Source: Ophiura sarsii (Eukaryota; Echinodermata; Ophiuroidea; Amphilepidida; Ophiuridae). From it: 64,000 bases of DNA. The notes below the pieces were generated by a model that ran no database searches, was not told the origin of the DNA, and saw only the letters and a list, made by a program, of their open reading frames with translations. Made by a program: the position numbers and the translations under genes. Positions 1 to 64,000 of this stretch are shown piece by piece. Location: positions 60,209,048 through 60,273,047 of the forward strand of contig CM069447.1 of NCBI GenBank assembly GCA_035610835.1, read 5' to 3'. The stretch's first letter is position 1; each line of letters opens with the position of its first letter.

Positions 1-794
1 CAAAGAAAAGAAAGATTTGAACAAACCAGTCGCTCGATAGCTGAAAAAACCAGACTTTAATTTGATCTCTTTTGCATGTAAGTAAATGGCAATATAATTT
101 CTGGTGTGGAACCTGTAGAAACACGCTCTATGTAGGCCTAATATAAGAGCGTGTTTCTACTGGGGCACTGCAAAGTTAACGGTAAGATTGTATTGTGCAA
201 AATACTTGCCATAAACGCCTGCCGCGTGGAAAGTATTAACATGACGAGGAATTACCGTAATGCTATTATTGTAATCAGTGGCGTACCTAAGAGGGGGGAC
301 ATTATCACCTTATGAAGTGACAGTTTCAAAACAAATTCAATTGTGACCACCCGAACCCATCATACACATGTGAGTGTGTATAAACATAACAAGTCTGCAA
401 TCAATATTGGCATTTTTATACATTCTATAATCTACTCTCAAATCGGTTTCTGCCTTTATACGTATAATAAATACAATATCAGAGCGCGTCACCTATGGTG
501 ACTATTGTAATATCTGCCATTTATGTGGATGGATATATAATGACGTTTATGAATTAAACTATCAGGGGCGAAACATGGGTCAAATTTTAGGAGGAAGTCC
601 GTCTCCGCGTGCTGGGGATTGCCGCGTACAGTCTGATACTCTACCGACCGGATCTATACATTGTATATAATACAGGTCACACGCTCAAAAATTGTACACG
701 ACTTAGTGGCGGAGAGCCCGGTACAAGATTGTAGCACTACAGGGTGTCCCAAAAAAATAACTGTGCTCGTGTTTACCCAACTTATTAACGTTTA
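1..794. other. Non-coding stretch, no gene seen
   Basis: AT-rich sequence without a credible coding region on either strand. It holds a short hairpin (115-160), a lone copy near 222-239 of the GCCGCGTGGAAAG end motif that recurs at 7682 and 9540, and an ACAGGGTGTCCC motif at 739 that resembles the termini of TA-flanked elements elsewhere in the window (compare 19176). The partner terminus for the 739 motif was not found. Confidence 0.5.
115..160. repeat. 15-bp perfect hairpin
   Basis: The arms at 115-129 and 146-160 are exact reverse complements (GTAGAAACACGCTCT and AGAGCGTGTTTCTAC) around a 16-base loop. The pairing stops at the arm ends, so the stem is shorter than a normal animal microRNA precursor. 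A remnant of a small palindromic element is more likely than an RNA gene. Confidence 0.6.
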
Positions 795-1221
795 TTTCAT
801 CTCATTTGGTTTTGTCAATCCTGAGATATGACCATTTAAGTAAAGTTACCCAAAATCGATGTTGTGATATACTTTACAGTATGAAATGATTAGACAGTTT
901 ACTCCGGAGATACAAATATTCCGCCTCTTTCAGAGGAATTAGCAAAGGTTATGCAACCAATATTATTTTGCATTGTGATTGAATAGGTTTAAATAATAGA
1001 TTAGTGTCTGTGTAGCCAATCAGAACTATTTTTTTAAAATTTAAATCAGACTGAATGCCTCCCGTTCCCGAATGTTTCAAGACGGATTGATGCCCAAGTT
1101 TGTATCGGTTTGACGCTTTATAAGCATTCTTTCGGTAAAAGTGGCACAACGTCAATTGTAGGTATAGCTTTGGTTGATAATTGGTCATAACTCAGGATTG
1201 ACAGGACCAAATCAGATGAAA
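795..1221. repeat. Imperfect inverted repeat, MITE-like
   Basis: About 41 bases at 795-835 and 1181-1221 are imperfect reverse complements; both arms contain TCAATCCTGAG or its complement. The 345-base interior has no supported coding sequence. No target-site duplication is clear, so the element class is open. Confidence 0.5.
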
Positions 1222-1518
1222 TCACGGCATTTGAAGCCATGCATTTAGCCTTTCAATGTGTATAAAAATAATACACACATTTTAAGAACTTCATGGACAA
1301 TAAGTCGGGAAAACACGAGCACGGTTACTTTTGGGATACCTTGTATAAAGTGTGGGTTTCGTAGTGTGTATAGGAGGGTTAAACATAACTCCCGTGCGTG
1401 TTTTTGTGAATTAAAATGTGTGTCAATAGGTAAAAATGGTATGGGCGCCTAAGTTTGACTTCTAGAAATCATTTGTTTGCAAAATCAATGATCCGAATCA
1501 ATCCCGAATCTGCCTAAT
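1222..1518. other. Non-coding stretch
   Basis: No gene, RNA or clear repeat structure recognised. The short open frame here has no recognisable features and is probably chance. Confidence 0.4.
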
Positions 1519-3060
1519 AATAATTGCAGACGTTTTGAGAGAGGCACACGAATAAGTGGTAATAAATGTTACATGTGTGCAACAAGCTGACAAGCATTTA
1601 CAATTGGCATAAGGTGTAAACCTTTTGAATGCATGGAGCTATACACACACTTACAAATAGGTAGTTAAAATGACCCCTTTTCAGGGTCAATTATGCACCG
1701 ACTGAAAGGGTTTATATGACTCTTTTTCTAGTCGTTTACTCTCTTTCTGTCATATTTGTGATCATTTGACACACAAAAAAGGATAAGAAATTACTGCAAA
1801 TGTGTCACCCCGTGTGTCACACCATTTAAAAGGGTACTCAACACTTTATATGATCAAAATAAAGTAGTCCCCCTCCCCCAAGAAAGCAATACACACATGT
1901 TTTGTTTAAACACTGATTTCGAAGCGATTCATGAAATCATTTGTTGTAAACACCTCTTGTGCGTCAACCATATATTCAATTCAATAGTTGAGTTTTAGTT
2001 CAGGGCGGGGTTTTTCTAGGCATGATAACCTAGATGACACCAAGCAAAAAGTGTCATTCAACAAAGATTTTTTTTTTTGCCGTGGAGGTTGCAAAATATT
2101 AGCAAATATTAACATTGGATTATGCAACAATAAAACTGAATTCATTGCAATACGCAAATATAGAGTTTACTTAAATATGTTTACACTCAATGAAGACTCC
2201 TGAGGGCCATCACACCCTTTTCTTCAGCCCAACAACCAATACTGATTTTGAAAGCATTCTGTTATCTACTGTTGAGCAGTGGAGAAGGGGGGACATGTGG
2301 CGATCGACCCCCGAACCTCACCAAGGGCATTGCCCTTAGACCCCACGCCCTATTTAGCGCTTAAGTCCATCACCCAATACAAATACCATGAAATAACTTC
2401 CAACGGGTAAAAGTGTATGGTGGTAGACGGATGACGCTTTGATGAAAATGAGAGGATTAAAGTACTAAATTGTTCGGGTTTTATTGTACTTATGCTTTTT
2501 AATAAATCCGAATCGGACATCCACCACGGGGCCATCACAACCTTGTCCTCAGCCCCAACAACCAATACTGATTTTGAAAGCATTCTGTTAATTACTGACA
2601 CACGGGGTGACATTTGCAGTAATTTCGTATCCTTTATTGTGTTTCAAATGACCATGAAAATGACAGAAAGAGAATCAACGACTAGAAAAGAGTCATATAA
2701 ACCCTTTCAGTCGGTGCATAATTGACCCTGAAAAGAGGTCATTTTAACTACCTATTTTTAAGTGTGTATATATAGCTCCATAGAATGGTATAGCATGTAT
2801 TCAAAAGGTTTACACCTTATGCCAATTGTAAATACTTGTCAGCTTGTTGTACACATGTAACACTTATACACCTATCAGTTGTAAGACGCACTATACGACC
2901 GCCGGGAGTGGTGCGTCACTTTACCGAGGTGCGTAAACTTATCATGTACCATGACGCACCATGTGTCAAAAAGACGACGGACCATTGCCATCCACATACG
3001 CACCCTGTCAATTTTTGGAAGCTCCATTGGTGGATTCTGACGGACCATGACGACGCACCC

Positions 3061-3190
3061 CGTCGTCAGATATCGTTGACTAAACTAGATAAAACACGAT
3101 GACTACTGAAAATGAAACTACTTTCCGTCGTCAGATATCGTTGACTAAACTGGATAAAACACGATGACTACTGAAAATGAAACTGCTTTT
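3061..3190. repeat. 65-bp tandem duplication
   Basis: Two adjacent copies begin with CGTCGTCAGATATCGTTGAC at 3061 and 3126. They differ at only a few bases, so this is a local duplication inside the TTA-flanked element. Confidence 0.85.
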
Positions 3191-3427
3191 GATTCACGAG
3201 GGATCTGCCCTTATTCGATGTTGTCAACCCTGGCCCTCGAATATATAGACCCCGGACCGGGACCGGGATGGACGGAACCAAGAGGATAACTTTTATATGC
3301 GCAATAATATCTGACTGGTCTAAAATTTATAAAATATTTAACTGATTATCATAAACGTCAGGATGAGGCTGAAACAATTTCGAGAACATTTCCCATTCTG
3401 CTTCGACCCGTTCAGTGGCGTAACCAG

Positions 3428-3468
3428 GAGGTGGGGGCGGGGGTGGGGTGGGGGTGGGGGAAGGGGGC
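3428..3468 (+). other. G-rich tract, possible G-quadruplex
   Basis: At least five runs of four or more G separated by one to a few bases (GGGGGCGGGGGTGGGG and onward). This fits the intramolecular quadruplex pattern. Function is unknown; it lies inside a transposon. Confidence 0.6.
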
Positions 3469-3531
3469 ATCCTTCATCCCTTGTTATACATGTAGGTCTT
3501 GCGCCTATTTACAATAAACGGGAGGTAAGTG

Positions 3532-3593
3532 GAAAATTGGGTTCTCGAAAGTGTATTTTAACCAAAATTGGGTTCTCGAAAGTGTATTTAAAC
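3532..3593 (+). repeat. Short tandem duplication
   Basis: The phrase TTGGGTTCTCGAAAGTGTAT occurs at about 3537 and 3569, an imperfect direct duplication of about 32 bp. Confidence 0.7.
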
Positions 3594-3794
3594 ATTTGAA
3601 CTTCGGATTGGAAATTACACCTTCTATAAAACATCAAAGAATTTAAGGGGCATTTAAAAATACCAAAAACATTTCTGATTTAATCAAAACCACCCATATA
3701 CTTCGAGAAAAGGCACCCCAAAAGGCTGCACATGCACGACATTTTGCGAACGAGGTCTATAAATGAAGCAAGAAATGGGTACCGTTTTTCCACA

Positions 3795-6700
3795 AATCAC
3801 CCTTAGAAATGGGTATCTGTTTTTATTTGAATCTCCTGCCGCACATCCCCGACCAAATCTAATTCCGGGGGCCTGTCCTCCTACCTCTGTGTTCTTAGAT
3901 TGTTCTGCGCTTGTGCGGAAGAGCGCAATGCTGATCCCCTTATATTATACGTGACACTACTCTAAAATGAAAGGTTCTCGGTCTACTGTCGGTTCCTTGG
4001 GTTTTTTTCGTTTGCCAAACTCTTGTAATGCAATTGGCGATGATCGAGTGATTTCAGGCATAACATGCGGTATAAAATATTGGAATTATGTTTGCGGTAT
4101 TAAAGTAGAGTCTGGTTGGCGGTATCAAGGAGTTATGTGGTATAGTAGGCCTATAGCGTATATTTAAAGGTCGTATGTTGTTGTTCGTAAACAGATGTAC
4201 ACTGTGACGCACCCATGTAAAGTGACGGACCTTGACGCACCCGCCGTCATTTTTTTGACGGACCAAAGGCTGCCACTGACGCACCCCCCGTCAATAATTA
4301 TTGGTAAACGACGCACCCACTACGCACCTCTCCCGGGGGTCGTATAGTGCGTCTTACAACTGATAGGTGTGTTAGTACCACGTATTCGTGTGCCTCTCTC
4401 GAAACGTCTGCAATTATTGCTATCAATTAAATTCGTTGTCAATATTTGAGTTGCGCATCGCTCTTTAAATACAAATGTTCATTATTTGTCATTATGTTTC
4501 ATCATTAGGCTATTATTGATAAGATTCAGCTGAAAACCCGTAATTTCCCTTTCAAAATAAACCAGAAATGGCATCAGAATGCATCTAAAATTCAAAAAAA
4601 ATCTGGGACCCTAAAGCGGGCCCGGACCCCACGCTATAAGACGCTACATACTCGCTTAGATTTCAAGGATAGTAATAATAATCATAATACAAATTATTAA
4701 GAAAATTCAAATTTTTTTACTATCTGTGTTCATTAATAGCCTATTCGTTGAGTAAAAATTAAAACAAATGTGCTAGTTAACACTGTAGTGTTGATAAACT
4801 GAGACTAATACTAGTCTCAGGATATAAGAGGTCACTTTTTATTCCTAATCTTCAATTTATTGCTATTAAGTTAAAACGTTGGGCCTTTAAAATTTGTCAA
4901 TAATGTGTATCAAAATACGCCAGGGAATGTCTCCTCAGCGCTTTCAAATCTCAAAATTTTCCGGTCCCTTAAGGGGGCCTTGCCACCCCACGCCGCACGA
5001 CGTTTCGCTCATTGACTTTCCTGATCGTCGTGTGTTCAAAAAAAAAAGGTACAAACAACAGCTAGATTGTACATAACTAAATGTGGCAGAGCTGTAGTTG
5101 AGGTGTCATGAAAAAGCCTATTTATCTAGCTACATTGTGTGAATAAATCAGATATTTCCATAACTGTTTAGCTGAGATATGGTTGATCTTATTGTGAAAG
5201 TCAGGGGTGGCGGCGGTGGCGGTGGCGCTGTGTACAATCTCTATGGGGAATATAGAAAATGTTCCCAATTATGCGTTCAATTTACAATAACTTCTCATTC
5301 CTGTATGGTACGAACATGATTTTGCTCTCATTTGTTAGATTATTTTATATTCCATAAGATTTTGTTTCAACTATTATGTAACAATAATGAATCGATTACA
5401 TTGTCCTTGGCCCTTCCCCTATTCGCTACACAGTGAACTTGCCCTAATTCATCGGTTTTACATACATGACCAAAACAAAAACAAAAAGTATTCGACCGAT
5501 GATTAAAAATTATACATTTTTGGAAAGCTCTCAAATAGGGGAATTCAAAAATGACAAGCGTCTGCAGACGACATTCCAAAAAGACACAAAATGTTTCAAA
5601 AATGGCACAATTAATTAATTTCATTATCATAATTGGAATCACCATGAGAAATGCATTAGAATAAGTACAAACATTATTACGTACTAATCACCCTTAGAAA
5701 TGGGTATCTGTTTTTATTTGAATCTCCTGCCGCACATCCCCGACCAAATCTAATTCCGGGGGCCTGTCCTCCTACCTCTGTGTTCTTAGATTGTTCTGCG
5801 CTTGTGCGGAAGAGCGCAATGCTGATCCCCTTATATTATACGTGACACTACTCTAAAATGAAAGGTTCTCGGTCTACTGTCGGTTCCTTGGGTTTTTTTC
5901 GTTTGCCAAACTCTTGTAATGCAATTGGCGATGATCGAGTGATTTCAGGCATAACATGCGGTATAAAATATTGGAATTATGTTTGCGGTATTAAAGTAGA
6001 GTCTGGTTGGCGGTATCAAGGAGTTATGTGGTATAGTAGGCCTATAGCGTATATTTAAAGGTCGTATGTTGTTGTTCGTAAACAGATGTACACTGTGACG
6101 CACCCATGTAAAGTGACGGACCTTGACGCACCCGCCGTCATTTTTTTGACGGACCAAAGGCTGCCACTGACGCACCCCCCGTCAATAATTATTGGTAAAC
6201 GACGCACCCACTACGCACCTCTCCCGGGGGTCGTATAGTGCGTCTTACAACTGATAGGTGTGTTAGTACCACGTATTCGTGTGCCTCTCTCGAAACGTCT
6301 GCAATTATTGCTATCAATTAAATTCGTTGTCAATATTTGAGTTGCGCATCGCTCTTTAAATACAAATGTTCATTATTTGTCATTATGTTTCATCATTAGG
6401 CTATTATTGATAAGATTCAGCTGAAAACCCGTAATTTCCCTTTCAAAATAAACCAGAAATGGCATCAGAATGCATCTAAAATTCAAAAAAAATCTGGGAC
6501 CCTAAAGCGGACCCGGACCCCACGCTATAAGACGCTACATACTCGCTTAGATTTCAAGGATAGTAATAATAATCATAATACAAATTATTAAGAAAATTCA
6601 AATTTTTTTACTATCTGTGTTCATTAATAGCCTATTCGTTGAGTAAAAATTAAAACAAATGTGCTAGTTAACACTGTAGTGTTGATAAACTGAGACTAAT

Positions 6701-7575
6701 ACTAGTCTCAGGATATAAGAGGTCACTTTTTATTCCTAATCTTCAATTTATTGCTATTAAGTTAAAACGTTGGGCCTTTAAAATTTGTCAATAATGTGTA
6801 TCAAAATACGCCAGGGAATGTCTCCTCAGCGCTTTCAAATCTCAAAATTTTCCGGTCCCTTAAGGGGGCCTTGCCACCCCACGCCGCACGACGTTTCGCT
6901 CATTGACTTTCCTGATCGTCGTGTGTTCAAAAAAAAAAGGTACAAACAACAGCTAGATTGTACATAACTAAATGTGGCAGAGCTGTAGTTGAGGTGTCAT
7001 GAAAAAGCCTATTTATCTAGCTACATTGTGTGAATAAATCAGATATTTCCATAACTGTTTAGCTGAGATATGGTTGATCTTATTGTGAAAGTCAGGGGTG
7101 GCGGCGGTGGCGGTGGCGCTGTGTACAATCTCTATGGGGAATATAGAAAATGTTCCCAATTATGCGTTCAATTTACAATAACTTCTCATTCCTGTATGGT
7201 ACGAACATGATTTTGCTCTCATTTGTTAGATTATTTTATATTCCATAAGATTTTGTTTCAACTATTATGTAACAATAATGAATCGATTACATTGTCCTTG
7301 GCCCTTCCCCTATTCGCTACACAGTGAACTTGCCCTAATTCATCGGTTTTACATACATGACCAAAACAAAAACAAAAAGTATTCGACCGATGATTAAAAA
7401 TTATACATTTTTGGAAAGCTCTCAAATAGGGGAATTCAAAAATGACAAGCGTCTGCAGACGACATTCCAAAAAGACACAAAATGTTTCAAAAATGGCACA
7501 ATTAATTAATTTCATTATCATAATTGGAATCACCATGAGAAATGCATTAGAATAAGTACAAACATTATTACGTAC
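3795..7575 (+). repeat. 1891-bp tandem segmental duplication
   Basis: Copy 1 is about 3795-5685 and copy 2 about 5686-7575, offset by exactly 1891 bases throughout. Only one substitution was noticed (GCGGGCCC near 4617 versus GCGGACCC near 6508). The left edge lies inside the TTA-flanked transposon, so copy 2 carries only that element's last part (to about 6262) plus the outer right arm of the older inverted-repeat element. The right edge lies in an end motif shared with the 9317 MITE. Neither copy has a supported gene; the short open frames are duplicated with the DNA and show no recognisable domain. A GGC/GGT-rich tract (about 5207-5228 and 7098-7119) lies in both. The near identity implies a recent event or an assembly artefact. 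Confidence 0.9.
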
Positions 7576-7698
7576 GTATAAGTACAAACATTATTGTTGC
7601 AGTACTCCTTGAAATAGACCTTGACAGATTTCTGAAAATCTCGTTTGTATAATATAATATAATAATATGGTAAAACCAATAGCCGCGTGGAAAGCGTT

Positions 7699-7980
7699 AA
7701 CCCTTACCCTACTACGCCACACAGCAACCACACAACAGCAGCACTTGGCTTGCGCGCGCACAAGTTCTATCTCATGTAGCACTAAAATACGGGTATATAT
7801 GGTCTCCGAATTTTTAGCCTGTGAAGCCCTCCCCCCGTGGCTGAGTGGTAGTGTATCTCGCCTGTCACGCGGCCGACCCGGGTTCAATTCCCGGGGCCGG
7901 CGGACATGATTTTTCGCATTTTCTATTTAACCCCCTCCCCTGTTCTTCGTTCCATCCCCACTGCCACGTTCTAGAGTTAG
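7699..7980 (+). mobile_element. tRNA-derived SINE-bearing unit, copy 1
   Basis: A tRNA-like head carries an internal Pol III promoter: A box TGGCTGAGTGG at 7838-7848 and B box GGTTCAATTCC at 7881-7891. The piece between has an anticodon-like CTGTCAC loop as in tRNA-Asp, but the anticodon stem is mismatched and the acceptor ends do not pair, so it is not a working tRNA. A leader of about 135 bases (from AACCCTTACCCTACTACG) and a tail ending GTTCTAGAGTTAG are shared with copy 2, so leader, head and tail form one mobile or duplicated unit. Confidence 0.7.
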
Positions 7981-8012
7981 GGTTAATACGACACCACACA
8001 GTGCATTTGTAT

Positions 8013-8295
8013 AACCCTTACCCTACTACGCCACACAGCAACCACACAACAGCAGCACTTGGCTTGCGCGCGCACAAGTTCTATCTCATGTAGCACTAAA
8101 ATACGGGTATATATGGTCTCCGAATTTTTAGCCTGTGAAGCCCTCCCCCCGTGGCTGAGTGGTAGTGTATCTCGCCTGTCACGCGGTCGACCCGGGTTCA
8201 ATTCCCGTGGCCGGCGGACATGATTTTTCGCATTTTCTATTTAACTCCCTCCCCCTGTTCTTCGTTCCATCCCCACTGCCACGTTCTAGAGTTAG
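8013..8295 (+). mobile_element. tRNA-derived SINE-bearing unit, copy 2
   Basis: A second copy of the same unit, offset by about 314 bases from copy 1, with A box at 8152-8162 and B box at 8195-8205. It differs from copy 1 at a few positions (for example CGGTCGACCC for CGGCCGACCC and CCCGTGG for CCCGGGG). Because leader and tail are both repeated, this looks like tandem duplication of a SINE-containing segment rather than two independent insertions. Confidence 0.7.
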
Positions 8296-9316
8296 TTTGT
8301 ATTTTGTATTTTCTGTGTGGTATATTGAATTGGATAAAACGTGATTTAATGCAAAATAATGTCTATAAATCTATATAGTAGTTCCTTCTTAATTAACTAA
8401 TGTTCCCTGCGAAAGATTGGACAGATGCCAATTATATAGTGCAGTGATGTTGCTTACCTAAATAGTAGGCCTACATTGCTTTGACCAAAATGATTTGATC
8501 ATTCATTCATCGTATCTTATGAAATTGAAAATTGTGTTTAGTATATGTAAGTAAATTAAGTAAATGATAATATCTATTTATTGCATTTATTACATACAGT
8601 TTTGAATATAATTGATCATTGCACTTCTGAAAACATTTCTTAAGATTCTTAACATTTTATACAAGGGCGGGTTCAAAATGAGGTTACTATTCTAAGCACT
8701 TACTTACAATTCAGCCTATTGATGCTTAAAGAGATACGCAATAGTGTTGACGATTTTTTTATTTTAAATAATAATCTACTTCAGAATTCAAGGTGAACAT
8801 TAATCATGGTCATTTTTGATGTTGCCACTGACCACTCACGAAATCATGAAGCAACCTTTATGCCCTGCATATTTATATTGTGACAGTTTATAGAGCTTTA
8901 TAATGTGAAATTCTTGTCAAAGCCGTAGATCAGAATGTTTTGTTGTACAAAGAGGGCTGATTTTCTTGAATCCTAAAGTGCAAGTTCATACATGTAATAC
9001 AATTGTAAACATGTACAAATCCCAGTTTGTATCAACATTGAGGGCGCCGCCTCCAACACATCACTGAAATAAAACTGTAATTATGCCTGACCGTCCTAGC
9101 AGGCCTACGGCAGCAACAACTGTTACTGTTTCACTGCATTCATTCTGTATTCCCTTTAACATGTATAAAACTCTTGGTTTGTTTCATTGTACGTAGATCA
9201 AACAACTTTAAATCATTAATTTTTTTGGACGAATAGTGTTAAACCGTATTTAATAAATGCAATAAATATATATTATATATGATTAAATACAGCATAATTA
9301 TATACATCAATCAATA
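8296..9316. other. Non-coding AT-rich stretch
   Basis: About 1 kb without a credible open frame or a repeat structure that I can see. Confidence 0.4.
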
Positions 9317-9770
9317 TTAACACTTTCCATGCGGCAGGGGTTTGCAGACGACATTTCGAAATTTCACATATGTTTCAAAAATACAAAATAATTAAAATTC
9401 ATGACCATATTTGGAACCACCATGAGGATTGCATTAACGTAAGTACAAACATTCATAGTATTGGTTCAGTAATTCTTGAGATTAAAAGTTGGGAAAGGTT
9501 TCTAAAAAATGTGTTTCTAAAATGGTAAAACTAATAGCTGCGTGGAAAGTATCCACGCGGCTATTTAGTTTCAATACCAATTTAATACAAAACTGATTTT
9601 TTAGAAACCCTTCACACTCAAAGTCTATCTCAAGGATTACTAACCCAATACTAGGCATGTTTGTACTTATCTCGATGCATTTCTCATGGTGATTCTAACT
9701 ATGGTAATGAAATTCAATAATGTTGACATTTTTTAAACATTTTGTGAAATGTGTTATGCAGGGAGATGTG
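9317..9770. mobile_element. Head-to-head MITE dimer / fold-back
   Basis: The left half (9317-9550) begins TTAACACTTTCCATGCGGC and runs to AGCTGCGTGGAAAGT. The right half (about 9551-9770) runs back as an imperfect reverse complement (CCACGCGGCTATTTAGTT onward), so the two meet in a hairpin near 9536-9563. The sequence next to the terminus (GCAGACGACATTnC, AAATGTTTCAAAAAT-like, CACCATGAG, AAGTACAAACATT) is also found at 5568-5680 and 7459-7690. These are therefore members of one non-autonomous family with TTAA-type ends. Confidence 0.6.
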
Positions 9771-10205
9771 TTAACACCATTTATGCCTTGGTATACGTAT
9801 ATAAATGTATACTGTCAAAGGATATTTTTGGAGGATAAAGACAAAGATGACTAATCACACTCACATGCAATAACACGACAAGGGAATAAACAGGGGAAAA
9901 CACACAAAATAAAACTAATTACCCTAAATATGTATAGGTAGGGCGTTTTTCACTGAGGATAGTTGGTATTCAGACAATAGTTAACTTCACATGGATCAGC
10001 GCGGTATCATAGAAAGAAAGAAAAATATGAAAGAAAATACACTGTGGGAAATTCCATACACATTGTGACACGGATTTGCACGCTGTGACTCGTCTGTACA
10101 AGATTGAAAGTCTAAGTGCGCGGGGTCAATATCTATCTATACCAAATAGTCCGTCATTGTATCACCCCCACCATTTCTAATGCATTGGAACTGGATAGGG
10201 ACACC
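9771..10205. other. Non-coding stretch
   Basis: No gene or clear repeat recognised. Confidence 0.4.
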
Positions 10206-10313
10206 ATAACCCTAACCCTAACCATACCCTACCCTAACCCTACCCCTACCCCTAACCCTAAACCTAACCATAAACCTACCCTAACTCTACCCTAAACCTA
10301 ACCGTAACCCTAA
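10206..10313 (+). repeat. Degenerate telomere-like CCCTAA repeats
   Basis: About 108 bases made of CCCTAA, ACCCTA, CCCTACC and AACCATA variants. CCCTAA is the C-strand of the TTAGGG telomere repeat used by most animals. The tract is degenerate and internal, so it is an old interstitial telomeric sequence or a simple-repeat relative, not a chromosome end. Confidence 0.75.
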
Positions 10314-11205
10314 GATACTTGTATGACTAGCGCACTCGTGGTTTAGGAAAATACACGTTATGACTAGCGACCCTTATGACTAGCGGGTAGACCCCCTTAT
10401 AGTAGGCCTACACCCTACCACTGCGTGTCTTCAATGGGGACTTTTAAAGAATGACCCATGTATATACTTACACAGTGAGGAAAAAAATGGTAAGGTATTC
10501 TAAAGCTTACCCTTTTACTGGTTTTATAGGAGGGGTTGTTAGTCCTAACTCGTTTATATTTGTGTGGCATTTTCGCTGTGTAGTGGTGTGCCAATGATCA
10601 CCCATCAAGTGCATTTAAATGAAATTGAACCTTTTTGATCGAGAAAGCAATACTTGTATTGGGTTTAATAGCAGAATATTATGTAATATAATTATATTTG
10701 TATCATATTTATATAGGCTGTACAATATTTTTGTCGTCGTGACGACCACCCTATCGTCCTCATCTCTATTTATACCACTGATGGTGGTAACACAGTTGGT
10801 AGTCTCAGGAGCTTGGAGCTGGTAGAACAGCTCCTTTACCAGCTCCTATATTTAGAAGCTAGTTGAGCACTCTCACATTGAAGGACCTTTGGTGACTAAA
10901 AGCTTGCACGGTGTGCGCGTAGCAAGTTTAGGGCATCATTCCCTGAAATACGCAGATAGGGTCGAATTGGTGTTCACCGGGGGAAAATATCCTTTGAGGC
11001 ACCCCTTGGAGCATAAAGAGATAGACATTACATGAGTAGTTGATTTGTCAAAAAAAGGTGGGGGGCATGCATCCCCTACACCACATTTGACAATCATTTG
11101 GCGGTTTTGCACCATTCGACAAGTTTCGGCATTTTCAAATGAATTTTACTTTAATTTGAAGACGTCAGTCGGGGAATCGGAAGTAAATTGATATAAAATA
11201 GCAGA
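10314..11205. other. Non-coding stretch with small repeats
   Basis: TATGACTAGCG occurs three times (10322, 10359, 10375), and ACTAGCGG recurs near the hairpins at 31878 and 32971. A small inverted repeat (GGAGCTGGTA 10815-10824, TACCAGCTCC 10837-10846) is present. No gene is supported. Confidence 0.4.
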
Positions 11206-11965
11206 TGTTAGCGCGTAACGCGCGCATTATGTTCATGATTTTTATATTAGAAGTCTGTTTAAACCAAAGTACACCTTAATTATGCCACGATTCATGTAAA
11301 TATTAAAAAAATATCGCGTGCTACGCGCGCATGTTTCACAAACAGATAGTTGGGGGACATGGTGTGAAGTGAATCAGTATATAAAAGGCCTAGTTGCACC
11401 CCACTTGGGATATCAGGGGCGCATTCAAAATTAACGGCCGTTCGTGTCCATCGTCGTCTGCAAAGATAGAAAAATAGACATGGCAGGAGCGTGGCGTGTC
11501 CAAAGGAGGGGCAATGCACCCGCACCATTGACTATCACTTCTGGGAAATACATCCATCCGGGGAAATTAAAGGGTTTTATATACTTTATACTATCCAATT
11601 TCAAGGCGTCAGTGAGAGAATTGAAACCAAATTCGTATACAAATAATATGAAAAAAGTATGAAACAGTTATTTTCGTGCGCTACGCGTGCATGTCCAGAC
11701 ATATCATTCTAAAACCCCATTTCAAACCAAAATATCCATAACTGAGTGTATAGAAAGAAAGAAATTCGCGCCAACGCGCGCATGTTATCATGAACAGGTA
11801 ACCCAGCACTAAAGTCATTCGGGGAATTAGAGGGTTGCTTTCTACTTTATCCAATGTCAAGTTGTCAATCGAAGGAATCGAAACCTAATTCGTATAAAAT
11901 TGTATACAAGTATGAACACATTTGTACTCGCTACGCGCGCATATGTCAAGGAATATCATTTTATA
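11206..11965 (+). repeat. Dispersed GCTACGCGCGCATGT motif array
   Basis: Five related copies of a GCGCGC-containing phrase lie near 11213, 11315, 11675, 11768 and 11928 (for example GTGCTACGCGCGCATGT, GCGCTACGCGTGCATGT, CCAACGCGCGCATGT). Each is followed by similar AT-rich sequence (ATATCATTnTA, TTTAAACCAAA, ATACA). Spacing alternates roughly 100 and 160-360 bases, so this is a decayed tandem repeat, not an exact satellite. Confidence 0.6.
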
Positions 11966-12326
11966 AGTCTATTTAAAACAAAAATATACAACCTAGTGGC
12001 GTAGCCAAAGGGGTGTTATTGTCGGTTGTGTCGGGTTGAGATTGGCACCATTGTTTAATTTGACCACATGACAAGGGGAATCATGGACTTATGAACGACT
12101 GTTTTTAAAATATGAAAGTCCCCAACCCCAACCCCCTCCCGGGGCTTCGCCCCTGGACCCCACGCCAATTCCATGCCCCCAGGGTATAAATATAAATCTG
12201 AAAATTGTGTCGCTTTCCTCAGATACAATTCGGGGCCTTCACATGGATAATGTTAAAATCAAGCTGTATCAAGTTGTATGATGTGGGTGGGTTATTTTTG
12301 GTCAAGTATGGGTGGTCATCCAAAAG
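11966..12326. other. Non-coding stretch before gap
   Basis: No gene recognised. A GC-rich phrase (CCCCTCCCGGGGCTTCGCCCC, about 12132-12153) forms a small stem-loop. Confidence 0.35.
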
Positions 12327-12426
12327 NNNNNNNNNNNNNNNNNNNNNNNNNNNNNNNNNNNNNNNNNNNNNNNNNNNNNNNNNNNNNNNNNNNNNNNNNN
12401 NNNNNNNNNNNNNNNNNNNNNNNNNN
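12327..12426. other. Assembly gap (100 N)
   Basis: Exactly 100 N, the conventional placeholder for a scaffold gap of unknown size. Sequence on the right is a minisatellite, which probably caused the gap. Confidence 0.97.
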
Positions 12427-12437
12427 GGCAAATAAAA

Positions 12438-12945
12438 AACTACAAAAAATTCAAACATTTTACGAAAAACAAGATTAATTTAATCATTGTCAAAATATTT
12501 TTTTAAACAAAATACGAGAAACAAGATTTTTTTAAATTATGGCCAACATTTTTTGATAAAACTACAAAAAATCAAACATTTTACGAGAAACAAGTTTTTT
12601 TTAAAATTATTGCCACAAATATTTGTTTAACCCAATACGAGAAACAAGATTTTCTTTTAAATATGGCAAACAATTTTTTATACGAAACTACAAAAAATTC
12701 ATAACATTTCACGAGAAACAAGATTATTTTATTCATTGTCAAAATATTTTTTTAACAAAATACGAGAAACAAGATTTTTTAAAAATTATTGCCAACATAT
12801 TTTTTTTTATTATAAACCAAAAAAAATTCAAACATTTTACGCGAAACAAGATTTTATTTTTTAACAGTACAACTATTTTTCGAGAAACAATAAAAATTAT
12901 GTCCCAAACTGATTTTACAAATATTTTACGAGAAACAAACAAGAC
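12438..12945 (+). repeat. AT-rich minisatellite (ACGAGAAACAAGA)
   Basis: The core ACGAGAAACAAGA-TTTT recurs at least eight times (near 12512, 12580, 12637, 12710, 12761, 12839 as ACGCGAAACAAGA, 12880 and 12929). The copies are separated by AAATTATTGCCAACAT and ACTACAAAAAATTCAAACAT phrases at an uneven period of about 50-75 bases. The open frames here are by-products of the low-complexity repeat. Confidence 0.8.
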
Positions 12946-12961
12946 TGCCTGCCTGAGGCCC

Positions 12962-13435
12962 TTAAGGGTGCATACCACTATTACGCGCTAACGTGTGTTT
13001 CTATGGGAAAGATGCCTCGGGAAAACGGCAATATCTTGAGTTACCTTGCGACCCATTTAATGAAATCTTGGAATATTTATTAACACACATAGATCTTACC
13101 TGGGTCAAAAACTCAGATGGGGGTGACCGTTTACATTTTTCTATATTTCCCCCTTTATACGGAGTAGTATTTTTAACACGAAATTAGACCTTGTAGCCCG
13201 TTGTGACCAATGTGTATCCCTCCGCCAATATTTTCAAATAAAACAGTAGATGTATACTCTTTTCATTCGAATTATCTCAGGTACACTTCAGTGAACAAAT
13301 AAAGACCAAATTCAATCATTTTGAATGACATATCATGTCAATATTAATCATTCTTTCCGTTATTTAGGAACTACATTCGTGATCGCGATCGACGGAAGCT
13401 GGGCGTTGGACTGTAATAGTGGTGTGCACCCTTAA
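12962..13435. mobile_element. TTAA-flanked MITE, copy 1
   Basis: The ends are TTAAGGGTGCATACCACTAT and, inverted at the right end, ATAGTGGTGTGCACCCTTAA. If TTAA (12962-12965 and 13432-13435) is the target duplication, the element proper begins GGGTGCATACC. TTAA duplication is characteristic of piggyBac-type transposons. At 474 bp with no transposase it is non-autonomous. It is essentially identical to the copy at 14511. Confidence 0.75.
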
Positions 13436-14510
13436 AGAGACCCATTTTCATCCAATTTCAGAAATCATTATTACATATTAAAGAGCAGAAAATTTCAAAT
13501 TAAATGGTAAATTTGTATTCGATTTGGATACTCCGTTTGGTAAATACAACATGTACAAAAAGCTACATACCCACTTGAAATTCATAAAAACCCTTAATTC
13601 TTGTCATATTTTGGGATTCCCAGATATCAATTTTCACTTTTACAACGAAGGCCCGCGTTTCTTGATCTTATTGAATGTTAAAAAGATGCATGCTTCATCT
13701 TCTTGATACACCACTCTTACTATAACATAGCAAAGCATGTTCATTCATTTATTAGTCATGATATACTTGCAATAATTGTCACCAATATACCGGGGGAAAG
13801 GAAGTACACGTTCATGTAAATGCACGAAGCCACACATTATTGGTTAATATTCATGATTTTTAATTCAATCGTCGTATAGTCCTACATGTATATATATAAA
13901 TTTTAGATATCACTAAGTATATTTTCAAACAAAACTATTTGTATCATAAGATTGCCTACATTTGCCTAACCACTCCACAAAGTTGTATTGATCCAAAACT
14001 CTCACGAAATATGTCAGTAGGCCTAAGACCTACAGGTCAAAACTATCAATATTTTGATTTCTGGTGCATTGTGCCCCGGTATCCCCTATTTCCCCCCCCC
14101 CCCCCCCACGCCCGTGGAACTGATTTTCTGAGTCATTATGCTTATAGGATTGTTTTGACGTCAATGGATGTTATATGTTTTGTTTGTAAACTAAATAAAA
14201 ATACTGAGTTTTCACACACAATCTCGCTCACTGGTATCTTTAAATATGATGGTCCGACAATAACAAATTGCAATTGTCCGAAATTGCAACGGTCAGGCGC
14301 GCACACGACTGACTTTGCCCGTTGGGCCCGTATTGTGACAATTTCGCCCTTTAATGAATGAAAAAGTCAAATTTAATAATGTCAAGTGTTGCGATTATTA
14401 CTTCAAATGTATTTTCAAAATATAAAACTAACATAAAATGCTACACAAACCAAGTTTTGCAACCACAAAGCCCGTATCGCCTGGTTTTAAAGACTATATC
14501 TGTGCGCCCT
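13436..14510. other. Non-coding stretch between twin MITEs
   Basis: No credible gene. A 16-C run lies at 14092-14107. The longest open frame crosses that homopolymer and has no recognisable domain. Confidence 0.45.
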
Positions 14511-14984
14511 TTAAGGGTGCATACCACTATTACGCGCTAACGTGTGTTTCTATGGGAAAGATGCCTCGGGAAAACGGCAATATCTTGAGTTACCTTGCGA
14601 CCCATTTAATGAAATCTTGGAATATTTATTAACACACATAGATCTTACCTGGGTCAAAAACTCAGATGGGGGTGACCGTTTACATTTTTCTATATTTCCC
14701 CCTTTATACGGAGTAGTATTTTTAACACGAAATTAGACCTTGTAGCCCGTTGTGACCAATGTGTATCCCTCCGCCAATATTTTCAAATAAAACAGTAGAT
14801 GTATACTCTTTTCATTCGAATTATCTCAGGTACACTTCAGTGAACAAATAAAGACCAAATTCAATCATTTTGAATGACATATCATGTCAATATTAATCAT
14901 TCTTTCCGTTATTTAGGAACTACATTCGTGATCGCGATCGACGGAAGCTGGGCGTTGGACTGTAATAGTGGTGTGCACCCTTAA
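14511..14984. mobile_element. TTAA-flanked MITE, copy 2
   Basis: Same 474-bp element as at 12962, in the same orientation, offset by 1549 bases, with TTAA at 14511-14514 and 14981-14984. Flanking sequence outside the TTAA differs from copy 1 (GCGCCCT left, ACACGG right). This supports two separate insertions of one young element rather than a block duplication. Confidence 0.75.
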
Positions 14985-15050
14985 ACACGGTTTTGCCCTT
15001 AACGAGTTTTGAGACCTTTTTGACCCTGTCGGCGGCTCGGCGCAGATTAG

Positions 15051-15470
15051 GTCATAAAGGTGTGAAGTATTATGGCCCGCCAAAAGGGTCAAAAAGGTCA
15101 AAATTATGATAAAGGGCTCAAATACACGTTCAAGGTGTAAAATGTTGATTAAGGCGTCAAATACAGATAAGATCTCAAACGTTCATAAAGGGGTGGTCAA
15201 ACAGATAAAGGTGTCAAATGTTAATAAAGGTGTCAAATGGTAATTAAGGTGTCAAATGTTAATAAAGGTGTCAAATACAAATAAAGGTCTCAAATGATGA
15301 GTAAGGGCTCAAATACACGTTAAGGTCTCAAATGTTGATAAAGGGGTCAAATACACGTTCGTTAATGTGTCAGATGTTGACTCCTTTGTCAACATTTGAC
15401 ACCTTAACGTGTATTTGAACCCTTAATCATCATTTGAGACCTTTATTTGTATTTGACACCTTTTTGACCT
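15051..15470. repeat. Decayed minisatellite with fold-back end
   Basis: From about 15100 to 15375 the phrase AAAGGTGTCAAATnnTnAAT recurs every 20-35 bases. From about 15385 to 15470 the complementary phrases appear (ATTTGACACCTT, ATTTGAGACCTTTATTTGTA), so the array turns back on itself. Variants GGGCTCAAATACACGTT and GGTCTCAAAT alternate with GTGTCAAATGTT. Confidence 0.7.
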
Positions 15471-15766
15471 AAATGGCCGCCCATACTATTCATAAAGCCA
15501 CACTATCATGAATAGCATTTTATATTGGAGCGCAAATAATCATGATAATAACATCTATAAAAGTACCGCTGTTTCATCATTGGTCAAAATGGGTTCCTCT
15601 AACGCCCAATGGACGAGGTCCAAAATCGATACCGATGCGCCAGAGTTTATGAATCTACTATAGTCGTTAATTTCAAGTACCGCCCCCCCCCCCCCCCCCC
15701 CCCCCCCCCGGGCCAAAATGGTGATAGCTTCTCTGCGGCGTGACAATGTTCATAATTGTAAGTACT
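15471..15766. other. Non-coding stretch with 27-C homopolymer
   Basis: A run of 27 C occupies 15683-15709. No gene is supported. The run is a likely site of sequencing length error. Confidence 0.7.
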
Positions 15767-15769
15767 TTA

Positions 15770-16438
15770 GGCTGAGTTCACATAGGAGTATACTATTCGG
15801 GTATACGGTGCACGTTTTGCAGGGCACGCGTATCAAACAATGTTATTTCATAATACCGGGTCACATAAGACGGCACTATTCGAAAAGGCCGTATACCTGT
15901 GTAAAGTGTAGTATAGTATAGTATACCGGAATCGTGCGTGTTCGATTTTCGTGCACCGTATACCTTCCTGTTTGGATGTGGCGAGCTGCAATTCGTGTGT
16001 ACAGACGTTCCGAATTTCCCCTATCACGATTTATAAACAATTTATTGCTTAGAAGAGGGTAAGTTAGAACAATAGGACAATAGGACTCCTTTGTACTATA
16101 CTTTTTCGGAATCCTTGTGCTCAGCCGAACAATTTGGTGTGCTTTTTAGCTTAATTAAAGCCATTTGAATTTTTGGCCCAGTATGGCGGCCATTTTGGAA
16201 TATTTGCTATAAAAGAACGTTCCCGTCACTTTTGAGAAATGCATGGGACCTCAATTTCTTTTAAAATGTTCTAGATAACAAGTTCACTAAGACACTAAGG
16301 TAATGACTCTACTACGAGTAGGGCTCGCGTGCTGCCCTATCATGACTCGCCGTGCCCGTATAGCGTATAGCGAATACCGAATAGCGTATAGCGAATACCG
16401 TCTACCATGATACCGTATACTCCTATGTGAACCCAGCC
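15770..16438. mobile_element. TTA-flanked MITE (Harbinger-like)
   Basis: The terminal inverted repeats begin GGCTGAGTTCACATAGGAGT (left) and, at the right end, read GGCTGGGTTCACATAGGAGT on the complementary strand. TTA flanks both sides (15767-15769, 16439-16441). A 3-bp TTA duplication with GGC-starting TIRs fits PIF/Harbinger. The 669-bp interior has GTATAGCGAATACC and GTATAGTATA repeats in both halves and no transposase. Confidence 0.78.
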
Positions 16439-16445
16439 TTACAAA

Positions 16446-16913
16446 TAAAGTGCTCAACAAAAGAAAGTCATACACTTTGTTTAGGTCCTTTAAAGTAACT
16501 TCCGATTATTTTTTGACCAAACAAACTCGATAGACATTTGGATGAATCTTTCCGGCACAATGAATCTTTCCGGGAAGAAAAGACCACATTTTACCTGTTC
16601 ATAATCAAATAGCCCGCTCGCTCAGGCACGACGTGATCAATATCCATTTTATTACCGGCCATTTAAGTGCCACGCACAGCATTTTCTCGCGGCTTGCGTG
16701 CGTTGAAAATGTGACTTTTGAAAAGAGACTAATTTTCTTCAAATGGTGCTAATCATGGTTTATCTTTGTTGTTAGGTGGCAACTTTGGTATCAAATTGTG
16801 CCGGAAAGATTCATCCAAATGTCTATCTAGTCTGTTTAATCATGAAAAGATCGAAAATTACTCTAAAGGACCTAAACAAAGTGTATGACTTTCTTTTGTT
16901 GAGCACTTTACAT
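16446..16913. mobile_element. Fold-back element with ~110-bp arms
   Basis: Left arm 16449-16563 (AGTGCTCAACAAAAGAAAGT onward, ending GATGAATCTTTCCGGCACAA) pairs with right arm 16797-16911 as an imperfect reverse complement. The spacer of about 230 bases has no gene. It directly abuts the TTA-flanked MITE, which may have inserted near its left end. Confidence 0.65.
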
Positions 16914-17378
16914 TCAGTGTTGCTATACCCATGCGCCCAACTGTACGCCAACTTGGCGAATTCCGGGCCGGTGCGAATTCGGCCGATAAAATATTTACAA
17001 TTATGCAAAATAAAAGTAAAATAATATAAAATCATAAAATATGGAAACAATATACAGAAGTATACAGAAATATAAATGTTAATAACAATCATAAAGAATA
17101 AAGATCGAAATTAATGTTTCAAGAACGCATGCAGACCGCTTTTCCTCAATGTTGGGCGCGTTTTGTGTATGAGTCAATTTCGTCGGCTCGAGTATCAGAC
17201 TATTGACCAGGGATACTATTAATTTTGGGATAGGAAAGTCCTATACTAACCCTTACAGCCCCGGATCCCATGAAATCCCATTTCCCAGCCTCCTGGTTCC
17301 ACCTGGCGCTGAGGTTTTTGTGTGAAATAATGGCCCCGGGCTATATAGCTGGGCGAATACACTCATCCAGCACAGCTT
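16914..17378. other. Non-coding stretch
   Basis: No supported gene. An AT-rich ATACAGAAGTATACAGAAATA tract lies near 17050. Confidence 0.35.
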
Positions 17379-17450
17379 CCCCCGTGGCGCAGTTGGTAGA
17401 GTGTTCGCCCGCCAACCGAGAGGTCGTGGGTTCAAACCCCGGGGCGTGGC
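17379..17450 (+). mobile_element. tRNA-derived SINE head / tRNA pseudogene
   Basis: A Pol III A box (TGGCGCAGTTGG, 17385-17396) and B box (GGTTCAAACCC, 17429-17439) lie at tRNA-like spacing. The T-stem and acceptor pairs are poor, so this is a tRNA-derived SINE or pseudogene rather than a working tRNA. It differs from the SINE at 7838, so at least two SINE families are present. Confidence 0.6.
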
Positions 17451-17616
17451 ACCTCTTGTTGTGTGTGCTTTTTTCGCTTGAAAAAAAATTCGTTGGAAAA
17501 TCCACCGGGTGGGTTAGGGTTTTAAGGAACGATTTTTTTCCTTCTTTTTAATTTTCACTTTTTTTTCTCTAATTTTACCCCTTGAAAAAAAGATTTATCA
17601 AATTAGATTCCAAAAT

Positions 17617-18020
17617 GAAAGTTACTTTTATGTTGCTCAGTATCACCCCTCCATTGCCCCTAATCAGGTGCATACATGACATTATTTTACCCATGACTCC
17701 CAAGTTGTGCACCGTACAACTATGCAGGACTGCCGAATTTGATCCGATCAGGTTGTCTGAGATTTGCGGTTTGTGTAAAACTTAAATCACCTTTTTTATA
17801 GCATAGAATAACAGTGTTTTCAATAGGCTTACTTACAAAAATACGTCAAGATGGGTCAACTTAAAGGCAACAATTGGATCGAAACACACCCAATCTGGTT
17901 GAAAAAACCTTGTTTACAATATTCGTCTGCTACACTCTTTCAAAACATCTGATATCTTACCTAATTATATTAATATATACAAGGTCAAGGGTCAAATCAC
18001 GCCAAATTGCCTTGAGGAAA
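17617..18020 (+). repeat. Dispersed repeat R1, uninterrupted copy
   Basis: Begins GAAAGTTACTTTTATGTTGC and runs through ATTGGATCGAAACACACCCA to CGCCAAATTGCCTT. The same order of blocks occurs at 19052-19172 plus 20210-20412, where it is split by another element. No coding function is seen. Confidence 0.7.
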
Positions 18021-18600
18021 TTGATATTGTGCTGAATGTACTTCAAATGTACCGGAATAGTTATCTTGAACCATTTGGGACATTTTGTGACCATTTTAAT
18101 GATATTTCCATGTCGTTATTATTATTTTATGAGTGGAAATTGTCATGCATGGATACTTGCTATCTACTGAAGATTGCAAAATTAACATAGCAATATTACA
18201 ATTTGTGAGGACAGCTTCCATCCTTTTTAAAATAAATACTTGTCAGGACAGCAGTCATCCTTTTGAAAGAAATTCTTATTGTCTAGGTGTTTTTTTTACT
18301 GAAAGGAGGATACATGCACTGGGTTGTTGTACAAACATCCAAAATGATAACGTTGGTGACACTCCCCACCAATGTTCAAATTTGATTAAATCCATATCTA
18401 CAAAATAACATAGCAGATGTACCCTTCCAGGCTTTGTTTACCATTTAACTTACTTGTTAAATGGTTTTCCTCCAGAATACAGGTATTATACACAATACCT
18501 TCATGAATGTGACCCTCACATCTTGAAACATAAGCTTAACTTAGTATCACAGCATAAGCTCGAGGCCTACTCCATCCATCATCCATGCATGGAATAAAAG
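18021..18600. other. Non-coding stretch
   Basis: No gene recognised. The open frame at 18133-18408 has no domain signature. Confidence 0.4.
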
Positions 18601-18990
18601 TAAACTGCTCACAAAAAGTATCGAAACACTTAGAAATGATCCAATATATAACGGCTCGAAAGGGTATGCATTATTCGAAGCAAATAACCAAGTGCATAAT
18701 TTTGTTCTGCGTATTTTGACACCTCGATCGATGAGATACGAGGTTGCGGAGCGGAGTTATTGTCATTTCATTGGTTCTATAGGATGAGTGTCACTTTTGA
18801 AACTGGACCCACGATCATTGAAATGACAATAACTCCGCTCCGCAACCTCGTATCTCAACGATCGAGGTGTCAAAATACGCAGAACAAAATTATGCACTTG
18901 GTTATTTGCTTCGATTAATACAATACCCTTTCGAGCCGTTATATATTGGATCATTTCTATGTGTTTCGATACTTTTTGTGAGCAGTTTAT
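18601..18990. mobile_element. 390-bp fold-back MITE, ~170-bp arms
   Basis: Left arm 18601-18770 and right arm 18819-18990 are near-perfect reverse complements. Both contain CTCCGCAACCTCGTATCTCA or its complement, and the outer ends read TAAACTGCTCACAAAAAGTA. The 48-base spacer has no features. Small differences (ATTATTCGAAGC versus TTAATCGAAGC) show some age. A transcript would form a long hairpin. Confidence 0.85.
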
Positions 18991-19051
18991 TTATTTATAA
19001 GCTTACTTCATAGATTGTTTCAAAGTAGGCCAAATGTTACTCAAAGCTTCA

Positions 19052-20412
19052 TTGAAAGTTACTTTTATGTTGCTCAGTATCACCCCCACCCATTGCCCCT
19101 AATCAGGTGTATACGATCCAATCAGGTTGTCTGAGATTTGCGGCTTGTGTAAAATATCACTTTTTTTCCTCTGTACAGCGTGTCCCAAAAATCTGCAGAG
19201 GTTGTAACTTAAAAAATAGAAAACGTAGTAAATATACCTGGCCTTTATAGGTGAAAATGTGAGACCAATCAAATCCTAACTTTTTGAAATACAAAGCTTT
19301 AAAAAGTGCGTGGTTAGAACCCGTTTCTTCCAATTTAGCAATTAACCAATATAATGCCTTGCATCTGTGTTGTGTGCAAGTTTTTCCTGCATCATGTGTA
19401 TGCTGTTTATTCTCCGTAATATCCTATGTTTGGTAGAAAAGGGTTAAATTTGAGGTATTCTGGATTACTATTCGATATCAGAAATACCCATTGAAGTAAC
19501 CTATTTTGTTGAAAATATACAAAAACAGAGCAATTGGTACCTTGATACCATGCCTGGATATAGCACCCGCCCACCTGACTATAGCCGCCAATAGCGGGTA
19601 ATATTTGTGTTGGGGGAAAAAGTACCCTGGCGACCGACTGGCATGACTGGCGGGTAAACAATTTCAAACTCACGGTGTAAGTGTGAGAGTTATATTGTTA
19701 CCTGTCCGATCCTGACTGGCTGATTGAAACAAATCTGAAGTTCCGGCCCTGGCCCTGCCTCTAATTCCTAATTGATGAGATGACTGACTTAACGGCTAGT
19801 TTCTAATTTCGAAGAAATGGTTCTTGAACTGCTTCCAAGATGGCAGTGTCTCAGAAGGTTATTTATTTATTTTTCTAACAAAAATCATAGGTATTTACAC
19901 TTTTTATCCCCTCTTTTTTCCTGAGTAAGTCATTGTTATAAAGTCAAAGGCAAGACTTTGATGACGTCAGTACAATGCGCAAATGCAACGCATGGACGGT
20001 TCATGGCCGAAATCGGAAAGAACGGGTTCTGACCATACTATATTCAAAGCTATTTCTAAAACCTTGCATCCGATTGGTGTTATAATTTTACCAAATAATG
20101 TCAGATATACCGTATTTACTGTTATATTCTTAAACATAAAGCAGCTACGTTTCCCATATTTTAAGTTATAAGCTCTGCAAGTTTTAGACCAGTTTGTGGA
20201 GCACGCTGTAGCATAGAATTACAGTGTTTCCAATAGGCTTATTTACAAAACACGTCAAGATGAGTCAACAATTGGATCGAAACACACCCAATCTGGTTGA
20301 AAAATCCTTGTAAATAGATTTTGGCCGATTTTTCTGCTTTAAAACATCTGATAGCTGACCTAATTAGATTGATATACAGGGTCAAGGGTCAAATCTCGCC
20401 AAATTGCCTTAA
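19052..20412 (+). repeat. Dispersed repeat R1, split copy
   Basis: Matches the repeat at 17617-18020 in two blocks, 19052-19172 and 20210-20412, in the same orientation. The gap between blocks is the TA-flanked element at 19176-20208. The copies differ by scattered substitutions and small deletions. Confidence 0.7.
19176..20208. mobile_element. TA-flanked DNA transposon remnant
   Basis: The element starts CAGCGTGTCCCAAAAATCTG and ends CACGCTG, giving short inverted ends, with TA on each side (19174-19175, 20209-20210). It interrupts repeat R1, which defines both borders independently. TA duplication and CAGnGTGTCCC ends suggest the Tc1/mariner superfamily. No transposase frame remains in 1033 bp. 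Confidence 0.65.
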
Positions 20413-20870
20413 GGGATCACATCACTATATCCATAGGGATATGTACAAAAACACTGACATACAAATCTGTTTTAGACCACTAAATTGCGAAATAGGACCT
20501 TGTAGAGTGATTTTTTCTTAAAGATAATCACATTTTCTCACCAAAAAGTGAAGAAAATAGGTAGGTGAGCCTGTTCATTTTCCAAAATACGCCCATGGAG
20601 TTGACTATCTCTCAGACAGGCTTGAAAATGTCGCCGTAATAGCCAATGTTTCCAGTAATTTGAAAGATCACCCAAAATGTACCTAGATGATATTCACAGG
20701 TTATAGTCAGAGTGCATGTACATTAATCATTTAATCAAAACTCATAGGAATTTACGCAATTGTATAATTACTGTCAAGTCTTTTAAAATTGAGGATGTTG
20801 TGATGCATACTTTCTAGCTTTAAACACCGACTTAGGGTAGGGGAAACCCCATTTAGTGTAGTGCACCCTT
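20413..20870. other. Non-coding stretch
   Basis: No gene or clear repeat recognised. Confidence 0.4.
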
Positions 20871-21060
20871 GGGACGGGTTATAAGCTATAAATGGCCCAA
20901 AACCGTACAAAATTGACTAAGATACGAGGGGAACAAGACCAAATCCAGGGCTTTTGCAGACTATTTCTACTAGGCGGGCCCTGTTTGTTTATCTCTATGC
21001 GTACAGCAACCATGCATTTGGCGCGCGTATCACATAACGCGTCATAGTGCGTCATGAAAT
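20871..21060 (-). repeat. Dispersed repeat R2, reverse copy
   Basis: About 90 bases at 20871-20960 are the reverse complement of 31655-31740 and 32748-32835. Shared phrases include GTACGGTTTT, CATTTATAGCTTATAA and CCTGGATTT. The neighbouring GC-rich GCGTCATAGTGCGTCATG resembles the TGCGTGGGCGCG sequence beside the other copies. Confidence 0.65.
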
Positions 21061-21285
21061 TAGACGTGTACACTCGCACGGGTGGGAAACGAATAATGGG
21101 GGAATGGACCCACGTCACATGAGGTTGAACTCGCGTAAAGTACGCCTGCTCAACCTCACCCAAAAACGGTACCTGGGTTCTCTGTTGTGCGCACTACGTC
21201 ATCTCGACCTCAAGGCTCTGATTGGTTGGTGCTCAAACGTGAGAACTGAAAAACTCATGAGCTTTTCCACGCACTATCACGCCCC

Positions 21286-21347
21286 ACTGCGTCGGTGGTT
21301 ACGGCGCAGCGGGAGCACTGCGTTGGTGGATACGGCGCAGCGTGACG
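21286..21347 (+). repeat. 31-bp GC-rich tandem pair
   Basis: ACTGCGTCGGTGG-TTACGGCGCAGCG is repeated as ACTGCGTTGGTGG-ATACGGCGCAGCG with a 31-base offset. It lies inside a GC-rich island unlike its AT-rich surroundings. Confidence 0.8.
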
Positions 21348-22098
21348 ATCGTTAAAAAGGCTTCAGTTTAAATTTGACCAATCGGGTGCTTTGGTGTTGT
21401 TGGTTGGCAGTATTTTGTGAGTTCAAGCATGCGTGCGCAGACTGATCGAAGTGCGTCCACGTATGTAGAACTGTGGCCAGGAGATTATGTGCCGTAGGTC
21501 CATACGCTCTGCTACGGGAGATGGTTAAGGTTAGGCCTTGGGTAGATACACAATGATCGTGAGGTGGGAGTGGGGGTGTTATGAAGTTATATGGTTAGGG
21601 AGGTTACTAATGAAGAAACGTGGAATAACCAAGGGCCATGAGGTAATGAAATACTGTGGATGCTGATAAGAACAAAACATGGTAGATCCCAGAGTCCTGA
21701 TTATTTACGAGATTTAAATGATACTATTAAATTGCGTACTGGGAGGGTCACGACTCACGAGGTGTAACAGTAATGATCAATAGTGTGGTTTCTTAAAAGT
21801 ATAAACCACGGGATATAGCTTGGGGCAAATACTGGAAGCCCTCAATTTCAGATCAGAATGACCTGTATATTTACTAATGTTGGGAAGAGTAAATGACGGA
21901 AAATATTCAATTTTAGGTCAGAAAATAGGGTTAGGTCTATTACAATGTATACTATCGTATGTCAAAAGTTGGTTTTAAAAAAAAGGTTTACACTCTGTAT
22001 ATTGATAGAAAATTCACAGATTTTGATTCAAATCCACATAACTTATATTTAAAAACCTATTACTACAAGGATACCAGATGTAAATACCATGTGATATT
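21348..22098. other. Non-coding stretch
   Basis: No supported gene or clear repeat. Confidence 0.4.
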
Positions 22099-23411
22099 AT
22101 ACAGGGTGTGCATTAATTATACAGGGTGTAACATAAGAAAAACACCTTTTTTTACTAGTTTTGATATACCTAGTGGGTTTTACATTAAAAAAAAGTATAG
22201 TAGTAAGAATGCGGGATATGGGGCTTTCAGTATAAAAAAAAATTAAATCGACCAATCGTCCTCCGTTAAAATATACAGGGTGGTCAAAATCATGTATACA
22301 AAATAATGGAAAACAATGCTTATTGAGACAAAATAAATATTATTTTGAGTTTTGCGGCAGTAACTATGTTTTGAACGATTGCGTTAGATGAAGAAAGACA
22401 ATTAGGCCTATAGCAGAATTTAGTTGACAACAATTTAATTTACAGGGTTATCAAAATGTAGAGTGGGTCAATAATGCACATAACCAACTTGAAGGAAATA
22501 TAATTTAGGCTGATAGCGAACAATATGTTCTCGCTTTTCATTTTATTAAATGTATTCATTTTTGTATTTGAACTAGTTTGACAAATCGGTGAAATAGGGA
22601 CCTGAATATGTGGTATCTTTGGTGTAAGACATTCATAAGTTAGTCTATATTGTTCAGTCAGTTCCAAATTGGCGAAATCTGTTTACAGCAGCGAATGAAT
22701 TAAGAAGAGCGTCGCGTGCACAACGCTAGCATAGCGCGAAATTCCGCAGTGTCATTTACGCGTGACGCTTGCGTATGTAAAAATCGCGCTTATATGCGTT
22801 TTGCGTGCGGATAGATAAAAACCGAATATTTCTCGCCAATTTGGAACTGGTTGAACTATAGTGTCAAGACCCAATTGGTCGTGTGCCTTGAGTTGGGACC
22901 CCTTTGTGTGACATGCTAAAAATGGAAAAATCACATGGATTTTGCTTAAAACATTGTTAGCATTAAAACTATACATAGGAGTAAGGAAAGTATACATTTC
23001 CTGAAAGCATACAAATTTCCAAATCTCACAATGACAATATCAAGGTAATTATACAGGGTGGGTAGATAATATATAGGGTGCACACATCAAGAAATGCACT
23101 AAAAATACAACATTTTCACTGGTCATTTACATACCTTGAAGATAAAATTATAATGTATTACGCTGCATAATTCAAACGTATACACTAGTATTACAAAGAA
23201 AAATATTGTCACCTTTGTCTTTAGTTGTAAAGGATACCTTATACAGGGTGGTCAAAATTTGTAACAATATAAGTCTGTAAAAACGTATTTCTGAAATAAA
23301 GTTAACCGTTATCATAATTTAGTGTCATAATAAATTTTAAATTGACTTTTTGTAATAATATTGCACCAAACACAAACATATGACCAATAATTACCATATT
23401 ATACAGGGTGT
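22099..23411 (+). repeat. ACAGGGTG motif cluster, duplicated
   Basis: ATACAGGGTG or close variants occur at 22101, 22121, 22275, 22442, 23053, 23073, 23243 and 23403. The first four and last four have matching spacing (20, 154-170, 160-167) and matching neighbours (GGTGGTCAAAAT at the third position, a GTAACA phrase in others), so the segment is present twice about 960 bases apart. A further copy lies at 28864. Similar motifs mark the ends of some TA-target transposons. No coding sequence is supported. Confidence 0.6.
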
Positions 23412-24663
23412 AACAAGCGAAATGCACATGTACGATCCTACGAGGGTCATTCAATAAGTTCTACCTCCTCACTCATAACATCGCTAATATGAATGTCAGC
23501 CTCATGACATTTGTCATGATTATAGCGCTGAATCATAGCTACACATTTATAGTAAATGCTAATTGATACCTATTTCACTTTTGTCATGATGCAATCAAAG
23601 CCAGAGAGAGATTTTGGAATACGGACACGGAAAATTACCCAAAAGTAAATACATGTTTTTTCGTTTTCTCTCCGTATTGTATGATTAGGTATAACCGCCT
23701 GATTTAAATACTGAAAATAGAAAGAAAATGGATGATTTCTGAATATAATGCTATACTATCATGTATAAATCAGATTGTTGGCAATATTAAAATTTGTAGC
23801 TTGCAAGTAGTATAATATCAACTCGAATGTATTGACACGCATTTAGCATACTGGAATACTGATATTCAGTCAAATGTTCGTTGTTACAAGTCAAGCCAGT
23901 GATGCCTCGAATGTTAAATCTTAACATGATAGTAAATGTATCAGTTTTCAGTATATACATCAGTGATATATCTTCGAGAGACTTGAAATATATCCATTTA
24001 GTCCTGTCTAATGAAAATCTCTTAGTTTCTATGAAAAGCAAATATGACTTTTGCAGTGGTTCTCTAGGGTAGGGTTAAAATTGGTGGTTGTCCTGGTCTG
24101 ATTCTGGCTAATTAGAGGGAATTCTCCGCCAATAAACCAGTCACCAGTATTGTTTAAAGGAGACAGGAAAAGGAATTGTGAAAATCAATGTTTTTCATAT
24201 CAAAATGCAGCTCTGGTCCTACCGAATTCAATAATGAATATAAAACCCGCGAGTTCCTAGCGGTTTGTACACAGAAATGGCAACTCTGTGTTCGACATGG
24301 AACATACTTGTTATGAAATCGCGGACTTAGCAACACGTTATAGTGCCATAAATGACGTCAATCATGGCACTATTTTTGGTAAGTGGCAGTGTTGCCAGTC
24401 AATAATTTGAACCGGAAGTTAACTGTCAAATACCTGACAACGCGAAACACATTTCGCACGAAATATTGTAAGCTTTTAAAAAACTAAAATAATAAACTTC
24501 CGAAGCCTATTTTGCAGAGGTTTATTATGGCAGGACGTTTTTATACCCCGAGAAGCTTGGCTATCGTTTATGGCCCGATTGAGAGGCTATCCACCAGGTA
24601 AAGGTAAGTCTCAATAAATTAATTATATTGTGAGATAGGCTTTTACGACGGGTATTCATAATA

Positions 24664-24758
24664 TAAGTTAAAAGTTTAACGGGTTCGCCGTCGGACGAGT
24701 TTTAATCTGTGACAGATTAAAACTCGTCCGACGGCGAACCCGTTAAACTTTTAACTTA
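24664..24758. repeat. 95-bp perfect palindrome
   Basis: 47-base arms (24664-24710 and 24712-24758) are exact reverse complements around a single G at 24711. The arms start TAAGTTAAAAGTTTAACGGG and contain CGCCGTCGGACGAG. Perfect arms with a one-base centre would extrude as a cruciform or fold as a tight RNA hairpin. No target duplication or coding content is evident. Confidence 0.95.
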
Positions 24759-24997
24759 AAATTAATTATAGTTCGTCCACCGTGAAATTGAAATGAAACT
24801 GCTTTAAGTTTTAGGCCTAGGGCTAGGCCTATGTCCAATATATTTATAATTGTGATATGAGCCTTCATTTTATTTATTTATTAACTAACTATTATAACTA
24901 GCCTTGGGCCTTATATTTTTAGTGACTAGTCAGTGGCCGTAACATCGACATGGGCCTACTTGCTCAGCAAATAACGGCATTTTAAATGGATGTTTTT

Positions 24998-26860
24998 CAT
25001 CATCATCATCATCTTCCTATACTGTGCAGAAACCTCTGTAAAAGAGTATAGTCGCACATGTGTTGAGGTGCATTCAGGTTTGGAGTAGACATAAAACTCC
25101 ACAGGTATAAAAATAGTATATATACAAGTTAAAAAAATTGTTGTGGGGCGATGACTAGGTAAAAGACTGGACGTCGCAGACCCGGGTCTTGAAGACGTCT
25201 AGTGATGGAGAGTCCACGACTTGCTGGGGTAGTAGATTCCACAGAGGGATGGTGTCAGGAAAATACGAGCCTTTCATCAAGTAGGTGCGGGTGGTAGGAA
25301 TGGTGAATTTCTTGTTGTGGCCTCTTGACATTCTGTTGACTGGGGCGAGTTGATCATCAGGGATGTCTATGAGCTTGTTGGTAATACGGTACATCATGGT
25401 AACTTTGGCGACTGCTCTTCGATGTTGGAGAGAGTTCCATCCTAGGTCATTGAGCATGTTGGTGACACTAGTATTTTCACGTGAGTAATTGTTCATGACA
25501 AACCGTGCTGCACTACGCTGGGTGGTTTCAACTTTGGCGATGCCTTTCTGGGTAGATGGAGACCATACACAACTGGCATACTCTGTGATTGGACGCACAC
25601 ATGTGTTGTAACATCGGGTTTTGACTTCACGTGGGCAGGTGCCAAGGTTGCGACGGAGGAAGCCAATGGCTCTCTTACCTTTCTTGGTGATGTTATCTAT
25701 GTGTTTGTCCCAGTATAGGTTGTTTGTTAGTTCAACTCCCAGGTATTTGGCTGACGAAACCACTTCAAGTGGGTGGCCATGGATAGAATAGGCGAATTTC
25801 ACTGGATTCCGACGCTTGGTGATGTTTAGTACTTGGCATTTCTCAGATGGAATTCCATGAGCCACTGACTTTCCCATTTCTGAAGTGCGTCTAGATCCTG
25901 TTGGAGTTTGATAGCGTCGTCGGTGTTCTTGATCACACGATATACCACGCTGTCGTCCGCAAATAGTCTGACATGGGTGTCGGCAGAAATGCAGTCTGGC
26001 AGGTCATTAATGTAGGCCAGGAATAGAAGTGGGCCTAGTACTGTACCCTGGGGCACTCCAGATGAAACGGGAGATTTCTCTGAAGATTCGCCATCTAGAA
26101 CAATTTTCTGGACTCGACCTTGAAGGAAGTTCCCAATCCAGGTTAGGAGTCTACAATGAATGCCGTAGTGTTCGAGTTTGTGAAGGAGACGAAGGTGAGG
26201 GACCTTGTCGAATGCTTTGGAGAAGTCGAGCAGTATAAGGTTCGTCTGTAAGCCATCATCCAGGTTATGAGCTATGTCTTCGACAGTGATGATCAGTTGA
26301 GATTCACAGGAACGAGCCTTACGGAAACCATGTTGGAAGTCAGTCAAGATCTTACAGAAATCAAAGTGACGCATCACGGAGCTGTGGATGATATGCTCGA
26401 GAAATTTGGAGCAGATGACAGTCAATGAGATAGGCCTGTAGTTGGAGGGTTTGTTCCTGTCCCCCTTCTTGAACATTGGTGTAACTGTGGCCGATTTCCA
26501 GATTTCAGGCAGGTTACCGCTGTCCAATGATGCTTGGTACAAGATGGATAACATAGGACCAAGGCTGTCAGCTAGCTCTTTGATGAGGCGGGCTGGGATG
26601 TTATCTGGGCCGGTTGCTTTGTGAGGGTTGATCTTCTTCAGAAGTTTGATCACGCCATTTGTTGAGACTTCAATTCTGTTGATGCTGGGGAAAGGACTCG
26701 GTCCAAGATCAGGAAGAGTTGAAGGATCTTCATCTTTGTTGAAGACTGAGCAGAATTGCTGATTCAAGATATTAGCTTTGTCCTTGCTTCCTGTGTAGAT
26801 GGCTCCTCTGGGTCCCCGGAGGGGGGCTACTCCATTGTTGTCACAGCGCTTGCTGTAGGC
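24998..26860 (-). mobile_element. 5'-truncated CR1-group LINE
   Basis: A minus-strand non-LTR retrotransposon. The coding part (see the pseudogene entry) is followed by a 3' untranslated region ending in a GATGATGATGATG-type microsatellite tail (CATCATCATCATC on the plus strand, 24998-25013), as is common for CR1/L2-like LINEs. The 5' side breaks off at about 26860, losing the endonuclease and any ORF1, which is the usual result of incomplete reverse transcription. It lies inside the mariner-type element and is therefore younger than it. Confidence 0.85.
25155..26860 (-). pseudogene. LINE reverse transcriptase, one frameshift
   Basis: Reverse transcriptase of a non-LTR retrotransposon, which copies its RNA into DNA at a nicked chromosomal site. 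The first frame (26860 to 25826) carries the fingers/palm motifs in order: NYRPISL, a GFR region, LLDFSKAFDKV with the first catalytic Asp, SSGVPQGTVLGPLLFLAYIN, and the catalytic FADD box near 25952-25963. The second frame (from about 25850 to 25155) continues with YLGVEL, the thumb, and the C-terminal VRPITEYASCVWSPSTQ and RSAARFV blocks typical of CR1/Jockey-group proteins. The two overlap near 25850, where one base appears to be missing; otherwise both frames are open. Upstream coding continues in frame from 26767 to about 26860 before the truncation, so there is no true start. It cannot make a working protein, although the single lesion suggests recent insertion. Confidence 0.9.
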
Positions 26861-26925
26861 CTAAAAAGTAGGCCTAAAATATAGGCCTAAAAAGGTTATA
26901 GGCTTTTATAGGCCTAAAAAGTAAA
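26855..26925. repeat. TAGGCCTAAAA small repeats
   Basis: TAGGCCTAAAA occurs four times within 70 bases, at the 5' break point of the LINE. The AGGCCTA word is frequent over the whole window, so this may be a local expansion of a genome-wide word. Confidence 0.7.
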
Positions 26926-28699
26926 ATAAAAGCAGGTTTGGTTTATTTACATTTTACAACCCGGCGTAGCTTTCATGTACGAAGTTTTAGGGGACTTTTT
27001 AATAAACTGATCTGACCTAAACCTATCCACATGTCAAAGCCGGGCGTTGTATTTGGTCGAATGCGATGTGGTGAGACTTCCGAACTTGAATTAAACTATA
27101 AATGAAAATATATTTTGTTTGTTTACTGTATGCTGTTCAGTGCATGTTTACATATACCATGGTATGCCGTATGTTACGCTTGATTGATTCCTTCTTCTCT
27201 AGGCCAACCAACATATTTGTAAAATACAACTAAACATCTGGGCTTTCTTCATCACTTTATAGTTGGGCCATCATCATGGCCATGGAAGTCCATGGTTAGG
27301 CCTAATTGCCCTCCGTGTGCCGTATGGTTCGTGCGTCACAAACATTGTTTTGCTAATTTCTATTGTGGATATTAACAAACTTTTTAAATTTTAATTTGTA
27401 TTAGTCGTGTATGAATAAGTTTAATACATGCGTATTTGTTGTCCCTCGGATAACATTCATTTGTCTCATTTCTTGAAACAAAACATACACATTTATTGAC
27501 CTACATATATTATAATCATCTTTCCAGGAAATGCTGAATTATGAAGGTGGCAGCATGTGGAGCAGGGGATGACCTCAATGACATGGATTATCGAAGCATT
27601 TTTTGTTTTTCCTCTATATTATTTAAATGTTATATGAGCAGTTTTTCAGAACATATGGGACAGATGCTGTTTTATTTTGAATCTTAAATTAATACCTAAT
27701 TAAATAACTATTTCGAAATTTGATCAAAAATTGCTAAAAATTGATGCGTTTTCAATCACAATTCTGATATTCGTGATTTATACACGCATATATTTGTATC
27801 ATATTAAAGCTTACATCCTCATCTTTCATTTGGCACCAGTCATGATGAAATAACATGTTTAAAAATAGAAATATCCTGAAAAACAATATTGTGGTGAAAA
27901 ACGGGTTAAAATTACAGTTTTTGGGCAAAATTTCACACTAAATCAAGATATAGAATTTGCCAACACCCCACATCCTGTGCAGTGCCATACATATTTATGA
28001 TTCCACACGGTTGGAATTCCTCTAACAAAAAATGCCGTTGAGATTTTTTCTGAGCATATTTTTTAATGCTGGCAGGCTGTCTGTAACTTCTATCCTCTCT
28101 GTAAGGAATCCCCACTTGTCTCACACAAACATCCGCCATTATTATTTGGCGTAGTTTTTGTGAAACCGCGCGAGTTGCTTGACAGTTGGGCGCAATCACA
28201 CACTCGATGCGCCCAAAATACGTGATCAAAATAAAAAGATTCTTCGAAAATGCTTGGAATAACACGCCCAAAATTCGACTTAAGTCGAAATACGAAGCCC
28301 AAAACTTTTGTTAGCGTAAATGAAATAACAAATATGACATTTTAATACCAAAACCAGCAATTTCAAAATTCCTTTTCGTGGGACCTTTAAAGTCTGTTCA
28401 TAAACTATTTGTAACTTAGAACGATTGTAATTGACCGATAGGTACATTTTCCCCCTTAGAATTGGCCAAATGAATAGCACTTAGGAGACATTTTGCTGTT
28501 TTTTACCCGTTTCCGTCGCACTAAATGGAAGGTATTTTTTTTACTGCATATCCAGAAAAGTATAATGAGTATTCAGACTAATTTACTATGATTTTGTAGC
28601 TGAGATTCAAAGCTTCAATTGTGGAATATTGCATACGACTGGCTTGTATAATAGCAAAGTTATGAGGTAGGAGGTAGAACTTATTGAATGACCCTCGTA

Positions 28700-30628
28700 T
28701 GATCGAGTCCTCAATCCATGCGTTTCTTCACTTTTTGATTTTGATTTCGATGAAAGCAATGATAATGAAATGAAATAAAACACACATGAAATGATCATGT
28801 TACAATTAGAAATGTTGCCTGGATATACATATACTAAATTTAATATGGCCAATAACATCATATACAGGGTGTAACAAAATAAGGCACATGCGATCTAACG
28901 GAGCGCTTATTTTTAAAAAACAATCTATTTTCTTCAGTTTACTGCCAAGCATAAAAATGTTTGAGCATGGGTAAAATAAATTATTATTCGGTAATTGTGC
29001 AAAATGCAATGTAAGTACTTTTGTCCGACAATGATCAACAGACTATTAACAACGACACCGATAGACTTAAGCCCCCACCCCTTCCCACATCTCGCTACGC
29101 GCCGTAACTCTTTCAAAATTGATAAAGATGTCACAAATTCCGGACAAATTTCAAGATTGCGCGCATGCAATACACACCGTATAGTATCGATTGGGACGTT
29201 AAAGCACGAGATGTACACGCGGGCTTTTTAAACTCACTCGGCATGCATGCAGTAGAGCGTGCATACCTTGTAAATTTGTAAGCTCTCATTTGTATGGTTA
29301 TAGCAAAGTAAACATACCACACGTACAGAATGTAAAAAGAGACTTGTTTATACTGTTTCACTCCATGAAGTGGTTGAACTAATTAATATAAATAAATAAA
29401 TAAATCGGTATACTACTAATCGGTACACAACAGCCAATCTCTCTGACAATATATCTAGCATGTATCGTCAATGAGTGATGTGAATGAAGTATTTCATTGC
29501 GTGTCTGTGAGATGAGCTTCTCATATTCTGCGATTCCTCCTCCTCCTCCCCAACACTCCTGTTTACTCCTCACAGCCCGATCTCTCTGACATTCCACCTA
29601 GCATGTATATTGATAATCAATAACAGCATCGGGGTCGGAGTTACATTTGTAACGATTCAAGCAAAATATTCAAAAGGACATAACACTGTATTTTTTAAAA
29701 CCTTTTTTTTTAAAACTCTTTATTCAATGACACATAATATAATTATATAATAACATCAATATTTACAAAATAATATTAATAATAGTATGTACAATGTGAC
29801 AATCGAATAAAAACACTGAGTTATAATATTTAAGATTATATATATGTCAAATGTCATACATACATTTAATATCACGACATAATTGATATACATGTGCATG
29901 ACATGGTTATTACAGTGAAATCAGTCTACGAAGACAAAGTTCTTTTTCAAATAGGAATACAATATTTGGGTGGTTGCCATATCTAAACGTGCTTATGCAC
30001 AGTTTCTTTCCAAACGGCGATGATGTGGTTAATACATTTTAAATCATTATCAGATTATGGTCATAAATGTTATTGTGATAGTTGACTTTAACAATTTCAG
30101 TGGTTAGTACAAAACATGTAGACAATTTACGCGGAATGACTTGACTAGCGTAATAAAGTTTTCTAGAGTTTATCGATCGAAAACTCCTTTGTTGACCGGA
30201 AGTGAGATATGGGGTTGGTTGGCGTCATAGTTACCCCTTTCATCCAATCAGAGTTGATGTGCATTCGACCGCCCCTTTTGGTTTACGATCGCTCGGCCTC
30301 CCTTGGTCATTAGCTTTTTGGCACCATCCGAACAGGTTCTAAATTCTGAAAACCCGCCCTCCTCCCATATGTTTGGGATGTTTATATTTTGAAAAGTTTC
30401 CTTTAAAAAAAAAAATATATATATAACAAAAAGAATACAAAGGATAAGTATAAAAAATGTTGTAAACAAAATCACTATCATCCAGGTCAGCTTGACTTTT
30501 CAGGGTAAAACAACCATTGATTTGTTTAGCCTGTTGCATTAATCTGTTTCAGTCAGTACAAATGTGCAGTCCATTTACACCACACATCGTCGGTGTTCAA
30601 TTTTTCATTGGCGGCCAACATGTCTTTC
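28700..30628. other. Non-coding stretch
   Basis: No gene supported. It contains one ACAGGGTG motif (28864) whose following sequence resembles that at 23403, an AAATAAATAAATAAAT tract (about 29389-29404), and a poly-T/poly-A region near 29693-29715. Short open frames have no signatures. Confidence 0.4.
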
Positions 30629-30810
30629 AGGCTGAGCTCTGGGGGTGTAAATGTACCCATCGGGTCGTAAATCCTTTTCCCATCTAGCCATTTATTTTAA
30701 CAGCTATGTTTTTTAATTTTTTAGGCTGAGATCTGGGGTGTAAATGTACCTATCGGGTCGTAAATCCTTTTCCCATCTAGCCATTTATTTTAACAGCTAT
30801 GTTTTTATAA
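30629..30810 (+). repeat. 94-bp tandem duplication
   Basis: AGGCTGAGnTCTGGGG and the following GGGTCGTAAATCCTTTTCCC are repeated from 30629 and 30723, with one or two substitutions and small length changes in T runs. Confidence 0.85.
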
Positions 30811-31090
30811 TTTTTAATTTTTTAATTTTTTTATCCCTTCTTTATTATGAAATGGCCGAAGTATCGGGGGTTGTATCTTACCGGATATGTAAAGCCTGTA
30901 TCTGACCGGTCTTTATTTATTTTTGTTTTTGGAAGACATGTTTTTTTTTAAGAGAGGACAAGTAGGATGCTTGCATACTGTACAGTCATTTTTCTAATAA
31001 CCGATTTATTTTCTGGTCCTCTCTCCGCCCAGCTGTCAATAGGTGGGGGCGACTCTCTAGAAGTCGGTAAATACCTGAGGCCTTTCAGCT

Positions 31091-31232
31091 GTTAGATTGA
31101 TCAATAGGGGAGGTGTGCCATATAGTGGTTGTAATTGATCCCTTTGCCCCTCAATCTATAGTGTAAACATTTTTAAACTTTTGTTAGATTGATCAATAGG
31201 GGAGGTGTGCCATATAGTGGTTGTAATTGAAT
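31091..31232 (+). repeat. Direct duplication, 92-bp offset
   Basis: GTTAGATTGATCAATAGGGG and the next 28 bases occur at 31091 and 31183 without visible change, separated by about 43 unrelated bases. Confidence 0.85.
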
Positions 31233-31319
31233 GCTTCCCGGAAGTTCCCGTCATTACCCCCAGCTATATCCTATGGTTTATACTTTTAAGGAACCACAGT
31301 ATTTCTTTCCACCTCGTGA

Positions 31320-33770
31320 TCCCTCCCTTCATTAGACCCCCTCGCCCCAGCCCGCTTCCCCCAGCCGTCCTCCGCCCCAGACCCACCGCCACCCGCCCTA
31401 CCGTCCCCGTCTCCGCCCCCGCCCTATCTCAACCCCAAAATCAAAACCGCAACTCCCGTGACGCAGCGTATTTCTCCAATATTTGCCCGCCCGCCTTTGT
31501 AGGAGTGCGTGGGTGTAGTGCGTGGATGTAGTGCGTGCGCGTTTATTTTGCATGGCGCACTGCGACGCGTTTTGTGTTACGCAGGCCGACTGCATGGTTA
31601 CAGCGTACGCAGTGAAAAACAAACATGGCCCGTGCAAATAGTCTCAAAAGCCGGGCTGAAAAGGCCCTGGATTTCCCAGTTTTGCTCATATCTCGGTCAT
31701 GTCGGTCAATTCTGTACGGTTTTCAGCCATTTATAGCTTATAACACTCACATTATAATCATCTTTTTTCAGTGCAACGTTGACGGCGTTTAGACCTAAAA
31801 TGAGGGAGCCTTTTATGGATACATACATACATACATACATACACCCCTACATACAACATAAGACAAATTATAGTAAGACTAGCGGGACGCCCGTCCTACG
31901 GACGGGCTCTCTCGCTAGGGAGTAGGGCCTACCAGATAGAACACCTACAGGCTACAAATGAAACAACACAAAATGTTGAAAACCTATAACGAAACACATA
32001 GGAATAGAACAATATTTAATATTTTTGTTTTAATTCAAAGACCCCCCGCCCGCCCACGCCCGTGGCATATTTTAACTCCAAGGCCTAAACCTTAACCATC
32101 TCCCGTACCCCAACCGTCACCATCCCGCCCCCAAACGCCCGCCCGCCCCCGCCCGTGGCATATCCGTTACGCAATTTAGCATCACATTTCTTCATTAACT
32201 CCCTGCCTCCCAAACCACATTATATCATTACACACAACCACCATTCGTCACCGCCCCGCCCGCCATGTGGCATATCTCAACGCCAAGGCCTCACTTTAAC
32301 CATCTCCCGTAGCGCGGCGTATTTCTCCAATATTTGTCCACCCGCGTGTCACATACAGTATCAAATCCCACATCTGACACCATGTTATGTAATTTAGATT
32401 CACCATATCATGTTTTGTTTTATCAGAAACCACATTATTTCGTTACCTTATGACCCGCTGCCGCCCCCCACCCCCAACCCCCGCCCGCCCGCCCAGCCGT
32501 CCCCGCCTGCTCCCGTCTCCGCCCCCGCGCCGCGGCGTATCTCAACCCCAAGGCCTAAACCATAACCAACCCCGTGTGACGCAGCGTATTTCTCCAAGTG
32601 CCCGCCCGCGTGTGTAGGGGTGCGTGGGTGTTAGTGCGTGGGCGCGTTTATTCTGCATGGCGCACTGCGACGCGTTATGTGCTACGCGCGCCGACTGCAT
32701 GGTTACAGTGTACGCATGAGAAAAACAAACCGTGGCCCGTAGTCTCAAAAGCCGGGCTGAAAAGGCTTTGGATTTCCCGCTTTTTGCTCATATCTCGGTC
32801 AATTCTGTACGGTTTTCAGCCATTTATAGCTTATAATACTCACATTATAATCATCTTTTATCAGTGCAACGTTCACGGCGTTTAGTTACAAACTGAGAGA
32901 GCCTTTTGTGGATACATACATACATACATACATACATACATACATACACCATACGGCAAATTATAGTATGACTAGCGGAACGCCCGTCCTTCGGAAGGGC
33001 TCTCCCGCTAGGGGGTAGGGCCTACCAGATAGAACACCTACATAATGAAACAACTTATGTTGTATAATTTATAACAAAACACATAGGAATAGAACAATAT
33101 CTAAAATATTTTTGTTTTAAATCAAAAGGTTTTGTAGTAGGATTAATTCAAAAAATTTCAAATTTCAATTAAAAAAATTAAAAAAGACCCCCCGCCCGCA
33201 CACGCCCGTGGCATATTTCAACTCCAAGGCCTAAACCTTAACCATCTTTCGTACCCCACCCGTCACTCCCCGCCCCGCCCCGTGGCATATCCGTTACGCA
33301 ATTTAGCATCACATTACTTCATTAACCCCCTGTCTCCCAAACCACATTACATCATTACACATAACCCCCATTCGTCACCGCCACCGCCCGCCCCGCCCCA
33401 CCCCGTGGCATATCTCAACCCCAAGGCCCAAGTTCCACGCCCCGTGGCTTATCTCAACGCCAATAAGGCCTAAACCATCTCCCGTAGCGCGGCGTATTTC
33501 TCCAATATTCGTCCGCCCGCGTGTCACATACAGTATCAAATCCCACATCTGACACCATCGTTACGCAATTTAATAATACATTTCTTTATTAACCCCATCC
33601 CAAACCACATAACCCTAACATAACCTAGGCCCTAAGGGGATCATTACACACAACCTCTAACCGTCACCGCCCCCGCCCCCGCCTCGTGGCTTATGCGGCC
33701 AAGGCCTAAACCGTAACCAACTCCCGTGGCGCAGCGATTTCTCCAATATTGCCCGCCCGCGTGTGTAGGG
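31320..33770 (+). repeat. GC-rich ~1.1-kb direct repeats
   Basis: Two long units (about 31440-32560 and 32561-33713) and a broken third (33714-33770) share the same order of blocks. The blocks are GTGACGCAGCGTATTTCTCC, a TGCGTGGGTG-rich tract, CATGGCGCACTGCGACGCGT (31551, 32657), dispersed repeat R2, a (CATA)n microsatellite (about 31819-31846 and 32913-32946), a CTAGCGG hairpin (31879-31918, 32972-33011), and CCCGCCC-rich DNA with CCCGTGGCATAT. Shared GTATCAAATCCCACATCTGA lies at 32356 and 33534. C-rich open frames here are compositional by-products. The third copy stops inside the GTGTGTAGGGGTG phrase, where the CCP-exon array begins. Confidence 0.75.
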
Positions 33771-34076
33771 GTGTGTGTGTGCTATCAATGTTGACTGTTA
33801 TATAAACATTGAGTTATTCTATGGAAATTTGTGCGACATGTTTGTGAAAGTCACCCGTTTTTAGAGGTTTATGAAGACAGCATTGACTAATTAAGTAATT
33901 TGAATTAAAATATTGTAACCTATAATACTAATTGTGAAACATTCAGATCGTTGTTACAGCCGCTGTAACAGTTCAATGGCTATTTAGTATTGAATAAATG
34001 TATGACATCGGTATAAAAAGAACATACTACTGCTTTACTGCTAAGTAAATTGGGTGAACCTGCAGGTCCCACACCA

Positions 34077-34937
34077 CCACATCAGTTCCCTATTGCTTTG
34101 TGTGGTTAAGAGGTCAAGTTCGTGTTAATTCTTTTGTCACCTTTAGAGCAAACTGGTTCATTCAAATCATTGTTTTTATTGAAGATCAAGATGTCGTCTG
34201 CTTAAAAACAATCAATTTTGTTGGGGGTAAGCAGCAATTCTTTTCTCGCTATGGGCCAATGATATCTATCCTACGTACGACAGGCTGCCTAAATCCTAAG
34301 ATCATGGATTTTAGCTCTAAATTGGTAGAAACAGTGAAATCGTGTAAAATGATACCATTCAAGAAAATGCTAGAGATTCTGGGCCTAATGTGGAGAAATA
34401 ACCAACAAATGCCAAATTATGAAACATTTAGGTACATTTACAGCACTTTTACCCTTTCTAGGATATTAAATTTAGACTTATTGTGGGGTCTATCTTAATT
34501 TCAAACACTGCCGGGTATTGCCATAATGCAAAATATTATTTGGTGGTGTGCATCTGCAAAGCCCCGGGTTTGCTAGTGTAAATAGCTATATTCGTAATTT
34601 GAGCAGCTTGCCTCTAGTCCTTTAATTAATTATCATTTTAGCACATACATTAGGAGATCCCAATGCTTTCAGAATGTATAAACATGATTACATTTCGTAG
34701 CTTAAATGTGAAAAGAGAACTTTATCAAAATATGTTGCAGGTTTATTTTGAGACACCCTTTATGTGTCCAGTGCCCTATTGCATAACACACAACATTCAT
34801 CTTAGGAAGACGTATTCTTCTTAATTCTCAACTCTTCTAGGATTGTTAAAGAATTTGTGGGTTGATCTTCATGATAAGACACTATGTCAAACTTCAGAAC
34901 TTCTTTAAACAATTCTTAATCTGGCTTAAGAATTGTT
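34077..34937 (+). repeat. Long-unit intron insert, copy 1
   Basis: An 861-bp segment present only in expanded units; short units join CCCACACC directly to AAAATAAG at its borders. It holds the only uninterrupted version of a 132-codon open frame (34100-34498, first codon GTG). I do not recognise the translation, and it has no signal peptide or known domain. Near the right end is an inverted repeat, AACAATTCTTAA and TTAAGAATTGTT (34908-34937, 6-base loop). Whether the insert is ancestral and lost from short units, or was gained, is not settled. Confidence 0.8.
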
Positions 34938-35304
34938 AAAATAAGTCTTTCTGAGTTACCTTCAAATTAATCTGAATTTTTATGCACTAGGGTCCTGTGA
35001 TATGTTAACATAAATACGTCATTCTCAAATTGTTAAATCTTTATAATATTTTATCTAACATTATTGACACATTTACTGTTTATTTTAAATCGGCAAGTAA
35101 TGGTTTACATTCCTACAGATTCTTCTCTAAACACAAAGTACACAATAGCTATAATCAGTCCCATGCAGTAAAACATTACATGAATTTATAATGCATATCA
35201 CATTATTAAACATTTTTAATCATATTCCTATTGCATAATGCTTACATTTGAATTCAAAAGTGGGTAATACTCTAATTATACAACTTCAACCGATTTTGTT
35301 ATAG

Positions 35305-35499
35305 CACAATGTACAGCTCCAACGGTACCAGCAAACGGACTGTTCACACCTAATACGGACATCGCTGTTGGAGCAACGGTGACGCTGACCTGCACTTCTG
35401 CGGACTATGTAGTAACTGGTATCGCAACAGGAACATGCACTGATCCAGGAGATGCTAGTGGGCCAACAATTATGCCTGACATATCGGCCACTGTGTGTT
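35305..35499 (+). CDS. CCP-like exon 1 (first in array)
   Basis: A 195-base internal exon between a TATAG acceptor and a perfect GTAAGT donor. It enters and leaves in phase 1: the codon split across each junction is T|CA, giving Ser. The module is 65 residues with four cysteines at positions 3, 30, 45 and 65. Their spacing, the ANG turn, VGATVTLTC and YVVTG match the order of a Sushi/CCP (complement control protein) domain, whose usual disulfides are C1-C3 and C2-C4. The conserved Trp before the last Cys is absent, so the family call is probable, not certain. CCP modules are extracellular and bind proteins or glycans in complement, adhesion and matrix proteins; the role here is unknown. No N-glycosylation sequon is present. 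Val8 codon is GTA. No upstream exon was found; the preceding intron contains long insert copy 1. Confidence 0.78.
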
Positions 35500-36220
35500 G
35501 TAAGTTGTTTGTTTTAATGATATGTGTTTAATTGTCTATACATGTGTGTGTGTGTGCTATCAATGTTGACTGTTATATAAACATTGAGTTATTCTATGGA
35601 AATTTGTGCGACATGTTTGTGAAAGTCACCCGTTTTTAGAGGTTTATGAAGACAGCATTGACTAATTAAGTAATTTGAATTAAAATATTGTAACCTATAA
35701 TACTAATTGTTGTTGAAACATTCAGATCGTTGTTACAGCCGCTGTAACAGTTCAATGGCTATTTAGTATTGAATAAATGTATGACATCGGTATAAAAAGA
35801 ACATACTACTGCTTACTGCTAAGCAAATTGGGTGCACCTGCAGGTCCCACACCAAAATAAGTCTTTCTGAGTTACCTTCAAATTAATCTGAATTTTTATG
35901 CACTAGGGTCCTGTGATATGTTAACATAAATACGTCATTCTCAAATTGTTAAATCTTTATAATATTTTATCTAACATTATTGACACATTTACTGTTTATT
36001 TTAAATCGGCAAGTAATGGTTTACATTCCTACAGATTCTTCTCTAAACACAAAGTACACAATAGCTATAATCAGTCCCATGCAGTAAAACATTACATGAA
36101 TTTATAATGCATATCACATTATTGAACATTTTTAATCATATTCCTATTGCATAATGCTTACATTTGAATTCAAAAGTGGGTAATACTCTAATTATACAAC
36201 TTCAACCGATTTTGTTATAG

Positions 36221-36415
36221 CACAATGTACAGCTCCAACGGTGCCAGCAAACGGACTTTTCACACCTAATACGGACATCGCTGTTGGAGCAACGGTGACG
36301 CTGACCTGCACTTCTGCGGACTATGTAGTAACTGGTATCGCAACAGGAACATGCACTGATCCAGGAGATGCTAGTGGGCCAACAATTATGCCTGACATAT
36401 CGGCCACTGTGTGTT
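36221..36415 (+). CDS. CCP-like exon 2
   Basis: Same 65-residue phase 1-1 module as exon 1, unchanged in protein. Val8 is GTG, and Leu13 is CTT where nearly all copies have CTG. The next intron has a private GGTTGAC for GTATGAC change near 36694. Confidence 0.78.
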
Positions 36416-37136
36416 GTAAGTTGTTTGTTTTAATGATATGTGTTTAATTGTCTATACATGTGTGTGTGTGTGCTATCAATGTTGACTGTTATATAAACAT
36501 TGAGTTATTCTATGGAAATTTGTGCGACATGTTTGTGAAAGTCACCCGTTTTTAGAGGTTTATGAAGACAGCATTGACTAATTAAGTAATTTGAATTAAA
36601 ATATTGTAACCTATAATACTAATTGTTGTTGAAACATTCAGATCGTTGTTACAGCCGCTGTAACAGTTCAATGGCTATTTAGTATTGAATAAATGGTTGA
36701 CATCGGTATAAAAAGAACATACTACTGCTTACTGCTAAGCAAATTGGGTGCACCTGCAGGTCCCACACCAAAATAAGTCTTTCTGAGTTACCTTCAAATT
36801 AATCTGAATTTGTATGCACTAGGGTCCTGTGATATGTTAACATAAATACGTCATTCTCAAATTGTTAAATCTTTATAATATTTTATCTAACATTATTGAC
36901 ACATTTACTGTTTATTTTAAATCGGCAAGTAATGGTTTACATTCCTACAGATTCTTCTCTAAACACAAAGTACACAATAGCTATAATCAGTCCCATGCAG
37001 TAAAACATTACATGAATTTATAATGCATATCACATTATTGAACATTTTTAATCATATTCCTATTGCATAATGCTTACATTTGAATTCAAAAGTGGGTAAT
37101 ACTCTAATTATACAACTTCAACCGATTTTGTTATAG

Positions 37137-37331
37137 CACAATGTACAGCTCCAACGGTGCCAGCAAACGGACTGTTCACACCTAATACGGACATCGCTGT
37201 TGGAGCAACGGTGACGCTGACCTGCACTTCTGCGGACTATGTAGTAACTGGTATCGCAACAGGAACATGCACTGATCCAGGAGATGCTAGTGGGCCAACA
37301 ATTATGCCTGACATATCGGCCACTGTGTGTT
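37137..37331 (+). CDS. CCP-like exon 3
   Basis: Consensus protein module; Val8 GTG. The preceding intron has GAATTTGTATGC, a variant otherwise seen two units downstream (before exon 5), hinting at a two-unit duplication. Confidence 0.78.
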
Positions 37332-38052
37332 GTAAGTTGTTTGTTTTAATGATATGTGTTTAATTGTCTATACATGTGTGTGTGTGTGCTATCAATATTG
37401 ACTGTTATATAAACATTGAGTTATTCTATGGAAATTTGTGCGACATGTTTGTGAAAGTCACCCGTTTTTAGAGGTTTATGAAGACAGCATTGACTAATTA
37501 AGTAATTTGAATTAAAATATTGTAACCTATAATACTAATTGTTGTTGAAACATTCAGATCGTTGTTACAGCCGCTGTAACAGTTCAATGGCTATTTAGTA
37601 TTGAATAAATGTATGACATCGGTATAAAAAGAACATACTACTGCTTACTGCTAAGCAAATTGGGTGCACCTGCAGGTCCCACACCAAAATAAGTCTTTCT
37701 GAGTTACCTTCAAATTAATCTGAATTTTTATGCACTAGGGTCCTGTGATATGTTAACATAAATACGTCATTCTCAAATTGTTAAATCTTTATAATATTTT
37801 ATCTAACATTATTGACACATTTACTGTTTATTTTAAATCGGCAAGTAATGGTTTACATTCCTACAGATTCTTCTCTAAACACAAAGTACACAATAGCTAT
37901 AATCAGTCCCATGCAGTAAAACATTACATGAATTTATAATGCATATCACATTATTGAACATTTTTAATCATATTCCTATTGCATAATGCTTACATTTGAA
38001 TTCAAAAGTGGGTAATACTCTAATTATACAACTTCAACCGATTTTGTTATAG

Positions 38053-38247
38053 CACAATGTACAGCTCCAACGGTGCCAGCAAACGGACTGTTCACACCTA
38101 ATACGGACATCGCTGTTGGAGCAACGGTGACGCTGACCTGCACTTCTGCGGACTATGTAGTAACTGGTATCGCAACAGGAACATGCACTGATCCAGGAGA
38201 TGCTAGTGGGCCAACAATTATGCCTGACATATCGGCCACTGTGTGTT
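38053..38247 (+). CDS. CCP-like exon 4
   Basis: Consensus protein module; Val8 GTG. The upstream intron has a private ATCAATATTGAC change near 37390. Confidence 0.78.
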
Positions 38248-38968
38248 GTAAGTTGTTTGTTTTAATGATATGTGTTTAATTGTCTATACATGTGTGTGTG
38301 TGTGCTATCAATGTTGACTGTTATATAAACATTGAGTTATTCTATGGAAATTTGTGCGACATGTTTGTGAAAGTCACCCGTTTTTAGAGGTTTATGAAGA
38401 CAGCATTGACTAATTAAGTAATTTGAATTAAAATATTGTAACCTATAATACTAATTGTTGTTGAAACATTCAGATCGTTGTTACAGCCGCTGTAACAGTT
38501 CAATGGCTATTTAGTATTGAATAAATGTATGACATCGGTATAAAAAGAACATACTACTGCTTACTGCTAAGCAAATTGGGTGCACCTGCAGGTCCCACAC
38601 CAAAATAAGTCTTTCTGAGTTACCTTCAAATTAATCTGAATTTGTATGCACTAGGGTCCTGTGATATGTTAACATAAATACGTCATTCTCAAATTGTTAA
38701 ATCTTTATAATATTTTATCTAACATTATTGACACATTTACTGTTTATTTTAAATCGGCAAGTAATGGTTTACATTCCTACAGATTCTTCTCTAAACACAA
38801 AGTACACAATAGCTATAATCAGTCCCATGCAGTAAAACATTACATGAATTTATAATGCATATCACATTATTGAACATTTTTAATCATATTCCTATTGCAT
38901 AATGCTTACATTTGAATTCAAAAGTGGGTAATACTCTAATTATACAACTTCAACCGATTTTGTTATAG

Positions 38969-39163
38969 CACAATGTACAGCTCCAACGGTGCCAGCAAAC
39001 GGACTGTTCACACCTAATACGGACATCGCTGTTGGAGCAACGGTGACGCTGACCTGCACTTCTGCGGACTATGTAGTAACTGGTATCGCAACAGGAACAT
39101 GCACTGATCCAGGAGATGCTAGTGGGCCAACAATTATGCCTGACATATCGGCCACTGTGTGTT
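38969..39163 (+). CDS. CCP-like exon 5
   Basis: Consensus protein module; Val8 GTG. The upstream intron carries GAATTTGTATGC as before exon 3. Confidence 0.78.
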
Positions 39164-39883
39164 GTAAGTTGTTTGTTTTAATGATATGTGTTTAATTGTC
39201 TATACATGTGTGTGTGTGTGCTATCAATGTTGACTGTTATATAAACATTGAGTTATTCTATGGAAATTTGTGCGACATGTTTGTGAAAGTCACCCGTTTT
39301 TAGAGGTTTATGAAGACAGCATTGACTAATTAAGTAATTTGAATTAAAATATTGTAACCTATAATACTAATTGTTGTTGAAACATTCAGATCGTTGTTAC
39401 AGCCGCTGTAACAGTTCAATGGCTATTTAGTATTGAATAAATGTATGACATCGGTATAAAAAGAACATACTACTGCTTACTGCTAAGCAAATTGGGTGCA
39501 CCTGCAGGTCCCACACCAAAATAAGTCTTTCTGAGTTACCTTCAAATTAATCTGAATTTTTATGCACTAGGGTCCTGTGATATGTTAACATAAATACGTC
39601 ATTCTCAAATTGTTAAATCTTTATAATATTTTATCTAACATTATTGACACATTTACTGTTTATTTTAAATCGCAAGTAATGGTTTACATTCCTACAGATT
39701 CTTCTCTAAACACAAAGTACACAATAGCTATAATCAGTCCCATGCAGTAAAACATTACATGAATTTATGATGCATATCACATTATTGAACATTTTTAATC
39801 ATATTCCTATTGCATAATGCTTACATTTGAATTCAAAAGTGGGTAATACTCTAATTATACAACTTCAACCGATTTTGTTATAG

Positions 39884-40078
39884 CACAATGTACAGCTCCA
39901 ACGGTGCCAGCAAACGGACTGTTCACACCTAATACGGACATCGCTGTTGGAGCAACGGTGACGCTGACCTGCACTTCTGCGGACTATGTAGTAACTGGTA
40001 TCGCAACAGGAACATGCACTGATCCAGGAGATGCTAGTGGGCCAACAATTATGCCTGACATATCGGCCACTGTGTGTT
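39884..40078 (+). CDS. CCP-like exon 6
   Basis: Consensus protein module; Val8 GTG. The upstream intron lacks one G (AAATCGCAAG near 39670), giving a 915-base step. Confidence 0.78.
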
Positions 40079-40801
40079 GTAAGTTGTTTGTTTTAATGAT
40101 ATGTGTTTAATTGTCTATACATGTGTGTGTGTGTGTGCTATCAATGTTGACTGTTATATAAACATTGAGTTATTCTATGGAAATTTGTGCGACATGTTTG
40201 TGAAAGTCACTCGTTTTTAGAGGTTTATGAAGACAGCATTGACTAATTAAGTAATTTGAATTAAAATATTGTAACCTATAATACTAATTGTTGTTGAAAC
40301 ATTCAGATCGTTGTTACAGCCGCTGTAACAGTTCAATGGCTATTTAGTATTGAATAAATGTATGACATCGGTATAAAAAGAACATACTACTGCTTACTGC
40401 TAAGCAAATTGGGTGCACCTGCAGGTCCCACACCAAAATAAGTCTTTCTGAGTTACCTTCAAATTAATCTGAATTTTTATGCACTAGGGTCCTGTGATAT
40501 GTTAACATAAATACGTCATTCTCAAATTGTTAAATCTTTATACTATTTTATCTAACATTATTGACACATTTACTGTTTATTTTAAATCGGCAAGTAATGG
40601 TTTACATTCCTACAGATTCTTCTCTAAACACAAAGTACACAATAGCTATAATCAGTCCCATGCAGTAAAACATTACATGAATTTATAATGCATATCACAT
40701 TATTGAACATTTTTAATCATATTCCTATTGCATAATGCTTACATTTGAATTCAAAAGTGGGTAATACTCTAATTATACAACTTCAACCGATTTTGTTATA
40801 G

Positions 40802-40996
40802 CACAATGTACAGCTCCAACGGTGCCAGCAAACGGACTGTTCACACCTAATACGGACATCGCTGTTGGAGCAACGGTGACGCTGACCTGCACTTCTGCGG
40901 ACTATGTAGTAACTGGTATCGCAACAGGAACATGCACTGATCCAGGAGATGCTAGTGGGCCAACAATTATGCCTGACATATCGGCCACTGTGTGTT
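40802..40996 (+). CDS. CCP-like exon 7
   Basis: Consensus protein module; Val8 GTG. The upstream intron has private changes CACTCGTTTTT (near 40209) and TATACTATTTT (near 40540). Confidence 0.78.
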
Positions 40997-41719
40997 GTAA
41001 GTTGTTTGTTTTAATGATATGTGTTTAATTGTCTATACATGTGTGTGTGTGTGTGCTATCAATGTTGACTGTTATATAAACATTGAGTTATTCTATGGAA
41101 ATTTGTGCGACATGTTTGTGAAAGTCACCCGTTTTTAGAGGTTTATGAAGACAGCATTGACTAATTAAGTAATTTGAATTAAAATATTGTAACCTATCAT
41201 ACTAATTGTTGTTGAAACATTCAGATCGTTGTTACAGCCGCTGTAACAGTTCAATGGCTATTTAGTATTGAATAAATGTATGAAATCGGTATAAAAAGAA
41301 CATACTACTGCTTATTGCTAAGCAAATTGGGTGCACCTGCAGGTCCCACACCAAAATAAGTCTTTCTGAGTTACCTTCAAATTAATCTGAATTTTTATGC
41401 ACTAGGGTCCTGTGATATGTTAACATAAATACGTCATTCTCAAATTGTTAAATCTTTATAATATTTTATCTAACATTATTGACACATTTACTGTTTATTT
41501 TAAATCGGCAAGTAATGGTTTACATTCCTACAGATTCTTCTCTAAACACAAAGTAAACAATAGCTATAATCAGTCCCATGCAGTAAAACATTACATGAAT
41601 TTATAATGCATATCACATTATTGAACATTTTTAATCATATTCCTATTGCATAATGCTTACATTTGAATTCAAAAGTGGGTAATACTCTAGTTATACAACT
41701 TCAACCGATTTTGTTATAG

Positions 41720-41914
41720 CACAATGTACAGCTCCAACGGTGCCAGCAAACGGACTGTTCACACCTAATACGGACATCGCTGTTGGAGCAACGGTGACGC
41801 TGACCTGCACTTCTGCGGACTATGTAGTAACTGGTATCGCAACAGGAACATGCACTGATCCAGGAGATGCTAGTGGGCCAACAATTATGCCTGACATATC
41901 GGCCACTGTGTGTT
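41720..41914 (+). CDS. CCP-like exon 8
   Basis: Consensus protein module; Val8 GTG. The upstream intron has private AAAGTAAACAATAG and CTCTAGTTATAC changes, neither touching the acceptor. Confidence 0.78.
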
Positions 41915-42613
41915 GTAAGTTGTTTGTTTTAATGATATGTGTTTAATTGTCTATACATGTGTGTGTGTGTGCTATCAATGTTGACTGTTATATAAACATT
42001 GAGTTATTCTATGGAAATTTGTGCGACATGTTTGTGAAAGTCACCCGTTTTTGGAGGTTTATGAAGACAGCATTGACTAATTAAGTAATTTGAATTAAAA
42101 TATTGTAACCTATAATACTAATTGTTGTTGAAACATTCATATCGTTGTTACAGCCGCTGTAACAGTTCAATGGCTATTTAGTATTGAAAAAGAACATACT
42201 ACTGCTTACTGCTAAGCAAATTGGGTGCACCTGCAGGTCCCACACCAAAATAAGTCTTTCTGAGTTACGTTCAAATTAATCTGAATTTTTATGCACTAGG
42301 GTCCTGTGATATGTTAACATAAATACGTCATTCTCAAATTGATAAATCTTTATAATATTTTATCTAACATTATTGACACATTTACTGTTTATTTTAAATC
42401 GGCAAGTAATGGTTTACATTCCTACAGATTCTTCTCTAAACACAAAGTACACAATAGCTATAATCAGTCCCATGCAGTAAAACATTACATGAATTTATAA
42501 TGCATATCACATTATTGAATATTTTTAATCATATTCCTATTGCATAATGCTTACATTTGAATTCAAAAGTGGGTAATACTCTAATTATACAACTTCAACC
42601 GATTTTGTTATAG

Positions 42614-42808
42614 CACAATGTACAGCTCCAACGGTACCAGCAAACGGACTGTTCACACCTAATACGGACATCGCTGTTGGAGCAACGGTGACGCTGACCT
42701 GCACTTCTGCGGACTATGTAGTAACTGGTATCGCAACAGGAACATGCACTGATCCAGGAGATGCTAGTGGGCCAACAATTATGCCTGACATATCGGCCAC
42801 TGTGTGTT
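42614..42808 (+). CDS. CCP-like exon 9
   Basis: Consensus protein module; Val8 GTA. The upstream intron has the 22-base deletion (ATTGAAAAAGAACAT near 42184) and the TTGATAAATC variant, a combination also seen before exons 23 and 29. Confidence 0.78.
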
Positions 42809-43163
42809 GTAAGTTGTTTGTTTTAATGATATGTGTTTAATTGTCTATACATGTGTGTGTGTGTGCTATCAATGTTGACTGTTATATAAACATTGAGTTA
42901 TTCTATGGAAATTTGTGCGACATGTTTGTGAAAGTCACCCGTTTTTAGAGGTTTATGAAGACAGCATTGACTAATTAAGTAATTTGAATTAAAATATTGT
43001 AACCTATAATACTAATTGTTGTTGAAACATTCAGATCGTTGTTACAGCCGCTGTAACAGTTCAATGGCTATTTAGTATTGAATAAATGTATGACATCGGT
43101 ATAAAAAGAACATACTACTGCTTACTGCTAAGTAAATTGGGTGCACCTGCAGGTCCCACACCA

Positions 43164-43971
43164 CCACATCAGTTCCCTATTGCTTTGTGTGGTTAAGAGG
43201 TCAAGTTCGTGTTAATTCTTTTTTCACCTTTAGAGCAAACTGGTTCATTCAAATCATTGTTTTTATTGAAGATCAAGATGTCGTCTGCTTAAAAACAATC
43301 AATTTTGTTGGGGGTAAGCAGCAATTCTTTTCTCGCTATGGGCCAATGATATCTATCTTACGTACGACAGGCTGCCTAATCCTAAGATCATGGATTTTAA
43401 CTCTAAATTGGTAGAAACAGTGAAATCGTGTAAAATGATACCATTCAAGAAAATGCTAGAGATTCTGGGCCTAATGTGGAGAAATAACCTACAAATTCCA
43501 AATTATGAAACATTTAGGTACATTTACAGCACTTTTACCCTTTCTAGGATATTAAATTTAGACTTATTGTGGGGTCTATCTTAATTTCAAACACTGCCGG
43601 GTATTGCCATAATGCAAAATATTATTTGGTGGTGTGCAAAGCCCCGGGTTAGCTAGTTGAGCAGCTTGCCTCTAGTCCTTTAATTAATTATCATTTTAGC
43701 ACATACATTAGGAGATCCCAATGCTTTCAGAATGTATAAACATGATTAAATTTCGTAGCTTAAATGTGAAAAGGGAACTTTATCAAAATATGTTGCAGGT
43801 TTATTTTGAGACACCCTTTATGTGTCCAGTGCCCTATTGCATAACACACAACATTCATCTTAGGAAGACGTATTCTTCTTAATTCTCAACTCTTCTAGGA
43901 TTGTTAAAGAATTTGTGGGTTGATCTTCATGATAAGACACTATGTCAAACTTCAGAACTTCTTTAATTGTT
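43164..43971 (+). repeat. Long-unit intron insert, copy 2
   Basis: Same insert, 808 bp. Compared with copy 1 the open frame is broken by a one-base loss near 43378 (GCCTAATCC for GCCTAAATCC). Short deletions occur near 43637 and 43655, and most of the terminal inverted repeat is missing (CTTTAATTGTTAAAATAAG). Confidence 0.85.
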
Positions 43972-44343
43972 AAAATAAGTCTTTCTGAGTTACCTTCAAA
44001 TTAATCTGAATTTTTATGCACTAGGGTCCTGTGATATGTCAACATAAATACGTCATTCTTAAATTGTTAAATCTTTATAATATTTTATCTTACATTATTG
44101 ACACATTTACTGTTTATTTTAAATCGGCAAGTAATGGTTTACATTCCTACAGATTCTTCTATAAACACAAAGTACACAATAGCTATAATCAGTCCCATGC
44201 AGTAAAACATTACATGAATTTATAATGCATATCACATTATTGAACATTTTTAATCATATTCCTATTGAATTGCATAATGCTTACATTTGAATTCAAAAGT
44301 GGGTAATACTCTAATTATACAACTTCAACCGATTTTGTTATAG

Positions 44344-44538
44344 CACAATGTACAGCTCCAACGGTACCAGCAAACGGACTGTTCACACCTAATACGGACA
44401 TCGCTGTTGGAGCAACGGTGACGCTGACCTGCACTTCTGCGGACTATGTAGTAACTGGTATCGCAATAGGAACATGCACTGATCCAGGAGATGCTAGTGG
44501 GCCAACAATTATGCCTGACATATCGGCCACTGTGTGTT
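44344..44538 (+). CDS. CCP-like exon 10 (T42I)
   Basis: Module with one protein change, Thr42 to Ile (ACA to ATA), shared only with exon 11; Val8 GTA. The preceding intron holds long insert copy 2. Downstream of the donor the intron reads TTTTTTATGATATG, and its GT tract is shortened to GTGTGTGGTGC, again shared with exon 11. Confidence 0.78.
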
Positions 44539-44891
44539 GTAAGTTGTTTGTTTTTTATGATATGTGTTTAATTGTCTATACATGTGTGTGGTGCTATCAA
44601 TGTTGACTGTTATATAAACATTGAGTTATTCTATGGAAATTTGTGCGACATGTTTGTGAAAGTCACCCGTTTTTAGAGGTTTATGAAGACAGCATTAACT
44701 AATTAAGTAATTTGAATTAAAATAGTGTAACCTATAATACTAATTGTTGTTGAAACATTCAGATCGTTGTTACAGCCGCTGTAACAGTTCAATGGCTATT
44801 TAGTATTGAATAAATGTATGACATCGGTATAAAAAGAACATATTACTGCTTACTGCTAAGTAAAGTGGGTGCACCTGCAGGTCCCACACCA

Positions 44892-45699
44892 CCACATCAG
44901 TTCCCTATTGCTTTGTGTGGTTAAGAGGTCAAGTTCGTGTTAATTCTTTTTTCACCTTTAGAGCAAACTGGTTCATTCAAATCATTGTTTTTATTGAAGA
45001 TCAAGATGTCGTCTGCTTAAAAACAATCAATTTGTTGGGGGTAAGCAGCAATTCTTTTCTCGCTATGGGCCAATGATATCTATCTTACGTACGACAGGCT
45101 GCCTAAATCCTAAGATCATGGATTTTAGCTCTAAATTGGTAGAAACAGTGAAATCGTGTAAAATGATACCAATTAAGAAAATGCTAGAGATTCTGGGCCT
45201 AATGTGGAGAAATAACCTACAAATTCCAAATTATGAAACATTTAGGTACATTTACAGCACTTTTACCCTTTCTAGGATATTAAATTTAGACTTATTGTGG
45301 GGTCTATCTTAATTTCAAACACTGCCGGGTATTGCCATAATGCAAAATATTATTTGGTGGTGTGCAAAGCCCCGGGTTAGCTAGTTGAGCAGCTTGCCTC
45401 TAGTCCTTTAATTAATTATCATTTTAGCACATACATTAGGAGATCCCAATGCTTTCAGAATGTATAAACATGATTAAATTTCGTAGCTTAAATGTGAAAA
45501 GGGAACTTTATCAAAATATGTTGCAGGTTTATTTTGAGACACCCTTTATGTGTCCAGTGCCCTATTGCATAACACACAACATTCATCTTAGGAAGACGTA
45601 TTCTTCTTAATTCTCAACTCTTCTAGGATTGTTAAAGAATTTGTGGGTTGATCTTCATGATAAGACACTATATCAAACTTCAGAACTTCTTTAATTGTT
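44892..45699 (+). repeat. Long-unit intron insert, copy 3
   Basis: Same length and same deletions as copy 2, including the lost inverted repeat, plus its own one-base loss (CAATCAATTTGTTGG near 45031). The open frame is therefore broken in a different place. Confidence 0.85.
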
Positions 45700-46071
45700 A
45701 AAATAAGTCTTTCTGAGTTACCTTCAAATTAATCTGAATTTTTATGCACTAGGGTCCTGTGATATGTCAACATAAATACGTCATTCTTAAATTGTTAAAT
45801 CTTTATAATATTTTATCTTACATTATTGACACATTTACTGTTTATTTTAAATCGGCAAGTAATGGTTTACATTCCTACAGATTCTTCTATAAACACAAAG
45901 TACACAATAGCTATAATCAGTCCCATGCAGTAAAACATTACATGAATTTATAATGCATATCACATTATTGAACATTTTTAATCATATTCCTATTGAATTG
46001 CATAATGGTTACATTTGAATTCAAAAGTGGGTAATACTCTAATTATACAACTTCAACCGATTTTGTTATAG

Positions 46072-46266
46072 CACAATGTACAGCTCCAACGGTACCAGCA
46101 AACGGACTGTTCACACCTAATACGGACATCGCTGTTGGAGCAACGGTGACGCTGACCTGCACTTCTGCGGACTATGTAGTAACTGGTATCGCAATAGGAA
46201 CATGCACTGATCCAGGAGATGCTAGTGGGCCAACAATTATGCCTGACATATCGGCCACTGTGTGTT
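46072..46266 (+). CDS. CCP-like exon 11 (T42I)
   Basis: Same T42I module and same intron variants as exon 10, one 1728-base expanded unit downstream. Exons 10 and 11 are clearly a recent duplicate pair. The preceding intron holds long insert copy 3. Confidence 0.78.
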
Positions 46267-46619
46267 GTAAGTTGTTTGTTTTTTATGATATGTGTTTAAT
46301 TGTCTATACATGTGTGTGGTGCTATCAATGTTGACTGTTATATAAACATTGAGTTATTCTATGGAAATTTGTGCGACATGTTTGTGAAAGTCACCCGTTT
46401 TTAGAGGTTTATGAAGACAGCATTAACTAATTAAGTAATTTGAATTAAAATAGTGTAACCTATAATACTAATTGTTGTTGAAACATTCAGATCGTTGTTA
46501 CAGCCGCTGTAACAGTTCAATGGCTATTTAGTATTGAATAAATGTATGACATCGGTATAAAAAGAACATATTACTGCTTACTGCTAAGTAAAGTGGGTGC
46601 ACCTGCAGGTCCCACACCA

Positions 46620-47479
46620 CCACATCAGTTCCCTATTGCTTTGTGTGGTTAAGAGGTCAAGTTCGTGTTAATTCTTTTTTCACCTTTAGAGCAAACTGGT
46701 TCATTCAAATCATTGTTTTTATTGAAGATCAAGATGTCGTCTGCTTAAAAACAATCAATTTGTTGGGGGTAAGCAGCAATTCTTTTCTCGCTATGGGCCA
46801 ATGATATCTATCTTACGTACGACAGGCTGCCTAAATCCTAAGATCATGGATTTTAGCTCTAAATTGGTAGAAACAGTGAAATCGTGTAAAATGATACCAT
46901 TTAAGAAAATGCTAGAGATTCTGGGCCTAATGTGGAGAAATAACCTACAAATTCCAAATGATGAAACATTTAGGTACATTTACAGCACTTTTACCCTTTC
47001 TAGGATATTAAATTTAGACTTATTGTGGGGTCTATCTTAATTTCAAACACTGCCGGGTATTGCCATAATGCAAAATATTATTTGGTGGTGTGCATCTGCA
47101 AAGCCCCGGGTTTGCTAGTGTAACTAGCTATATTCGTAATTTGAGCAGCTTGCCTCTAGTCCTTTAATTAATTATAATTTCAGCAGATACATTAGGAGAT
47201 CCCAATGCTTTCAGAATGTATAAACATGATTAAATTTCGTAGCTTAAATGTGAAAAGAGAACTTTATCAAAATATGTTGCAGGTTTATTTTGAGACACCC
47301 TTTATGTGTCCAGTGCCCTATTGCATAACACACAGCATTCACCTTAGGAAGACGTATCCTTCTTAATTCTCAACTCTTCTAGGATTGTTAAAGAATTTGT
47401 GGGTTGATCTTCATGATAAGACACTATGTCAAACTTCAGAACTTCTTTAAACAATTCTTAATCTGGCTTAAGAATTGTT
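46620..47479 (+). repeat. Long-unit intron insert, copy 4
   Basis: 860 bp. It shares the CAATTTGTTGG one-base loss with copy 3 but keeps the intact inverted repeat and the CATCTGCAAAGCCCC segment seen in copy 1. It therefore looks like a mosaic of copy-3-type left and copy-1-type right sequence. Confidence 0.85.
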
Positions 47480-47846
47480 AAAATAAGTCTTTCTGAGTTA
47501 CCTTCAAATTAATCTGAATTTTTATGCACTAGGGTCCTGTGATATGTTAACATAAATACGTCATTCTCAAATTGTTAAATCTTTATAATATTTTATCTAA
47601 CATTATTGACACATTTACTGTTTATTTTAAATCGGCAAGTAATGGTTTACATTCCTACAGATTCTTCTCTAAACACAAAGTACACAATAGCTATAATCAG
47701 TCCCATGCAGTAAAACATTACATGAATTTATAATGCATATCACATTATTAAACATTTTTAATCATATTCCTATTGCATAATGCTTACATTTGAATTCAAA
47801 AGTGGGTAATACTCTAATTATACAACTTCAACCGATTTTGTTATAG

Positions 47847-48041
47847 CACAATGTACAGCTCCAACGGTACCAGCAAACGGACTGTTCACACCTAATACGA
47901 ACATCGCTGTTGGAGCAACGGTGACGCTGACCTGCACTTCTGCGGACTATGTAGTAACTGGTATCGCAACAGGAACATGCACTGATCCAGGAGATGCTAG
48001 TGGGCCAACAATTATGCCTGACATATCGGCCACTGTGTGTT
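47847..48041 (+). CDS. CCP-like exon 12 (D19N)
   Basis: Module with Asp19 to Asn (GAC to AAC), unique in the window and not creating a glycosylation sequon; Val8 GTA. The preceding intron holds long insert copy 4, and its distal part matches the intron before exon 1. Confidence 0.78.
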
Positions 48042-48762
48042 GTAAGTTGTTTGTTTTAATGATATGTGTTTAATTGTCTATACATGTGTGTGTGTGTGCT
48101 ATCAATGTTGACTGTTATATAAACATTGAGTTATTCTATGGAAATTTGTGCGACATGTTTGTGAAAGTCACCCGTTTTTAGAGGTTTATGAAGACAGCAT
48201 TGACTAATTAAGTAATTTGAATTAAAATATTGTAACCTATAATACTAATTGTTGTTGAAACATTCAGATCGTTGTTACAGCCGCTGTAACAGTTCAATGG
48301 CTATTTAGTATTGAATAAATGTATGACATCGGTATAAAAAGAACATACTACTGCTTACTGCTAAGCAAATTGGGTGCACCTGCAGGTCCCACACCAAAAT
48401 AAGTCTTTCTGAGTTACCTTCAAATTAATCTGAATTTTTATGCACTAGGGTCCTGTGATATGTTAACATAAATACGTCATTCTCAAATTGTTAAATCTTT
48501 ATAATATTTTATCTAACATTATTGACACATTTACTGTTTATTTTAAATCGGCAAGTAATGGTTTACATTCCTACAGATTCTTCTCTAAACACAAAGTACA
48601 CAATAGCTATAATCAGTCCCATGCAGTAAAACATTACATGAATTTATAATGCATATCACATTATTGAACATTTTTAATCATATTCCTATTGCATAATGCT
48701 TACATTTGAATTCAAAAGTGGGTAATACTCTAATTATACAACTTCAACCGATTTTGTTATAG

Positions 48763-48957
48763 CACAATGTACAGCTCCAACGGTGCCAGCAAACGGACTG
48801 TTCACACCTAATACGGACATCGCTGTTGGAGCAACGGTGACGCTGACCTGCACTTCTGCGGACTATGTAGTAACTGGTATCGCAACAGGAACATGCACTG
48901 ATCCAGGAGATGCTAGTGGGCCAACAATTATGCCTGACATATCGGCCACTGTGTGTT
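48763..48957 (+). CDS. CCP-like exon 13
   Basis: Consensus protein module; Val8 GTG. First short 916-base step after the four-unit expanded block. Confidence 0.78.
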
Positions 48958-49678
48958 GTAAGTTGTTTGTTTTAATGATATGTGTTTAATTGTCTATACA
49001 TGTGTGTGTGTGTGCTATCAATGTTGACTGTTATATAAACATTGAGTTATTCTATGGAAATTTGTGCGACATGTTTGTGAAAGTCACCCGTTTTTAGAGG
49101 TTTATGAAGACAGCATTGACTAATTAAGTAATTTGAATTAAAATATTGTAACCTATAATACTAATTGTTGTTGAAACATTCAGATCGTTGTTACAGCCGC
49201 TGTAACAGTTCAATGGCTATTTAGTATTGAATAAATGTATGACATCGGTATAAAAAGAACATACTACTGCTTACTGCTAAGCAAATTGGGTGCACCTGCA
49301 GGTCCCACACCAAAATAAGTCTTTCTGAGTTACCTTCAAATTAATCTGAATTTTTATGCACTAGGGTCCTGTGATATGTTAACATAAATACGTCATTCTC
49401 AAATTGTTAAATCTTTATAATATTTTATCTAACATTATTGACACATTTACTGTTTATTTTAAATCGGCAAGTAATGGTTTACATTCCTACAGATTCTTCT
49501 CTAAACACAAAGTACACAATAGCTATAATCAGTCCCATGCAGTAGAACATTACATGAATTTATAATGCATATCACATTATTGAACATTTTTAATCATATT
49601 CCTATTGCATAATGCTTACATTTGAATTCAAAAGTGGGTAATACTCTAATTATACAACTTCAACCGATTTTGTTATAG

Positions 49679-49873
49679 CACAATGTACAGCTCCAACGGT
49701 GCCAGCAAACGGACTGTTCACACCTAATACGGACATCGCTGTTGGAGCAACGGTGACGCTGACCTGCACTTCTGCGGACTATGTAGTAACTGGTATCGCA
49801 ACAGGAACATGCACTGATCCAGGAGATGCTAGTGGGCCAACAATTATGCCTGACATATCGGCCACTGTGTGTT
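49679..49873 (+). CDS. CCP-like exon 14
   Basis: Consensus protein module; Val8 GTG. The following intron has several private changes (GTGTGTTTGTGTG, GACTGGTATATA, ATTGTGTTATTC), more than most units. Confidence 0.78.
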
Positions 49874-50594
49874 GTAAGTTGTTTGTTTTAATGATATGTG
49901 TTTAATTGTCTATACATGTGTGTTTGTGTGCTATCAATGTTGACTGGTATATAAACATTGTGTTATTCTATGGAAATTTGTGCGACATGTTTTTGAAAGT
50001 CACCCGTTTTTAGAGGTTTATGAAGACAGCATTGACTAATTAAGTAATTTGAATTAAAATATTGTAACCTATAATACTAATTGTTGTTGAAACATTCAGA
50101 TCGTTGTTACAGCCGCTGTAACAGTTCAATGGCTATTTAGTATTGAATAAATGTATGACATCGGTATTAAAAGAACATACTACTGCTTACTGCTAAGCAA
50201 ATTGGGTGCACCTGCAGGTCCCACACCAAAATAAGTCTTTCTGAGTTACCTTCAAATTAATCTGAATTTATATGCACTAGGGTCCTGTGATATGTTAACA
50301 TAAATACGTCATTCTCAAATTGTTAAATCTTTATAATATTTTATCTAACATTATTGACACATTTACTGTTTATTTTAAATCGGCAAGTAATGGTTTACAT
50401 TCCTACAGATTCTTCTCTAAACACAAAGTACACAATAGCTATAATCAGTCCCATGCAGTAAAACATTACATGAATTTATAATGCATATCACATTATTGAA
50501 CATTTTTAATCATATTCCTATTGCATAATGCTTACATTTGAATTCAAAAGTGGGTAATACTCTAATTATACAACTTCAACCGATTTTGTTATAG

Positions 50595-50789
50595 CACAAT
50601 GTACAGCTCCAACGGTACCAGCAAACGGACTGTTCACACCTAATACGGACATCGCTGTTGGAGCAACGGTGACGCTGACCTGCACTTCTGCGGACTATGT
50701 AGTAACTGGTATCGCAACAGGAACATGCACTGATCCAGGAGATGCTAGTGGGCCAACAATTATGCCTGACATATCGGCCACTGTGTGTT
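50595..50789 (+). CDS. CCP-like exon 15
   Basis: Consensus protein module; Val8 GTA. The upstream intron has GAATTTATATGC, a private variant. Confidence 0.78.
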
Positions 50790-51512
50790 GTAAGTTGTTT
50801 GTTTTAATGATATGTGTTTAATTGTCTATACATGTGTGTGTGTGTGTGCTATCAATGTTGACTGTTATATAAACATTGAGTTATTCTATGGAAATTTGTG
50901 CGACATGTTTGTGAAAGTCACCCGTTTTTAGAGGTTTATGAAGACAGCATTGACTAATTAAGTAATTTGAATTAAAATATTGTAACCTATAATACTAATT
51001 GTTGTTGAAACATTCAGATCGTTGTTACAGCCGCTGTAACAGTTCAATGGCTATTTAGTATTGAATAAATGTATGACATCGGTATAAAAAGAACATACTA
51101 CTGCTTACTGCTAAGCAAATTGGGTGCACCTGCAGGTCCCACACCAAAATAAGTCTTTCTGAGTTACCTTCAAATTAATCTGAATTTTTATGCACTAGGG
51201 TCCTGTGATATGTTAACATAAATACGTCATTCTCAAATTGATAAATCTTTATAATATTTTATCTAACATTATTGACACATTTACTGTTTATTTTAAATCG
51301 GCAAGTAATGGTTTACATTCCTACAGATTATTCTCTAAACACAAAGTACACAATAGCTATAATCAGTCCCATGCAGTAAAACATTACATGAATTTATAAT
51401 GCATATCACATTATTGAACATTTTTAATCATGTTCCTATTGCATAATGCTTACATTTGAATTCAAAAGTGGGTAATACTCTAATTATACAACTTCAACCG
51501 ATTTTGTTATAG

Positions 51513-51707
51513 CACAATGTACAGCTCCAACGGTACCAGCAAACGGACTTTTCACACCTAATACGGACATCGCTGTTGGAGCAACGGTGACGCTGACCTG
51601 CACTTCTGCGGACTATGTAGTAACTGGTATCGCAACAGGAACATGCACTGATCCAGGAGATGCTAGTGGGCCAACAATTATGCCCGACATATCGGCCACT
51701 GTGTGTT
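51513..51707 (+). CDS. CCP-like exon 16
   Basis: Consensus protein with two silent changes, Leu13 CTT (shared with exon 2) and Pro58 CCC (private); Val8 GTA. The upstream intron has TTGATAAATC. Confidence 0.78.
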
Positions 51708-52426
51708 GTAAGTTGTTTGTTTTAATGATATGTGTTTAATTGTCTATACATGTGTGTGTGTGCTATCAATGTTGACTGTTATATAAACATTGAGTTATTC
51801 TATGGAAATTTGTGCGACATGTTTGTGAAAGTCACCCGTTTTTAGAGGTTTATGAAGACAGCATTGACTAATTAAGTAATTTGAATTAAAATATTGTAAC
51901 CTATAATACTAATTGTTGTTGAAACATTCAGATCGTTGTTACAGCCGCTGTAACAGTTCAATGGCTATTTAGTATTGAATAAATGTATGACATCGGTATA
52001 AAAAGAACATACTACTGCTTACTGCTAAGCAAATTGGGTGCACCTGCAGGTCCCACACCAAAATAAGTCTTTCTGAGTTACCTTCAAATTAATCTGAATT
52101 TTTATGCACTAGGGTCCTGTGATATGTTAACATAAATACGTCATTCTCAAATTGTTAAATCTTTATAATATTTTATCTAACATTATTGACACATTTACTG
52201 TTTATTTTAAATCGGCAAGTAATGGTTTACATTCCTACAGATTCTTCTCTAAACACAAAGTACACAATAGCTATAATCAGTCCCATGCAGTAAAACATTA
52301 CATGAATTTATAAGGCATATCACATTATTGAACATTTTTAATCATATTCCTATTGCATAATGCTTACATTTGAATTCAAAAGTGGGTAATACTCTAATTA
52401 TACAACTTCAACCGATTTTGTTATAG

Positions 52427-52621
52427 CACAATGTACAGCTCCAACGGTACCAGCAAACGGACTGTTCACACCTAATACGGACATCGCTGTTGGAGCAACG
52501 GTGACGCTGACCTGCACTTCTGCGGACTATGTAGTAACTGGTATCGCAACAGGAACATGCACTGATCCAGGAGATGCTAGTGGGCCAACAATTATGCCTG
52601 ACATATCGGCCACTGTGTGTT
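52427..52621 (+). CDS. CCP-like exon 17
   Basis: Consensus protein module; Val8 GTA. The upstream GT tract is the shortest of the ordinary units, giving a 914-base step. Confidence 0.78.
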
Positions 52622-53344
52622 GTAAGTTGTTTGTTTTAATGATATGTGTTTAATTGTCTATACATGTGTGTGTGTGTGTGCTATCAATGTTGACTGTTAT
52701 ATAAACATTGAGTTATTCTATGGAAATTTGTGCGACATGTTTGTGAAAGTCACCCGTTTTTAGAGGTTTATTTAGACAGCATTGACTAATTAAGTAATTT
52801 GAATTAAAATATTTTAACCTATAATACTAATTGTTGTTGAAACATTCAGATCGTTGTTACAGCCGCTGTAACAGTTCAATGGCTATTTAGTATTGAATAA
52901 ATGTATGACATCGGTATAAAAAGAACATACTACTGCTTACTGCTAAGCAAATTGGGTGCACCTGCAGGTCCCACACCAAAATAAGTCTTTCTGAGTTACC
53001 TTCAAATTAATCTGAATTTTTATGCACTAGGGTCCTGTGATATGTTAACATAAATACGTCATTCTCAAATTGTTAAATCTTTATAATATTTTATCTAACA
53101 TTATTGACACATTTACTGTTTATTTTAAATCGGCAAGTAATGGTTTACATTCCTACAGATTCTTCTCTAAACACAAAGTACACAATAGCTATAATCAGTC
53201 CCATGCAGTAAAACATTACATGAATTTATAACGCATATCACATTATTGAACATTTTTAATCATATTCCTATTGCATAATGCTTACATTTGAATTCAAAAG
53301 TGGGTAATACTCTAATTATACAACTTCAACCGATTTTGTTATAG

Positions 53345-53539
53345 CACAATGTACAGCTCCAACGGTGCCAGCAAACGGTCTGTTCACACCTAATACGGAC
53401 ATCGCTGTTGGAGCAACGGTGACGCTGACCTGCACTTCTGCGGACTATGTAGTAACTGGTATCGCAACAGGAACATGCACTGATCCAGGAGATGCTAGTG
53501 GGCCAACAATTATGCCTGACATATCGGCCACTGTGTGTT
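53345..53539 (+). CDS. CCP-like exon 18
   Basis: Consensus protein with a private silent change, Gly12 GGT for GGA; Val8 GTG. The upstream intron has GGTTTATTTAGAC and ATATTTTAACC variants. Confidence 0.78.
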
Positions 53540-54262
53540 GTAAGTTGTTTGTTTTAATGATATGTGTTTAATTGTCTATACATGTGTGTGTGTGTGTGCT
53601 ATCAATGTTGACTGTTATATAAACATTGAGTTATTCTATGGAAATTTGTGCGACATGTTTGTGAAAGTCACCCGTTTTTAGAGGTTTATGAAGACAGCAT
53701 TGACTAATTAAGTAATTTGAATTAAAATATTGTAACCTATAATACTAATTGTTGTTGAAACATTCAGATCGTTGTTACAGCCGCTGTAACAGTTCAATGG
53801 CTATTTAGTATTGAATAAATGTATGACATCGGTATAAAAAGAACATACTACTGCGTACTGCTAAGCAAATTGGGTGCACCTGCAGGTCCCACACCAAAAT
53901 AAGTCTTTCTGAGTTACCTTCAAATGAATCTGAATTTTTATGCACTAGGGTCCTGTGATATGTTAACATAAATACGTCATTCTCAAATTGTTAAATCTTT
54001 ATAATATTTTATCTAACATTATTGACACATTTACTGTTTATTTTAAATCGGCAAGTAATGGTTTACATTCCTACAGATTATTTTCTAAACACAAAGTACA
54101 CAATAGCTATAATCAGTCCCATGCAGTAAAACATTACATGAATTTATAATGCATATCACATTATTGAACATTTTTAATCATATTCCTATTGCATAATGCT
54201 TACATTTGAATTCAAAAGTGGGTAATACTCTAATTATACAACTTCAACCGATTTTGTTATAG

Positions 54263-54457
54263 CACAATGTACAGCTCCAACGGTGCCAGCAAACGGACTG
54301 TTCACACCTAATACGGACATCGCTGTTGGAGCAACGGTGACGCTGACCTGCACTTCTGCGGACTATGTAGTAACTGGTATCGCAACAGGAACATGCACTG
54401 ATCCAGGAGATGCTAGTGGGCCAACAATTATGCCTGACATATCGGCCACTGTGTGTT
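54263..54457 (+). CDS. CCP-like exon 19
   Basis: Consensus protein module; Val8 GTG. The upstream intron has TCAAATGAATCTG and GATTATTTTCTAAAC changes. Confidence 0.78.
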
Positions 54458-55178
54458 GTAAGTTGTTTGTTTTAATGATATGTGTTTAATTGTCTATACA
54501 TGTGTGTTTGTGTGCTATCAATGTTGACTGTTATATAAACATTGAGTTATTCTATGGAAATTTGTGCGACATGTTTGTGAAAGTCACCCGTTTTTAGAGG
54601 TTTATGAAGACAGCATTGACTAATTAAGTAATTTGAATTAAAATATTGTAACCTATAATACTAATTGTTGTTGAAACATTCAGATCGTTGTTACAGCCGC
54701 TGTAACAGTTCAATGGCTATTTAGTATTGAATAAATGTATGACATCGGTATAAAAAGAACATACTACTGCTTACTGCTAAGCAAATTGGGTGCACCTGCA
54801 GGTCCCACACCAAAATAAGTCTTTCTGAGTTACCTTCAAATTAATCTGAATTTTTATGCACTAGGGTCCTGTGATATGTTAACATAAATACGTCATTCTC
54901 AAATTGTTAAATCTTTATAATATTTTATCTAACATTATTGACACATTTACTGTTTATTTTAAATCGGCAAGTAATGGTTTACATTCCTACAGATTCTTCT
55001 CTAAACACAAAGTACACAATAGCTATAATCAGTCCCATGCAGTAAAACATTACATGAATTTATAATGCATATCACATTATTGAACATTTTTAATCATATT
55101 CCTATTGCATAATGCTTACATTTGAATTCAAAAGTGGGTAATACTCTAATTATACAACTTCAACCGATTTTGTTATAG

Positions 55179-55373
55179 CACAATGTACAGCTCCAACGGT
55201 ACCAGCAAACGGACTGTTCACACCTAATACGGACATCGCTGTTGGAGCAACGGTGACGCTGACCTGCACTTCTGCGGACTATGTAGTAACTGGTATCGCA
55301 ACAGGAACATGCACTGATCCAGGAGATGCTAGTGGGCCAACAATTATGCCTGACATATCGGCCACTGTGTGTT
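55179..55373 (+). CDS. CCP-like exon 20
   Basis: Consensus protein module; Val8 GTA. The following intron has the longest GT tract in the window (about 11 repeats), making the next step 922 bases. Confidence 0.78.
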
Positions 55374-56100
55374 GTAAGTTGTTTGTTTTAATGATATGTG
55401 TTTAATTGTCTATACATGTGTGTGTGTGTGTGTGTGCTATCAATGTTGACTGTTATATAAACATTGAGTTATTCTATGGAAATTTGTGCGAGATGTTTGT
55501 GAAAGTCACCCGTTTTTAGAGGTTTATGAAGACAGCATTGACTAATTAAGTAATTTGAATTAAAATATTGTAACCTATAATACTAATTGTTGTTGAAACA
55601 TTCAGATCGTTGTTACAGCCGCTGTAACAGTTCAATGGCTATTTAGTATTGAATAAATGTATGACATCGGTATAAAAAGAACATACTACTGCTTACTGCT
55701 AAGCAAATTGGGTGCACCTGCAGGTCCCACACCAAAATAAGTCTTTCTGAGTTACCTTCAAATTAATCTGAATTTTTATGCACTAGGGTCCTGTGATATG
55801 TTAACATAAATACGTCATTCTCAAATTGTTAAATCTTTATAATATTTTATCTAACATTATTGACACATTTACTGTTTATTTTAAATCGGCAAGTAATGGT
55901 TTACATTCCTACAGATTCTTCTCTAAACACAAAGTACACAATAGCTATAATCAGTCCCATGCAGTAAAACATTACATGAATTTATAATGCATATTACATT
56001 ATTGAACATTTTTAATCATATTCCTATTGCATAATGCTTACATTTGAATTCAAAAGTGGGTAATACTCTAATTATACAACTTCAACCGATTTTGTTATAG

Positions 56101-56295
56101 CACAATGTACAGCTCCAACGGTGCCAGCAAACGGACTGTTCACACCTAATACGGACATCGCTGTTGGAGCAACGGTGACGCTGACCTGCACTTCTGCGGA
56201 CTATGTAGTAACTGGTATCGCAACAGGAACATGCACTGATCCAGGAGATGCTAGTGGGCCAACAATTATGCCTGACATATCGGCCACTGTGTGTT
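56101..56295 (+). CDS. CCP-like exon 21
   Basis: Consensus protein module; Val8 GTG. The following intron lacks 17 bases (GTATGACATACTACTG near 56574), as does the intron after exon 27. Confidence 0.78.
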
Positions 56296-56598
56296 GTAAG
56301 TTGTTTGTTTTAATGATATGTGTTTAATTGTCTATACATGTGTGTGTGTGTGCTATCAATGTTGACTGTTATATAAACATTGAGTTATTCTATGGAAATT
56401 TGTGCGACATGTTTGTGAAAGTCACCCGTTTTTAGAGGTTTATGAAGACAGCATTGACTAATTAAGTATTTTGAATTAAAATATTGTAACCTATAATACT
56501 AATTGTTGTTGAAACATTCAGATCGTTGTTACAGCCGCTGTAACAGTTCAATGGCTATTTAGTATTGAATAAATGTATGACATACTACTGCTTACTGC

Positions 56599-56904
56599 TA
56601 AGCAAATTGGGTGCACCTGCAGGTCCCACACCAAAATAAGTCTTTCTGAGTTACCTTCAAATTAATCTGAATTTTTATGCACTAGGGTCCTGTGATATGT
56701 TAACATAAATACGTCATTCTCAAATTGTTAAATCTTTATAATATTTTATCTTAAGCAAATTGGGTGCACCTGCAGGTCCCACACCAAAATAAGTCTTTCT
56801 GAGTTACCTTCAAATTAATCTGAATTTTTATGCACTAGGGTCCTGTGATATGTTAACATAAATACGTCATTCTCAAATTGGTAAATCTTTATAATATTTT
56901 ATCT
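56599..56904 (+). repeat. 153-bp tandem duplication in one intron
   Basis: TAAGCAAATTGGGTGCACCT starts at both 56599 and 56752, and about 153 bases repeat in tandem. This explains the 1052-base step before exon 22. The copies differ by one base near the end (TTGTTAAATC versus TTGGTAAATC). Confidence 0.9.
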
Positions 56905-57152
56905 AACATTATTGACACATTTACTGTTTATTTTAAATCGGCAAGTAATGGTTTACATTCCTACAGATTCTTCTCTAAACACAAAGTACACAATAGCTAT
57001 AATCAGTCCCATGCAGTAAAACATTACATGAATTTATAATGCATATCACATTATTGAACATTTTTAATCATATTCCTATTGCATAATGCTTACATTTGAA
57101 TTCAAAAGTGGGTAATACTCTAATTATACAACTTCAACCGATTTTGTTATAG

Positions 57153-57347
57153 CACAATGTACAGCTCCAACGGTGCCAGCAAACGGACTGTTCACACCTA
57201 ATACGGACATCGCTGTTGGAGCAACGGTGACGCTGACCTGCACTTCTGCGGACTATGTAGTAACTGGTATCGCAACAGGAACATGCACTGATCCAGGAGA
57301 TGCTAGTGGGCCAACAATTATGCCTGACATATCGGCCACTGTGTGTT
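57153..57347 (+). CDS. CCP-like exon 22
   Basis: Consensus protein module; Val8 GTG. It follows the only intron with an internal 153-base duplication (56599-56904). The following intron has the 22-base deletion. Confidence 0.78.
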
Positions 57348-58052
57348 GTAAGTTGTTTGTTTTAATGATATGTGTTTAATTGTCTATACATGTATGTGTG
57401 TGTGTGTGTGCTATCAATGTTGACTGTTATATAAACATTGAGTTATTCTATGGAAATTTGTGCGACATGTTTGTGAAAGTCACCCGTTTTTAGAGGTTTA
57501 TGAAGACAGCATTGACTAATTAAGTAATTTGAATTAAAATATTGTAACCTATAATACTAATTGTTGTTGAAACATTCAGATCGTTGTTACAGCCGCTGTA
57601 ACAGTTCAATGGCTATTTAGTATTGAAAAAGAACATACTACTGCTTACTGCTAAGCAAATTGGGTGCACCTGCAGGTCCCACACCAAAATAAGTCTTTCT
57701 GAGTTACCTTCAAATTAATCTGAATTTTTATGCACTAGGGTCCTGTGATATGTTAACATAAATACGTCATTCTCAAATTGATAAATCTTTATAATATTTT
57801 ATCTAACATTATTGACACATTTACTGTTTATTTTAAATCGGCAAGTAATGGTTTACATTCCTACAGATTCTTCTCTAAACACAAAGTACACAATAGCTAT
57901 AATCAGTCCCATGCAGTAAAACATTACATGAATTTATAATGCATATCACATTATTGAACATTTTTAATCATATTCCTATTGCATAATGCTTACATTTGAA
58001 TTCAAAAGTGGGTAATACTCTAATTATACAACTTCAACCGATTTTGTTATAG

Positions 58053-58247
58053 CACAATGTACAGCTCCAACGGTACCAGCAAACGGACTGTTCACACCTA
58101 ATACGGACATCGCTGTTGGAGCAACGGTGACGCTGACCTGCACTTCTGCGGACTATGTAGTAACTGGTATCGCAACAGGAACATGCACTGATCCAGGAGA
58201 TGCTAGTGGGCCAACAATTATGCCTGACATATCGGCCACTGTGTGTT
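58053..58247 (+). CDS. CCP-like exon 23
   Basis: Consensus protein module; Val8 GTA. Its 22-base-deleted, TTGATAAATC upstream intron and GGCTAATTAG downstream variant are all shared with exon 29. Confidence 0.78.
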
Positions 58248-58968
58248 GTAAGTTGTTTGTTTTAATGATATGTGTTTAATTGTCTATACATGTGTGTGTG
58301 TGTGCTATCAATGTTGACTGTTATATAAACATTGAGTTATTCTATGGAAATTTGTGCGACATGTTTGTGAAAGTCACCCGTTTTTAGAGGTTTATGAAGA
58401 CAGCATTGACTAATTAAGTAATTTGAATTAAAATATTGTAACCTATAATACTAATTGTTGTTGAAACATTCAGATCGTTGTTACAGCCGCTGTAACAGTT
58501 CAATGGCTAATTAGTATTGAATAAATGTATGACATCGGTATAAAAAGAACATACTACTGCTTACTGCTAAGCAAATTGGGTGCACCTGCAGGTCCCACAC
58601 CAAAATAAGTCTTTCTGAGTTACCTTCAAATTAATCTGAATTTTTATGCACTAGGGTCCTGTGATATGTTAACATAAATACGTCATTCTCAAATTGTTAA
58701 ATCTTTATAATATTTTATCTAACATTATTGACACATTTACTGTTTATTTTAAATCGGCAAGTAATGGTTTACATTCCTACAGATTCTTCTCTAAACACAA
58801 AGTACACAATAGCTATAATCAGTCCCATGCAGTAAAACATTACATGAATTTATAATGCATATCACATTATTGAACATTTTTAATCATATTCCTATTGCAT
58901 AATGCTTACATTTGAATTCAAAAGTGGGTAATACTCTAATTATACAACTTCAACCGATTTTGTTATAG

Positions 58969-59163
58969 CACAATGTACAGCTCCAACGGTACCAGCAAAC
59001 GGACTGTTCACACCTAATACGGACATCGCTGTTGGAGCAACGGTGACGCTGACCTGCACTTCTGCGGACTATGTAGTAACTGGTATCGCAACAGGAACAT
59101 GCACTGATCCAGGAGATGCTAGTGGGCCAACAATTATGCCTGACATATCGGCCACTGTGTGTT
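58969..59163 (+). CDS. CCP-like exon 24
   Basis: Consensus protein module; Val8 GTA. Ordinary 916-base step. Confidence 0.78.
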
Positions 59164-59884
59164 GTAAGTTGTTTGTTTTAATGATATGTGTTTAATTGTC
59201 TATACATGTGTGTGTGTGTGCTATCAATGTTGACTGTTATATAAACATTGAGTTATTCTATGGAAATTTGTGCGACATGTTTGTGAAAGTCACCCGTTTT
59301 TAGAGGTTTATGAAGACAGCATTGACTAATTAAGTAATTTGAATTAAAATATTGTAACCTATAATACTAATTGTTGTTGAAACATTCAGATCGTTGTTAC
59401 AGCCGCTGTAACAGTTCAATGGCTATTTAGTATTGAATAAATGTATGACATCGGTATAAAAAGAACATACTACTGCTTACTGCTAAGCAAATTGGGTGCA
59501 CCTGCAGGTCCCACATCAAAATAAGTCTTTCTGAGTTACCTTCAAATTAATCTGAATTTTTATGCACTAGGGTCCTGTGATATGTTAACATAAATACGTC
59601 ATTCTCAAATTGATAAATCTTTATAATATTTTATCTAACATTATTGACACATTTACTGTTTATTTTAAATCGGCAAGTAATGGTTTACATTCCTACAGAT
59701 TCTTCTCTAAACACAAAGTACACAATAGCTATAATCAGTCCCATGCAGTAAAACATTACATGAATTTATAATGCATATCACATTATTGAACATTTTTAAT
59801 CATATTCCTATTGCATAATGCTTACATTTGAATTCAAAAGTGGGTAATACTCTAATTATACAACTTCAACCGATTTTGTTATAG

Positions 59885-60079
59885 CACAATGTACAGCTCC
59901 AACGGTGCCAGCAAACGGACTGTTCACACCTAATACGGACATCGCTGTTGGAGCAACGGTGACGCTGACCTGCACTTCTGCGGACTATGTAGTAACTGGT
60001 ATCGCAACAGGAACATGCACTGATCCAGGAGATGCTAGTGGGCCAACAATTATGCCTGACATATCGGCCACTGTGTGTT
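59885..60079 (+). CDS. CCP-like exon 25
   Basis: Consensus protein module; Val8 GTG. The upstream intron has CCCACATCAAAAT and TTGATAAATC variants. Confidence 0.78.
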
Positions 60080-60802
60080 GTAAGTTGTTTGTTTTAATGA
60101 TATGTGTTTAATTGTCTATACATGTGTGTGTGTGTGTGCTATCAATGTTGACTGTTATATAAACATTGAGTTATTCTATGGAAATTTGTGCGACATGTTT
60201 GTGAAAGTCACCCGTTTTTAGAGGTTTATGAAGACAGCATTGACTAATTAAGTAATTTGAATTAAAATATTGTAACCTATAATACTAATTGTTGTTGAAA
60301 CATTCAGATCGTTGTTACAGCCGCTGTAACAGTTCAATGGCTATTTAGTATTGAATAAATGTATGACATCGGTATAAAAAGAACATACTACTGCTTACTG
60401 CTAAGCAAATTGGGTGCACCTGCAGGTCCCACACCAAAATAAGTCTTTCTGAGTTACCTTCAAATTAATCTGAATTTTTACGCACTAGGGTCCTGTGATA
60501 TGTTAACATAAATACGTCATTCTCAAATTGTTAAATCTTTATAATATTTTATCTAACATTATTGACACATTTACTGTTTATTTTAAATCGGCAAGTAATG
60601 GTTTACATTCCTACAGATTCTTCTCTAAACACAAAGTACACAATAGCTATAATCATTCCCATGCAGTAAAACATTACATGAATTTATAATGCATATCACA
60701 TTATTGAACATTTTTAATCATATTCCTATTGCATAATGCTTACATTTTAATTCAAAAGTGGGTAATACTCTAATGATACAACTTCAACCGATTTTGTTAT
60801 AG

Positions 60803-60997
60803 CACAATGTACAGCTCCAACGGTGCCAGCAAACGGACTGTTCACACCTAATACGGACATCGCTGTTGGAGCAACGGTGACGCTGACCTGCACTTCTGCG
60901 GACTATGTAGTAACTGGTATCGCAACAGGAACATGCACTGATCCAGGAGATGCTAGTGGGCCAACAATTATGCCTGACATATCGGCCACTGTGTGTT
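60803..60997 (+). CDS. CCP-like exon 26
   Basis: Consensus protein module; Val8 GTG. The upstream intron has ACATTTTAATTC and CTAATGATAC, both shared only with exon 27. Confidence 0.78.
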
Positions 60998-61720
60998 GTA
61001 AGTTGTTTGTTTTAATGATATGTGTTTAATTGTCTATACATGTGTGTGTGTGTGTGCTATCAATGTTGACTGTTATATAAACATTGAGTTATTCTATGGA
61101 AATTTGTGCGACATGTTTGTGAAAGTCACCCGTTTTTAGAGGTTTATGAAGACAGCATTGACTAATTAAGTAATTTGAATTAAAATATTGTAACCTATAA
61201 TACTAATTGTTGTTGAAACATTCAGATCGTTGTTACAGCCGCTGTAACAGTTCAATGGCTATTTAGTATTGAATAAATGTATGACATCGGTATAAAAAGA
61301 ACATACTACTGCTTACTGCTAAGCAAATTGGGTGCACCTGCAGGTCCCACACCAAAATAAGTCTTTCTGAGTTACCTTCAAATTAATCTGAATTTTTATG
61401 CACTAGGGTCCTGTGATATGTTAACATAAATACGTCATTCTCAAATTGTTAAATCTTTATAATATTTTATCTAACATTATTGACACATTTACTGTTTATT
61501 TTAAATCGGCAAGTAATGGTTTACATTCCTACAGATTCTTCTCTAAACACAAAGTACACAATAGCTATAATCAGTCCCATGCAGTAAAACATTACATGAA
61601 TTTATAATGCATATCACATTATTGAACATTTTTAATCATATTCCTATTGCATAATGCTTACATTTTAATTCAAAAGTGGGTAATACTCTAATGATACAAC
61701 TTCAACCGATTTTGTTATAG

Positions 61721-61915
61721 CACAATGTACAGCTCCAACGGTGCCAGCAAACGGACTGTTCACACCTAATACGGACATCGCTGTTGGAGCAACGGTGACG
61801 CTGACCTGCACTTCTGCGGACTATGTAGTAACTGGTATCGCAACAGGAACATGCACTGATCCAGGAGATGCTAGTGGGCCAACAATTATGCCTGACATAT
61901 CGGCCACTGTGTGTT
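61721..61915 (+). CDS. CCP-like exon 27
   Basis: Consensus protein module; Val8 GTG. Upstream intron variants are shared with exon 26, so these are neighbour duplicates. The downstream intron has the 17-base deletion seen after exon 21. Confidence 0.78.
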
Positions 61916-62619
61916 GTAAGTTGTTTGTTTTAATGATATGTGTTTAATTGTCTATACATGTGTGTGTGTGTGCTATCAATGTTGACTGTTATATAAACAG
62001 TGAGTTATTCTATGGAAATTTGTGCGACATGTTTGTGAAAGTCACCCGTTTTTAGAGGTTTATGAAGACAGCATTGACTAATTAAGTAATTTGAATTAAA
62101 ATATTGTAACCTATAATACTAATTGTTGTTGAAACATTCAGATCGTTGTTACAGCCGCTGTAACAGTTCAATGGCTATTTAGTATTGAATAAATGTATGA
62201 CATACTACTGCTTACTGCTAAGCAAATTGGGTGCACCTGCAGGTCCCACACCAAAATAAGTCTTTCTGAGTTACCTTCAAATTAATCTGAATTTTTATGC
62301 ACTAGGGTCCTGTGATATGTTAACATAAATACGTCATTCTCAAATTGTTAAATCTTTATAATATTTTATCTAACATTATTGACACATTTACTGTTTATTT
62401 TAAATCGGCAAGTAATGGTTTACATTCCTACAGATTCTTCTCTAAACACAAAGTACACAATAGCTATAATCAGTCCCATGCAGTAAAACATTACATGAAT
62501 TTATAATGCATATCACATTATTGAACATTTTTAATCATATTCCTATTGCATAATGCTTACATTTGAATTCAAAAGTGGGTAATACTCTAATTATACAACT
62601 TCAACCGATTTTGTTATAG

Positions 62620-62814
62620 CACAATGTACAGCTCCAACGGTGCCAGCAAACGGACTGTTCACACCTAATACGGACATCGCTGTTGGAGCAACGGTGACGC
62701 TGACCTGCACTTCTGCGGACTATGTAGTAACTGGTATCGCAACAGGAACATGCACTGATCCAGGAGATGCTAGTGGGCCAACAATTATGCCTGACATATC
62801 GGCCACTGTGTGTT
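62620..62814 (+). CDS. CCP-like exon 28
   Basis: Consensus protein module; Val8 GTG. Corresponds to exon 22 in the higher-order duplication but lacks the 153-base intron duplication before it. Confidence 0.78.
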
Positions 62815-63515
62815 GTAAGTTGTTTGTTTTAATGATATGTGTTTAATTGTCTATACATGTGTGTGTGTGTGTGCTATCAATGTTGACTGTTATATAAACA
62901 TTGAGTTATTCTATGGAAATTTGTGCGACATGTTTGTGAAAGTCACCCGTTTTTAGAGGTTTATGAAGACAGCATTGACTAATTAAGTAATTTGAATTAA
63001 AATATTGTAACCTATAATACTAATTGTTGTTGAAACATTCAGATCGTTGTTACAGCCGCTGTAACAGTTCAATGGCTATTTAGTATTGAAAAAGAACATA
63101 CTACTGCTTACTGCTAAGCAAATTGGGTGCACCTGCAGGTCCCACACCAAAATAAGTCTTTCTGAGTTACCTTCAAATTAATCTGAATTTTTATGCACTA
63201 GGGTCCTGTGATATGTTAACATAAATACGTCATTCTCAAATTGATAAATCTTTATAATATTTTATCTAACATTATTGACACATTTACTGTTTATTTTAAA
63301 TCGGCAAGTAATGGTTTACATTCCTACAGATTCTTCTCTAAACACAAAGTACACAATAGCTATAATCAGTCCCATGCAGTAAAACATTACATGAATTTAT
63401 AATGCATATCACATTATTGAACATTTTTAATCATATTCCTATTGCATAATGCTTACATTTGAATTCAAAAGTGGGTAATACTCTAATTATACAACTTCAA
63501 CCGATTTTGTTATAG

Positions 63516-63710
63516 CACAATGTACAGCTCCAACGGTACCAGCAAACGGACTGTTCACACCTAATACGGACATCGCTGTTGGAGCAACGGTGACGCTGAC
63601 CTGCACTTCTGCGGACTATGTAGTAACTGGTATCGCAACAGGAACATGCACTGATCCAGGAGATGCTAGTGGGCCAACAATTATGCCTGACATATCGGCC
63701 ACTGTGTGTT
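63516..63710 (+). CDS. CCP-like exon 29 (last in window)
   Basis: Consensus protein module; Val8 GTA. Corresponds to exon 23. Its donor is intact and the intron continues past the window edge, so at least one more exon is expected downstream. Confidence 0.78.
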
Positions 63711-64000
63711 GTAAGTTGTTTGTTTTAATGATATGTGTTTAATTGTCTATACATGTGTGTGTGTGTGCTATCAATGTTGACTGTTATATAAACATTGAGT
63801 TATTCTATGGAAATTTGTGCGACATGTTTGTGAAAGTCACCCGTTTTTAGAGGTTTATGAAGACAGCATTGACTAATTAAGTAATTTGAATTAAAATATT
63901 GTAACCTATAATACTAATTGTTGTTGAAACATTCAGATCGTTGTTACAGCCGCTGTAACAGTTCAATGGCTAATTAGTATTGAATAAATGTATGACATCG

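Follow-up and report, generated by a model that had tools for sequence, protein, structure and literature searches.

Organization of the exon array

The right part of the window, by which we mean the whole 64,000-nucleotide stretch of the Ophiura sarsii contig CM069447.1 analysed here, is occupied by a tandem array of near-identical units on the forward strand, each consisting of an intron and a 195-bp exon. The first-pass annotation had set the start of the array at 33771. Comparison of one unit with the window by blastn, together with an alignment of extra intron pieces and inspection of the junction, revealed that array DNA indeed begins at this base, which falls in a GT-rich run at unit position 47, but that this point lies inside an intron; the left partial unit (33771..35304) is exonless, and the first of the 29 exons is found 1.5 kb further right, at 35305..35499. 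Immediately to the left, a C-rich block (31358-33784) is composed of long repeats about 73% alike.

Exon 1 is followed by eight short units of 894-918 bp (35500..42808), delimited by blastn and by the listing of donors and exons, with exons ending at 36415, 37331, 38247, 39163, 40078, 40996, 41914, and 42808. Three long units of 1730, 1728, and 1775 bp occupy 42809..48041, their introns being enlarged by 809, 809, and 861 bp, respectively, at unit position 355, and their exons lying at 44344-44538, 46072-46266, and 47847-48041. The leftmost partial unit also holds the long form of this extra piece, one base longer, at 34077-34937, as seen by blastn and in the alignment of all four extra pieces. 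Seventeen further units fill 48042..63710, all of 896-922 bp except one of 1052 bp (56296-57347), in which Tandem Repeats Finder and blastn detected a 153-bp intron duplication (56599..56904). The last exon in the window occupies 63516-63710, and the remaining bases (63711..64000) match the start of the next unit's intron with 99.7% identity over 290 bp by blastn. The array therefore extends past the right edge of the window, which cuts it at unit position 290, as had been noted previously. The step of about 916 bp reported earlier describes most of the array, with a donor-to-donor spacing of 894-922 bp in 24 of 28 units, but not the single 1052-bp unit or the three units of 1728-1775 bp. Exons make up 19.9% of the span between the first and the last of them.

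Splice sites and the joined reading frame

Exactly 29 GTAAGT donors are present within 33001-64000, each closing a 195-bp open exon, with no other GTAAGT in this region, and both the 20-base acceptor stretch and the 9-base donor are identical in all of them; the earlier count of 29 exons of 195 bp with an acceptor and a perfect GTAAGT donor is thus confirmed in every case. All 29 exons belong to class 1-1, the intron on either side interrupting a codon behind its first base. When joined in this phase they give a stop-free frame of 1884 complete codons (1885 counting the split first codon), versus 118 and 115 stops in the other two sense frames. The encoded module is identical in 26 exons; a T>I replacement occurs in the first two long units and a D>N replacement in the third. 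The claim of at least 1885 residues of one 65-residue four-Cys module holds as well.

Scanning for phase 1-1 exons that measure 150-240 bp and combine a consensus donor, a pyrimidine-rich acceptor, and at least four cysteines recovered all 29 array exons, and found no exon of the same type in bases 1-35200 of the forward strand or bases 1-33770 of the reverse strand, which argues that the array exons are not a product of chance. Within the array units and the extra pieces, splice-site scanning found no further four-Cys exon. The intron contains an open stretch of 60 residues.

Relation of the module to the CCP domain

The module had been described as CCP (sushi)-like, with a search against the PF00084 profile proposed as a check. 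In a Pfam search with a single module, Sushi (PF00084) was the sole match, covering residues 3-49 of 65 with 19.2 bits (E 0.0016); a rerun from the DNA reference, represented by exon 1, gave 19.3 bits (E 0.0015) and a match ending at residue 48 of 64. Both scores fall short of the Pfam gathering score for this family, 20.7 bits. Three joined modules reach 46 bits, a value in which the same evidence is counted repeatedly, as it is in the PDB values for two copies.

The PDB search with a single module is led by CCP proteins, which take the four best ranks with E-values from 2e-10 to 1.4e-4. The best match is complement receptor 1 (CR1), whose E-value of 2e-10 sums several CCPs of the chain (the best single stretch scores 15.1 bits) and whose matching stretch reaches residue 59 of 64. 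Next come a complement receptor related protein, matched over residues 1-45 of 64 (2.2e-8), and Crry (2.7e-6). Cysteines stand at positions 3, 30, 45, and 65 of 65, a CCP-like spacing of four cysteines in about 60 residues that aligns with the CCPs of CR1, and only two residues separate the last cysteine of one module from the first of the next. The proline after Cys1 and the Asn-Gly, Gly-x-x-Val-x-x-x-Cys, and Tyr-x-x-x-Gly spots also fit the CCP pattern. CCP modules have a conserved tryptophan between Cys3 and Cys4, and tryptophan is absent from all 29 modules at this or any other position. An AlphaFold2 model built from the single sequence has a mean pLDDT of 41.3, too low to inform on a CCP fold with Cys1-Cys3 and Cys2-Cys4 disulphides.

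The missing tryptophan, the subthreshold Pfam score, and the end of the match at residue 49 of 65 could alternatively be accounted for by a four-Cys fold outside the true CCPs, similar to them in the first part only; in addition, CD276 holds ranks 5 and 6 of the PDB list, with antibody light chains following at weaker E-values. Such a fold would not readily explain why CCP proteins occupy the four top ranks, why the CR1 match continues to residue 59, or why the four cysteines and the motif spots agree with CCPs, and we consider it very improbable. We therefore call the module sushi-like: it appears to be related to CCPs by sequence over its larger first part, and the relation of its last part is uncertain. 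The earlier CCP reading is thus supported by sequence, with reservations on account of the Pfam score, the absent tryptophan, and the shortened match.

Composition of the predicted repeat protein

Lys, Arg, His, Glu, and Trp are all missing from the module, and Thr accounts for 14 of its 65 residues. This composition, which the first-pass annotation does not mention, was noticed after the fact and was fixed in all copies by one founder module, so that it does not amount to 29 independent observations. The 1884 residues compute to 183 kDa with a charge of -145 at pH 7, or about -5 per module. The computed pI of 4.05 is the floor of the program, and the true value may be lower. Because Lys and Arg are lacking, the repeat region would be free of trypsin sites. 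No N-glycosylation sequon was found in two joined modules.

Coding constraint and the age of the array

Variability was compared between exon and intron in an alignment of 28 units, exon 1 being left out. Six of 195 exon columns are variable versus 69 of 721 intron columns (one-sided Fisher test, p = 0.0013), a contrast that rests on few variants. Leaving out unit 21, which carries the internal duplication and is poorly aligned, reduces the intron count to 53 against the same six exon columns (p = 0.018). Omission of units 9-11, of units 9-11 and 21, or of units 8-11, 21, 22, and 28 gave p = 0.0013, 0.022, and 0.042, respectively, and the exon was less variable than the intron under all five choices, the full set included. 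With all 28 units, no wholly intronic stretch of 195 columns has fewer than 10 variable columns; over the five sets, in the order given, the calmest such stretch has 10, 10, 7, 7, and 6, compared with 6, 6, 4, 4, and 4 in the exon. Under the strictest choice, the quietest part of the intron thus approaches the exon (6 versus 4). The exons of the 28 units are free of indels, as opposed to 13 types of indel events in introns, some of them from the duplication in one unit. Four of the six variable exon columns are silent and two are replacing, where about 28% silent would be expected without selection (p = 0.054). The G+C content is 51% in the exon and 30% in the intron. Taken as a whole, these observations provide moderate evidence for constraint on a young array; we regard a coding function as likely and not as proven.

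The main rival to a functional gene is a macrosatellite that captured an exon of a CCP gene with parts of its introns; the array would then not be, or no longer be, part of an expressed gene, and its exons would be intact only through youth. Such an origin agrees with the near-identity of entire units, introns included (mean divergence 0.8%), with a low divergence that implies few mutations yet in exons, and with the start of the array inside an intron, beside repeat-rich DNA and without a recognizable 5' exon. It is opposed by the lower variability of exons in each of the five comparisons, by their freedom from indels, by the lean of their variants towards silent changes at p = 0.054, and by the integrity of all splice sites. 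On balance we find a macrosatellite unlikely, and the most serious of the alternatives.

The mean pairwise divergence among the 28 units is 0.81% and does not increase steadily with distance: neighbors differ by 0.70%, units at lags 2-18 by about 0.8-0.9%, and units at lags 21-26 by less than 0.5%. Units 22 and 28, although 5.5 kb apart, show no substitutions and differ in length by 4 bp, and several variants are common to scattered units. Divergence that does not rise with distance and variants shared by scattered units point to unequal exchange or conversion. These patterns support a recent growth of the array, through unequal exchange between intron-plus-exon units of about 916 bp that are nearly identical, in line with the exon duplication proposed in the first-pass annotation. 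As to the difference of about 861 bp between long and short units, no target-site duplication was seen at the ends of the extra piece, for which reason we lean, without proof, towards a deletion from an older long unit rather than an insertion.

Near-identical units of about 916 bp are difficult to assemble, and a real gene with a different unit count might have been collapsed, stuttered, or mis-joined, with errors in copy number or order; the 100-N gap at 12327-12426 and direct duplications of high similarity in the left part of the window add to this concern. Against such an error, 51 intron columns vary in one unit alone (part of them from unit 21), so that units are individually marked, and neither their length nor the extra piece is constant, as expected of a resolved array. 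The sole N run of the window, moreover, lies outside the array. We accordingly give assembly error little credence, less than the macrosatellite.

Flanking regions

Bases 1-35200 are repeat-rich. A tblastn search of this region with the module returned chance matches only (best E 0.91). Pfam scans of forward-strand frames (5001-20000 and 20000-35000 in three frames, 25301-35282 in shorter pieces) detected no family, a result to which we give no weight, since control frames through the array itself (one of 15 kb, three of 3.3 kb) also missed Sushi and the scans are thus blind to such modules; the control runs did detect the reverse transcriptase on the reverse strand. A scan for signal-peptide exons, run without a positive control, found none on either strand and is likewise given no weight. 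No first or last exon was found in the window; the 5' side (bases 1-35200) was covered by the splice-site and four-Cys scan, which would miss exons of other kinds. Rfam at gathering scores and ARAGORN gave no match over the window. Comparison with viral contigs yielded 45 pattern matches, none of them confirmed, and phage records yielded none.

Proposed function and mechanism

Our preferred reading, to which we assign a probability of about 0.6, is that the locus is part of a gene in which a phase 1-1 exon was recently multiplied to at least 29 copies, and whose repeat region, spliced exon-to-exon, would yield an extracellular rod that is long, acidic, and stiffened by disulphides. The locus looks animal-like by its CCP relation, its introns, and its phase 1-1 exon. 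One symmetrical exon encoding one sushi/CCP-like module would have expanded by unequal exchange, with consecutive exons probably spliced into one mRNA. The product may be a rod of 1885 residues or more, secreted or held at the cell surface, in which disulphide-bonded modules, their outer cysteines two residues apart, would each contribute about five negative charges and neither Lys nor Arg. The giant extracellular protein proposed in the first-pass annotation is thus an inference only. It may serve as a polymer with a structural or barrier role or bind multivalently, its reach and charge scaling with copy number, a function that would be unlike the set of different binding sites in CR1.

Since every unit keeps the frame, the protein would stay intact when copies are added or removed, and length polymorphism would be expected; copy-number variation between individuals is plausible from the signatures of exchange. 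A more specific proposal, which we put forward tentatively, is a length-tunable extracellular polymer of well over 1885 residues of one homogenized module with a charge of about -5 each, in which trypsin-like proteases would be unable to cut the repeat, and whose length, charge, and reach would be set in each individual by a hypervariable exon copy number.

Comparison with known systems

Large extracellular proteins such as CSMD and SVEP1/polydom contain many CCPs, which are strongly diverged and mixed with other domains. Among the open-licence PMC matches listed, titles and abstract openings describe no comparable CCP exon array. Phase 1-1 modules are what the shuffled extracellular proteins of animals are typically built from (PMC8001218). 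PMC3927616 mentions invertebrate proteins in which several sushi domains stand in tandem, by which account tandem sushi domains as such would be ordinary.

Near-identical tandem exon units that stay in frame, with a mean divergence of 0.81% and a stop-free joined frame, appear to place the array with the coding exon VNTRs; its distinguishing features are the single CCP-like exon, the 0.92-kb unit, and the nearly complete lack of protein variation. NEB, DMBT1, FLG, SPDYE3, and UBC, named beside LPA in a passage of PMC11201333, are likewise protein-coding VNTRs, but of other modules.

Should the array be expressed, the LPA kringle IV-2 array would have in it an equivalent of CCP type. Its units, of one module each, are short enough for single long reads to count, which would give a direct view of the concerted evolution of coding exons and of length polymorphism. 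A repeat region devoid of Lys and Arg would escape ordinary proteomics based on trypsin, and assemblies from short reads would probably collapse the array; these two effects could explain why such genes have gone unseen.

The kringle IV-2 VNTR of LPA is coding and consists of near-identical exon-bearing units, up to 40 per allele according to the cited part of PMC11201333, with a unit of about 5.6 kb (PMC11201333 and PMC11462820). The present array would likewise be a tandem coding array with one extracellular disulphide module per unit; in LPA, however, the module is a kringle and the unit of about 5.6 kb has two exons, whereas the present unit is CCP-like, about 0.92 kb long, and has one. 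CR1 consists of tandem CCP modules enlarged by duplication, and is the best PDB match of the module. In the relevant part of PMC6121509 it is described as having long homologous regions (LHRs) of seven SCRs, which vary in number between people, and 30 SCRs in the common form. Unlike CR1, which repeats a seven-SCR group, the array repeats one module, devoid of Trp, Lys, Arg, His, and Glu. Assignment of the product to the complement regulators of the CR1 family was set aside, the resemblance being at the level of the module only. A polymer of one module may be better fitted to a structural, barrier, or multivalent role than to a division of labor among different CCPs as in CR1. By these comparisons, the LPA kringle IV-2 array is the nearest system in kind, and CR1 the nearest by sequence.

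Extra intron piece and the left edge of the array

In four units of the array of sushi/CCP-like exons, each unit comprising one intron and one exon, the intron contains an additional piece of ~861 or ~809 bp (34077-34937, 43164-43971, 44892-45699, and 46620-47479), whose position is identical in all four. What distinguishes the ~809-bp version from the longer one is the loss or absence of three small segments (6, 22, and 24 bp), of which the 24-bp segment could form a small hairpin. Immediately left of the array lies a C-rich block of long, diverged (~73%) repeats (31358-33784), and the left edge of the array falls within the end of this block.

Repeats and possible mobile elements left of the array

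The direct tandem duplication at 3792-7575 (3792-5684 and 5683-7575) consists of 1893-bp copies that are 99.9% identical, and represents either an assembly duplicate or a recent duplication. The copies of a 478-bp direct repeat (12959-13436 and 14508-14985; span 12959-14985) are 99.8% identical. An assembly gap of 100 N (12327-12426) is followed by a tandem repeat with a 128-bp period (12436-12853). A degenerate, telomere-like (ACCCTA)n run occurs inside the window at 10203-10313.

Four palindrome-like stretches, at 9361-9750 (76% self-complementary), 15264-15463 (88%), 18593-18995 (403 bp, 90%), and 24664-24758 (99%), are perhaps foldback mobile elements. The minus-strand stretch 25155-26860, with two overlapping open frames, matches the Pfam reverse transcriptase domain RVT_1 (E 2.2e-27) and presumably derives from a non-LTR element, although this type is a guess.
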